From Filobasidium wieringae (lineage: Eukaryota; Basidiomycota; Tremellomycetes; Filobasidiales; Filobasidiaceae), in assembly GCA_001600055.1 (NCBI GenBank), contig BCIV01000005.1, positions 950,228 to 1,014,227 of the forward strand: DNA of 64,000 nucleotides, read 5' to 3'. Position numbers and translations under genes: made by a program. Shown here one piece after another: positions 1-64,000 of this stretch (positions are counted from its first letter, which is position 1; each line of letters begins with the position of its first letter). The notes below the pieces were generated by a model that saw only the letters and a program-made list of their open reading frames with translations, ran no database searches and was not told the origin of the DNA.

Positions 1-1627
1 AGAGTGTAGAGAGTTCGATGTCCAGGAAATTGATGGCGCCGTCACGACGTTCCAATGGTGACGTAAATGCCGTGATGGCTGAAACGTTGTAACAAAATGT
101 TTACACATGCAATAATACGGCTCGCGTTCTGTTCATCGATAGCACGTCAGGAGCCCAAGGCAGTAAGAACGATGAGATAGCTTCACATAAGTATATAGCA
201 CTAAATCAGGGAGAACAAGAGTTGACACGAGAGCGCCTGAGACGTTTCAGGACGCTACCGGATGCATTTATCGCTAGTCTCGGGAGCAAACTACAAAGCT
301 TCTTAAGACAACTTGACAGGGACGCTTTGAACATGTCTTCGAATAGTACTTACTCCTATGTTCCTCTCGGTGACGAACATAGAAGCTCCGTCCCGTCCTC
401 TTGGAAGCACGCATGTTCTTGCTCGATGATCGTCCGACCCTTTCCATGACATTCAGAAAGAGCGTGACATCACGGTGCAGACCGTGCAGGACTCCGGTAT
501 CCTGTGCGGTATTATATGCTGCAGTGCATTCGGCGCCAGATTTTGATCGGATCAGCGATGATTACCAAGACGTAAGTTTCATACACAAGCCGCATCATGC
601 CGTTGCTCACGTCTGCTAGTGAACCGAAAACCCGCTTGTCGTGCGATATAGCCTGGATAATACTCGCAGTTTCTGAGAGAGAGCAAAGCTCTGACATTGG
701 TGTGTTTCGGTATTGCAGGCGCCATCTACTTGTTGACAGCGGCGGTTTGCAGAAAGGCTGTACCGTGATGGATATCGCAATATCGGCCGATTGATATACT
801 CTAACGAGAGACATGCGAATGTTCTGCAAGGTATTCCTTTTACCGTTTGATGTCGCGGTTGTGTTTGCCTTCCATATAGTCCTGGAGAAAAGCTCTCGCT
901 TTTTCCGAAGAAACGGAATCGACGGGCCAATATCCCGCGCGGAATTGATACCAGCTCCGGCCTTGTCAAGACAACGTTGTGCACTAGAGCCTGATACCGG
1001 GAAGTCGAGTGGGATGGGAGGTATGACCTGATTTTCACAACAAGGAGTATTGCTACATCCTCAGCACCTCCTAGTCCACCAGTACTTGTCTCTGGCTCGT
1101 AAAAGGCCGAATCTGATCTCTTTGTGCCTTGGGGTAGAGAATTACCACCTCAGATATGGACTGAACACAGTCGTCCACCAGTGCGATCTTCAGATCCATG
1201 TCGAACGCCGGGGGACGCCGGCTTATCTGAATAGTGGTCCGAATACTGGCTGATTTCCCGCACGACTAGATTTCCAGCCATTCTACATCCACTCGGCTCT
1301 ACGGAACGTGCCAAAATCCGTATTCTGAAGGATCGATCTTCAAGACCGGCGCGCCTTCTCTTCTGGTGTAAGGGGAAGACTAGACCCGAATAGGGATGTT
1401 CTCGAGATGAAACTCACGCTACCTCTTCGTCATCGAGACAGAGTTTAAGAAACCCTCGTCCCGGCAACTGATCATGCGGGAACAGTAAAAACTGTCTTAT
1501 GCTGGCGAGATGGAAAACGAGACAGAATTTTCATGTTCCCAAGATACGCGCACCCGTTCCTTGAACCTATTGCTGTTCTACGATTGGTAGCAGCACAGCT
1601 CTCATGCGGGGTCTACGATGTGGTTAT
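1..1627. other. No supported gene
   Basis: Only short overlapping open frames on both strands, without a recognisable domain, a consistent splice structure or a plausible start. It may be decayed accessory DNA continuing from the hypothetical fragment at 1628-2335. I see no tRNA, hairpin array or long repeat. Confidence 0.5.
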
Positions 1628-2335
1628 TCAACCAGTGCCAGTCTTTATCTCTTCATTGGAGCTGCACTCCTTTCCTCTTCCAGACCTGAACGTGTTCGTG
1701 AATCCAAACAACGTGCGTGAAGTGGTTTTAGGCTTGAGTGCGAGGATTGTCGGTTTGACCTTCATCTCTGCAGGTGTCATATCAAGAGCAATCTTAACAG
1801 CGATGTCGATTTCACCTTTTTGAACAGAGACTTGTGATCTCTTGCAGAACAAGAAGAGCGCACAGAATGTTGAGTAATCTGGAAGGACGAGTGCGAGATC
1901 AGCATCATGAACCGAGTTTTTGATTGAGGGGTCCGGCGGAACACAGATAGGGTTTATCTCGTTGGGAATTTCTCGTTCTTGACACGTCTGAAAATGTCCC
2001 TGCAACTTGGACGGAGCCTTCGCGTCGCGAACGGGATATTGTTTATTGTCGTAGGCGATAGCGATGCGATTCCATTCAGGGAGGTCTTCAACCTCGTCCT
2101 CCGAGAGCGTCTCCGTCTCCTCCTTGAGAGCTTTCTGGAGCACCTCGATACCTTATGCGTAGTGACCATTTGGAATACTTTCGTGATAAAGCAGATCATC
2201 TTAATGGGTAACCGCTGACTTACTTCACAGCGACGGCGCTCGTCTGGTGGAGTTGGTTTTCCTGGTGACTGGACTAGCCTTGGAGCAGGAGGTGTTCTCA
2301 GGATGATGGACCTTCGACAAACGTATTGGCATCAA
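1628..2335 (-). CDS. Hypothetical protein fragment
   Basis: Two blocks on the minus strand read as protein. The upstream block (about 2335-2224, Pro/Arg-rich, ending RRRCE) can be spliced through a GTAAGT donor at 2223 and an AAG acceptor at 2152 to a block from 2151 to the stop at 1628. The second block is about 170 residues with a clean acidic start (KEETETLSEDEVEDLPEW) and a hydrophobic centre (ADLALVLPDYSTFCALFLF). No ATG is visible in frame, so the 5' end is unresolved and the gene may be broken. I do not recognise a family. It could also be a chance open frame in degenerate DNA. Confidence 0.3.
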
Positions 2336-2518
2336 AGTAAACGTCAGGAGCCTCGGATGCTGCAGGCATAGCGTATGATCTCGACGCATGAAGAGGGGTC
2401 TCCTCCTATTCGTGAGGCGCGGTCGACATCGTCATGCTATCATACTGATCAACTAAATCATACAATCAAGAAAAAATAACTCAATAGGTCCACATCAAGA
2501 TAGTTCTATTCTTCGGAT

Positions 2519-2898
2519 CTATTCTTCCGAGCTCTCCAGTTCATCAATTCTAGGAGGAAGGATCAGATTCGTAAGACACAGGTTGAAGATAACAGATAAC
2601 ATAGCGTACTCATCAAGGTGAGGCGCCCTGAGTAGCTCCATCTGCTCCTCTTCGGGATCTTCGATGTCAGAGGAATCCCTACATTTAGAGGGAGTTAGTG
2701 GCAGTCCGGAGGAAGATAAGACTTGACTTACATAGGCTCCTCCTCAGGTTCAAGATCAAGGTCTAATCCGATACCCCTATTCTCTATCCCCGTATCCTCA
2801 TCAGAGTCATCTAACTCATACTCTTCTTCCTGAGAGACCGGCAAAGGGATATCTTGATTAGGGGGCGTGGGTTTCTGGCGTCCTTCTCCTTCCGTACT
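2519..2898 (-). pseudogene. In-frame coding-like continuation of family gene A
   Basis: Immediately after the TAG of gene A the same frame reads on (STEGEGRQKPTPPNQD...), is strongly acidic (EEEYELDDSDEDTG), then meets a good intron (GTAAGTC donor, AATGTAG acceptor, about 2730-2680). It resumes as DSSDIEDPEEEQMELL and ends at TAG 2519-2521. A clean intron and acidic composition argue that this was, or still is, the 3' end of gene A. Either gene A carries a nonsense mutation or its stop is bypassed. A 28-nt GT...AG segment spanning the stop is too short and not a multiple of three, so splicing does not explain it. Confidence 0.4.
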
Positions 2899-3771
2899 CT
2901 ACCCCTTCGACGATTCCGCTTCCATCTGGCGAGCTTGAACTAACCCTTCCTCCTCCGCTTCCATCTGCCGAGCTTGACCTAACCCTTCCTCCTCCGCTTC
3001 CGTCTGCCGAGCTTGAGCTAATCCTTCCGCTTCCACTTCCATCTGTTGAGCTTGAACTACCGCTTCCTCTTCGATCTGCATATGTTGGACTTCAATCAAA
3101 TCTTCCTGAGTATTCTGAGTTCGCGCTAGGAATCCATCCGTAACGAGCTGAAGTCCCCTTCGAGCGGTCACTCGAGATTTCTGGGTAAGGATGGGGATTG
3201 AAGTCCAAGAAGGACTTTCAGAAAGGATGTATGGCTCCAGATCCTCGCCTTGGATTTCAGTGACTTCGGAATGAAGGCTGTAGTAGAGCGTTTCAAGGTC
3301 AGAAGGAAGCGTTCCTAGATCCAGTCCAGTACCGCAGGGCAGACTGATGACTTGACTACGCTCTGCTCTCCTGACACGCTCGATCGCCGCCGAAAGATAG
3401 TGTTGACCAGAGCGCGGGACGAGTATGGGAAGCCCGATGGTCTTCAGTACAGCTTTGATGACGACTGGATCGAAGTGGAAGGGGCCTTTGATCCCTTCGA
3501 CGAAGGTCTGCTTGAAGATGTGTCCCATTCCTTGCCTATGGCAAAAACGTCTGGCGATGTTGTTCGACTTAGCACGGGTGAGATCAAGGTGAGTAAGAGT
3601 TTGAGAAGCAAGATTGAGGCGCTTGAATAAGGGACTTGAGGCTAGTTGCGAAAGAACGGAGTCTTTATATGTTTTGGCTGACTGCAAGAGGGTTTGAATT
3701 GATCGCCCACGGACCGTCCTCGTACGCTTCTGGCGTCCATGATTTCCTCTACCTGACTTCGTAGGAGCCAT
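2899..3771 (-). CDS. Repeat-linked family protein A (unknown function)
   Basis: A 290-residue protein from ATG (MAPTKSGRG) to TAG, in one exon. Residues 1-30 are very basic. Residues about 75-215 form the domain shared with the genes at 16601-17681, 20137-21099 and 57409-58075: an FHFD motif, then an A-x-LKTI helix, a variable loop and LETLYYSLHSEVTEIQ. Next comes the VTARRGLQLVTDGF motif, also seen in family member B. The C-terminus is four copies of a 13-residue acidic/Gln repeat (QARQMEAEEEG type) encoded by a 39-bp DNA repeat. The upstream repeat element lies about 195 bp before the ATG in the same orientation. After the TAG the same frame stays open and protein-like to 2519 (separate entry), so this stop may be premature. 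No known family recognised; a basic N-terminus suggests nucleic-acid or nuclear association, which is inference only. Confidence 0.6.
   Translation of the reverse strand: MAPTKSGRGNHGRQKRTRTVRGRSIQTLLQSAKTYKDSVLSQLASSPLFKRLNLASQTLTHLDLTRAKSNNIARRFCHRQGMGHIFKQTFVEGIKGPFHFDPVVIKAVLKTIGLPILVPRSGQHYLSAAIERVRRAERSQVISLPCGTGLDLGTLPSDLETLYYSLHSEVTEIQGEDLEPYILSESPSWTSIPILTQKSRVTARRGLQLVTDGFLARTQNTQEDLIEVQHMQIEEEAVVQAQQMEVEAEGLAQARQTEAEEEGLGQARQMEAEEEGLVQARQMEAESSKG
2919..3029. repeat. 39-bp tandem repeat inside gene A
   Basis: Units of 39 bp start at 2919 and 2958; the third (from 2997) is shortened to 33 bp, and a diverged fourth follows. On the minus strand they encode the QARQMEAEEEG-type repeats at the C-terminus of gene A. 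Length-variable coding minisatellite. Confidence 0.8.
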
Positions 3772-3965
3772 CTTGATTGGTGGCGGAAGGTGGCCACCAA
3801 AGTAGGAGCGTTGAGGTTTGTAGAACGAGGTCTACCAAATCAATCTGAATCTATACAAACTTCGTTGATGGGTCGAGTTCTTGGCTGCGAATCGAAGGGT
3901 CCTTTGGGCCAAAAGGAATCTATGTAAGCAGGCCAATCTCGGTCCCGGTCGATACGTGACGTAAG

Positions 3966-4020
3966 GTAGTGTGCCCCAAACTGCAATAGACGCGCCGTTT
4001 GTTACTACAAAACGCGGTTG
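3966..4020 (-). repeat. Family-linked upstream element, copy A
   Basis: Read on the minus strand it starts CAACCGCGTTTTG, contains the core TAGTAACAAACGGCGCGT and ends near TTTGGGGCACA. The core is identical to copies at 15961, 19038 and 57139. It lies about 195 bp upstream of family gene A and points toward it. It could be a promoter element or the terminus of a mobile unit. Confidence 0.85.
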
Positions 4021-4055
4021 TAATCGGTGTATGACAGCGGCAGGCTCAGGGATAA

Positions 4056-4175
4056 ACCAGATAACTTGTGGTCCCCTGTGGCTAGCTGCGAGTAGGCCTA
4101 GAGGACAAACCAGATAACTTGTGGTCCCTTGGTGGCCCCAAACACCTAACCTACGGACCAGATAACTTGTGGTTC
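4056..4175. repeat. Three direct copies of ACCAGATAACTTGTGGT
   Basis: The 17-mer occurs at 4056, 4109 and 4157 (spacings 53 and 48 bp), each followed by CC or TC. Each copy is internally palindromic (ACCA, 9 nt, TGGT), and flanking bases extend this (GGACCA...TGGTCC in part). The copies are upstream of gene A beyond the family element and upstream of CSN3. Looks like a repeated protein-binding site or a small repeat relic. Confidence 0.7.
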
Positions 4176-4776
4176 GTAGGGGGGGTTGTTTTTTTGCTAA
4201 CCTGCTGGCTTGATCGATAAATTATCGAGTTGTCGGTCTCACGCGTATCGACCTACCCAACAACACATAGCTCGGCGGGAAGACAATCGGCGCTGACCCA
4301 TCCTTTGCACCGGATCTCGTGATATGTTGTGGATTCTCTACCCAAACGACATAGACCTCGAGAGGTTTGTTTGAATATCAATAGAAACCTTGACACGATC
4401 TGTGCACGTTTCGAAGTGACGACAAGGAATTGAGCGGTTTAAAGGATGACGAGCAAGCCTTGATTTCTGTTGGGTTCGTTCATCACTTTTGGCTTTTTTC
4501 ATGTCCTTTAGGCATCGTTTTCGACGTCTTTGACCAGTAGGGAAGGGGTCTCTCACTCGATCAGAAGACGTTATGTTCGTGACTACGTCCCACTACATGA
4601 AACACGAAACTTGAAACACTCGTTGTAAATGCCGAATGATTGGATAACGCATAGGAAAATGCATTAAGATGACGAAGCTTGGGCCTTAGGTTAGCCCAAA
4701 CGATCTCAACCTTCCGCATCTTCCTTCCATCGTATCTCCATCCAGGATACTTCGCCGTCTATACTTATCAGCAACC
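4176..4776. promoter_or_regulatory. Intergenic, likely CSN3 promoter
   Basis: No credible gene. Pyrimidine-rich stretches (CTTCCGCATCTTCCTTCC) precede the CSN3 ATG, as is common for 5' leaders in these fungi. No clear TATA box. Confidence 0.4.
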
Positions 4777-7212
4777 ATGTCGACCCATTCCTACCTCCAT
4801 CCACTTCCCGTCCTCCCAAAAAAGGACACGCCCACAAGCCTAACGAACCTGGTCACGTTCGTCAGAACTACCTATGCTCAGTCCAATCATCCGCTCAAAT
4901 ATAACACCTGGTTGAAAAAACCTCTGGAGAAGATCTTACCTCTTCAACAACGAGATTCCAAGGAGCCGAAACAACCAGCTTCCAATGAAAATGCTACGAC
5001 CGGTCTAGTGGGCGTGGAAGAGGAAGAACCTGTCCACTCGATCGAACAGAATCAGAACCAGGGAGAGAAATCCGGGCCCGCTGTGACTCAGAATTCGCCA
5101 TCGCAAGCTCCTGCTTTACAAATCACTGCGTTGGAGCGGGAGATCTTGCAGAAGGAACTTTCCGGATCTGAACCTCCTCTGTCCGATCGAGCTGCTCTGG
5201 TATTGCATATTGTGTGAGTCCCGATGGGACCGACTATTACGGTCTTTCACTCCGCTGATATCCGTTTAATGTTCCTTATAGTGCTCGTCATTTCCTTACT
5301 GCCAACAATTCCGTTCAGCAAAACCCGCAATCCCTCTATGCACTGGTCGAAAGAATAATGACTCAATCTCCTGCAGGTTTGTTAGGGAACCTCGATGTCG
5401 CTCGTAAGTCTCTTCCGCTGAAGTAGAAGGATGCCAGTGGAACGAATAATTGATGATGGCGTTGAATATACCAGTATCGATCGTTGCAAAGGGTCTGATT
5501 AGCTTAGGAAAGATACATCATACCGTAAGCCGTCTCTGTCAACCGGATCCCGTAGCATTCCACTGACGTTTATTGTATCTTTACGTTCCATATGATCTTG
5601 ACACCAATCTATACCTCGGACCATTCATCCCGATCGGATGAAACCAGTACGATCGTTCCCTCCCCTTAATCCTCTCCATGCTCAATCAAGTACAACGTCG
5701 ATCACCGAAGAGCCTCAGTGCTATCCACCCTGTATTTTTGGAGGTAATTCACTTTTCCTCTTCAACCGAAACGCAGTGGGATAATATGTTCTGAACCTGA
5801 TCCCACTGCATCTTTACGCCCTCGGGTAGATCTGTATGATACAGAACGACGCAGTTACAGCAAAACCCATAATAGATATCGAAATCGAGGACCTCTCTTT
5901 TGTACGTCCCCTCCCACCTGTCATCGCTCTTCGGACAATTGACCCATTTCCGATTGGTCCTGTATCGTAATCTATACAGTTCAAGATAACGACGATGGAT
6001 TTCTTAATGTACCACTACCATGCCGGGTTGCTCTATATCGAGTTGGGAGATTGGGAAATGGCTAGGGAGATGTTGGAGATGGTCAGTTTGCTAGTCAATC
6101 ATTCCTTGTCCAATTGATGGGGTTGGCATAAAGGAAAATGGAAGAAAGCAAAGGGAACTGATCTCTGGTTGTTTGGGTTTCGGGGGATAGACGGTCACTG
6201 CTCCAATTGAATCGGGGAACCCTTGTCAATTGGCTGCGCATAAGAAGCTGAGCATGGTCAACCTCATCGTCGATGGCAAAGTGAGTCTAGCCTTTCTCTG
6301 CCCATTGTCCACCAGTCAATCAGAATGAGCTGATCGTCCGTTTCATCTAGGCATTCATATATCCCAAATATATCAGCTCCTCAGTAGGGAAGATGATAAG
6401 GGAGGGTTCACAGCTGTATGACGGACTGGTAGCGGCTTTTGAACAGAGGGATGCGGGGGCGGCGTGGACTGCGAAGGTGGACGACTTTGCGAAGGTAAGT
6501 GATCATAGGACTTTGGATTCTTCGGGTTTCTGAGCCACATGCGATTTCGATATTCTAGGAGGGCAACGAGATATTACTGGGTCAAGTACAGAAGGCCTTC
6601 CTAGAGAGACAGATCTTGGATATGACTCGGATCTATTCCCGTATCTTCGTCAAGGATGTCAGGGAACGGCTTTACGCGAGGGATGGGAAGGGACGGATTA
6701 CGGATGAAGAGGTCGAGGGGATCGTGGTTGATCTGGTCGGTACTACTTTCCATGGCTAAATTCATGCTGGAAGAAGTGGGGTGCTGATGTTTGAATGGTC
6801 GACAGGTTTCAAGAGGAAAGCTTTTCGCGAAAATCGGGACGGACACGGCTATCTCCCCCTTACCATACATCTCGTTCAACCCTGACCCGGAGGAATATAA
6901 CACGAAAGCTACCGTCTCTACGCTGGACGACTTGATCAAGAAGGGTAGAGATTTGGGAGCTAGTATTGCGCAGCGGGATAGGAACATGGGCTTGCAGGAT
7001 GAGTGGGTCAATCGGGTTAGTCATCTCGTTTTTTGTCGATCACGCGGAAAAATAAGCTGATTGTGCTGGGTCGCGAAACGTCGGCGGTGGGTGATTAGGT
7101 CGTCAAGAGAGAGCCGACTGCGGCTGCTGATGCGATGGGAGTCGATCCGTTGGGAATGAAGGTGGTCGGGGTCAAGGGGGTAGGAGCAAATTGGGCCGAT
7201 ATGGGTTATTGA
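4777..7212 (+). CDS. CSN3: COP9 signalosome subunit 3
   Basis: Eleven exons (4777-5213, 5282-5403, 5475-5524, 5648-5743, 5830-5901, 5980-6081, 6191-6280, 6351-6494, 6559-6735, 6806-7015, 7099-7212) give 1614 nt, 537 residues. CSN3 is a PCI-domain scaffold subunit of the COP9 signalosome, the complex that removes Nedd8 from cullins. The match to animal CSN3 is collinear: a YHYHAGLLYIELGDW helix, a TVTAPIESGNPCQLAAHKK segment, an IYPKYISSSVGK segment, a C-terminal PCI region ending in VSRGKLFAKI, and the SFNPDPEEYN motif (family: SFxDNPEKYN). Residues 55-115 are a low-complexity insertion. The donor of exon 9 (GTCGGT) is weak but gives the best conserved frame. Confidence 0.9.
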
Positions 7213-7635
7213 GCTGGTTCTTGATGGGCGCTCGAATTCAGGCCTTTTCCGTTCTCATACCCTTTACGAACCCACACGACCTCGATCTTTGCCTGAATCC
7301 TTTCCCCGACTTATGTGGGCTCCTATGTATCGCCCGCTCCTATGTATCGCCCGAAGATTTGATATGGTTGTATACTCTCAACTCTCAGCTTTGAATTGCT
7401 GCCCAATCATCCATCCAAGATGCGCTTACCGACAGCTATACGGTACTCTCGATATCGCGCTCCAACGATATGCGCAGCCGATCCCGGACATGTCCGTGAA
7501 CGTGATGTAAGATGATGCGATCGACTTTTGTTGCTTATAACCCCTAACATCTCCCTTCCTGCAATCAGCGATCCCCTCTTCACTCCCTCTTCTCTCTGAC
7601 ATACAAATCCAACCAACGACACCCAAACAACTATC
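7213..7635. other. Intergenic between CSN3 and membrane protein gene
   Basis: Short open frames only. The last 100 bp before the ATG at 7636 are C/T-rich and likely the 5' leader of the next gene. I see nothing else. Confidence 0.4.
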
Positions 7636-9688
7636 ATGGTCGTTCTCGGAGAAGACGGGAAGAAAGGCGATCAGCCTAGCCAAGTCAATCGACCCATCCG
7701 TACCGACTCCGCATACGAGACCGCTTCCCACCTGACCTCCATTGACCCCTATGTAATCCGCAACGACTCCCCGGTTCCTCAATCGAGTTCAAGGGAGCTT
7801 GAAGGATCGGACGAAAGATCTCCACTTCTCCCTCCTGCTTATACCGATGATAGAACCCAGACGGGGAATGGGGGTAGACAATCCCCGCCCATCTCGGGCA
7901 CCGCAAAACCTCCTTCTCGTAGGGTTTGTGGACCTCTACCTTCTTGGCTCAGATTTACCACGCATACCTTGTTCAAATTGGTGGTCGGAATGATATTGTT
8001 AATTGTGGTGGGGATCATTGCTATCCCCAAGATCATCCAGCATGGAAGGGAGACCGGGACATGGCCTGAACAACCGGGCCAACCTAACAACCCGAACACA
8101 CCTGATGAACCGGATAACTCTGGCGGTGGAGGTGGAGGAAATGGTGGGATTCCATGGGACAATAACGGCCGTGCCGTTTCCTGGAACTCTTCATGGGTTA
8201 GTAAAGTGATCTCACTTTCCGTTCTGTTAGAGAATTCCGTTAACCACGATTTGATTGCTTGCTTTTCCCCTAGGGAGCTAAAGTCACTTTTGATAAACTA
8301 GAGTCGCATCCTTTCAAATGCGACGGTTTCACCCTTCCTGAACCGATCAGTGAAAACGGCTACAAACGCCTTTCCAGTACTTCCACCTACCGTCTCCCCC
8401 TCTCCGCTCAGACTTTGTTCTTTCATACGAAATCCGGCCCTATCGCTGGGAAGATCAACGTCCTTACCCGGAACGAGATTGGGAAGATTGAACAACAAGT
8501 TCCTGGATTAGATTTGGGAGAGGATAAGGAAGGAGAAGGGGTTGTGGTAGTTCAGGCGGTTTTCGGAATGGGAAGGGAGAGGGATTGGGAAGGGTTCCAC
8601 GTTTGTCAAGCTGGAGATGGGGTTGAATCTGCTGGGGTGTTCATCTTGGTGAGTCCCGTTCTCCATCGCTCGATGCCGAAACATGATGATTAGGTTTGCT
8701 GAGACGATTTCGGCTTTATTAGAACGAAGATCCTTGGAGGAAACCGACTCCGGGTTTCGAAATAGAATGGAACATCTACCTCGTCTTTCCCTCTTCTCAC
8801 GCTCATTCTCCTCTCTCCTTACATAACCTGGATCTCACGGGAATCAACATGCCCATTGAAGTTTATCCTCAGGCGGGGGAGACCACTCGGTTCGAGCAAG
8901 TAGGATTCGCGACTTCTAACGGGAAGATACACATTCCTTCCCTCTCCGCCAGAGAGTTGGACCTCCGATCTACCAACGCGGGGATTCTTGTGGATCGTGT
9001 TAGAGGAGGCTTGGCACAAGGCCTCATCGAAACCACCAACGGTGTGATCAGCTGTGCGGATTGTTGCCCTTCTGCAAGGGAAGAACGTCCCAAGTCTTGG
9101 AACTTGGTGACTTCTAACTCTGGAATCGCTGGGAACTTTTGTGCAAAGGATTTCATCAGGGTCAGGACCAGTACGGGAGCTGTCGCAGCGGACTTTGAGG
9201 CCCCTAGTGTGGACATTCAGACAACCAATGGGAAAGTTGTTGGCAAGTACAGAGGGATTAGGGAATGGTTGAGTGTGGGCAGTACGAATGGAATGATGGA
9301 TGTCGAAATCGGATTTTGGGACGATGCTCAGGACTCGCTTGTGCTCGCTGGGAAAGAGAAGATTCGACATATCCCCATAGTGATCGAAACAACTAACAGT
9401 CACGTCGACGTTACCCTGGAGAATCTACCTATCAATATCGAAGTGGATGCTCACGTCGAGACGACCAACGGTCAGATCAACTTTTACGGACACGAACATT
9501 TCCAGGGAGAATTCGAGGCGACGACTTCCAGCTTCAGCCATATTGCTCTCGAAAACTTGAACAAGGTCAGGCAATGGAGTGTGCGGTTTGCGAAGGGATA
9601 TGCGAGGGGGACGATCGGGGAGAAGGGAGGGGTCTGGGGCAAGATCAGTTTGGAGACGACTAATAGCAATATCAGGGGGGCTATTTAG
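7636..9688 (+). CDS. Single-pass membrane protein with adhesin-like (DUF4097/DUF7330-type) ectodomain
   Basis: Three exons (7636-8196, 8274-8648, 8723-9688), 1902 nt, 633 residues. Residues 1-110 are hydrophilic and carry the SPLLPPAY motif. One transmembrane helix follows (about 115-137, LVVGMILLIVVGIIAI), then a Pro/Asn/Gly linker (EQPGQPNNPNTPDEP, six glycines). Residues 300-633 contain many turns of a beta-repeat marked by TTNG or STNG (IETTNGVIS, IQTTNGKVV, VETTNGQIN, LETTNSNIR), the pattern of DUF4097-like putative adhesins with a beta-solenoid fold. The order suggests type II topology with the repeat domain outside the plasma membrane or in the secretory lumen. Role unknown; binding or cell-wall contact is inference. 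Two Cys at ADCC may form a disulphide. Confidence 0.8.
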
Positions 9689-10408
9689 CGCGCTCTATTG
9701 CGCTGAATTCACGTGTATGTGGACCTGCGTCTTTGTTGGAAAACGTTTGTATCAGTTTGTGAGATTGTGAACGATTTGTTCTTATGTGGTATAACTATGT
9801 CTGCACTAGCTGCACTACTGGAGTGATCGACCATTTACATCCGGTCAGACATCTGTCACGTGATCTGGAGGCTGGAAATACATCCGAAGATCGAACGATC
9901 GAGCTCCAAGGTTGTTATAAGCCGAAGCTCGACCTTCTCTTCGCCACATAATTCATCGATTCTCTACACCTCAGCATATTCATCATCTTTAGCATCGACA
10001 TACAGTCTCAAGCACAGACAACTTCATTCTCTACTACATCGCATCGGGTTCTCCTCATCAACTTGCCCCTGTACTTACACCGCCTGTATCTTCACGCTAT
10101 CTACGACATCGCCTCGTACTTTTGACGACCTTGGAATTCACGTTGCATCACGATACGGACACGCATTATTCTGCATAATTGACTTACACAAGGGACCACA
10201 GAACATCTCGACTAGTACGCGGCAATCAACAACGACCTTTGTCATTTCATCGAAACAATCGCCACTCACCAAAGTACAAAGGAAAACAACTGATCTTTAA
10301 TTCGATCGCCTACAAATCCTTAAGACAGCTCGCATCAATCGCTCACAACTCGGCTTCATATACTAGCATCAAACAAATTACATCAAGCTCGAAGACTTCC
10401 ACGACATC
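9689..10408. promoter_or_regulatory. Intergenic and long 5' leader of the NYN gene
   Basis: About 720 bp. The 500 bp before the ATG at 10409 are A/C-rich with runs of CTCATCA and TACATC and hold overlapping short frames. This resembles a long untranslated leader or a 5' UTR intron region rather than a gene. Confidence 0.35.
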
Positions 10409-12480
10409 ATGATGACCGCCCTTACTCCCCGTCAACTAGCAGGCCTAGCAGGAGATTATTCCAATTCGAACCTCTACCATTCAGTTCCTGCTTCTCCTTC
10501 TCCTATTACCAACGGAATTAAAAATATGCCGAGCATGGATCCGGCGTACAAGAGCATGAGAAGCAGTACCATGATAAATCAAACGGACCTCAGTGGCAAG
10601 CTGGTCTTGCCTTTGACACCGCCTACCAGCGATCTGGAGAATACGCCTTTGATGAGGAAACGAGATGTCGTGCTTCCCACCACTCAGTCGATTCGACCGG
10701 AGCAACCTGTCAGGAACAGTAAACCTGTGCCAACTAAACCTACAACGGCTCAGGCGAAACCAATCGCTTGCTCTGTCGAACAAGAAACTTGGATCGATCA
10801 ACCTTCCACAACTGAGCTTAAGTTTCACTCACACAAGAACAAACCGATCAGGAGGAAACGAATGCCGCTTATGAGCGTCGCTCAAATCCAAGCTATCAAG
10901 GATCTTACGAATGCGTTGAAGGAAGTTGCGGGCATGCAGCAAGGGTTGGTACGACCGGAGAGGACCGTTGACACAAAGAAAAAAGTTGACCACAAGAAAA
11001 AGAATCAAAAAGAAATCCGACCAGAGGAAGGAGAAGAAAAGATCAAGAAGAAAGACATGATCGATTCCGAGATCAATACTGAAAAGGATACCGAAACGAA
11101 AGAGATCGACGAGGTAGAGCTGATGTTGATGTCGCATCTCAAATCGCTCATACCTTCCTCATTATCCCCGTCCGTCTCGCCCTCCACCGAGATCATCAAA
11201 CCAGAAGTCGAGCTCGCTCCCTCACCCAGCCCCAGCCCGGTACCAGTTCTGATTGAAAAACCCCTTTTCCTACGACGACCACCCACCCCCACAATCCGTT
11301 ATCCACGAGGATACATCCCCCCCACCCCACTGTTCTCCCCTGAGACAGAGAAGCAAGAAGTTCAAGTTGAATTCAAGCGTTCCAAATCAAGGAACGTCAA
11401 GGTCATGGAATTGATGACTGAGAAGATGCGTCGAGTGTTCGAGGGTGAGGCTTGGGTCAGGAGACTGGATGAAGAAGTCACTACCGCAAACGACGAGGAG
11501 GAGACGGAAGGGGTTCAAATCGAGGGGGTTAGGGGGGAGGTAGAGAGGTACTTGAACGAGGGGAAGGGTGGAAGAGTGCAGTGGGACGAAGGCGTTGGGA
11601 AATTGATCAAGAGTTCGGAGACGGGCGAAGAGGAGGAAGGAGATGTTTATTTGTTCCTTGATCAGTGAGTTTTCGTCCATGAGCTTGATGCCTGAACTTC
11701 CCGATTGACATAGCAACTTCCGTACCCAGCTCAAACATCCATCATGGAATGATCGATACCCTCGTCTCTCGCCCTCTCCCCAATCTTTCCCGAAACACCA
11801 AGAAGATCCTTAATATCCCCATCATGTCCTTACTTATGACTCGAGGACGTCGAATCGCCAAGGAGGGGATGCATCTCGTAGCCAGCTCTCCACTTGACCA
11901 GAGTCTGGACACTGCGGTCAAGCTCGGTTGGAGGTGTTGTGTTCTCAAACGAGTCGCAGTCGATTCGGTCACCAGCAGTGAGAGCGAAGGCGAGAGGGTT
12001 GGGAAGAAGCCGGGCAAGAAGAGTAGGAAGAGCTTGGTTATTCCTCGACCTTCTGCTTCGGAGACGGATGAGGCAACTAGGACGACGGACGCGGAAGAGA
12101 TCGATTTGCCTAACCTAAACGACCCATCGATCACTTCGAGAAGAATGAGGGAACAAGCAGTCGATGAACTCCTGCACTTGCAGATCCTGCAAACGCTTCT
12201 TTGGGCTCCTCGTGCGGGTACGCTCATACTCGGGACGGGTGATGCCAAGGGGGGTCAGTTCAACGATCTCGGTTTCCTCGGGTGCGTGAAGATGGCCGTA
12301 GAGAAAGGATGGAAAGTCGAACTCTGGAGTTGGAAGAAAGGAATGAGTCGAATGTGGAGGGAAGAGGCGAAGAGGATGGGATGGAGTCGGAGGCAATTTA
12401 GGATTTGGGACTTTGACGAGTGGGTCGAAGAGGTTGTAATGGAGAGGGAGAGGAGTGGGAAGAAGGCTAGGAGAGGATAG
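10409..12480 (+). CDS. NYN (PIN-like) domain protein, putative ribonuclease
   Basis: Two exons (10409-11664, 11730-12480), 668 residues. Residues 1-400 are disordered, with a basic KKK/EEE region near 190-240. The C-terminal domain begins exactly at the splice junction. Splicing creates LFLDHSNI, the NYN motif with the first catalytic Asp. It continues with AVDELLHLQI (second Asp), LILGTGDAKGGQF (third acidic motif) and GWKVELWSWKKG, the usual strand order of NYN domains. About 70 low-complexity residues are inserted between the first and second motifs. NYN proteins are metal-dependent RNases or RNA-binding regulators; activity here is inferred from the preserved Asp residues. ATG ATG at 10409/10412 gives two possible starts. 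Convergent with PAN6. Confidence 0.75.
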
Positions 12481-12957
12481 CTGTATCGCATCGCATCGCA
12501 TCGTGACTGTATAAAAAGATATGATGCATTGTCGAAATCGATTGAAACCAGAAGTCACTTTCCCCGCAACTTGACTCTTGACGACGCTTCTACGACTACA
12601 TTCTTGACGACCTTCGCAGAAATATGTTCTTTGACTGCATTCCGCACAGCCTGTTGGCTATATTACGACCTCCAACGAACTATATGATTCGCATTGTATC
12701 TATTCCCTATTAGCTCGATGGTCATTTCGGGGTGACCACGTCGATTGTACAGGAATGGTTAAACAGGGAGACAATCGATCAATCTCGTCTCATCCCCGCC
12801 TCTTCCCCAATCTCTCGGGTCCTCTTCCACCAAGTCCAGGCCATTATGAATTACCTAGCCTCAAAGACCCAACAGACGTTCTCCGACTATTCCCTATGGA
12901 TCGAAATCAAGACGTTGAAGCGGGATGCAAGGCGGGTCGAGATATTCTTTCGTCCAC
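12481..12957. other. Convergent 3' intergenic region
   Basis: Between the stops of the NYN gene and PAN6. Contains a short (CGCAT)n microsatellite near 12486-12502 and A/T-rich stretches suited to polyadenylation. No gene seen. Confidence 0.4.
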
Positions 12958-14239
<1,282 letters not shown>

Positions 14240-14595
14240 TCGTAGGCGATGCTATATCCTTGTGGTCCCAAGATCCCAAGGTGTTGAAATATTCAAGAGG
14301 CAAGCAGCTGCAGTCTAGACAGCCTAGCGGTGCAGGTAGGAGTAGGAGGTGGCCGAACGCAAGGTTTATGTTGCCGAAGTCAAAATTTGCATCCGACAAG
14401 ATTGTTGATCATATTCGAGGTCAGAATCGACTTTCGATGGACTCATGCCGGTTCATTTTAGCCGACCACAAGACCCTTTAAACAAAGCTGAACAGTCTGA
14501 AATCTACCCCGATCTATCACATCTCTATCACAGCAAGACTTGCCCCCATCATTCCTGATACAGAGCACCTGTACTCGTTTCAAGAATAGCTCACA
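14240..14595. promoter_or_regulatory. Divergent promoter region PAN6 / RPC31
   Basis: 356 bp between two start codons. No clear TATA box. A C/T-rich leader (ATCTATCACATCTCTATCAC) precedes RPC31. Contains short open frames only. Confidence 0.45.
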
Positions 14596-15588
14596 ATGTC
14601 CGGAAGAGGAGGACGTGGTGGTAGAGGTGGCAGGGGAGGAGGACGAGGCGGGTTCATGGGAGATAGACCAAGAGGAGGCCCAGAAGGAGTGGCTGTTGGA
14701 ACTCTATCACATGCCGATTTAGAGAAGATTCAGAAAAGAGAAGGTGGACAGATGTATCCCGTAAGCCGTATCCGATGTTTGAATACCGATAGTAGACTTG
14801 ATGATTGACAATCCTTGGCATATCCCAGGAATACAACCCGAAGGAGATGAGAAATCCTGACCAAGCTGAGTCGAGGATGTGTATCTATGCAAGGGATCTC
14901 TCAAAAACTCTGAGATACAGTCCTTATCGTCTCACGGACGAGACCTCAAAAGACGGTAAGCTTTCTATTCTAACTCGTACGGACACTTGATCTGAGATTG
15001 ACATGAACCTGTTGCTCTTCGACTACAGATATGGCTTCCTACGCAGACAAATACAAGCAAAAGAAATCTCTAAACGTACTCAACCTGAACGCCCAGGAGT
15101 TGGGGTTGGAGAAGAAGTTCTTCCCTAAACAAGTGTGGGAGATGTATTTCGAAGGGAAGGATCCAGAAGGTACGTCTGGTCCATGAATCGGAATGACAGT
15201 GTAGTTATTGACAAGTAGACGTTGCTGATTGAACAGGTAGCAAGATGAAGAAAAAGAAGAAGAAGCGAAACTTAGACGAATTGGACGATGGGAACGATTC
15301 GAACGAGGTAAGCTTCTTCCCGTTTCGCACCAAATTTCTAGCTCCCCATTGAGTCGCTCACAACGGTCTTCTAGGAATACTCGGACGAAGATGTTATGCT
15401 AGAAGATCAGCTCTCCGAAGAAGAGGATTACGGTGAAGACGACTATGGGAACAACTACTTCGATGCAGGTGAGGAGGGCGATGGGGACGATGGTGATGGT
15501 GGAGGTGGAGGTCAGTAGCAATTTCGGCAAAACGGATGGGTGACGCAGTGGCTGATAGCTGACTACGATGATAACAGACGAATTTTAG
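14596..15588 (+). CDS. RPC31: DNA-directed RNA polymerase III subunit RPC31 (RPC7)
   Basis: Exons 14596-14760, 14829-14955, 15029-15169, 15237-15307, 15375-15510 and a tiny last exon 15578-15588 (DEF-stop) give 216 residues. If the last intron is retained, a stop at 15516-15518 ends the protein almost identically. The protein belongs to the Pol III specific RPC82/34/31 subcomplex that helps initiation at tRNA and 5S genes. Typical marks are an RGG-rich N-terminus, PRGGPEGVAVG, a conserved middle (RMCIYARDLSKTLRYSPYRL then DKYKQKKSLNVLNL), a KKKKKKR run, and a C-terminal acidic tail (DYGEDDYGNNYFDAGE) characteristic of the family. Confidence 0.85.
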
Positions 15589-15960
15589 TAGAAAGGTCTA
15601 AATATGTATTACGCATCATCATGAAACTGTACTTGTAACGATGGATTCGATATCTTCAGTAGTACACCCCTCTTCCTGATGATGATGAGCATCATGAACA
15701 ATCCGACTATAGAAGATCATATGGCTAGACGATGTGCGGTGTGACAAGACTGCGGGGCGCGACAACAGCCGGGTCGAGTCCCTTGGGACGTCAAAAAGGG
15801 CAACACAACAGATTGCAAAAAGTACTGAACCCCATGACCTTAAAGAAGGAATCAGGCGTCAACAGATGCTCTAAAGAGAGCAATGGACTTTACTCATACC
15901 TCCGAATTGGTGGTAGCTAAGCACCAATTCTAGATGTCAAGGACACTTGTAAAGTACCAA

Positions 15961-16026
15961 CTACAACCACGCTTTGTAGTAACAAACGGCGCGTTCATCG
16001 AGTTATCGCGCCCGCAAGGGCACACA
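15961..16026 (+). repeat. Family-linked upstream element, copy B
   Basis: CTACAACCACGCTTTG followed by the core TAGTAACAAACGGCGCGT and TCATCGAG. Same core as copies A, C and D. It is 640 bp upstream of the ATG of family gene B and in the same orientation. The right flank (GTTATCGCGCCCGCAAGGGC) differs from the TTTGGGG(A/C)ACA flank of the others. Confidence 0.85.
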
Positions 16027-16600
16027 ATAACTCTCGACTACTTTACCCGTCATCCTTGTGATACTCGTAGCTTATAGATCGTTTATTTTGATAGTTCATA
16101 TTCGTCATCCTATGCTAGCCGAAGCGAATGTTGATTGCCGTGCGTCTTGATCGTCTTGATCATCTTGATCGAAGAAGCGATAACTGACGTTTTGATCATA
16201 ATAACCGATAACTGCATCAACTGCATCATAGCTATACCACAACCTCTAGACTTCTGCACACATAACATACTCAATTATCCTAGTCCTCTGGTTGTTAGGA
16301 CTACGTCGTCAACGAGGTCCGGTGGAACTGTTATCAGGGACTTGCAAGCCTAGCACTGGTTCTGTACTAGTGGATTGTATAACGGATGGAGAACTCTACT
16401 ACAACAACCCTCCTTTGAGTTATGAGGAAAGACCTGAATATTGTAGGCCCCGACGGGCGAGTCCTCCATTCCTCGACCTGAGTGATAACGAGAGTCTTGA
16501 TGACGTGTATTGGCTCTGGGTACGTGTTCCAGAGTGGCCTATAACACTGATTCAGCGAGTCGAAGCGCTCATCATCACATCCTTTGGAAATCCGTGCAGA

Positions 16601-17681
16601 ATGGGAAGGGCAAAAAAAGCGTATGCTCGACGATATCGTGCGCAGATGAAGAAGTTCAAACGCTCCCTGGAACAGAGAGAGAAGACAGCTGGAACAGTCA
16701 CTGCTAGCCTGGCGCGTACCGCTTTCAAGACTAGTGAAACGCTCAAATCACCACTAGAACCAACGACGACCTTTTCTGTTCCATCCGTTCAAGTTGTTCC
16801 ACTCAGTCATTCCAAGGCAAAGAACCAATGTCGAACGGTCGACCTCTCAGATTATAGGTATCAAGAATCCTTGGAGCTTTGCAAGGAACTGGATGTCAAA
16901 GGTACGAGCGCTCTTCCACAAGATGTGGGCGCGCCACTCATCAACTGTCCGTGTCCATTAAATCAGGCTTATTCCATTTCGACCACAATGTTCTACTCGC
17001 TTTACTTCGTACTATCAATATTCAACATAAGATCCCAGTTCCTGATCATCCTCAATCACGCTACCTCTTTGCTGCTCTTTCCATTATTCGATCACATCAG
17101 GCGGACCCAGCTCCTCGTGTACTGTTGGGTGAAATCTCAGTGACGCTACTTACAGTCTATGGAATACTGCTTACGGAATTACATGAAGAGATTCCAGGAG
17201 CCGAGTTCCAGATTCCTGAGGGATGCTACTGGCAGACTGCCCCAATCTATCAACAGCATGTGAATCGATTCATTGAGATCATGCGCCGACCCGTGAATGG
17301 GACAACTCAGAATCAGTACGTAAATCATGAACATAGTGAGTCCACGCTTCATGTAATTAAAGTTTCAGTCTAACTAATTCTACCTTACGCTGCAATTAGG
17401 AATCCATGAAGGGAGAGTCACGGGACGAAGGATACGGCTTTTATTGAATGATTCGGTCAGGATTATCGGACCGAGGGAGGACATCTTTGTAGACCGGATG
17501 CCCTTCCATGGACATTCGACTACGCCCCGTCATGTTCCTAACCGTGCCCCTACGTGAGTTTTACCAACTCTTCTGCGTAACCAATATTGAGCTTTGCTTC
17601 GGTTGTTCTAGTTTGTCCAGCACTTGGCCTACGTTTGATGCTCCCGAATCATACTTGTTTCAAGCTGATATTTCTCGGTAA
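16601..17681 (+). CDS. Repeat-linked family protein B (unknown function)
   Basis: Four exons (16601-16901, 16967-17335, 17400-17553, 17612-17681), 894 nt, 297 residues. Starts MGRAKKAYARRYRAQ, a basic stretch as in members A and F. The first splice creates the family motif (VKG/LFHFDHNVLLALLRTI). The rest of the domain follows (RYLFAALSIIRSHQ, LLTVYGILLTELHEEI, YWQTAPIYQQHVNRF), then RVTGRRIRLLLNDS, which aligns with VTARRGLQLVTDG in A. The frame stays open upstream of 16601 without another Met. The apparent stop after exon 3 lies inside the GTGAGT donor, so exon 4 is needed. No known domain recognised. All exons are intact, so this copy may be functional. Confidence 0.65.
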
Positions 17682-17850
17682 TTGGGCAGGTTGTATTGTC
17701 AGATATCTACGGGAGACTTACTGTACGGAAAAGTATCGAGTTGGAGATCGGTCTTCGTCTGGATCCGCGGGTCGACGATCGATACTAGATGGTATCGACG
17801 CCCGTACGTACTGATGGGATGCAGGCCTTCCCTTCTTCTTCGATCTAGAC

Positions 17851-18036
17851 TGTCTGTTCTACTCGACATACTCGCTTTCTTGGTATCTGTTATGGTTTGG
17901 TCGTCTGCGGTTCTTGAATCCGACGCGTTTCTCTGAATCCGTCCGTTTTGGTCTTATCTAGACTTTGTGACGCTGTGTCTGTTTGAGCTCCTGGTCTATC
18001 TGTTGCATTATACTGTACATATAACATATAAATATC
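17851..18036 (+). repeat. 3' flank of gene B, first copy of a diverged duplication
   Basis: T-rich sequence after gene B containing TCCGTCCGTTTTGGTCTT and TCCTGGTCTATCTGTTGCAT. The same landmarks recur in the same order and similar spacing at 18435-18605. Confidence 0.45.
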
Positions 18037-18434
18037 GTGTCTCTCATTCCGTTCAGTATCAATGAATTATATATCAAGTCTCGCACACGATTTTGTGCCT
18101 ATCAGTCTTGACACGCCCCAAGGCGTCAAGCAAGTCTTCATCGCCTTGATCTTCAGATATAGCCAGGCTGAACCAATAATGAAGTACCTTAGATAAACGT
18201 TTGGGACACAATGAGCGAAGTTTACTCGGTATTTCCAGCCCAAGCGTATCCTTCTGTAGAGTCTAGTCGTATTGCTGGTGTACGAGATGTAGCACTCATG
18301 TGCGAGAAGGAACTAATCGCTACTAAAGTTGCCAAAAAACCCGTCTGCCTAGGCACTTGGGGTAGGTGGACTGACGCAAGCATGCGAATTTCGATCGTCG
18401 CTACGTAGAGTCTTCCTACTACTATATGTACGTT

Positions 18435-18605
18435 TTAGACCGCCCGTCCTACTCGATATCACCTTCTGGTGTTGTTCCCGTCTTCCACTAATTTCTTGCG
18501 ATCGTCGTGTATCTGTGGTTCCGTCCGCTTTGGTCTTCGTCAGCCATGTACACGTGTAGTACCGAGTCATCCTGATCTATCTGTTATGGCATCGTATATG
18601 ATATC
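18435..18605 (+). repeat. Second copy of the gene B 3' flank
   Basis: Contains TCCGTCCGCTTTGGTCTT and TCCTGATCTATCTGTTATGG, matching the 17851-18036 segment with substitutions and gaps. This suggests a tandem duplication whose coding part (about 18060-18430) has decayed. A 65-codon frame at 18211-18408 may be a remnant. Confidence 0.45.
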
Positions 18606-18953
18606 GATCGATTGTCTGTTACTGGTTCACATGTGAGCAGTCGTGTCCTAGACGGCACTCACCTAAAGTCCGGAAGTTCATGGGTGCACCAACGCTTGAC
18701 GAATATGGATATTGGACGTCATTCAGTATTAGACGAGACTACGGATGTTGTCGGTTTCGAGCGGTAGATACAATCAAAATCCACCACACTACAATGAGGG
18801 AAACGTTAGTAAGAAGCATGTTGTAATCCTGTCCCGATCCGATGGCCGGAAATGGAGGGCAAAAAAGAACGCACGCTGCACAATGGACCTGGGTTGACAG
18901 GTCAAAAAGCACAACTCCAACCTCCCTTGGCCAGGGGGAGGAAGGTCGAGTCT

Positions 18954-19017
18954 AGGGGGTACATCTACCGCACGCAAGACTTTAATGTGCTTTTAGGCCA
19001 GGGGGTACATCTACCGC
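18954..19017 (+). repeat. Direct repeat GGGGGTACATCTACCGC x2
   Basis: The 17-mer lies within 18954-18971 and again within 19000-19017 (46-bp spacing), just upstream of family element copy C. Confidence 0.7.
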
Positions 19018-19037
19018 TTCTCAGTCCGAAATATACA

Positions 19038-19092
19038 GACTACAACCGCAACTGTTAGTAACAAACGGCGCGTCTATCGACTTTTGGGGACA
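19038..19092 (+). repeat. Family-linked upstream element, copy C (no intact gene)
   Basis: GACTACAACCGCAACTGT, core TAGTAACAAACGGCGCGT, then CTATCGACTTTTGGGGACA. Closest to copy D. No intact family gene follows on the plus strand; member F lies beyond on the opposite strand. Confidence 0.85.
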
Positions 19093-19284
19093 GCGCAGAT
19101 TCCAGTACGGCTGGAACGCACGTCATAGGCAGGATCGGTGACCAACTTAGCAGCAACTTACGGCATTACTATGAGCAGTGAGCGATTGGTAGCTGGTTGA
19201 TCGTTGTATCTGGGAAGCGCTGATGAACGGTGAACGGACATACACGATCAGTGATTACTGATCACGGAGAACCATCGACCTGAA

Positions 19285-19349
19285 GTCGCAGCGGGAAGAT
19301 GGTCCCCTCGAAGCCAGTCTAACGTCGAAGCGGGAAGACGGTCCCCTCC
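19285..19349 (+). repeat. 26-bp direct repeat pair
   Basis: GTCGCAGCGGGAAGATGGTC... at 19285-19310 and GTCGAAGCGGGAAGACGGTC... at 19324-19349, three mismatches, 39-bp offset. Located in gene-poor DNA after element C. Confidence 0.65.
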
Positions 19350-20136
19350 TTATCGGCCTGGCCGCTGATCGTCGCTGTTTGATATCTTGTATAACACAAC
19401 AACAGTACATTCATGAACGCATGTCCCGGCCTGATATCTCCGGTAGATCGAGGCACGTTTCGAATCACAAGAGAGTTTCGTCATCCTATTCCGATGTTTC
19501 CTTCAAGTAAGTCAATTACCTTGACGGAGGGGAATCCCCGAAAGGATGAAGATCATAGGTCTCCTTTCAGTAACCAGTAACCAGTCGTCTCGTTGATAGC
19601 GTTGCACGCGAGATATCGATCGTTCAGAATCATAACAGCGTCTCATAACATGCTCGTTCGCGAGATTCAACTCAGCAAGTAATTCACAAATTCCGTACAA
19701 CACGGGCGGTTTCCATAAGGGAATAGTCCACCCGTATGCCATGATACAGATCCCAGATGTTTGGAGCAACGCTCATCGAGACTCACTGAATCTATAAACG
19801 TGCGGTATCAGCTGGTCTCCCGAGAAGAACGTACGAGACGGGCTTACCGTATTCAGTCATTCTTTCAATCGCAACGTACCTAATGCATCGAGCTGATCCA
19901 CATCTCCTCTTCGTCGAAAGCTACTGCCGGTCCTCGATCTCTTGCCTCAGTACTGATAGCCATACGGATTTAGTCGCGTGAACACCTCTTCGATTCGCTT
20001 GACAAACATGTACCGAGAACTTCCGGCGACGTGCAAAAGCGGTTCTCCAGCTCCCTCTTAACCCCTATAAAAACGAACACAATTTATAGCATTATTGGAA
20101 TTTTGTACGAAAGATCGGACTGCCGAGAGAAATCGC

Positions 20137-21099
20137 TTACATCATCTCACTGTCCCCCTTCGCATTGCGAACCGACCCCTGGCTACCCCTATTTCCGCGT
20201 TCTTCAATCGAGTGCGTTTCCTTTTCAGTTTCCGGCAACGAGTAATCTTCTGCAAGGATCTTTTCAAATCCTCTTGTAACATCTTGAACTCCAGTATCCT
20301 GGTCTAGTGATCGATTGAAACGGAGGTCAACGGGAGCTTATGGGGCCGCATAACGGGATGGTACACATACCTTGGGGAAGGACGACGGCTGCCCTTATCT
20401 GATTCGCTTTCTCGTCCTGAAGAGCAGAGTCGGGGATGCAACTCCAGAACGGTCCTGGCGGAGGCATGAAATGTTGCTCTGCTGTGTCATCATTTCCGTC
20501 TCCATCTCCAACCAGCATAAAGATCTCGTGGTTGATCAAGTTGTATATAGTGAACATGTGATTGGGGAGGATGCCGAGATCTTCGATTGGAAGGGAAGCA
20601 GCATGACGGCTAGCCTTCAGAGCGATTTCAAGGTGAGGAGAGGAAGAGGTTGAGAAACGATTAATCGGCTTGGAATGTTTTTTGAGGATCGTAGAGATGA
20701 TCGCAGCGAGAGTTTGGGGCTGATAATGGGTTGCACCTAGGAAGGAGAACCAGATTCAGCGTGATCACTTATAATGAAAGATAGGGAGGTCTCACAAGTG
20801 ACACCGAGTTGAATTCCGAGTTTTAGATAAGTACCGTAAGATCGGTAGCATCTAAGACGGAAACATTGTTTACGAGCGGCATTGTTGCTCAGAGCAGCGA
20901 GCGGGATTTCAGAGATAGTTGAGACTTGTGGGACATGCGGCTGAAAAGGAGGGACGTCAAGTTTTGAACCATAGAGAGGTCTAGCATCCGCCGTCACAAC
21001 TTTCCCTGGAGCTGGAGAAGGTTGCTTGGCGTAGGGATGGGCCTCATGTCGGGGAAGTCGACGAGGGCGACGTTGGTATTGTCTGCGAGTCGGTGCCAT
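20137..21099 (-). CDS. Repeat-linked family protein F (unknown function)
   Basis: Three exons (21099-20796, 20736-20371, 20303-20137), 837 nt, 278 residues. Starts MAPTRRQYQRRPRRLPRH, so it shares MAPT plus a basic tract with member A. Splicing gives THYQPQTLAAIISTI, then SPHLEIALKASRHAA, ILPNHMFTIYNLINHEI and EKANQIRAAVVLPQ, collinear with the shared domain in A and B. The last exon has GVQDVTRGFEKIL, matching GLQLVTDGFLART in A. The C-terminus is acidic. No copy of the upstream element was found before its start. A short open frame on the same strand at 19512-19769 could be debris of another copy. Confidence 0.6.
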
Positions 21100-21874
21100 T
21101 GCTGCTTCCTCCTCGAAGAGATGATCAACTGCTTGCGATCTATCAAAGCTGCTGACGGTACTCACCAAGATCAATACCAGATGATCACTGACTTTGACGG
21201 TTCCAGAGACCCAACTCCAGCCACAAAACGAAATTGATCGATCAAGGAGATCTGAGATCTCGACGGACAGATACTGACGACCAGGTAGTCCTGATCCTCT
21301 TCGACGATAAGTGATGATCATCCACCTGATTACGACGAATCGGAGAGGACTCGATCAGATGTATCGTCATCACTTATAGGATTGAAGAGGGCTGGGACGC
21401 TTGAACTTGAAATCATTCTAAACATCTTATGGCGAACTGGAAATGATCTACTGTTGTCGTGTGACTTCAAGGGCGTGTTCTGGGTTTTCTTTTGCACTCA
21501 TATCAACATCACAAGTACGCGGTATGACATCCGTTTCTTCCAGATCTTTTTCCATCTACTTCGTCAAAAAAAGGTGCTGAACAGGGTCTGGCATATCGCT
21601 CGCTGACCTCCAAGATTTTCTTGCGTTCTCCTCTGCTCTCCTCCACGGGAATTACTATCGTGGAGAGGCCAAAGAGTCGATAATCGGATATGCAGTGCGT
21701 ATAGATCATTCCGGAAGCTTTTCGGAAGTAAATACGTCGATTTTACCCGGGTGTTGTTGCTGTTTTGTTTGCGGCCTGATCACCTCGTTCAACTTCTTAT
21801 AATTCAGCTCTCGACCTATACACTCACACTCCGACCTGCACAGCCTACATCTGTAACAGCCAGTCCCACTTACA
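21100..21874. promoter_or_regulatory. Divergent intergenic between family gene F and the GNAT gene
   Basis: 775 bp without a credible gene. Contains short palindromic words (GAGATCTGAGATCTC near 21247). The last 100 bp form a C/T and A-rich leader for the acetyltransferase gene. Confidence 0.35.
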
Positions 21875-22636
21875 ATGTCCCGACCATCACATCCTATTCA
21901 TATCCGGGTCATCCTCCCGGACAGTCCCCAAGTCACCTCTGCCGCTCGTATCCAGCTTGCTTCCTTTGAACCCTTCACTGAGTTCAGCGATATCATCGAA
22001 CCCCTCCCTCGAGCTTCTATGGATGTCCGAATCGAGAGACTTGCCAAGAGGATCAACAAGAAGATCAAGAAGGGGTATATCGGATACATCGCGGAGGATA
22101 TCGAGACTGGGGAAGACGTTGGGGTTGGGTACTGGATGAGGCCAGGGATGAAGCACCAGAAGATCATCAAGGCTGAGATGAACGACGAGGAAAAAGAGAT
22201 GTGGGAGGGTATGGATTGTGAGAAGTACAACTCGCTCTACCAGGCTTTCCAGGGCAAGATGGACGAAACTTTGAAGGAGAGAAAGGAGGATAGCTGCTGG
22301 TAAGTGTTGGTTTCTTGATGTTCCATTTTTACCTTCCTCTAAACGCTTCAATCATACTCATGCTGATGGTTCGTTATGCTTCTACTCTTTAGGTACCTAG
22401 AAATCCTAGCAATCCATCCTTCCCACCAAAACAAACGCATCGGGCCTCAACTCCTGGACCACCACCTCTCCCTCATCTCCGGCCCCGAACCGAAACTCAC
22501 CCCCGGCGCAGCTTACCTAGAATCTTCTCCCCCCGCCAAGAAACTTTACGCTAGCAGAGGGTTCGAGGATATCGGAGATGTCAAGGCTGAAGGATGGACG
22601 GGCGGGTTCCCTGCTATGATCAGGCCAAGGAAATGA
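21875..22636 (+). CDS. GNAT-family N-acetyltransferase
   Basis: Two exons (21875-22299, 22393-22636), 669 nt, 222 residues. The N-terminal half has mixed alpha/beta character (IRVILPDSPQVTSAARIQLASFEPF) with a charged hinge (KRINKKIKKGYIGYIAED). Splicing joins CWYLEILAIHPSHQNKRIGPQLLDHHL, which is GNAT motif A with the acetyl-CoA loop (Q-N-K-R-I-G). Motif B follows (AYLESSPPAKKLYASRGFEDIG). This pattern is common in fungal small-molecule or peptide acetyltransferases of unknown substrate. Cytosolic by absence of a signal peptide. Confident for the fold, not for the substrate. Confidence 0.85.
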
Positions 22637-23610
22637 GGATGTGGAATTCAAAACGAGCGAATGGGGTTGGAGTACATTGCATGGGATCTGATTGGCGACG
22701 TACAATAGAGTAATGAATATAGCATACGGGATATGGAAAGCATATGATCTAATCAGTCTTCGAGTCTTTGTGCTCTTGGCGTAGATACGAATCTTCCGCA
22801 CGAGCTTCGAGAGTGACTTTACCCATTCCCGACTTTACCAATAAGCTCAGCTTGACCTGAGTATCCGGAAAGGCCTCCATCTTAGATTATTATATACGTG
22901 AAAAAAAGGGAAATCCGACTTGCCGTTCGAAATCGACGTCGAGTGCTCTCGGCTGACAGAATCGATGATGCTGAGGTCAATCTTGACGCAAGCATACTTA
23001 GACCTCGGTTGTTTTGGGATAGCTTGCTCAGCGGTGCTAATGACTTTCGGCACGATCATGATGGACATATTTTCACCGCTCGTTCTTAGCTCTCTGAAAC
23101 GCTTCTTTCAACTCCTCACGTTTCCCTCCACTTCGCGATGATTATACACAAGAACGTATCTTCGAGATGCTATGTTAGGGGTTTCGCCCGCCTCTAACAC
23201 CAGAGACTTTCGACTTGTCGACTCTGTTGTGGATCCTCTCATGGAAGTGTATTGGTTTGAGGTAGCGAGCCAAAGCTTTTAGTCAGTTCTGGGTCCCCTT
23301 CATCTATACGCCCCTGGAGGGGCACTCCTTATTGTCGACTATATGCGAGTGAGTGATAACAGCACTATGAACGACACCCTGCTTCAAAGACTGTCGAATC
23401 AAGTTCGAGGATTACTGCCCCTTTCCTGAATCTCTTTTAGCCATATTCAACAATATGATTGCTTGAGCCATGTGTCGCCGGTTTGGGGTGTTGGGTTGTT
23501 CGGAACATTTCGATCATCTTCCAAACTCTCTATCAAACTAGGCATCCAAGTAAGGGGCATCCGGCCGAGGCCCCTGGGAATCTTCCCGGAGATACCCAGA
23601 GCAATCCAAA

Positions 23611-23670
23611 CACGCGGGTTCCACCCCCAGATTGGGCTCTAATCCGCGCGATGTGCAAAGTCTCGAACGA
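23611..23670 (+). repeat. Hairpin element family, partial copy
   Basis: CGCGGGTTCCACCCCC...CCGCGCGATGTGCAAAGTCTCGAA matches the right half of the element at 24041-24140 in the same orientation. Confidence 0.5.
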
Positions 23671-23813
23671 TAAAGTTTGACTTCGATGCTGACTTCGTAT
23701 TCACTCCAGATGCCAAGTTTCACTTGCATTTGCCTCAGGACATCCGGCAGATGTACCAACGAGAGATTCAGCCTCGAAATATGTCGCGTCACAGAGCAAA
23801 TTCGAATCAGACT

Positions 23814-23902
23814 GCTTTTCGATACTTTGCACAATGAAGTTACGAGTTCGCGCCCCTTCTGGGGTTCGTTTCTGTCGCCTGACGTGCGTTGTATCGAAAA
23901 CC
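23814..23902 (+). repeat. Hairpin element family, second copy
   Basis: Left arm GCTTTTCGATACTTTGCAC and right arm GTGCGTTGTATCGAAAAC are imperfect inverted repeats about 50 nt apart. The interior includes GAGTTCGCGCCCCTTCTGGGG. Confidence 0.55.
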
Positions 23903-24040
23903 CGTCGACCCTACGATTTCGTAGCTTTCCCTAATGCCGTGACGACGATGTCTTGTATAGTATGTAGACGAAATCCTGGCTAGTCCGCAGACAACAAGAT
24001 ACTGACAATTCTAGTAGCTGTGGTGGAGATCGAAAGATAG

Positions 24041-24140
24041 GGTTTTTTCGATACTTTGCACATTGTGATAGGTAGTTTTGCGCGGGTTCAAGCCCCTCGA
24101 CGGGTACGCACTCGCGCAATGTGCAAGGTTTCGAAAAACC
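24041..24140 (+). repeat. Hairpin element family, best copy
   Basis: Left arm GGTTTTTTCGATACTTTGCA (continuing CATTGTG) and right arm CGCAATGTGCAAGGTTTCGA (continuing AAAACC) are inverted repeats of about 26 nt. The loop carries GCGGGTTCAAGCCCC, which looks like a tRNA T-arm. No full tRNA fold was found. Confidence 0.6.
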
Positions 24141-24739
24141 TGTTTCCCCCAGATCTAGCCCAGAACCTTGGTGTAGGGGCCGTCTTGACACTCTGTCGGT
24201 GTGAATAAATTCCAACTGTTAACTCAGAGAGTGGTGCCGCTTTGTTTCAGCAGCGTAACATCTGGCTCGAACCGAATCGTTCACCTTCCGATCGACGAGG
24301 TGAATCAAAACCCGGCTTTCAAGTCTGCTGAGATGGACCCCTGCTAGTTCAATCTTACCTCGAGTCATCGCCTGGCGAAGATATTTGAAGGGGGTCGTCG
24401 AAGAGGTAAATCTCGAATTCGGAGAACGAGGCGTTTATCTGCCAACCGCTGCCTCCTGCAACGTATAGTCTATTTCGCTAGTATCATCTGTATCGGTGCT
24501 TCTACATAGTCCTCTTCATCAGGATTCTCTTTGCACAAATCGGACGACCAGGAGAGGAAGGTAGTCAACCAGACATATCAGAAAGGAACGTGGATCCTAC
24601 GTTTATGACCTTGTCCGGGAGGCCGGTGACGAACTTCTCCAGCCATATATCTCTGTCAAACTACAACACCGTATTCCAGAAGTCACACACCGCCATTGGG
24701 CCCATTGCTACTTTCACCTTGAGACTGGCCAATATATCA

Positions 24740-25231
24740 TCAAAGTGACTGTGAAAAGATGGAGGTAAGAGTGTTGAGCCTGAATTGGCTGCTGGGTTGT
24801 AACACTTGGTGGGCCTGCGTCCCCCCACATCTTGCTATCTCTGGCACGGGATACCATCTTACGTTTCGGAACGGGATTGTTGTCGGCCTGGTCATGAAAG
24901 TGGCGCGAGCGGGTAGAACGTACTCGACAACATCCTTACTCTCACTTTGGCGGCTCCTGCTCCCACTCGTGCCGCTCCCGCTAGCACGACCGCTTGTGTT
25001 CGCAAAGAAGGGATGGAGTCTGAAGCTCTTCGGGACTGGGACATCTTTCTTCTCTTTGCGCTCGGTGGACTTCACCTTCTTTGAGAACTGAACCTGTTCT
25101 TCGTCATTGTCATCAACAACTGATCGTTTCCTCTTGACCTCCTTCGCAGACCACAACTCCCGAGTGACCCCTTTCTCAAGGGAAAGGATTTGACCCGGAG
25201 GCGTAGCTAACGTTGGGGGAAGAGATGACAT
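24740..25231 (-). CDS. Hypothetical protein, weak
   Basis: ATG at 25231, single open frame of 163 residues. Residues 25-70 are highly charged with possible nuclear localisation signals (VKRKRSVVDD, KKVKSTERKEKK). A Ser/Gly-rich stretch follows, then a Pro/Arg segment (TTIPFRNVRWYPVPEIARCGG). No known domain recognised and no introns. It sits upstream of APRT on the same strand side with about 210 bp between. It may be a lineage-specific gene or a chance frame. Confidence 0.35.
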   Translation of the reverse strand: MSSLPPTLATPPGQILSLEKGVTRELWSAKEVKRKRSVVDDNDEEQVQFSKKVKSTERKEKKDVPVPKSFRLHPFFANTSGRASGSGTSGSRSRQSESKDVVEYVLPARATFMTRPTTIPFRNVRWYPVPEIARCGGTQAHQVLQPSSQFRLNTLTSIFSQSL

Positions 25232-25443
25232 CTGGTTAAAGTATTATCTCTGGTTAAAGTATTTGTTCGAGAAGGGAACAGACCTTACGAGATGACGTAA
25301 GAGTGATGTAGCCTTTTGCCGCGACGAACCAATGTATGTCGATGACGGTAGTAAATAATATCCAGCGTATCCTATCGTCCTAGATTCATCATCGAATGTT
25401 CATCCTAACCCCATCTATCTGATAAATACAATCCTCCACACGC

Positions 25444-26353
25444 TCAATCCTCACCCTCGACGATCCAGTAAGAAGGAGCGTCGAGCTGCTTGTTACCCTA
25501 TATTCCCCGGAAAGTAACATTTCAAACCGTAAGTAGGAGAAACAGAAGAACGGTAATGAACATAACGAGACGTACGTTCAAGAATCCAAGCCCAACGATG
25601 AAGAGGTACTCGATGGTCTTTCCTCCACTCTTGGCAATGAGCTCTCCGGCGGCCTTTGCGGAACCTCCAGTGGCAATCAGGTCGCTAGACAAAGGTACGA
25701 GGCAAGAGGAATCAGATTTAGAAGCTCAACAGGAGCGAGGGAAAGGGCTTACTCGATGACGACGACGTTCTGACCGGGCTTGATGGCATCTGCTTGCATC
25801 TCAAACTCATCCTGTCAATCCAATTGTGATCAGCCAAAACATTCCCTTGACACATCTGTTTGTCGAGCAGAATGGCATTCAGACTCACAACACCGTACTC
25901 CTTCTCGTAACTAGCAACGTTGCATTGTCCGGGCAACTTTCCCCTCTTCCTGACGGGTACGAAGGCACATCCCAATCGCATAGCGAGTAAAGGTCCCAAC
26001 AAGAACCCTCGGGCATCCAAACCGACGATCACATCGATCTTTCCAGAGTTGGGAATGGAGGGGATGGTCTTGCTGAAGATGTGGGTGAGGAAGTGGGTCA
26101 TAAGGGCCTCGGTTGCGAGGGGGTCTCGGAGGATAGGCTATGAAGTAAGTGAACAATTAGCCATCGTCCATAAGGGCCGCTTGGCCCAGATCGAAACGTA
26201 CGAAGATGTCCAAGAAGGTGATTCCCTGTAACCGCATAAGCCGTTAGCACCTAGACGTTCTCCCAACGGTAAACCTTCCGCTAAAGAGCTTACCTCCTTG
26301 GGGAATCCAGGGTATACACCCAACTTGCTCTTGATGAATTCGACGTCGGCCAT
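25444..26353 (-). CDS. APT1: Adenine phosphoribosyltransferase
   Basis: Six exons (26353-26294, 26225-26202, 26137-25889, 25811-25753, 25684-25576, 25497-25444), 555 nt, 184 residues, the usual APRT length. It converts adenine and PRPP to AMP in purine salvage, in the cytosol. Visible motifs are [21 protein letters not shown] (N-terminal APRT signature, assembled over three exons including a 24-nt microexon), [25 protein letters not shown] (substrate loop) and the PRPP-binding motif [14 protein letters not shown], formed across the exon 4/5 junction. All catalytic elements are present. Confidence 0.95.
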
Positions 26354-26706
26354 TATTGCTTGATTGATATGCGTCTTATCAGCTCGTTCGATGCGGGGTC
26401 CAGACAATTCCAATATCGCTAAGATAAACTTTCCGAAGTCGCAAGCTTGAGAAGTCGGGAAGCGGAAGCAAAAGGCGAAACTGAATAATGAATAATACAC
26501 AATGATATTCAAAACGGATAATCGGCCATGCTCTTTCGACAAAAGATACAACAAGAAATCTAATTGAAGACTAAATAGGAAACAAGGATGCTAGCAATTC
26601 TAGCAATCAATTCAAGTAACAACTAGATTGTAAAAGGGGTATCCACCGTCCATCCGCTTCATCCTGCTCCCTCTCTCCTTGCCTTCTTGATGGTTTGCGC
26701 GATCAA
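26354..26706. promoter_or_regulatory. APRT upstream region
   Basis: 350 bp between the APRT start and the stop of the next minus-strand gene. A/T-rich in part (26480-26640). No gene seen. Confidence 0.4.
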
Positions 26707-28168
26707 TCAGAAATCCATTCCCTCCCCGAAATCATCCCCGACCTCGAATCCATCCTCCTCAACCTCCTCTTCTTTATCAGCAACCGTACCCGTGCCAAAG
26801 AACCCTGGCGTAAAAGGAGCGGCCATCGGTCCTCCCGAACCCGCACTAAACACACGAGCGGGAAGAGATTTCGTAGGCCTCAACTCCCTCTTTGGACGGA
26901 ACAAGTTCCCTCGTCCAGCTGGGGAGAGGGGATGAGCGAGAGGGTTGTTTTGTTGCATATGTAATGGGATGTTGTTGGGCGCAACGGAGAAGAGGGAGGT
27001 AGGTCCAGCTTGGGAGGGGAAGGTGGGTTCTTCCGTATCCGTCAGGATGAGATCATCATCGCTACTCCCGTTCCTCTTGAATTCCTGCCTCTTCATTCCC
27101 CTCTGACCCATCCCAGATCCGAACGACCCAGTCCTCATTCCCATCCCCTGTTCCGCCGTCATGTCCATATCCGAGTCAACCCCCACCTCTTCCCCCTCCT
27201 CAACCTGAACCTCGGCCATAGCCCTCAACTCCCCCCTAACCCTAGGTTTAAACTGTGAAACGATTGACTGAAGCTTCTCCTGCTCGATATCCCCCATGGC
27301 CAAATCCATCGTCTCTCGTTCAGTCTGAAACCCAAACGATCGAGCGGCAGGGACACTCTGAACCCTATCCCATCCTTTCCTCGTCCCCAACCTCTTCTTC
27401 AGATGATCATGTTGAAGGACGTGTTGTTGTTGATGAGGGAAATAACCCCCCTCTCCTGCACTCCCGCTTTCTTCACTGCTACTACCGCCCCTGACGAGTT
27501 CAGGAGGACTCAGGAAATCCGCTTCCCCGAACCCTTGAGCCTGATCGATCGGGGGCGGGAAAGAGCTGACATCGGAACCGGAAGTAGGAGCGAAGGTAGG
27601 GGCTGTTTGATACCCAGTAGACACATCTGATCACGCAGTAGATTGGATTCAGTTAGTAAGAGTGACAAGGTTCTGAACGAATGCCGAGTAGAAGGGAAGG
27701 AGAAGACGGGTGGTTGATTACGGCGCGTGACGCGTGAAGGAGGTAAACAAATGAAACCAAGGGGTCGTGTTTTGATCGATATGGCCAAAGCTAGGCAGGA
27801 CCGAAGAAGTTTGGTCTATGTATATGTTCATGGCTGCCTGTTCGAAGCAGCGAGATGCGTGCCATAAGATGTCTGAGTTGTAGCAGCCGGACGATCCCGA
27901 CGATTTATGACCCATAATCTGCGCTCCAGTCCACTGACCCACATTTCCTCCTCAACTAGAGGCCCCTTGCACAGATGGATCTACTGATCACAACAGTCTC
28001 TTACTCACTCTGTCTAACCCTAGCCCCAACGCCAAACACCTTCCAAGTCGTATCATCCTCGATCCCGTATTTAGCACCGGCCAATTCCGAACTGGTCTGT
28101 CTATCGAAGGTTCTGGCGTCTAATTCTGTTGCTCTGAAGCGACGTTTGGGGGACGGAAGGGCGGCCAT
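26707..28168 (-). CDS. Unknown, largely disordered protein
   Basis: Exons 28168-28009 and 27626-26707 give 1080 nt, 359 residues. The intron of 382 nt is long for this window. Residues 1-55 are compact and basic (ALPSPKRRFRATELDARTFDR, then AGAKYGIEDDTTWKVFGVG) and are the best candidate for a conserved motif. The remainder is low-complexity: Ser/Pro-rich, a His/Gln tract, a Met/Gly-rich stretch, and an acidic Phe-rich C-terminus (DGFEVGDDFGEGMDF). A short helix (MGDIEQEKLQSIVSQFKPRVRGELRAM) lies in the middle. I do not recognise the family. It shares a short divergent promoter with ATP7. Confidence 0.6.
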
Positions 28169-28483
28169 TGTCTCGAGGATGGATTGAAATATATGTATAG
28201 GTAATAATACTGGTCGTAGATGGCGACGGGCAGGACAGAAGGAGGACACTTTAGCTATGTTGACGTTGTTTGTTGATCTCCATAATCAACGAGGTCTCAA
28301 TTTTAAGACGCGTGGGAAACCGTTTCTTCTTCCTCGAATCCCGCGCTGGACCTCATCTCCCCTCAATTGACGACCTTACTTACATCAGGTGGGCTTGTCC
28401 GGCCTTGTTCCCCTTCCCTTCTGTCTCCCCATACACCACTCTCCTGTACCACGAACACACCCGTTTAGTACATAGAATTCAAA
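28169..28483. promoter_or_regulatory. Divergent promoter of the unknown gene and ATP7
   Basis: 315 bp between two starts. The ATP7 side ends in a C/T-rich stretch (CCTTGTTCCCCTTCCC) followed by AAAATGGCT, a good start context. Confidence 0.45.
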
Positions 28484-29437
28484 ATGGCTACTAGGAACGC
28501 TGCCGCTGCTGTTGTAAGTATTCCGGCGATCAGAATGTTGGAATGACACGTTTTGGGATTTCGGGAGATGCTAGAGGGATCATGGCTGTTACTTTCAACT
28601 GGAGCAACAAGACAGCTCGGGAGAGAACAAGGAAGATGGAGAAGAGGAGACACACGAGCAACAAACAAGAGACAGGAGCTGATTGCGATTGATTATGTTA
28701 ATTACAGGACTGGAACAAGATCACTACCGGTCTTGGTCTTGCCAAGGGTGAGAACCCTCCTTCTTTCCCCCTCGTCGATGCTCTCCCACTCATCTGGCTT
28801 CCCGGTTTTATTTTCCGTAGAGACCCTCTCCGAGCTTTCCGCCTTCCGTGCCCGTCACGCTGCCGCTCTCACCAAGAACAACAGCCTCAACACTTCCACT
28901 CCCACTATCGACCTTGCCAAATACAAATCCATCCTCAAGGACCAGCAGTCCGTCCAGAACGCCGAGAAGGTCTTGTCCTCTTTCAAGCCCGTCACTTACG
29001 ATCTCGGAAAGGTCGTCGGAGTTGTAGATGCTTTCGAGGGAAGGGCCGTCGAGGCTGCCAAGGCTACCGTAGAGAAGATCTCTTCCGAGGAGAAGAGCTT
29101 GAGCGAGACTTTGAGCAACATCAAGGATGCTAGGCCATTCGAGGATTTGACTGTGGGTCCACCCCGTCCCTCTCGTCTGATCTCGGTCGGGAGCGATGAG
29201 GAATCGGAAACTGATATGGGGATGATCAAATTTCAATAGGTTGCCGAGATCACCGAGGCCCAGCCCCAGATCACCAAGGCCGTCGAGACCATGGTTTCCA
29301 AGGGTAAATGGTCCGTTCCCGGATACAGGGTAAGCGAAACATCTTCATTTTCAGCATTACTAGGACGTCCACTGACCGAGTTGCGGTATTCGTTTCATGT
29401 TCAACAGGAGAAGTTCGGTGAATTCAGCTTGATGTAA
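28484..29437 (+). CDS. ATP7: Mitochondrial F1Fo-ATP synthase subunit d
   Basis: Five exons (28484-28513, 28708-28747, 28821-29152, 29240-29329, 29408-29437), 522 nt, 173 residues, matching the family length of about 174. Subunit d belongs to the peripheral stalk that holds F1 against rotation in the inner mitochondrial membrane. Sequence marks: an Ala-rich start (MATRNAAAAV), DWNKITTGLGLAKETLSELSAFRAR, IDLAKYKSILKDQQSV and FKPVTYDLGKVVGVVDAFEGRAVEAAKA, all typical. The C-terminal third is helical and ends KFGEFSLM. First exon only 30 nt and second 40 nt. Convergent with the ECD gene. Confidence 0.92.
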
Positions 29438-29647
29438 GCGGGGTTTGCTGGGAATGAAAAGGTGAACGACTAGATGTCAAGTGCCAGGAGGGCAGCGTAG
29501 GGAAGAAACAGATAGAGAAGCATGGGACGACGATGCGGAAATGAGCAAAATGAGAAGAAAATTCAAACACATCAAGAGCGCAGGGTTTCATCCTTTGAAT
29601 CGTTTCCTGGTCTGCTTCATTACTTTCAACTACAAACGCTCTGGGCC

Positions 29648-33016
<3,369 letters not shown>

Positions 33017-33320
33017 CGTTAAGACTCCGATTTCGGTGGTTCTTGTATCGACCGGTTGGTAAGAGATCGTACTATTTAGTTGGAACGTATTTCTCGCCGT
33101 TAATCCTGTCTTTGAACCTAATCTGACAGAAGGGCGAGCTCGATATGAGTTTTAGGTCGATGGTTGAACGAGATTCATCATCCCAATTCCAACTTTTTGC
33201 TTCCGCTCAACTTGCAACCCCGAGCTCGATTTCCTAACTTTTTACTCTCACCAACTTCTTTCACCTGGATTTCTCTCGAAAGAAACAGCGAGCAGATCAC
33301 TACAATTCCGGTTCTCAGCG
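33017..33320. promoter_or_regulatory. Divergent promoter ECD / ELP2
   Basis: 304 bp between start codons of two housekeeping genes. The ELP2 side has C/T-rich tracts (CAACTTCTTTCACC). No TATA box seen. Confidence 0.45.
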
Positions 33321-36300
33321 ATGGATCCTACGACTGAAACCGAGTATATCTCGATCGGAGCCAACAGGTTCAGCTCGGTCTCTTCGGCTGATCCGAGGAC
33401 GGGAGTTGTGGCTTTCGGTGCAGGCAGGGTGGTAGCGTTGTGGGATCCAAAGGTAATTACAGGACTTGCTTGCATCGGATACACCAAGGCTGATGTAACA
33501 TATGGTCGCTAACTGAATCTCATTCGCAGGACCCAACAAACAGATTAATACGGCAAACACTTCCAGGGCATCAATCTCAAATAACCACTCTTAAACACCT
33601 CCCTCTTGACCTCAAGCAACCCCGATCTCAATCAACTGACCAAGGTCAACCACTACTCTCGGGTGACGATCAAGGAAACCTCATCTTCTGGCTTCCTGCT
33701 TCCACTTCTCCTTCTTCCGTATCCTCCTCATCTTCGCAGTACCATGACCGATTCTCCTACACCCCCGGCTGGTCCAATCAAGCTCATACCGGCTCCATAT
33801 CCGCTTTAGGACTCTATTCTTTCTCTGAAAATGAAGGGTTGTTCGTTTCCGGTGGGAACGATACCTTTGTAAACGTCTTCTCCTGGAACATAAAGGGAGA
33901 GGGGGAGAGAAAGGTGAAGGTGGAGAAGGTCCAGAAGATTGAGATGGGAGGAAGAATGCCGTTGGATATGGTTCTAGGAGAGTTACCTGGCGGTCAAGGT
34001 ATGCAGTCGATTCTCATTTCTTACGACAGTTAGCTAACTTACGATCTCTCTCTCGTCTCGTCTGCCTTTCTCCATGCTTGTTCCCCTATGCATTCGTCCT
34101 CGATATATCATGACGACCTCAGGAATCATCCTAGCGACCTCTCAAACGGATCGTAAAATCCGACTCTTCACGTCTCCTTACCCAAACTCATCCGTGTCTT
34201 CAAAATTCACCACGAAAGTAGCCCTAGAAGGACACGAGGACTGGATCCGATGTTTAGATTTCGGTCGTTTTGCACGCTTGGAAGGCGGTCAAGCTCAAGA
34301 GGCAGGGAATGGGGGTATGGAAGAGGACTTGGTACTGGCTTCAGGAGGACAGGACAACTACATCAGATTATGGAGGATCACTCAACTCCCGCCTTCTGCT
34401 CCTGAATCTTCTGCTTCGCCTCATTCGGAGGAAAATAAAATACAGGGAGAAGCGGGAGAAGGGAAGGATTTGGATGATGATTTGCTTGATGAATTTGAGA
34501 GGAAGATTACAGGGGAGACAGGTCGGCAATTGAGTACTAAGGCTCATTTGATTTCGGTCGGGGAGGAGAAGGAGGGGTGAGTTTTCCGATATCTCGATCT
34601 TCCTGAGGGTACATCTGCTGATCATGTTTTGCACTGTCATGACTCATAGTCAAACTCAATTCGGAGTCTCCCTTGAAGCTCTACTCATAGGTCATGAATC
34701 GAAACTCACAAACCTACATTTCTCTCCACCTCACTTATACCCAGCCCCCAGGCTTCTATCCTCGGCGGCGGACAATAGTATGATCATCTGGACCCCTCAG
34801 ACGCAAGGGTTAGGAGGACAGGATGTTTGGCTGCCCGATCAGAGATTTGGGGAACTAGGAGCAGGGAGAAGTTTGGGAATGTTTGGTGCGATTTGGGCGG
34901 TGCCGATCGGAAAGGAGGAGGAAGTTAGCGTGATCACGAACAGCTGGAGTGGAGGGTTGCAGAGATGGAGAAGAGAACATAACGTTGCAGGGGAAGAGGA
35001 TTGGATCGCTGATTTAGCTCCTACGGGTCATGCCTTGCCGGTCAAAGACTTGGCATGGGACCCTTCGGGGTCTTTCCTCGTTTCAGTCAGTACGGACCAA
35101 ACGTCCAGGATCCACGCTCCTTGTCAATCCGCCGTCCAAAAGTCCGACAGTCAACCTCCAGTATGGGGAGAACTGGGCAGACCTCAGGTCCATGGGTACG
35201 ATATGACCTGTGTCGACTTCCTCGGTAGATTGAGATTCGCCAGTGGAGCGGATGAGAAGGTGATCCGGGTGTTTGATGCGCCCAAGGGATTTGCGGGGAG
35301 TTTGTTCGCGCTTGGGGTCACGGAGGACGATTTGACCGAGGTAGGTTTGGGATGTGAAAAGCAAGATTAATAGAGGGAACTGATAGATGTCTTTGTAGAG
35401 CGCTCGTGCGGTAGGAGCAAGTGTACCGCCGCTCGGACTGTCTAACAGAGCGCTGGAGGAAGGCAAGTCGTCCTTCGTTACTGTAGTCTTGTGGTCTCCG
35501 ATCTTGACACGATCTCTCTTTTTCGACTTACAGCCGTCGAAGATCCTCAGTTGGAGGAAAAGGGATTCAATCAGGAACATATCTCGATCTCAGACGAGAT
35601 GTCGAGATTACCTAACGAGGCGGTTTTGGCTTCGGCGACTTTGTGGCCGGAAATCGAGAAGTTGTATGGTCACGGTTATGAGGTAAGTCGATTCGTTGCA
35701 ATCCTGAAGTACACGTTGCTGAGTGCATTTTTCATTGATAGTTGATGGCTGTTGCAGCTTCTCCTGATGGGCGATTACTAGCTACTTCGTGTAAAGCCAC
35801 GACACCCGAGCATGCAGTCATTCGAGTCTACGATACGACAACGTGGAAACAAGTTGGAAAACCTCTACCAGGACATAGTCTGACGATCGCAAGGATTCGG
35901 TTCAGTAATAACGGACAATACGTATTGAGTACGTCAAGAGATCGAACGTGGAGGCTGTTCAAGCGGACAGAAGGCACAGATGGTAAGATCAAACTTGCTT
36001 ATAGCAACTGTTGGAATTCGGCGTGACGCTGAGCGCCGTTAAATCACGTCTGTCTAGAATTTGAACCTGTCGCTGCTGATCGACCTCATGCCCGGATTAT
36101 CTGGGACTGCGCCTGGGCATCAGACGACTCTTACTTTGCAACGGTGTCACGAGACAAGCAAGTCAAGATCTGGGCACCCTCGAGTGAGGGCGATTCGAAG
36201 TGGTCGGAAGTCGCCAATCTCAAGCTCAAGGATAGTATCACAGCTATTGATATCGTGCGGGACGCGGAAAGACAGAGGTAAGCGTTCGCAATTGGTAAGC

Positions 36301-36622
36301 TGTCCAAGCTCATGCTGATAGTACCACTATGACAGGGACCTCATGGCTCTTGGGTTTGAAGGAGGGAACGTCGAGCTGTTCACACTGGGACAGCCAGACT
36401 TGAAAATGGCATCACTGGCTAAATTGACACCCAGGTAAGGCAAGACTGTTACCGATCTTCCTGTCACTGCTCACACTACTTGCCTAATACAGCCAATCAC
36501 ACGTTGAGCAGGTATCGCGACTGGCTTGGAGGAAGAACGGTACGCAGGCGAGAGGTTTCGAGCTCGCAAGCTGTAGCGAAGATAGGAGTACAAGGATCAC
36601 ACGGATCAACGTATCTTCGTAG
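33321..36622 (+). CDS. ELP2: Elongator complex subunit 2 (WD40)
   Basis: Ten exons (33321-33452, 33530-33998, 34123-34576, 34650-35340, 35399-35462, 35534-35682, 35742-35982, 36058-36277, 36336-36434, 36493-36622), 2649 nt, 882 residues. Elp2 forms two seven-bladed WD40 propellers in the Elp123 core, which modifies the wobble uridine of tRNAs. Conserved lines include YISIGANRFSSV, LEGHEDWIRCLDF, ASGGQDNYIRLWR, HGYDMTCVDFLGRLRFASGADEKVIRVFDAP, VAASPDGRLLATSCKATTPEHAVIRVYDT and ARIIWDCAWASDDSYFATVSRDKQVKIW. A charged insertion (EGKDLDDDLLDEFERK) lies in the middle. The intron at 35463-35533 uses a GC-AG donor (G/GCAAGT). Confidence 0.93.
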
Positions 36623-36927
36623 GAGAAAGGAAATACCTAAAGCGGTAGAAACTATACTCGCTTAAAGGAAAAAGTTTTAGATTTCAAGGATGGAGGATCC
36701 AACGTTGTACGCATCATAGCATGTGCATTACATCAATCATTATAACACATACGATAGTGCCTGTTCCTCTATCTATTGCACTACATAGCAAGACCGATTC
36801 TGATATGTGACCTGCGATTCCTGACACATCCATCCACCAGTATGCCTGTGCTATCGTGTTGATCCGCTAAAAGGAATGTAAAAGCTGGAAGCCTCTGCAG
36901 GTGATGGTCGGGATATTAGGATATAGA
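36623..36927. other. Convergent 3' region ELP2 / APM3
   Basis: 305 bp between two stop codons, A/T-rich, with candidate polyadenylation signals on both strands. No gene seen. Confidence 0.4.
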
Positions 36928-38876
36928 TCACCACCGAACTTCGTACTTTCCGCTCTTCACAAATGTTCTTATCCCCTTAAAGGGTTTGTATTCTTGATTG
37001 TTCACAACTTTCAGTTGATCGACTTTGAGCCCGCTCAAGGTGGTCTGATTGATCTGGAAGTGGACTTCAAAAGCACGGGAAGGATGAGGAGTGGCTTCAG
37101 GACTGTTTGATTCATCGAGGATCAGTGCTGTGATCGCCCAATACCCTCAGTCCCTTACTTACTCGCAAGAGAAAGTTCCTATGAAGGTAGCCGACTTTTC
37201 GTTGCCTGATATCTCGCTGATTGTCCACTTCATCACGCTCTTGATGGAATCGAACTCCCAGCTTCCACCCCCTTGCGCCCCGACAGGAAAATTCGGGTTC
37301 TTCGCACCTCCTGGCAGGATCCCTCTCGTATCCCCCGAAACGCTCGCTGAGACTGAGGTTACCCTGGAGCCTAAGTTGATACTGACGACAACGTTCTCAA
37401 GTGGTCGTGAGTGAGTCGTTGACTGCAATGTCAAGTTGAATTTTCCTGTTACATCGTATCAGTACCGCAAATGGACTTACCCATATACCTGAGGTACTTA
37501 CCACCTCCAGGCCGTACAGACATTTTTGCTGTCAACTTCAATGGTAAAGCGATAGGTCTGATCATGCCCGTGGGTTTTGCAACTTGGTATTCCATTAACT
37601 TAAATTCACCGTCTGGGGGAATGAAGGATAGCACTCCGTCTTTCATCCAGCGGCGATGCCTATTCATGCTATATCAGTGGCTATGCGGCTGTGCTCGCTG
37701 CTTCGACTAACCGTATGCAAGGATGGAATGCGCAGTTCTCAATCAGCTTGGGGTTCATGAACGTCAGCAAGAGATCCGGATTGCCTGTTTCGATCGTGTT
37801 TCAGCCTTAATACACTTTATAGTCTTCAATCCATATGCACTTACCCGTCAGTCTTGCATTGGAGTTGATCTTTCCCCATATTTCCATAGTCAAAGTCTTT
37901 CCATGCCTATATCGTTGCGATCAGCTTTGTACAGCAAGCCGTGCACCGACTGGCCTGACTTACCGATCTACTATAGCATTCAATCTCTCCTCGATATCGA
38001 AATATATTTCATTATTCGAGTAACGTGCGTTCGGTCGTCGCCATGGTATAGGAGCAGCGTAAGGGGGATTCGTCTGTCCTATTGAACTGTTTCACATTTC
38101 ACAGTAGATCCGTGTAGGACGGTTAGCAACGGATGATTGCATGAATGCCAAATTCGGACTTGCCCAGAGACTCCAGCGGCAGACAAGAGCTTCCTGACAA
38201 TGCTTGGAGGCAACACAATGTCCTTCAACATATTGGTTTCCATAGTTAATGGGTACCCTTCGTCTAGCATCTCTTCTATGAGCTAATCTTCAAGATAAGC
38301 TTAATCGGGGTTTCCCTGTTTGATGAGGAGGTGCTAACCATGTAGACGATATCGAAGTTTTCTTTGATCGAGTTTTCAGTAACCTCTCCAAAATACGATT
38401 CAAGAGTTTCCAAAAACGAGTAGAGCCATGTGAACGGGAACATAGGATTCACTGTCGAGAGCGATGTCAATCAGAGTTCAACGTAGATGTCGATTTACAA
38501 CCGCTATGACTTACTTTCTCTGCTGATAGGTACTAAGAAGTTCATCCCTTCCTTCTCGACATGATAACAAGCGGTTTGAAGCCATGGTCCAGCTTCGTCT
38601 TCGTTCGTGTTGGGTACAGACACCCATAGTATTGGTTCAAGCTCCTTCGGTGCACTGGTCGAAGAGCCGTCTACTTTTGGTTTAGTATCGGCCAACGCTT
38701 GGTTAAACGCATCTATGTGTAACAAAGGGTAGGAAGGAGAATGTGCCCGGAAATGAGAGGATATGATTGATCGTCTAGTAAATCGAAACGATGTTCAGTC
38801 CGGGTCTGCTTCCATGACAATCAGGCCTACCGTACCCTGAAGAGTCCAAGATTATGATTCCATCTAAAGCAGGCAT
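36928..38876 (-). CDS. APM3: AP-3 adaptor complex mu subunit
   Basis: Ten exons (38876-38836, 38774-38515, 38451-38339, 38282-38160, 38073-37964, 37906-37845, 37784-37712, 37659-37502, 37445-37163, 37102-36928), 1398 nt, 465 residues. AP-3 sorts cargo from endosome/Golgi to the vacuole. Residues 1-160 form the longin-like domain (IIILDSSGRSIISSHFR). The mu homology domain follows: VPWRR-equivalent IPWRRPNARYSNNEIYFDI, NPDLLLTFMNPKLIENCAFHPCIR, the hallmark VLSFIPPDGEFKLMEYQV, and the AP-3 type C-terminus LSGLKVDQLKVV...YKPFKGIRTFVKSGKYEVRW. The AP-3 rather than AP-1/2 assignment rests on that C-terminus. The donor of exon 4 (CAA/GTCCGA) is weak but keeps the frame. Confidence 0.9.
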
Positions 38877-39170
38877 CTTTCATGCAAAAGTCGGGTATGC
38901 TGATTGGATCGCGATCTGCTGTCTGCTGTTTGACCAGGGTTCCAAGAGATTATGAGATCACCTCGGTTGAGCATATGGCATAGCGCTCATCACCTCCGGA
39001 AGCAAATTCAAACATGGCGATCGATAACGACGCCGGAATAAAATGCTATCTCTACATGATACATACTACGCTGAATGATAGCTTTCTTGCTGAGTTTGCT
39101 CTACTTGTACATGTGTATGTTATTATCATGGAAGAGCCTGATGGGCGCCTTCTCGTTGTCGTCAAGATCG

Positions 39171-42100
39171 TTAACGCTTCTTGCCAAAAGTAGCGGTAGT
39201 TATGCTTCGTGAGGTGTACACGTTGAGCTCGTTCTTCCTGATCAAGACGTGCTTGATTGATTCGCTTGAGACTTTCGCAACGTAATACGAAGATTCGGCT
39301 TGGGCGGGTTTTCGGAGCATTCTAATATCCCAAATTCGTACCGAACCATCCTCGTATCCCTTCCCAAAGAAGTTTCCATCAAAAGAGCCTTTTGAAAACC
39401 TCGAGGTCGTCATGCTACCTTCGATTTTGCTGGTATCATAGCCAAAACAGTAGATAGGGCTCTTCCCCTTTCTAAGATCAAAGAGGAACTGCTGATTGGA
39501 AGTTTTCTCCGCTTCTACTGCAACCAAATCAGGCAACTGCTTGTTCGGGTGGACGTGCAGGATAGAGGCTCCTACGTCAAGAGTATTGGTAGTCAAGCGT
39601 TGTCCGCTGCTGTCGCAATCGAATATCCTGATCTGAGGTCCAGTAGAACCACTGAGTAACCAGCGCTTACTAGGAATATAAGCAAGTGACCGGATACAAG
39701 ATGTATGTGCTGAGTGCAAGGTAGTCGATGAGGAAGCCGAAACCTTGGTGTCCGATCGGACTGTCCAGAGTTTGACAGTATGATCCTTACTTCCACCGCT
39801 AGCGAACTGGAAGCCACCCTGGATCGCTCCAATACTGGCTAGAGAATATGGATTGCCCGCGTGAGCAGTACCAGCTACCATCGTGAAAGAGTTCTTCTTC
39901 AGATCCGCTAACAAAAACTGCTGACCAAGGGGTGCGCTGTGGGAGCGCTCTATTGCTAAGACGGCTGTATCCGATGTTGGCATGCATCCATCAATGACTC
40001 GAAGACCCGCTTCTAAATTGTATCGCCATGATTTCGAAGGTTCGGTAGTCTTGTAATTGTAACGGTGGACGGCAGCGTACATGGAGTACGAGAACAACTC
40101 GCCACTGGATCCAGCGATCAAGAATCGCGCTTTGTCACCTGGAGCACGAGGTAGATCACGCTTGTAACGGGCTGTAAGTTCTAGGGGTACACTAGCAGTA
40201 CCCCTAGCAGACGCAACGATGATCGAGGCTACAGATGCTTCTGAATCCGATTCGCCCGGCCTGTCTTGAGCAGGGATCGAAACAGTGCCTCTCAGTCTTT
40301 CTAGCTCGTCGTATATCTGCTCAATCTCGTCCTCAATTTCTGCCAGTTTCTTCGCCGGGCCAGCCTTGTCTGTCTGGAGCTCTTTGATGTTCCTCCAACG
40401 CTCCTGTTGTTTCAATTTCGCTTCAAAGGCAGCATTGAGCTCCTCTATCCGCAAGGAGGAGGGATCAACTGTGTCAACTGGCGTTGCAATCTTTAAGATC
40501 GCGGAGGTACGGTCTGATGCCTCTGTTATTTCGGATACGTCAGATGCTTGTGATGATTCTGGCGCCTCTGATGTATCAGAGTCGTCATCTATGAAGGTCT
40601 CTTCAATGCGCTTCCTCTGTTGACGCGTGCCAGCGGGGCGTGGCCTAGAAGAGGAACTGGTGGAAATGGTAGCGACTTCCGAAACGTCCGAATCCTCATC
40701 GTCCGTGGAATCGATAACAATCGGTTCCATAATCGGTGGTGGTCGAGTAGGAGGCTCCGTACGTTTCCTTGACTTGGGAATAGTCGCCCTCACAGACGAG
40801 TCACCCTCATCCATAGTCGGGTTCGAGCTCGGCCCGTATGGACTGTCTGACAGAGCGGAACTTGACAAAGATTCCGATGGAACATGATCAATTGCAATGC
40901 CTTTGGGTATGGGCGTCTCCTTTTGCTGGTCAGGCGGCAGCACGACACGTGCTGGAGGAAGGGAGACGATGATAGCGGGTTTAGGAATGGTTTGCGGTTG
41001 ATCGAATTGAGTTGAGCCGGAGAGGATCTGCTCAAACAGGTCTTCTATGCTGCCCTTGTATGGTAGAAGTCGATGATGAGTTACAATATCGGCTTTGACC
41101 CGTAAGCGGTCGGTTCCATTGGGGCTTTTGAGAAAAGCCTACAATCAGTACTGAAACCTAGTCATCTGATTTTGTACCTACCCTTCTTCCAATTGGACAA
41201 CCACCGTTCGGCGAAACGACCACGAATAAGTGTAGTTCTCTTTGTGTCTTGCCATCAGGCACAACATGCTAGCCACATAGTGCTCCGGGCAGATCTTCGC
41301 TAAGATCACGTTTTGTTGACTCCTTGGTGAAATCTGTAAATCTGCTGGCTGCTGGACGTCAACACGAAAGGCTCTTGTCAAGCCGTGAGCTTGCTGCTTC
41401 GTTTCTATAAGAAGGATCAGCCGATGAACATATCTCCCAATGGAGCTTAACTTGGAACTCAGACTGACTAATTCCTGGCTGACCCACTGGTGCCGATGAT
41501 TCTCCTTCCTCGGGCTGCCACGCTACGAAGACTTCGCGATCGTACAGTGCTCTCAAGTCGGTATAATTGGGACCTCCTCTGATAAATGGCAATGGTAAAC
41601 TGGTAGAAATGGTCAGCCGAGGTAGGTAAGACGAGCCGTTACATAACGCCACACCTTCGAACGAATTTCTTGATGGACCGACGCGTGCCAGTAGGGAACT
41701 TGTAAACTGGGTCGATGGGCTTATGCAGATACATCTCAGCCCATTTAGAAATGTCATCTAGGGCTACTTCGCGAGAGGGTCTCGATGTACGGATTTTTTT
41801 CCAGTCCAGGTACCTAACACTGCCTATAGGCTGGAAGCCAGTTTGATTCAGGTCAGCCATGGAGCCAGAAACGGATTCCGCAATATGAACTACGTTCCGG
41901 TCATCCGCCGGACCTGGCAATCTGGCTGCCTGATGCCTTGCTGGGCTAGGGCTCGGCACAGCTTCAGGCGACTGACGGGTGGCGGAGGAATTCTCATTCT
42001 GAGTCAAGACCTCCGCACCCGCTTCGACAATGGGCGGACTCGATAGATGCGGCGAGACTGCTGCAACCTCATTTTCTACTATACGCTCGTCCGCAGTCTT

Positions 42101-44229
42101 GAGCGCCTTGCGAGATCGTTCGACCGATTCTGACCTTGCTCGTTTGAGAGCACTGAGTCCTGGCTGTACACTTTCGGAGGCGGAGCTCAGAGTTGCGGGA
42201 TGCACATCCGAAGGCTCGCGAAGCTTCCAGCCAACAACCATGCATAAGTGGTCGCCACCGATAAGCGTGTAGTCTCGGTATGGATCACTTGTTCTGAGTT
42301 CAGCAATCTTGGCATCGGCATGCATCTTTCGCCGATTCCGATATTCCTCACGCTCTGCGTCCGAAGTCGGAGGTATGGGATTACTTGCAATCAAGAACGT
42401 TAATTGCCCTTCCCCAGTTTCGAGCGTCCAATCAGCTGCGAAGCCATCATCTCGCCACATCGGCCGCGTGATGCGACGGAACTTTGCGGAAAGCTCAGCC
42501 CTAGCTTGAGTTAAAATCCGCCTCCGGGCCTCCTTGCGACTTGCGGCGTTACCGCTCCAACAAGAATCCATATCAGGTCGTAGACGTCTCCTGTTGTACG
42601 TTTTCGAACAGTCAGGTGTGATATTCACGATCGCACTATCGTGTACTTACAGGTAATGCAGTGTCGAACTTTGCTGCAGAGGATCGTCCTCCTCGGGCTG
42701 CGTCTCTTCGTCGGCATCCTCCACTTCGTCGATCTCTTGCTGTTCCGTCTTCACACGGACCGGGTCGGTATAGTCCACCATGATTTCTGCCTCGTTTGCC
42801 TGTTGTGGCTCGGCTGTTCCTTCATCCCCTTCGACATCAAGCCCTAGGGAGCCAATCCTACTCGCTGGGACAGCTGAACTGGCCGGATTGTCATCGACTG
42901 TCAAATTCAATCCCTGAAATGGTGACAGCTCGTCGATATCCATCGCGATCGAATCCTGTGCTACACCGTCAAGGTCACTTAGCTCATCAAATTTGTCGAG
43001 CGTAGGTCTGGACGGGGAGTATGCATCAAGATCCCTGAATATAGGGACAGAATGAATCGTAGGGGAATAGGGAGGTGAAGAAAGATAGGTGTTGGCCCTG
43101 GTCTCCCTGTGCTGAGGTGTTATGGGCCGACGTATTAGGGAAGGGGGTTCTGGAGACTTTGTCTTCGGTATGCTTTCAGACAGTTCATCGATGTTTTCCG
43201 CAGGCGGCTTTTCGTCCTCATTGGTATTAGACTTCTTGGTCTTCTGCTTTGCCAGGATGGCAGCATACGCTCCCCGGGCTCGGTATTGTCTGGAAACATG
43301 AGAAACGTCTTGCACGGTATTGCCAGGCTCGACCGATGCATGATTGGCATGATCATCAAAGACGATGTGGGTAGGCGTATCGGCGCGGTCGTCAAAGGCG
43401 ATGTGGGTAGGTGTATCTGATTGGCTGACATCGGCGGTGCCCGACCGTGCACGAGCGGCTGTGTTAGATCTAGTTTGAACAGGAGTGAATGGTCGAGGTT
43501 GACTAGGTGCGATAGGACGAGCATGGGTTGGAGTTCCACGGTATGATTGGAGAGGCGTGGCAGATCTTGAAGTAATGATGTGTGGCTCGGGATCATCTTG
43601 TGGATAACCGTGATCAACAGGTTTAAGATCTGTGTTGCCGTTCTCAACCGTTCCTGCTTGACTCCACCCTTAATCGACGTGATCTCTTTAGTTCCTATAT
43701 GCTTCTGGACTCTACACAAAAATGACTCACTTCCGTTGCTACTAGGTCCTCCAGTTGCGGACATAATGCTACCGCCTCGATGCCCTCCTGCTGAGGGTAA
43801 CGAGGGCAAATGTGGAGGGAAGTTTGGAACATGGGAACCTCTTGACGATACTGATGATCCCCTCGCAGAAATGTTCGTAATACTACCCCCTCTTGGTGCG
43901 CCCACTCCTCTTCCTCTTCCAAGACTTCCCCTTCCTCGAAGGTTTTCGATTCTCCCTCCCCTTGACGAACCTCTACCTCTTCCTCGACTAGGTACAGTCC
44001 GGGCGATAGGTGGAGGCGTGTTTTCTGTCCGAACCATAGGAGCAGCTTGTCGCATGGTTGATGTGTAACTTTCCAGCTCATCAACATCTCCTTCAACCTT
44101 TCCCTGTGCTGGTCCGGTGCCAAATGATGTCTTGACCGTAGGAGCTCTAAAGTTAGGGGTTCGAGGTGGGGGAGCCTCAAGTCTTCCCGGATGCCTTTTT
44201 CTGGTGATATAAGGCTCACGTCCACTCAT
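39171..44229 (-). CDS. Very large WD40 protein of unknown function
   Basis: Six exons (44229-43731, 43653-42651, 42590-41655, 41578-41469, 41404-41182, 41124-39171) sum to 4725 nt, 1574 residues, with frame kept at every junction. The N-terminus is disordered with an RG/RGG-rich tract at about 80-130 (RGRGRGSSRGG, LRGRGSLGRGRG). Residues 170-500 are Pro/Ser/Thr and acid-rich. A compact region near 500-920 has no domain I recognise (e.g. DPYRDYTLIGGDHLCMVVGWKL, QQNVILAKICPEHYVASMLCLMARHKENYTYSWSFRRT). A coiled coil lies near 1150-1205. The C-terminal 300 residues hold WD40-like blades (FASGGSKDHTVKLWTV, GSTGPQIRIFDCD, YEDGSVRIWDIRML). Nuclear or RNP scaffold is a guess from RGG plus WD40. It could be two genes, but the splice model joining them is clean. 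Confidence 0.7.
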
Positions 44230-44666
44230 TCTGATGGATCTATCGATCTCGTACTAAAGGGTTCGGCTTGGAATACGATTTGACTGGTCGCCTGGATAAA
44301 CCTCCGTAACAGAGTTCGTTCTATCCGCTTGAGCGCTCTTCCACTCCCCGAGGGTGGCAGACTTTGAGGCTCGGCTTTCCACTGGAATAGGGAAGATCAA
44401 CAGCTATGTAGAGAAGACTTGATTGTCCGGGCTACGTCGTGCAGAGTGGCATCGTATCGTCTCTTATAAGCTTATATGGAGCTTATGGAGGTTCAGTTTA
44501 GGGAATACGGTCAATAGGAAATATGATCGGAATCTCAGCTTGAGCCGTTACGTTAAGCTAAGTCAAAGCAATGTCACGTGACCTTACTGGTCGATTGATC
44601 AGAAACCGCCTGGACTACATTCAGTTGTAATCATTTTAATGTTCGTTGATATGGGATTTACTCTGG
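44230..44666. promoter_or_regulatory. Region between NOT4 stop and the large WD40 gene
   Basis: 437 bp serving as 3' end of NOT4 and promoter of the WD40 gene on the same strand. Contains TCACGTGA at about 44575. No gene seen. Confidence 0.4.
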
Positions 44667-47600
44667 TCAGTACATCTTTGCAAAGTTCTGTCGTGACGCC
44701 GACCGGTTGGCAGGTATCACAGGCGAAGCCGAGCGTACTCCTCCCATCTGCTCGTGCATTGCTTGTAACAGTCTCGCATTCGGTGTGATGCTCTCTTGGA
44801 AATTCTGTGATTGCTGGGTTTGAGGTTGTTGTTGCTGTTGGTAGGGAGACATGCCAGCGTTCATCTCATATAGATGACCCTGAGGTTCGTTGATGAATCG
44901 GTTTTGTGCCGAGGGGAAATTCGGAGGAGCCATTCGCAGGATTGCAGGGTCTTGGAAGGGGAAAGTTTCTGTGTACAGAAGGGAACGAGTCAGCATCCGA
45001 ATCCAAAACAACACATTCTTCATGAAGACGTACCGTTCGCATTATATCCGCCATCACGAGCGAATCGAGTGCTAGCGCTTCCTCCTCTCAGAGCCTGTTG
45101 CAATCCAGGACTAGCCGTCCGTCTTCCATCAGCCTGGAATTGATGCTGATAGCCGTGCATGTTTGCCATCATCTGCTGTTCCAGAACCTGCTGCATATTA
45201 CGACCAGGCTGTTGGTAAGCTGGGAACGTCGATGCGTTCACGGGACCACCTAGACCAGGCGGTGGTGGCGGCATAGAGCTGGCGGTAGAGGAAGCTGTAT
45301 CTCGGTGAGTTCCGGCAGGAGAAGAGTTTTGCAAGGGGTAAGGCATAGTAGACTTGGACGAAGGCGTCATTTCGGACTCCACGCGTGGTGCCGATGTTGT
45401 TCCCGGCAGCCCAGCAAAGTAGTTGGGATTACTCAAGTTCTCCTGAGGTCTGCCCGTTGCCATGTCCAGTTGCGAGAACGCTCGCACATCAGGTATGATC
45501 TTGCTAGCGGGACCCATCAAAGATGAAAGCGTAGACATGGCCGTTTCTGGTGGACCTGATCGATTGGCGAAACCGAACCGCGATCCCTTCTTCTTGGCAT
45601 CCTCGCCCTCCATCCCGCCAGACCCCGTCCGCAACATGTCGATCCCGCCAAACTCGTCCAGGGGAGGATCCAGAAACGGGTCAAATACACCGTCATACGA
45701 CGATGGACCAGCAATAGCGGCCTCCGCTTTGCCCATCGCCAAGATGTCCTCTACTCCAGCCAAGAGATGCTCCAACTTTCCCTCCTCGACTTCCAGCTTG
45801 ACGTCCAGTCGGTAAGTGAAATCACCGTCCGCAAAGCACTCCATAAAGTCGTCAAAGTCTGGGTAAGGCGATTGGATCTGGTAGATCGGTGCCTGACCTT
45901 CTCTCCTGGACAAGACCTCGTCCACCATCGCTTGAGCCTGAACAGAAGGTTGGTAGTTCCCGTTGGTCTCCAGTTGAGGTGGCGAGGCAGGCAATGGGGA
46001 AGTGATAGGAGAAACGCTATCGCTTTTGCTAGACGAACCAGCAGCGGCGACCATCGGAGTTGCCTCCTGGTCCATCGACCCAGACATATCCATCTTGTTC
46101 AACCCAGCATCCGCAATATCCTTCTCGGCCGATGGAGTGATTGATCCAGTCGAACCCGTCTGCTCGGGTGACCCTGTCAGGACCCGATCGACTTCCTCGA
46201 TCTTGACGGTCGAAGATGTCGTTTCGACAGCGGGGATGGTCGTCGAAGAGGTAGCAGTGGAAGGTCTTGAACTGGTATTCGTCCGCGAGAGCACCGTCAT
46301 TCCCGATCGTCCACCCAGCGCAGTACCTGAAGTCATCTCCTCCGACTTTGTAGCTGCAACAGCCGCAGCAGCCTTTGCCGACCGCGAAGCAGCCAGTACG
46401 GATGGAGCGGGCGTGGCGAACGGAGTCTTCGGCTTTGCTGCAGGAGATGCCACAGCTGGTACACTGGAAGCTATCGTCTGTCCTGGAGAGGGCAATGACG
46501 AAAGCGTAGGTTTACTCAAACTCGACAAGCTGAGAACCTTTGCTTTCCTCTTGATCGGTGGTTGAACGGGAGGAGCTGCCGGTCTGGTCGCCCAATGAGC
46601 TGTCCGTGGGAGAGCTGAAGAATCCACACTCTCTTCTGTCGTCTTGCTAGGCGTTTTATGAACGGGTTGTACGGAGGAAGGCTTAGGTCCGCTGGAGCTG
46701 ACGGCTCGTTCTCTACTCTGCAACTGTATGTCCATAGACGTTCCAGTGTCCTTGATTGTATGTTGCCTGCGAAAACATAGAATGCCTGCTTAGTAACCCG
46801 CGCTCGATATCACATCCTCCCACTACATCGAACTCACATCGTAGTCATGTCCGCTCTGGTGAACGTATCCCCTTCCCCCGCCCATTCGTGCATCCCCATA
46901 CATCCCTGTCCCTCCTCACACTTCACCCCTCTCAACCAACTCAAGCAATACTTCGTACTCCCATAACTAGCCTTCAGAGTCTTTCCCGGATTACTGGGAG
47001 CAGGATACCCGTCCAGCGCCGAGATGGCTCGAGCGGCATCTTCTCTTCGAAGGTAGGTGATGTAAATACCCAGGTCCGAGTCGTCACCCGAGGCGAAGGA
47101 GTTTAGGGAATTGGCAGATGGATCCGAGGTGGATGCGCCTTTACGAAGGAAGATCTTGCTGATTTTCCCGTATTGACCGAAATAATCGTTGGATCGCAAC
47201 AAGGAGAGGAACTACCAGCAACAGAAATCAGCACATTCCGTTCAATCAGCGGTTATCCAGGGGACAACCACACGGGATCTACGAAACTCACCTCTTCCCT
47301 GTCCTCATTCCCCATCCTCATCCCAGTCACATAGACCATATCCTTCCTCACGATCCTCACATCCCTCAAATGTCTCCTCCCCAACGCTTCCAACTGCTTG
47401 TTCGCCTTTTGCTTGAGCGTCTTGGCCTGTTGTAAACGTTTCATCCTGTTTATCGCAAACGAAGGAGAAAATGCCAACGAGAGAACAAGAAATCAAGCTT
47501 GATCAGTTTTCGAATGAAAGGTAGTGCAAGCAGATCGGACTAACTCTTCAGGATCTACAGGCTGGAACTGGATCTCTTGATCCTCGTACCGACGCCTACA

Positions 47601-48283
47601 AGCCGGACATAACCCGTTCAGATCGTGAATGATTTGATGGTGACAGAATCGACAAATCTGTTTCCAACATTGTAAGTTCGTTAGCTTGCCATTCGACACG
47701 AGAAAGGGGGAAAGAGGAAAAGGTAGAGCGAAGGAGAAGGAACAAGACAAGCGAGGAGGAAGTAAACTGACCTGGTACCCGCAAACACACGGTTTGAAAT
47801 TAACATCCGATGGATCTAGTTCTTCCATACACAAAGGACATTCTGGGTCTTCCTGTTTAGGTTTCCACCGACAAGAACAGTTGGACGTGGAGGGGGTTTG
47901 ATGTTTGCCATGTGCGTTGTTGTTTATATGAGGTGCATTGTAGGCGAAAGAGTGGGATGGAGGAAGGATATACGAATGATTTTGTTGCAGAGAAGGATTA
48001 AATTGAAACGGCGAGGTTGAGGTAGAGCAGAAGATGAAGCAAGGACTTTGTCAGTTGACCTCAAACCACCTCGGTTCCATCTCCAATTGTTGCGCACCTC
48101 GTCGTCACTCCAAACGACATCCTGCAACCCTCTCAGAACATCCTTACTGACTCCTGCTCCTGTCTTTCCTGCCGTAGGTACCGCAGTCGAACCGGAAGAA
48201 GTCGAGGATGAGTAAGACCAAGGAGAAGCGGTCGTCGTAGAAGAAGTGAAACCGAGTGAGATTGAGGAAGGGAGATGAGGCAT
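44667..48283 (-). CDS. NOT4: CCR4-NOT subunit 4, RING E3 ubiquitin ligase
   Basis: Seven exons (48283-48098, 47852-47772, 47657-47545, 47445-47292, 47211-46838, 46766-45034, 44968-44667), 2943 nt, 980 residues. The C4C4 RING is assembled over exons 1-3: WSDDE, then EDPECPLCMEELD, KPCVCGYQICRFCHHQI, GLCPACRRRYED. A charged linker helix follows (MKRLQQAKTLKQKANKQLEALGRRHLRDVRIV), then an RRM (MVYVTGMRM ... FGQYGKISKIF ... IYITYLRREDAARAISALDGY) and a C3H zinc finger (TKYCLSWLRGVKCEEGQGCMGMHEW). The C-terminal 600 residues are disordered, Ser/Pro/Gln-rich. The first intron (48097-47853) is long, about 245 nt, and stays open in one frame, so a longer N-terminus by retention is possible. NOT4 ubiquitinates stalled-ribosome and nascent-chain targets. 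Confidence 0.93.
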
Positions 48284-49019
48284 TGTTGATCCGTTTTCGT
48301 TAATTGAAGAAGGGGGACTGGGTATAAGATAGGAAGCTGAGAATAGAGAGACGAAGGAGACGAGATTAGAGCAAGAGCATGGATGGTCTAGATGAACACG
48401 GAGATGTCGATATCGGGAGAACAAGGAGCTGAGCTAGAGCGAGTGGACGTTGAGGCGTGGGATAATTACGCGAAGCTTCGAAAACACCAAAAACGGGTGG
48501 CAAGTACCACTTCACTAGCGCCAGGCAGACTCATCTGTGCGTTTCACAGATGTTTCGAGATTCGCGAAATCGAAACCGACAATCATGCAGCAAATTAGCA
48601 GATCAAATCGAATCAAGAAGCAACATGACGATCATGACGATCGCCCTCATTACCCTCGAATCAGAACGCTGAGTTGGATTGTCGATCATGCTACATTGGG
48701 TCACCCGATCAGTTCACTCGTCAGCTCGTCATGACGACTGACCGAATCATTTCACTCTTAGTACGAGTCACCCCTCCCACCCAATCTTGATGTTGCTCAA
48801 CCTGGAAGACCTGAAATCAGAGTAACCATATTCTATTTTGAATCGATCGCAAGACAATTTCGACCTTAAGAACAGGTTGCTTCGCTGAACTCGAATCGAC
48901 AGTCAACGTCTTGGAAGGGTACGTAGAGACGATTTCGTAGAGAAGAAGAGGTCAACCAAACTTAACTCTCTTTCTTCTTCTTCCTCCTCCTCCTCCTCCT
49001 CCTCCTCTCATCTACTCAG
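48284..49019. promoter_or_regulatory. Divergent intergenic NOT4 / zinc-finger gene, with CT microsatellite
   Basis: 736 bp. Near 48970-49009 lies a CTT/CTC-type tract (TTCTTCTTCCTCCTCCTCCT and on) that ends CTACTCAG right before the ATG at 49020, so the tract may be the pyrimidine tract of a 5' UTR intron. Also a short GATCATGAC repeat near 48628. No gene seen. Confidence 0.5.
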
Positions 49020-50404
49020 ATGTCACGTATCACTATCAGCCCGGAAACCTTTGCTCGCTGGTCGTCCATTGCTACCAAGGAGAAGCACAAGAGCGAGGAC
49101 CCCAAAGGGTACTTCAACACACAGCATTCGTGTCACCTATGCGGGAGATATGAGGATCGACCAAGCACCCGAGAAGCCCACTACATCACTGCTCATGCCG
49201 GTGCAAGGTTTTGTGAAGATTACACCAAGTGGACCTATAACACTTGGTCTTGTCACGCTTGTGGAAACGACTGCGAGACGGAGAACGAACGCAACGCCCA
49301 TTATGCTCGCTTCCGTAAGTCCTTCTCTTTCTGTTTGCCAATAAAAGCTGACTTTCCTCCTCATTAGATCCTGGTGTCGCGATCCGTTGGAAGCAGGGAC
49401 AACCACAGGATGCTCATCAAATTAGGTATCACTACAAGCCTGCCGAAAAACAGCCTACCCGGGATCCTGTTGGCGCTTCTGAAGTTACTCAGATCGACGA
49501 CTCGGATAATGAGGATGAGATCGACCTTGCTCTAGCTGAGGTGGATGAGCTTGAGCCCTCAGTCGTGGAGACTGGTCCTGCGGCAAGACTCCTCTCATAC
49601 TTTGGGATGTATGGAAAGGTTCCTACCGCACCTGTTCCTACTGCACCCGTCATCCGAGCTGCCTCCCCACCGAGCGTAGTCTCCCCACCGAGCGTAGTTC
49701 TAATTGAGAACCATCCCCTCACCCCCATCCCCCAGAAATTGCAGGCGTCCATCGGTGCTTGGCGAGCTGGACTTATCGAGGGTCCTGAGCCTGTTGTCGA
49801 GCCTCAATCACCAACTTCTCCTACTTCTTCCTTGAAGAGGAAGCGTGGAAACACTAAGCGAGATGATAACCTCGCTAAACGGGGAGGAACATTCCAAAGG
49901 TTTTTAGTCACAGCTGGAGTGCGTCTACAAAGCATAGGTGAAGCTAGGAGTTTCAAGACACCGCTATCTACTTTGGATCTCCAACAGATGGAGGGCCTGG
50001 CTCGAGCACCGTGCGAACAGGTTATTGAGGCAGCTCTCGAGTTCGGCCAGCACATACGAGCAGCTGAAGCCCTCCTGCAACAGCGGAAAGAAGCAGATGA
50101 AGCCTTCCTGCAACAGCGGAAAGAAACAGTTGAAGCCCGCCTACGACAGCGGGAAGAAGCAGTTGAAGCCCGCCTACGACAGCGGGAAGAAGTTTTTCTA
50201 CAGAAGAAACTCGCGCTGAACCAGAAAGCTGCCAACCAGCGTGCTACTCAAGAGCGTAGAAACGAAGAATGGGAGAAGGACAACCGTGAGATCAGAGAGC
50301 GCAGGATCAGCCTTGACCTGCGAGAAGCAGAGCTCGAGGCGAGTGAAGAAAACGCCGAGATTATCGAGGAGTTAGCGAGGATCAGCAACGAACAGGCTGA
50401 ATAG
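49020..50404 (+). CDS. Two-zinc-finger coiled-coil protein, unknown function
   Basis: Exons 49020-49314 and 49368-50404, 1332 nt, 443 residues. Two C2H2-type units lie in residues 35-105: CHLCGRYEDRPSTREAHYITAH and CHACGNDCETENERNAHYARFH, each C-x2-C-x12-H-x4-H. The last His codon of the second finger is split by the intron (C/AT), which supports the splice. Residues 150-270 are disordered and Pro-rich with short internal duplications (VPTAP, PPSVV). The C-terminal third is a long charged coiled coil containing four 11-residue repeats (AVEARLRQREE type) encoded by a 33-bp tandem repeat. No known family recognised. Possibly a lineage-specific DNA- or RNA-binding protein. Confidence 0.7.
50061..50192 (+). 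repeat. 33-bp coding tandem repeat x4
   Basis: Four adjacent 33-bp units start at 50061, 50094, 50127 and 50160. Units 3 and 4 are identical, so the last duplication is recent. They extend the coiled coil of the zinc-finger protein by 11 residues each. Confidence 0.85.
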
Positions 50405-50550
50405 CCGAAAGAAGGAAATGAAGGGAAGAGCTTTTTGTCTTTGTCTGCTAGGTTTCGTCCGTGTCATGTCTGTCTTATCGGTCTCGCTGTCCCGTAGTGC
50501 CGTCGTCTTGTCTCGTTTCGCTCGATCATGTACCCATTAAATAGGCCATG

Positions 50551-52700
50551 CTAGTTTGATATACAACGTACGGTAAACATCCAAGAGACTGTGCACCTAC
50601 ATCTATTTACATCCTGACGATAATGGTCGAGCATATTAGCGAAAGATCTAGCTATCTCATTTTCCGTAACGTATGACTCACTTTGTGCGAGAATCGACGG
50701 GCCATGCTCCTTCCACTCATCCGCTCCTACCCAAAGCTGATGGAACGTTCCTAAACTACCCAAGATTGATCCTCCTAGCCAAGCGGAGTATCTTCGTTCG
50801 ATACTGTTTCCAGGTGCGTGAATTTTGAGCTTGTTTCCAGGAATTTTGTTACCCAATTCGAAATTTAGTCGGTCTGTCAGACCAGGAATGGTGGATCCTC
50901 CGCCAACAAGGACGATATTTTGTAGCAGGATAGCTCGGTAGTCTGGATCCACTGCGAAGACGCTATCGTGCACCAGTTCTGCTAGACCTTTCAGCTCGCT
51001 TAGTGGATGAGAGGTTGGAGAGGCAGGAGTAGCGTAGAGTTGCTCAGGCGGACCAATAGTCTATTCCGTGTAAAATCAGTTTCAGCTTCTCATCGGTAGC
51101 AAACGAAGGAGAAGATAGCGCTCGACGAGATTTCGAGTACGGATATCGTCCGACGCGACGATGCGACAAATATCTGCGACCCGAGGAACAGCAAAGTCCA
51201 GTCGCGTAATATTTGGTAATAATTTGGCCAAATATTCGGCCAAATTATTACGCACTTCGTGGTATTCACGTGACTTGCGATTCACGTCTCTGAAGGGCCA
51301 CCTGAACCACAGATGAGGCTCACCTTATCAAGATATAGCTCAGGGTTGAAGAGCACTTCGGGCAATCTAAATCTCTCCTCGCCGAAGTTGTTTGCGTATC
51401 CATCGGGAAATTCGTAAACCTTTGATCCTCTTGAAGTCGCTTGCCTAGACAGGATCCACCCTAAATCAGCATCTTCCTTGATATGTACGGAACGCCTGGA
51501 GCGACAGTTAACTTACTCGGGCACAAACGGTAGAGGGCTGACCTCGGCACAGGCCTCCCTCCATCCATCTACCACCCGTCCTCTCCAGTACTCTTTCCAA
51601 GAATCTGTCGTCTTATCCAATCTAGCTTGATTCCATGTAACATTAGCTGAATGACCGAGTGATACTGGTTTGCGAGATTTTATGAGGTGGTGGGACAGAA
51701 GAGAAGGTGGGTTGGGCAATGTCGATAGGTGAGAGTTGATTTGAGAGTTTAGCAGGGTCAATGAAAGGGGTTGTCTCTTCGTGCCTGGTAAAGTGAGATT
51801 TTACCAGTCAGAACAGAAGAGCCTAGGATCATTGAACGGAATCGAACTGACCTGATCGGATTGCATACCCCTCACAGATTGGAACTACACTGACCAGGTC
51901 ACTTCCAATATCCACAATCAAAGCGGTTCCTTTCCCTGCAGCGAAACTAACCCAAATTCTCGATCAGCCTTCTCTTCCATTCCGTAGCGCTCATGACTAT
52001 ACTCACGCGCTGAGGACAGAACTGCATGCGACGTAGAACCCAGGCACACCTTCTCCCTCGAAAGCGACTTCTGCCATCAATTCTCGTGAAGAAGTAGGGT
52101 TCCAGGCAGGTTCGGTCATTATCAATGGGTGTTCCATTGGATTCACTTTCAGTGAGGTATGAAGGGCATGATGCAGGATATGAGGGAATGCCTGAGGATC
52201 CGAGACTATGCACACGAAATGGTTCAGCTTGCGAGAGGGTTTTTGAGCTGTGGAGAATGACGTACCGACACCATCCCTCATCATATTACCAACCTCCATA
52301 CCCTCCCGCCAGATACCGACTCCTTGATCTCCGACAAAGTACCTTCGCTCTACCCTCTCTTTCTTTCCGATTTTGGTCCTCTCATCCTCTTGTTCCGTTG
52401 TGGCAGGCTCCTCGGCCAATTCGATATCCCCGTTTCCGTTGGATGAAGGGACATCAAGATACCCAAATGCGGTTGGAATCACGCTTCGAGGAGTCTCTTC
52501 ACCCGCAAATCCTGACCTGATCGTTTGAGTTCCGATATCGATAACTATCGCTGAGACCTCGTCTGGAATTTGCGGACGAGAGGTACGTGCGTCACAGAGC
52601 GAGAATGGTCATTTCGCATCAGTGTGGCTGGATTCCAAAGGCTACTCAGGTATGCCCGAACATGATCAGACCCACCTCCTCCGTACGTAAGCGGGTTCAT
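50551..52700 (-). CDS. ARP4: Actin-related protein 4 (BAF53-like)
   Basis: Exons 52700-52676, 52562-52266, 52205-52007, 51946-51852, 51784-51517, 51444-51324 and 51060-50551 keep one frame (up to 504 residues). Arp4 is a nuclear actin-fold subunit of NuA4, SWR1 and INO80. Marks: start MNPLTYGGDEVSAIVIDIGTQT, SGFAGEETPRSVIPT, TEPAWNPTSSRELMAE, ALIVDIGSDLVSVVPICEGYAI, NIVLVGGGSTIPGLTDRL and RYSAWLGGSILGSLGTFHQLWV. An acidic insertion sits near residue 60. The actin DSGDG loop is changed to DIGSD, as common in Arp4. The last codons are uncertain: a GTGAGT donor near 50683 may lead to another short exon. The sixth intron is unusually long (about 263 nt) and carries a hairpin. Confidence 0.85.
51216..51251. 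repeat. Perfect 14-bp inverted repeat in an ARP4 intron
   Basis: GTAATAATTTGGCC (51216-51229), an 8-nt loop, and GGCCAAATTATTAC (51238-51251). The host intron is about four times the usual length, so a small insertion is likely. Confidence 0.8.
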
Positions 52701-53350
52701 GGTACCGAGACTATATCAACAGTATGATGACTTGTCCAAGCAGACAAGGTGATTTCGACCTCAAAATTGAACGGTTTCAGACGCGATTTCTTCGCTTGAG
52801 TTGATGTGGGTGTATCGGGTTGGCTGAGGAGGAGCAGGAATGGATATGTTTCAATACCAGTGGGCCAGTTGGGCTGCTCATCGTAGTCGCCTAGATATGG
52901 ATATGTCTTGTTTGAGCCTCCTTCGACCTTAATTTAGTGGTTGGCGCGTGGGAAAATAGTCGAGATTCGCTGGTTCAGCAGGTCGTCAAGGATAGTAACG
53001 ACCTTTGGATAGGTTGGTATCCATCTGTTTCAGCTTCATACCCATATCTTGACAACCTACAATAGTGAAGAGCACGTCTGATTACTCGATAGACCCTCAG
53101 CTGCCAATTTGCCAGGGAGTTTTCAGGTTAGATCGTACTCTCCACGGTCTAAACTCGGAAGCGGCGAGCAAGCTGGTGGCATTCTTGCGATCGAGCAGTC
53201 AAGTTCAGGCAAGAAGAGCAGCTAGACATAGATACCCTTGGGGCTGAAGAGACCTCAAGGTAGAGCGAGCAACCTCTGGGGCAAGAAGGAGTCTACGTAG
53301 CAGAGAGCCATCGTCAAGCTTGACATTCTCTACCTTGAACACTGTCGTAG
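52701..53350. promoter_or_regulatory. Divergent intergenic ARP4 / TPR gene
   Basis: 650 bp. A 60-codon open frame at 53065-53247 reads partly protein-like but has no recognisable features. Nothing else seen. Confidence 0.4.
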
Positions 53351-56300
53351 ATGGGCAAGAGCAAGAAATCGGCAACGAAGCAAGCCAAAGTGGCTGCGGC
53401 CGACAAGTTGCAGCCGCCACCAGCACAGGCTGTATCTCGAGCTGTCGAAATCCCTGCTCAACCTACTTCAATACCTACACTTCCAAGAGAACCCGCTCAT
53501 GCTGACCAAGATGCGTCTAGCTACCCTGAACGAGGAACTCAAGGGGATGTGGATGGAACGAATCAAGGGGATCAAGATCCTTCGCTCTCTCTATCTCTGG
53601 AGTCCGATCCTGGGCTAAATTCATATCCTAATCACCCATACCCTCCGACATCCATCACGTCACTGCATCAACCGGGTTTCTTAGATCCTCCTACCGCTCC
53701 GGCTTCCTCAGCTCATGGTCTAGGACTGGGACCCACTTTAGTAGTTTTGGACGATCCTTCCAACAAATACCTACAAGCGCAACAGACCTTCTATGCAACT
53801 CACCCACCATCACATACTTCGGTGACCTCCTCGATCCCCAATGTACCTCCCCCCCTCCCCGTCTCTCTCCCTCGGTTACCGTGCATACCGCCTCTCGTTG
53901 TTCATCAAGAACAACTATACTTCGACGACGGTCTTGGTGCACCTGGAAGATGTCCTCATGAGCGGAATTGGGGGGAAATCGGGAAGGAACATAAGGAGGA
54001 AAGAGGACTAGGATTGAGTGATGTGGAGATGGACGATTTCATGGTGGATCTAGGGGACCTTGTCAGCAAAGAGTATGATGCTTGGATTGAACGGTGCTGG
54101 TGAGTTTCGGAAGGCCCTTTGACGTGAGAGATTGAGATAGGCGTTGATGGTGGTGTGTAGGGTGGAAGCATTTCATTATACATATACCGTCTCCCTTCCA
54201 GCCCTTATCATCGGTTTTATCCAGTGTGGCTCAACTCCAACTTTCCTTCGTCGCAACATCATACACGGCGGCTCCTCCATCGATGCTCTCTTAGCACATA
54301 ATTTCCGAATATTACTACGGGAAGAACACGAACGCAGGATGTCCGATGAAGACGGTTCTCGAAGGGGAGTAGATATCGGTAACCTTTTGGCAGGGCTAGT
54401 ACCAGGGACTATGACGAGTAATACTGGAAGCGGATCTGCAGGAGGGGGAGAGAGCAGCAACCGATTAGGCGTTGGAGGCAGAGAAGGGGCAATGACGGAG
54501 TTCCCGTTGAGTGCTACGAATGGAAGTTGGATGGCTCAGGCTAAGAAGGAAGCGGAAGATGCGTACAGCTTGAGCAATGGAATTGCCTCTGGCAGACGGT
54601 CTCCGGCATCACAGCCGAATAACATACAGCAACCGTCGGGGGTCGTTAACGGGAAGGATACGGGGAAGAAGGTTAAGGGCAATGCAGATGTCGCTTCCGT
54701 GACAGCAAACTTGACGACAATGAACCTGGGAGATGCGGTACCACCGCCCTCATTTCGAAAAGACGATAGACCGAATGGTGCCACGCCGCATGGGAACGGT
54801 TACACTCATCTTTCGCCAAGTCCACATTCCTTGCTTAACACGAATCCAGCTGATGCAGGCGCAGGAAGTTCGGCAAACTCGACTTTCCAACATCCTCAAC
54901 AACGGCATCTGTGGGATCCAGCACGGACAGGTTATGGCAACGGGGTTTGTTTCTACGATCTAGCATTACTGCATGGAAGAAGTGGGGACGACCATGCCCC
55001 ATGTATGTGTGATCTAACAGCTTGTAGGACCTGCTTCCACGAGCTGTTGTACTTCAGAGGAAGAAGAGAGGTCTTACACGTGCCTGAGAACGAGGACGAC
55101 ATGGATGAAGAGGACGATGAGCTCGCTGAAGAAGCGGATGAGCAGGACCATGACGGGCATCATCACCATCATCATCACAGTGACCACGAGTATGACCATG
55201 ACCACGATCATGACCATGAGCACGAACACGAACACGATCACAATCACGATCCTGATCATGAGCACGACCTAGAGGTCAGTGATGAATACGAAGAGGTTGA
55301 AGAAGGCGAATGTGACGACGAGGATCACGAGCACAATCGGCAACATCATCAGCATCATCATCACGCGCCGCAAGGCCATGCCAGGAGATCATCGCCGCTT
55401 CAGATCAAGCATCCAGATATGGCAGACATCATGTTGGTGGAAGAACATCTGCGGACGAGACTGCATTACATGGCCTCGCCTGATGTGGTTCTTCGATACG
55501 GTGATGAGGAAGAATTTATACCGTCTATGGAATACGTTCCGGTATCAGCGACGGACAATGCTTCCGGTGCTGGTACGCCTGTAGATGAAAAGGGAGACGT
55601 GCTGGCATCTAGCGGCAACAATCCGGTCGCAGCGAAAAAGGGTGTCAAGAAGATTTTACAGGGTCGAAAGATGAAGGGTGGAAGAGTGGTAAAGGGGGGT
55701 ATCCCACCGAAAATCATAACACCCAAGCAAGAAACGATCCCTGATGGGCAAGATGGTGTTCAAGGTGCAAGCAAGGAGGGTGGAGATGTCCCAATGAAGC
55801 CGAGGTTGAACGGGAGTCAGCTGCCGCTTTCCTGGACTCTAGAGAGTGCCAGTTCGCGAAACATGGCAGTGACATTGACGTACAGGTACCTTGTCAAAGT
55901 GAGCTCGAAACTGCCTAAGTGTTTTGGCCTACGACTAATCCGATTCTCATTCAGCTTCTTCATGCCACTGCTGTCTACATGTCGCCGTTCGACTTTGACG
56001 ACTACGCTGATGACTCGGCTGTTCTTACCGAGATCCACCCTCTTGCCGTGTATCGCCGTCTAGTGGAACCATACGTTCGAAGGAGGGCGGCACAATATGC
56101 TGATCTACAAGCGAAAGCTGCAGCTGGCGGCAAGCCCTTCCCTGATAATGATCACCCCGGGTCGGAGGTGTTGAAGATCGATTATAAGGCTTGGAAGAAT
56201 TGCATGGAGAAGTGGGAGAAGGAAGTGGCTGTCCGAGAGAAGGAAGGGGTGAGTCTCGTACATGCTCCTCCAGCTTCGTTGCATCAGGCTTACATGAACT

Positions 56301-56788
56301 GAATAGGGAAATGCTATCTTGAAAACGCAACCCGCTCGAGCAGTCGCTTTCTATACTCAAGCTATTTGTTTGGACAGCGAGAATCCGGTGTACTATCTCA
56401 ACCGAGCTGTAAGCATAGATACAGAGCTTTTTTCGAGACGGTGTAGTTGAAGCTGTTAAAATCAGGCGGCCTTCAATGCCATCGAGAATTACGAGGATGC
56501 AGAGATCGACTGCTCTCGTGCACTTCTCTTGAACAAGTCGCATCTCAAAGCATGGTACAGGCGAGCGATCGCTCGCAAAGGCCTCGGTAGACTCGATGAG
56601 GCTGAACAAGGTGTGCTTTTTATTGTTTCGTCCTTGCCCGTGGCTCAAGAACTGACCCTAGTCGATCAGACATGCTACAACTTCTCTCGCAAGCACCCAA
56701 CATCCAGGCGGCGACTGCAGAGCTTGCTGCTATACGCAGAGAAATCGAAGATATGAAGCGTAGAGAGGAAATTGATGAGGTCGATTGA
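53351..56788 (+). CDS. TPR protein with His/Asp-rich tract
   Basis: Six exons (53351-54099, 54161-55898, 55955-56248, 56307-56408, 56466-56610, 56670-56788), 3147 nt, 1048 residues. Starts MGKSKKSATKQAKV. Residues 1-230 are Pro/Ser-rich. A Cys-rich patch follows (CFYDLALLHGRSGDDHAPCMCDLTACRTCFHELLYF) at about 520-555. Next comes an acidic stretch and a tract of about 40 residues dominated by H, D and E (seven His in a row, then alternating DH and EH) and a second His cluster (RQHHQHHHH). The C-terminus has three TPR-like helices (GNAILKTQPARAVAFYTQAICLD, PVYYLNRAAAFNAIENYEDAEIDCSRALLL, LKAWYRRAIARKGLGRLDEAEQDM) as in co-chaperone TPRs. Metal binding by the His/Asp tract is inference. Close relatives unknown to me. 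Confidence 0.75.
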
Positions 56789-57138
56789 AATTGTAGACGA
56801 TCTCCTTTCTCGTTTATACCATGTCATCCACTGTGTCGCCGCATGACCACGGTTGTGAGATCGATTCGGTGCTCTTCAACGACTTCTTATTGAGCCTATA
56901 AACTTGCTGCTCAAGTTTTGCGTTTCCCTAACTACGATGTGAGAAGACGTAAGCAGTCTCCAAGAAAAAGGCAAGGACAAAAAGCCGTCGACCGTCTGAG
57001 TTGATCAGGCTCAGACGGGGATCTTGGGTCTTGAAGAGACGACTTGACGACTTTGCCAGCCCTGCAATTGCTTGGAGAGACAGGGCGCGCTACGAGATCT
57101 GTTCCAGAAGCAGCGGGTCATCGGCGGTGTTAGACCCA
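56789..57138. other. Intergenic, start of second accessory island
   Basis: 3' flank of the TPR gene with a short palindromic pair GCCGTCGACCGTCTGAG / CTCAGACGGGG near 56985-57017. No gene seen. Confidence 0.35.
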
Positions 57139-57194
57139 GACTACAACCGCACCTGTTAGTAACAAACGGCGCGTTCATCGCCCTTTGGGGACAC
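57139..57194 (+). repeat. Family-linked upstream element, copy D
   Basis: GACTACAACCGCACCTGT, core TAGTAACAAACGGCGCGT, then TCATCGCCCTTTGGGGACA. Differs from copy C at only a handful of positions over 55 bp. Lies about 215 bp upstream of degenerate family member D in the same orientation. Confidence 0.88.
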
Positions 57195-57408
57195 TCAGGC
57201 GTCTCGACGAGAGCGCATATGCATTGTCGCGTGATATGTGTAAGTCAGATCCGCGGATTTCCGCCAGATTCGTCATCACTATTGCTGGTACACTCTGATC
57301 ATCTTTCGTCGCAGTCAGACCGTCAACTCTCCTACTCGAATTTGCTTCATTACCAATAAGAACACCCTGGCATATCTGGCGTACCTGGCGTGGCGTCATA
57401 GTACTTAG

Positions 57409-58075
57409 AGCTACGCAAGCAAGCTTCGTTGCCGAGAAACAAAAGCGGCAAACCGAGCAAGCGTAGCGTTCGACCGTACGAGTACGTCAGGCATTCATCC
57501 GCCAGAGAGGCTCGTCAGATTGCCTGTAGGATAGGATATCATGAAGTCTACAACGCAATTTACGATGGTACCCCAAGTAAGTTCCCCAGTTTCTAGTGTC
57601 TCCTGCATTTCGATAGGAACCTGCACTCACATGGCTCGACTTAGCTGTGTTTCATTATCACGCTGAGGTGCTTCGCGCTCTTATTAGAACGATCTCTCCC
57701 ACTGGGATACCCTCTTTAGGAGCATGTCCTAGCAACCTTCACCTCCTCATCATCGTGCTATCTATCGAGACGGAATACCAAAGGCCCAATTGTAGAAAGA
57801 TCAATGACTTCAGGATCGGAGGAGAATTACCAGAAGAGCTTCTGCCAATATACCTGATTCTTCATTCTGAACTCACGGAATTCGAGGGGATGGAGGACGA
57901 GAAGCAGGAGGCATATCAAGGTTGAGCAGTCTGGACTTCGATACCCCGCTTCAACGAGGAGAAGGCAAGAGAATTCGCCAGGTTTAGGAGGCTGATCAAC
58001 GACGCTTGCACCGCGAGATTTTTTGATCACCCCCCTTCACCGACTGAAACCTCTGAATCTCGGGCGCGTAGTTAG
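57409..58075 (+). pseudogene. Repeat-linked family member D, probably degenerate
   Basis: A basic N-terminal part (RKQASLPRNKSGKPSKRSVR) runs into REARQIACRIGYHEVYNAIYDGTP, then a GTAAGT intron (57577-57644) joins to VFHYHAEVLRALIRTI, the family motif. The domain continues (LHLLIIVLSIET, LPEELLPIYLILHSELTEFEG) to a TGA at 57923-57925. The same frame then reads AVWTSIPRFNEEKAREFARFRRLINDA, matching SWTSIPI and the C-terminal motif of member A, to TAG at 58075. No in-frame Met exists in the first block, so the start is missing or in an unseen exon. Missing start plus internal stop indicate a pseudogene, unless read-through occurs. Confidence 0.6.
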
Positions 58076-60195
58076 CTCAGCATGAAGACAGAAGAAGAAA
58101 TCTAACTGGGACGATGTAGCACTGTAGTAGTCGTCTAGACCAGATTACCATCCATGGATTGGACTCCTTGTACGATGCTCCAGGGGTATGAGAATGATAG
58201 CAGAGGTCGCTCGCGATGACTAGGCGCGCTCTCAGTTGAGCCTATAAATCGCGCATGATACCCGTTTTTCAGCTGAAGCATCCCCTACTATATTACTGAT
58301 TACTGTTGCGTGTATCTAAATCGTGTCAGTTTCAGTACAAGTTGCGTCCGAAGCCGTTGAATAATTGATAGTAAAGCCATCGAACGGATGGATGGAAAGA
58401 GAGCTAGGAAAATCTTGTATGACAGGCAATACATTCGATCACAGAACACTCTAAGCTGAAATACTACGATTCCGAATACACGAAGCAGCTACGACTAGGT
58501 AGTGCAGGACAATATGGATACTATATCTCTGTTCGCAAAAAAAACCTTACCAAGACAGGGTCTGTCCTCGTCAGTGAGTAGTCGCTCACATCTAGTCGCG
58601 GTCGGTCGTTCGAGACGACGGATAATCGATGAATCTCGCTGAATGATATAGTGCGAATCGAGGGTAGCCTCCTCTTTGATTAAGTTGTAACTTGGAACGA
58701 AGGAAGTCTAATGAGGAGTAGTTCAACTTCTACCGCGACTATCAAGGAACAATGACCGCTCACTCAAACGTTCCACCTATTCGCGTATTCCTTCTTGAAC
58801 AGAGACGTATCCGCCAGAGGGAAAGAAAATGGGTAGAAACGATGTTTTTGAAGCCATACTGTGTAGAAGTTGCAGCTGACGTATGTGATTCATGAAACTT
58901 ATTGCTTACAGGCACGGTTCTTGATGTGTATCCACTTGTGCTACCCCTATTTGTTCGTCCGGATGATATAGAGCAAGAGGAGATATAGGACGAGTGACTG
59001 GGAAACCCGATGAGGATGTAGAGACATTCAGAACTTGATGATTCTGGTTTGGTCCTGCATCGCTACGAGATTCTCAAGTTCCTGCCGGCGAGGTACGATG
59101 TTCTTCCGGATGATGTGGAGATGCAAGAGGAGTTGATTGACAAGCAATGTGAAGTGAAGGTAGCGAAGAAAACGGCTGATAAGTGGGAAGGCGATGAGAG
59201 ATGTATGGGGCCGGTAAGAGGGGTTATCTTCTGTGCGGAGACTGGAATGGTTTGATAGCTCTCACGATCTTCCTCATCATCCTCTTATATTCTTGGATTC
59301 CCGCGCTGGGTATGGTCCAAAATGGTCTTAAGGGGATCGACTCCGGGACACAGAGTTGGTCATATAAAGGTAGCAAAGTGGTCGGAGTAAAGAAGAGCAT
59401 ATTCAGGTAATATTAGGATATAGCCGAGTACTTGGTGTTTCCGAGATAGGGTCAATCCGTAGGTTTCCGCTGGCTGCTTCTCAAGGAGTGTTGACGTGAC
59501 GCAGGGATATGGACAGTCTTAGGGATATCTTATCATGACTTTGAAACAAGACCGATCATCATCTAGAAGCTAGAAGCTGAGAGGTAAACCAGAGATGTAG
59601 AAATCACATCAAACAGCCGGAAGGCACGGCGAAAGGAGGTTTCAGAACTGATGGAGAAGCGGTTTGTTATTGATTTCGGCAGTCGGGCGGCGGATGCAAA
59701 ATCGAGAAATGATTGACTACTCGTCGTGATATGAAGGGCCTAGGGCTACCTATGCAGGATGTACAGGATAGAGAATCCAGAATCCTCCCTGCAAATTCGC
59801 CCGGAGTAATTTACAGCTCTTACAGACATCACGGCCCGTCGCTTGCGGTAAGGTAGACAATCAGCTACTTCCTGACACGAGCCAATCAGCTAATGACCTT
59901 TCGCATTGTACCTGATAGCCGAGACACGACAATGGATCTACTTACCTGATGAACCAAGAATCTTATGCGACCAGAGTTCTAGAAGAGAACCATAAATGAT
60001 CGCTAGCAGATCCTGCGCATGAACGTATCGCACAAGTAATTCAAAGGGATGGACCTTAAAAACAACAACAACAATAATACAACATAAGCTACGATCCAGA
60101 AGACCGTTCTTTCAATACCTATTCATCACTGAAAACGATATCCATTACTGCTCTGTTCCTTCACACTACACTCTCGCAACATCTGACTACTAAAA
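58076..60195. other. Gene-poor accessory region
   Basis: 2.1 kb holding only the weak candidate at 58752-59390. The rest shows short frames, A-rich stretches (CAACAACAACAATAATACAAC near 60064) that likely belong to the leader of the next gene, and no repeats I can align with others. Confidence 0.35.
58752..59390 (+). pseudogene. Possible gene remnant, unknown
   Basis: Fragments that read as protein on one strand: MTAHSNVPPIRVFLLEQRRIRQRERKWVETMF up to a GTATGT donor near 58881; a block giving LHRYEILKFLPARYDVLPDDVEMQEEL at about 59025-59213; and, after a GTAAGA donor and TAG acceptor, a Ser-rich end to TAA 59390. The middle does not connect in one frame without stops. It might be a decayed member of the linked family or an unrelated relic. 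Confidence 0.25.
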
Positions 60196-62684
60196 ATGGC
60201 CTCGAAAAACCTCCCGGCAGGGTTCAAAGATCGCACCTAAGAGATAAAAGCTCTAAGAACCAAATCGACAACACAGGACTAGATTTGCTCGACGATGTCG
60301 AAGACGATACGTATGGAAATGGAAATCAAGCGCCCGGTGAGCTAAGCGCTCTGGTTACAGATCAGTATCTCCCCTACTGATCGTACGGTATACCTGTAAA
60401 ATCAGAACCCATTACTGCTCCTTTGATCAACCACGACGCTGCAATCATTGCAGAAGACGGTTCTTTACCTCAATACGGAGTGCTCGGTCAGGTCTTGAGA
60501 ATCAAGTAAATCCGGGTCGATCTTTCCTAATGTATCTACTTGTTTGGCTGATTCCCTATATCCGAGCTCAGTGCGAAAGGATTCGACACGAAGCCGGAAG
60601 ACAAAAGACTGTATTGCAATATCAATGCTCCGTTCACTGCCGTCGGTAAGTCAATCTCCGCTAGATTATGGCTTCATTTAGTCCTCGATTTCACTGGTAT
60701 CTTTCCGTAGTATGCGGTGTTCAGGGATCGGGAAAGGTGCGTCTCGAAGAAAGAGCTCATCGCTATCATTAGCCTCATCCGTCAAAATTCTTTCTGCTGA
60801 ACAGTCGCATACCGTCTCGGTCCTTCTTGAATCGATGTTGATTCAAGATCAACGTCTAGGTCTTCTCCCATCCCAGCTTTCAGCCCTCGTCTTGCATTTC
60901 GGAGAATCCGGAACCTCCCTCAAACCGTGTGAAGCAACTTTCGTCGGTCAATGCGAATCCCCCCTCGTCGTTCCTCCCGAAGTCGTGGTCTTCTGTTCGC
61001 CAAGCAATATCACGCACATCTCCCGTTCATACACTCAATTTGGAGGAGGCGCCAAAGTATATCCCTTGTACTTTCAGGAGAAAGATGTGGATGCGACAAG
61101 TCTGTTAAGCATGATGGCGGTTTCTGAATCAGGTCAAATGCCCCTCTATATGCATATGGTCATGCAGGTATTGGGAGACCTCGGGGACAACTATTCTTAC
61201 TCCAACTTCAAGACGAAGCTGGGTGGACTCGTCCTCGAGCCGATCCAAGAGAGAATGCTGGAACAACGTCTGAGCCTGTTGGAGGGGTTCTTGTGCAAGG
61301 AGGAGAAAGGAAAGCTCGTTGCGGTCAAGAATCCTAAGCTGATCATCAAGCAGCCGAGAGAGGGCAGGTTCAAGCAGGGACAATTGACGATCGTCGATCT
61401 TACCGATCAGTGAGTTTTCTCGCTCGCCCTCCATCTCGCTGCGAGTTGTTTACAGTCTAGCAATCAGGTTCATCTCGCCTTCTTCCGCTTGCTCCTTGTT
61501 CGAGATCGTTCTCAAGCTGTTCAATAAAGCGGAGATGAACTGTAGTAAGGTGGTCGTCTTGGATGAAGCGCACAAGGTATGCGTATTGCGCTGCTAGCAG
61601 TTCACCTCATGCGGTTCGAGGCTGATAAGACATTTCAGTACCTGTCTGCCGAAGGAACAGCTACTTCTGAAGGAAGCAAGAGATTGACCGATAGGTTGCT
61701 CAGCTTCACAAGGCAGCAGAGACACTTGGCTATGAGGGTCATCATCTCTACGTACGTTGCATTCTACAAGTCCAGATCTATTCCGAAAAATAGGCTGAAA
61801 ATCGCTCGCTATGCAGCCAAGAACCTACAGTCGTTCCTTCCAGGTAGGTTCAGTTTCTCTTCTATTTGAGGCACCAGCTAATATGTTGGTGTCTACTAAC
61901 AGCTTGATCGACCTATGTTCGTTCATCGTCTGCCACCGTTTCTTCAGTGCAGGATGGTTCCATCATCTGGCTAAACACGTCTCGACAGAGCTCGATGCCG
62001 ATGCTTTCGAGAGGGTTGTGATGCTCGAGGTGAGTGACTATCCTCATATTTGATGATGAAGTGCGCGTACTGAGCAACACGGCTATCGTATAGCGTGGAG
62101 AGTGCCTTATCTTCTCCCCAACTGCTATCTTCGTAAAGGCGCCAGAAATTGAGGAACACCAAAACAGCTGGGGGATGGGTTCCGCTTCAGCCAATAACGA
62201 CTGGGGTAGTACTGCCCAGAGCTCGAATGATAGCGCTCAGACGGAGAAAAGAGTGGATGATGATGGATGGGGTAGTTTCTTCGAAACTGGGAAGAAGAAG
62301 AAATTCGAAAAACCCATAGATTTCGCTCTGGAACAAGGTGACGTTGAACCTGAGGCGAAAGCAGGAAGCAACGATATCTCGCCAAACGAGGTGAACCAGA
62401 ACGGGAACGAGCAAGCTTCGTTCGAAGAATCCGATATCGAGATCATCGTGGATACCGTAGAGCAATCAGCTGAATCAGCAAGCAATGGGACTGAGGCGAT
62501 GTCGGACCAAATGAAGGCGCTTAAATTGAACCCGGAAGCTCCCTCGTGGGATGGTCCTGCAGCTGCCACTGAAGCTACGCCTATAGTCGGGCCAATCGGT
62601 CGAGGCTACATTGTTGCGAAGACAAGGAGGAGGATTACGGATGATGGTGGTCGATCCATATTAGCGACCGAGCAGAGATTCTAG
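60196..62684 (+). CDS. HerA/FtsK-like P-loop ATPase with WG motifs
   Basis: Exons after the start region: about 60196-60336, 60406-60505, 60572-60645, 60711-60736, 60805-61409, 61468-61576, 61639-61751, 61817-61843, 61913-62030, 62094-62684. Motifs: PLINHDAAIIAEDG and YGVLGQVLRIN, Walker A CGVQGSGKS (split by an intron), VVVLDEAHK (Walker B), then TQEPTVVPSRLIDLCSFIVCHRF, which has the order of HerA/FtsK helicase-type ATPases (TQRPS..P..ILSQC..). A 27-nt exon carries QEPTVVPS. The C-terminal 180 residues are acidic and disordered with NSWGMG, NNDWGST, DDGWGSFFE and PSWDGP. The good ATG at 60196 is out of frame with the conserved N-terminal frame, suggesting a frameshift or missed exon. Function unknown. 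Confidence 0.72.
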
Positions 62685-62909
62685 AAATGACCTCAGCAAT
62701 CTTACGAATACCTACGAAGAAACGAGGAAAGTACATGTACGATGATGCATTCGACGCTGGCGAAGTAGAACGGTATAATTATGCGATATTCATGCCTATG
62801 ATTGCCTTAGTCATTGAACCGGTTACGATCAGAACAAGACACGGATCCTTTCGGTAGTGGTAGCGGGAGAAGTGCTGCGTTGTCTGCCTGATTGGCACAG
62901 TCGCTTTTT

Positions 62910-64000
62910 TCACGTATGCCTTCCATGAGCGTATTGACGTCCCAAGTTGGTTAAAGACCAATCATCGTTCTGCAACCGGTTCAACGGGTTAACCCCCATC
63001 AGACTTTGCTGATTCCCGGCCCCAAACCAAGCATATCTCTCGATCCAAGGGGTCTCATCCAGCCATTTGGTAACCTGACCTGAAAGCGCGAGCAGCGTCA
63101 ATGGAAGGCCGCATACACAATCGAGGACGACGTACCCATGAAATCATGAACCTGCTGCATCTGGGTCGGATTGACCGCGCCACCGAAATTATGGTCGGCA
63201 AATTCCTATCGGTAGGGTAGTCAGCGCTCTTGCTGACTGCCAGCGAACAGAATTGTAACTTGCTGTTAACCAGATCTGCAGATCCGGAAAGCGATTGTGC
63301 ATAGTGCTCTATGATAATGACACGTGATCAGATTACAATTGAAGCAAGGCCCTTGGGTCCTTCCTTTACTCACAACATAGCCCTTCAAAGCATCGATGTT
63401 CGATTGATAAGTGTGAACGCGCAGGCAAGACGGTTTACGGCAGTCCGCATCATTGCGACAGCGCTCCATGAATTGAGCAAGCCAGCCGTTTGGATCTGCA
63501 CCGTCACCGGCCGTCGCAGGAGCACAAATGCGATGCCCTTGATCAGCAAGCTTGTTCATAGTCTTCTTCCATCTACCCGCACAAGAAGGAGAATGAGCTA
63601 TCCGGCTCGGCCTAGGCGATTCTTTGCTTACTCCCTGATCGCAGCGTCTAAGGTCATACATGATTGCCCGCCACCACAGCCTAAAACGAAAGCCCTTCAG
63701 CTAGTCGACCAAAACCGCGGTGCAAATACCGCTTACCGTCGGGTTCGTCAAATCCCAAGATAACAGCGCCTGCGGGAATTCCGGCTGGGACAGGCGCGTT
63801 ATCTGGTTGCGGGCCCCAGATCTTCGAAGACGACATATCAACTTGTGTTACTGAGATTGTCCGGTCGTTACGCACCATGGAAACGAATTCACCAGGGCCG
63901 TTACTGGGAGTAGGTCCCCAGTTGAAGTACCACGAAAGATCCTAGAAGTGTAGATATCCGTTGAGTTCCTGATTGCGGGAAAGGATCTAAATACAACCTA
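62910..64000 (-). CDS. GH128 (Asl1-like) glycoside hydrolase, 5' end beyond window
   Basis: Exons seen: 63941-63737, 63680-63632, 63572-63374, 63308-63264, 63205-63136, 63079-62910; the start lies past 64000. The pattern is that of GH128 beta-1,3-glucanases: LSWYFNWGPTPSNGPG, VDMSSSKIWGPQP, ILGFDEPDG (family GFNEPD, acid/base Glu), WLAQFMERC, CLRVHTYQSNIDALKGYV, IWLTEFADHNFGG (nucleophile Glu), then WLDETPWIERYAWFGAG. Both catalytic Glu are present. IWLT/EFA is joined by a GC-AG intron (63263-63206). Likely secreted or wall-associated, but the signal peptide is outside the window. Convergent with the HerA-like gene. 363 residues partial or less. Confidence 0.88.

Follow-up and report, generated by a model that had tools for sequence, protein, structure and literature searches.

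Fungi carry lineage-specific orphan gene families that undergo birth-and-death turnover. For the PSE element of C. elegans, the published account places snRNAs, snoRNAs and snlRNAs under UM1 and stem-bulge RNAs under UM3, describes some PSE-driven transcript classes as ending at T-runs, and reports that a protein reporter can be expressed from the element (PMC2527325). Targeting of retrotransposons to Pol III genes is also on record (PMC5911963), as is the presence of Dada and Utopia elements within genes for small RNAs (PMC3706591, PMC4640811).

Here we describe an orphan gene family in the basidiomycete Filobasidium wieringae, centred on a 64,000-nucleotide window of contig C5 (C5:950228-1014227). 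As in the C. elegans system (PMC2527325), one snRNA-type element appears to serve both spliceosomal and many further small RNAs. The present case differs from that account in occurring in a basidiomycete with 25 of 30 RNAs lacking an Rfam match, in the T-run that follows 29 of the 30 RNAs, U1, U2 and U4 included, and in the orphan protein genes standing head-to-head with the RNA genes. The family resembles Ty elements, Dada and Utopia in its repeated location beside small-RNA genes, but differs from them in that no terminal repeats or common flanks were found in 16 loci of 3-6 kb. It shares with fungal lineage-specific orphan families strong divergence, pseudogenes, clustering and an apparently restricted distribution; unlike such families generally, it combines a fairly confident model of a small domain, for which no PDB match was found, with repeated placement at snRNA-type promoters.

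Results

Four divergent genes share an orphan domain

An initial annotation had reported four loci in the window, here members A, B, F and D, whose proteins resembled one another and belonged to no family that it recognized. All four are present at the places reported, with the following structures.

2899..3771, minus strand: member A, main exon of 290 codons; N-terminus MAPTKSGRG, domain at residues ~95-205, acidic repeat tail
down to 2519, minus strand: member A, possible extra 3' exons, uncertain
16601..16901, plus strand: member B, exon 1, basic N-terminus
16967..17370, plus strand: member B, domain exon after a 65-nt phase-1 intron; open frame to 17370, 3' end uncertain
20137..21099, minus strand: member F; exons 21099-20796, 20736-20371 and 20303-20137
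57409..58072, plus strand: member D, pseudogene; exon 1 remnant to 57576, intron of about 68 nt, domain from 57645

When the open reading frames of the window (n=1690) were searched with a profile of the other three members, with domain ends picked by eye, A was recovered at E 1.2e-13, B at 9.5e-12, D at 1.2e-10 and F at 1.3e-7, whereas the best non-family frame across the four runs reached only 0.25. The similarity claimed by the annotation is thus significant for every member. A leave-one-out search over 11 members gave E-values of 5.5e-25 to 6.1e-10, against 0.099 at best for 200 shuffles per member, although these members had been collected with a similar profile and the result is therefore not independent of their choice. 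Identity to A is just 28-34% in the four-way alignment, which has 14 invariant columns, and such low values might be taken for chance resemblance; we consider this explanation practically negligible, as it is refuted by the leave-one-out profile search and also opposed by the shuffles and a common splice position. On the profile evidence, A, B, F and D are a real orphan gene family with a homologous domain of ~110 residues.

Of the layout motifs listed in the annotation, the final one is weak; a clearer mark is a W that 10 of 11 members have, followed four residues later by a P in 8 of 11. The MAPT start given for A and F is correct, and the basic N-termini recur in all eight members in which this region was read, the first 40 residues containing 9-13 K/R and 0-3 D/E. 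In a metagenome relative, P0089, the basic bias is weaker (9 basic and 6 acidic residues, counted by hand), and acidic tails are found on A and on the member at C5:1019296. A ninth protein, without the family domain, has similarly basic first 40 residues.

Member F can be read as three exons that together form a complete frame of 278 codons, with its end at 20137 (splice sites chosen by hand). Member D has an in-frame TGA at 57923-57925 and, after the last stop in its first exon, no in-frame ATG, and it is therefore classified as a pseudogene. The annotation had noted an intron immediately upstream of FHFD in B and D; this was right, but the feature is not confined to the two, since a phase-1 intron precedes the FH motif in 5 of 11 members (B, D, F, C5:1019296 and C5:1030187). 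All five use an acceptor that lies two bases upstream of the codon just before the motif, with donors giving introns of 59-91 bases; B and C5:1030187 each have a nearer alternative donor, which in B would give 42 nt. No interruption and no donor are found before the motif in A, C5:916217, C5:949379 and C5:818763, and C4:344662 and C5:779690 are ambiguous.

A clear match to a well-known domain family was sought and not found. The Pfam scan of 9 of the 11 members gave weak matches below the cut-off and none above it; NCBIfam gave a single unrelated match (E 0.12), and PHROGs one family of no known function, matched by 1 of 11 members (E 0.026). One search of PDB sequences returned nothing, and the other nothing below E 0.41. 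The family domain was modelled as an alpha/beta structure with a pLDDT of 83.6, for which no significant match was found among PDB folds. A first protein search gave no relatives outside the genome, and a search with the 11 members gave two JGI metagenome proteins, the sole relatives found outside it. Because the protein searches rely on shared 5-residue words, remote relatives could escape them; the ATP synthase d subunit of the window, used as a control, matched many Tremellomycetes (Naganishia albida 75%, Cryptococcus species 62-69%) and a metagenome protein at 93%. As far as these searches reach, the family is undescribed, as the annotation had supposed, and it is probably restricted to a lineage.

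Copies arise and decay mainly in one stretch of C5

The genome (19.76 Mb, 33 contigs) was searched by tblastn and by repeated profile searches of fetched loci, and the resulting counts are lower bounds. A genome-wide copy count had been suggested in the annotation; at least 17 family loci were found, 12 of them between 779 and 1031 kb of C5 (252 kb).

Well-preserved, in the window: A, B, F, D
Well-preserved, C5 outside the window: C5:779690, C5:818763, C5:916217, C5:949379, C5:1019296, C5:1030187
Well-preserved, off C5: C4:344662
Partial or broken: C5:785792, C5:802323, C4:719818, C9:420479, C11:362386, C12:79377

The family had been called dispersed, and it does occupy multiple loci, but 10 of its 11 well-preserved domains lie within this one 252-kb stretch. 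Stops interrupt four of the 17 matches (D, C5:785792, C4:719818 and C11:362386), and relics of the 3' part of A occur on C12 (84%) and C6 (69%). The C12 relic retains an intron-like GT..AG stretch, which points to copying by DNA. Between C5:916217 and C4:344662, dN/dS was 0.46 over 115 codons (bootstrap 95% 0.25-0.83), indicating that the domain has been constrained for at least part of its history. Members evidently arise and decay via duplication, mainly in the C5 stretch.

The block upstream of A, B and D is a predicted snRNA-type promoter element

Members A, B and D are each preceded by a 17-base string that has 33 copies in the genome with up to 2 mismatches, compared with 2 for the reversed pattern; 30 of the 33 were examined, the remaining three all having 2 mismatches. 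The conserved block spans ~40 bases. In a scan of 20 of these loci, Rfam identified U2 (E 1.3e-21), U6 (E 1.9e-19) and U4 (E 9.8e-12) beside the element, and the other ten loci gave no match at E 1. The RNA at locus L033 is U1, with a full-length match and the exact AUACUUACCU start, although its score (15 bits, E 0.11) is far below the family cut-off; the RNA at L041 matches it with 98.9% identity across 181 bases. Overall, snRNA genes are found at 5 of the 30 examined elements. Because the same block precedes U1, U2, U4 and U6, the ~40-bp element is, judged from its sequence context, an snRNA-type (PSE-like) promoter. Four sites lie in the window; their PWM scores compare with a best of -5.0 in one shuffled window, and the site of A belonged to the training set.

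3984..4023, plus strand (RNA strand): predicted promoter element between A and RNA gene, PWM 59.3 bits
15961..16000, minus strand (RNA strand): predicted promoter element between B and RNA gene, PWM 60.5 bits
19040..19079, minus strand (RNA strand): fourth predicted promoter element in the window, PWM 65.5 bits
57141..57180, minus strand (RNA strand): predicted promoter element between D and RNA gene, PWM 67.6 bits

No family gene was found on the gene side of the element at 19040..19079, where three frames were read. Two other identities considered for the block, a transposon end and a promoter of the family only, were discarded: every copy examined has an apparent RNA gene on its far side, with four snRNAs in this set, and a second conserved end was not seen. 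The upstream 'repeat modules' turned out to be the RNA bodies themselves. The snRNA-type promoters adjoining the family had been overlooked in the initial annotation.

Predicted small-RNA genes beside the element

Each element in the window is accompanied by a predicted small-RNA gene.

4031..4195, plus strand: small-RNA gene divergent from A; T-run end, start estimated, fold z -3.78
15817..15953, minus strand: small-RNA gene divergent from B; T-run end, start estimated
18904..19032, minus strand: small-RNA gene of element 19040..19079; own type, fold z -0.6
56979..57133, minus strand: small-RNA gene divergent from D; T-run end, own type, fold z -2.29

On the RNA side, 29 of 30 elements have a T-run of at least 5 at a distance of 100-260 bases; on the gene side, 2 of 30 do. 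U1, U2 and U4 are Pol II genes in most eukaryotes, and because they have the T-run here too, it is not proof of Pol III by itself. Fold z was below -2 for 11 of the 30 RNAs versus 1 of 30 gene-side controls (means -1.28 versus -0.04); it was near zero or positive for several RNAs, including the known U4, and covariation was weak. At E < 1e-4 the 30 RNAs form 20 groups, six of which contain two to four copies, with copies up to 97% identical. The RNA beside A is 72.6% identical over 179 positions to an RNA at C1:925983, and that beside B 94.8% identical over 134 positions to one at C1:1023204. For both the small RNAs and the family genes, transcription is a prediction from these sequence features.

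Family genes repeatedly face predicted small-RNA genes

A predicted small-RNA gene stands head-to-head with A, B, D, C5:1019k and C5:1030k, which are 5 of the 11 well-preserved domains. The element is on the 5' side of these members, ~220-620 bases from the presumed start (derived by hand; D has no start). The other six (F, C5:916k, C5:949k, C5:818k, C5:779k and C4:344k) have no element within flanks of about 1.5 kb or more. In C5:950-1035 kb, 5 of 6 members are head-to-head (Monte Carlo P 6e-6, in a box that omits C5:949379, just outside it), and the genome-wide count of 5 of 11 has a binomial P of 1.4e-12; the null models assume random, independent placement, and the placement statistics entered 9 of 11 members as being on C5, where the correct count is 10 of 11.

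Three types are represented among the RNAs next to A, B and C5:1030k, and other copies of these types face other genes. Ten partner frames were Pfam-scanned and three had no match; those facing RNAs of the same types included frames with RNA polymerase beta-subunit and SH3 domains and one whose DHHC domain scored below the cut-off. Because RNA copies are up to 97% identical whereas the family proteins are only 18-30% identical to A, copying did not take RNA and protein genes together as pairs; their association had more than one origin. The like head-to-head pairing is seen in a second orphan family, at the two best copies of it at C1:64-70 kb, and profile comparison shows no relation between that family and A/B/F/D.

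Discussion

The explanation that we favour, with moderate confidence, is an orphan, probably nuclear, birth-and-death family whose members are favoured beside divergent snRNA-type promoters. Duplicated copies would arise and decay, mainly in the accessory C5 stretch, and the family genes most likely draw expression from the divergent promoter region, so that copies landing beside it would survive. Sharing of the promoter region between an RNA gene and a family gene is plausible because the comparable C. elegans element can drive a protein reporter. The basic tails, the turnover and the relics suggest that the proteins most likely act in the nucleus and bind nucleic acids, possibly with a fast-changing role such as in genetic conflict. 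Against the favoured explanation, six of the 11 well-preserved members, F among them, have no element in flanks of about 1.5 kb or more, and of the 30 elements examined 20 stand apart from snRNA genes and from head-to-head family members alike, so that proximity may reflect only the intergenic location of RNA genes. The near-zero or positive fold z of several RNAs and the weak covariation also count against it.

Three other readings of the pairing are less probable and are given here in descending order of probability. The accessory stretch may simply gather both duplicated orphan genes and RNA genes, with the selection on each unconnected. We regard this as unlikely, though it is the strongest rival: 7 of the 33 elements lie on the same part of C5 as 10 of the 11 well-preserved domains, the element at 19040 has no adjoining family gene, and F has no element. 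It is opposed by the pairing of 5 of 6 members inside the stretch, which is improbable under random placement (P 6e-6). A mobile element that inserts beside snRNA-type or Pol III genes, as the origin or the carrier of the family, seems more doubtful still. Repeated insertion would give different RNA types at different members, as seen here, but the 16 loci (3-6 kb) share only the element with its RNA and the paralogous gene copies, without terminal repeats; no tRNA gene was detected in the window or in 13 loci (bacterial settings), and the domain has no Pfam family match in the 9 of 11 members scanned.

Finally, RNA and protein could constitute one selected module, such as a ribonucleoprotein or a killer-and-antidote pair, a reading that we rate as highly improbable. 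The non-random head-to-head pairing, the basic N-termini and the like pairing of the unrelated C1:64-70 kb family at its two best copies would fit it; however, the same RNA types also face ordinary genes (the RNA polymerase beta-subunit, SH3 and DHHC-domain frames), and RNAs up to 97% identical beside proteins 18-30% identical to A argue against duplication of the pairs as units. In its fullest form, to which we give equally little credence, two unrelated orphan families would be tied to an undescribed PSE-driven RNA class, with RNA and protein forming a fast-evolving two-gene module (ribonucleoprotein or killer-antidote) whose RNA types are swapped between copies.

If divergent snRNA-type promoters do nurse new genes, as the favoured birth-and-death explanation implies, they would offer a testable route for orphan gene birth. 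The family itself adds a new orphan domain, with a structure predicted at fair confidence for which no match among solved folds was found. The promoter signature also reveals, in a basidiomycete, about 25 candidate small-RNA genes that gave no Rfam match, and the T-runs after U1, U2 and U4 pose the question whether Pol III transcribes every snRNA in this lineage.

Probable small-RNA genes behind the snRNA-type promoter

We took in 30 of the 33 genome copies of the element, the ~40-bp snRNA-type promoter, and a terminal run of T was present in 29 of the 30 small-RNA genes examined. About 25 probable small-RNA genes with this promoter had no match in Rfam, and several of the 30 formed multi-copy groups. 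Four of the probable small-RNA genes lie in the window:

4031-4195, small-RNA gene
15817-15953, small-RNA gene
18904-19032, small-RNA gene
56979-57133, small-RNA gene

Read by eye, a run of T also follows, within roughly 25 bases, the snRNA genes at these loci:

L043 (contig C2:768496), U2
L048 (C9:335351), U4
L041 and L033, U1

Judged from sequence, this is the pattern expected of Pol III genes; U1, U2 and U4 snRNAs are Pol II products in most eukaryotes.

Protein-coding neighbours of the element

Opposite an element-driven RNA at locus L046 (2301-2900; C5:1026201), we found a frame starting MGPARERRNRREAGKS, which resembles the N-terminus of the A/B/F/D family, and the family domain was looked for behind this start and not found. 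A second orphan family, unrelated to A/B/F/D, has copies at:

C1:63990-64697
C1:69250-69705
C13:559610
C8:9092

The two best copies are likewise head-to-head with element-driven RNAs, and the window holds a relic of this family at 12768-12971 (56% over 66 residues). This relic adjoins a putative pantoate ligase gene, assigned by eye only.

Pheromone-receptor genes and a possible mating-type region

Two STE3 pheromone-receptor loci were identified, at C5:736536-737167 and C9:680458-681447. Because the C5 locus lies ~43 kb from the first member of the A/B/F/D family, the family stretch on C5 could border a mating-type region. A STE12-type gene is located on C10.
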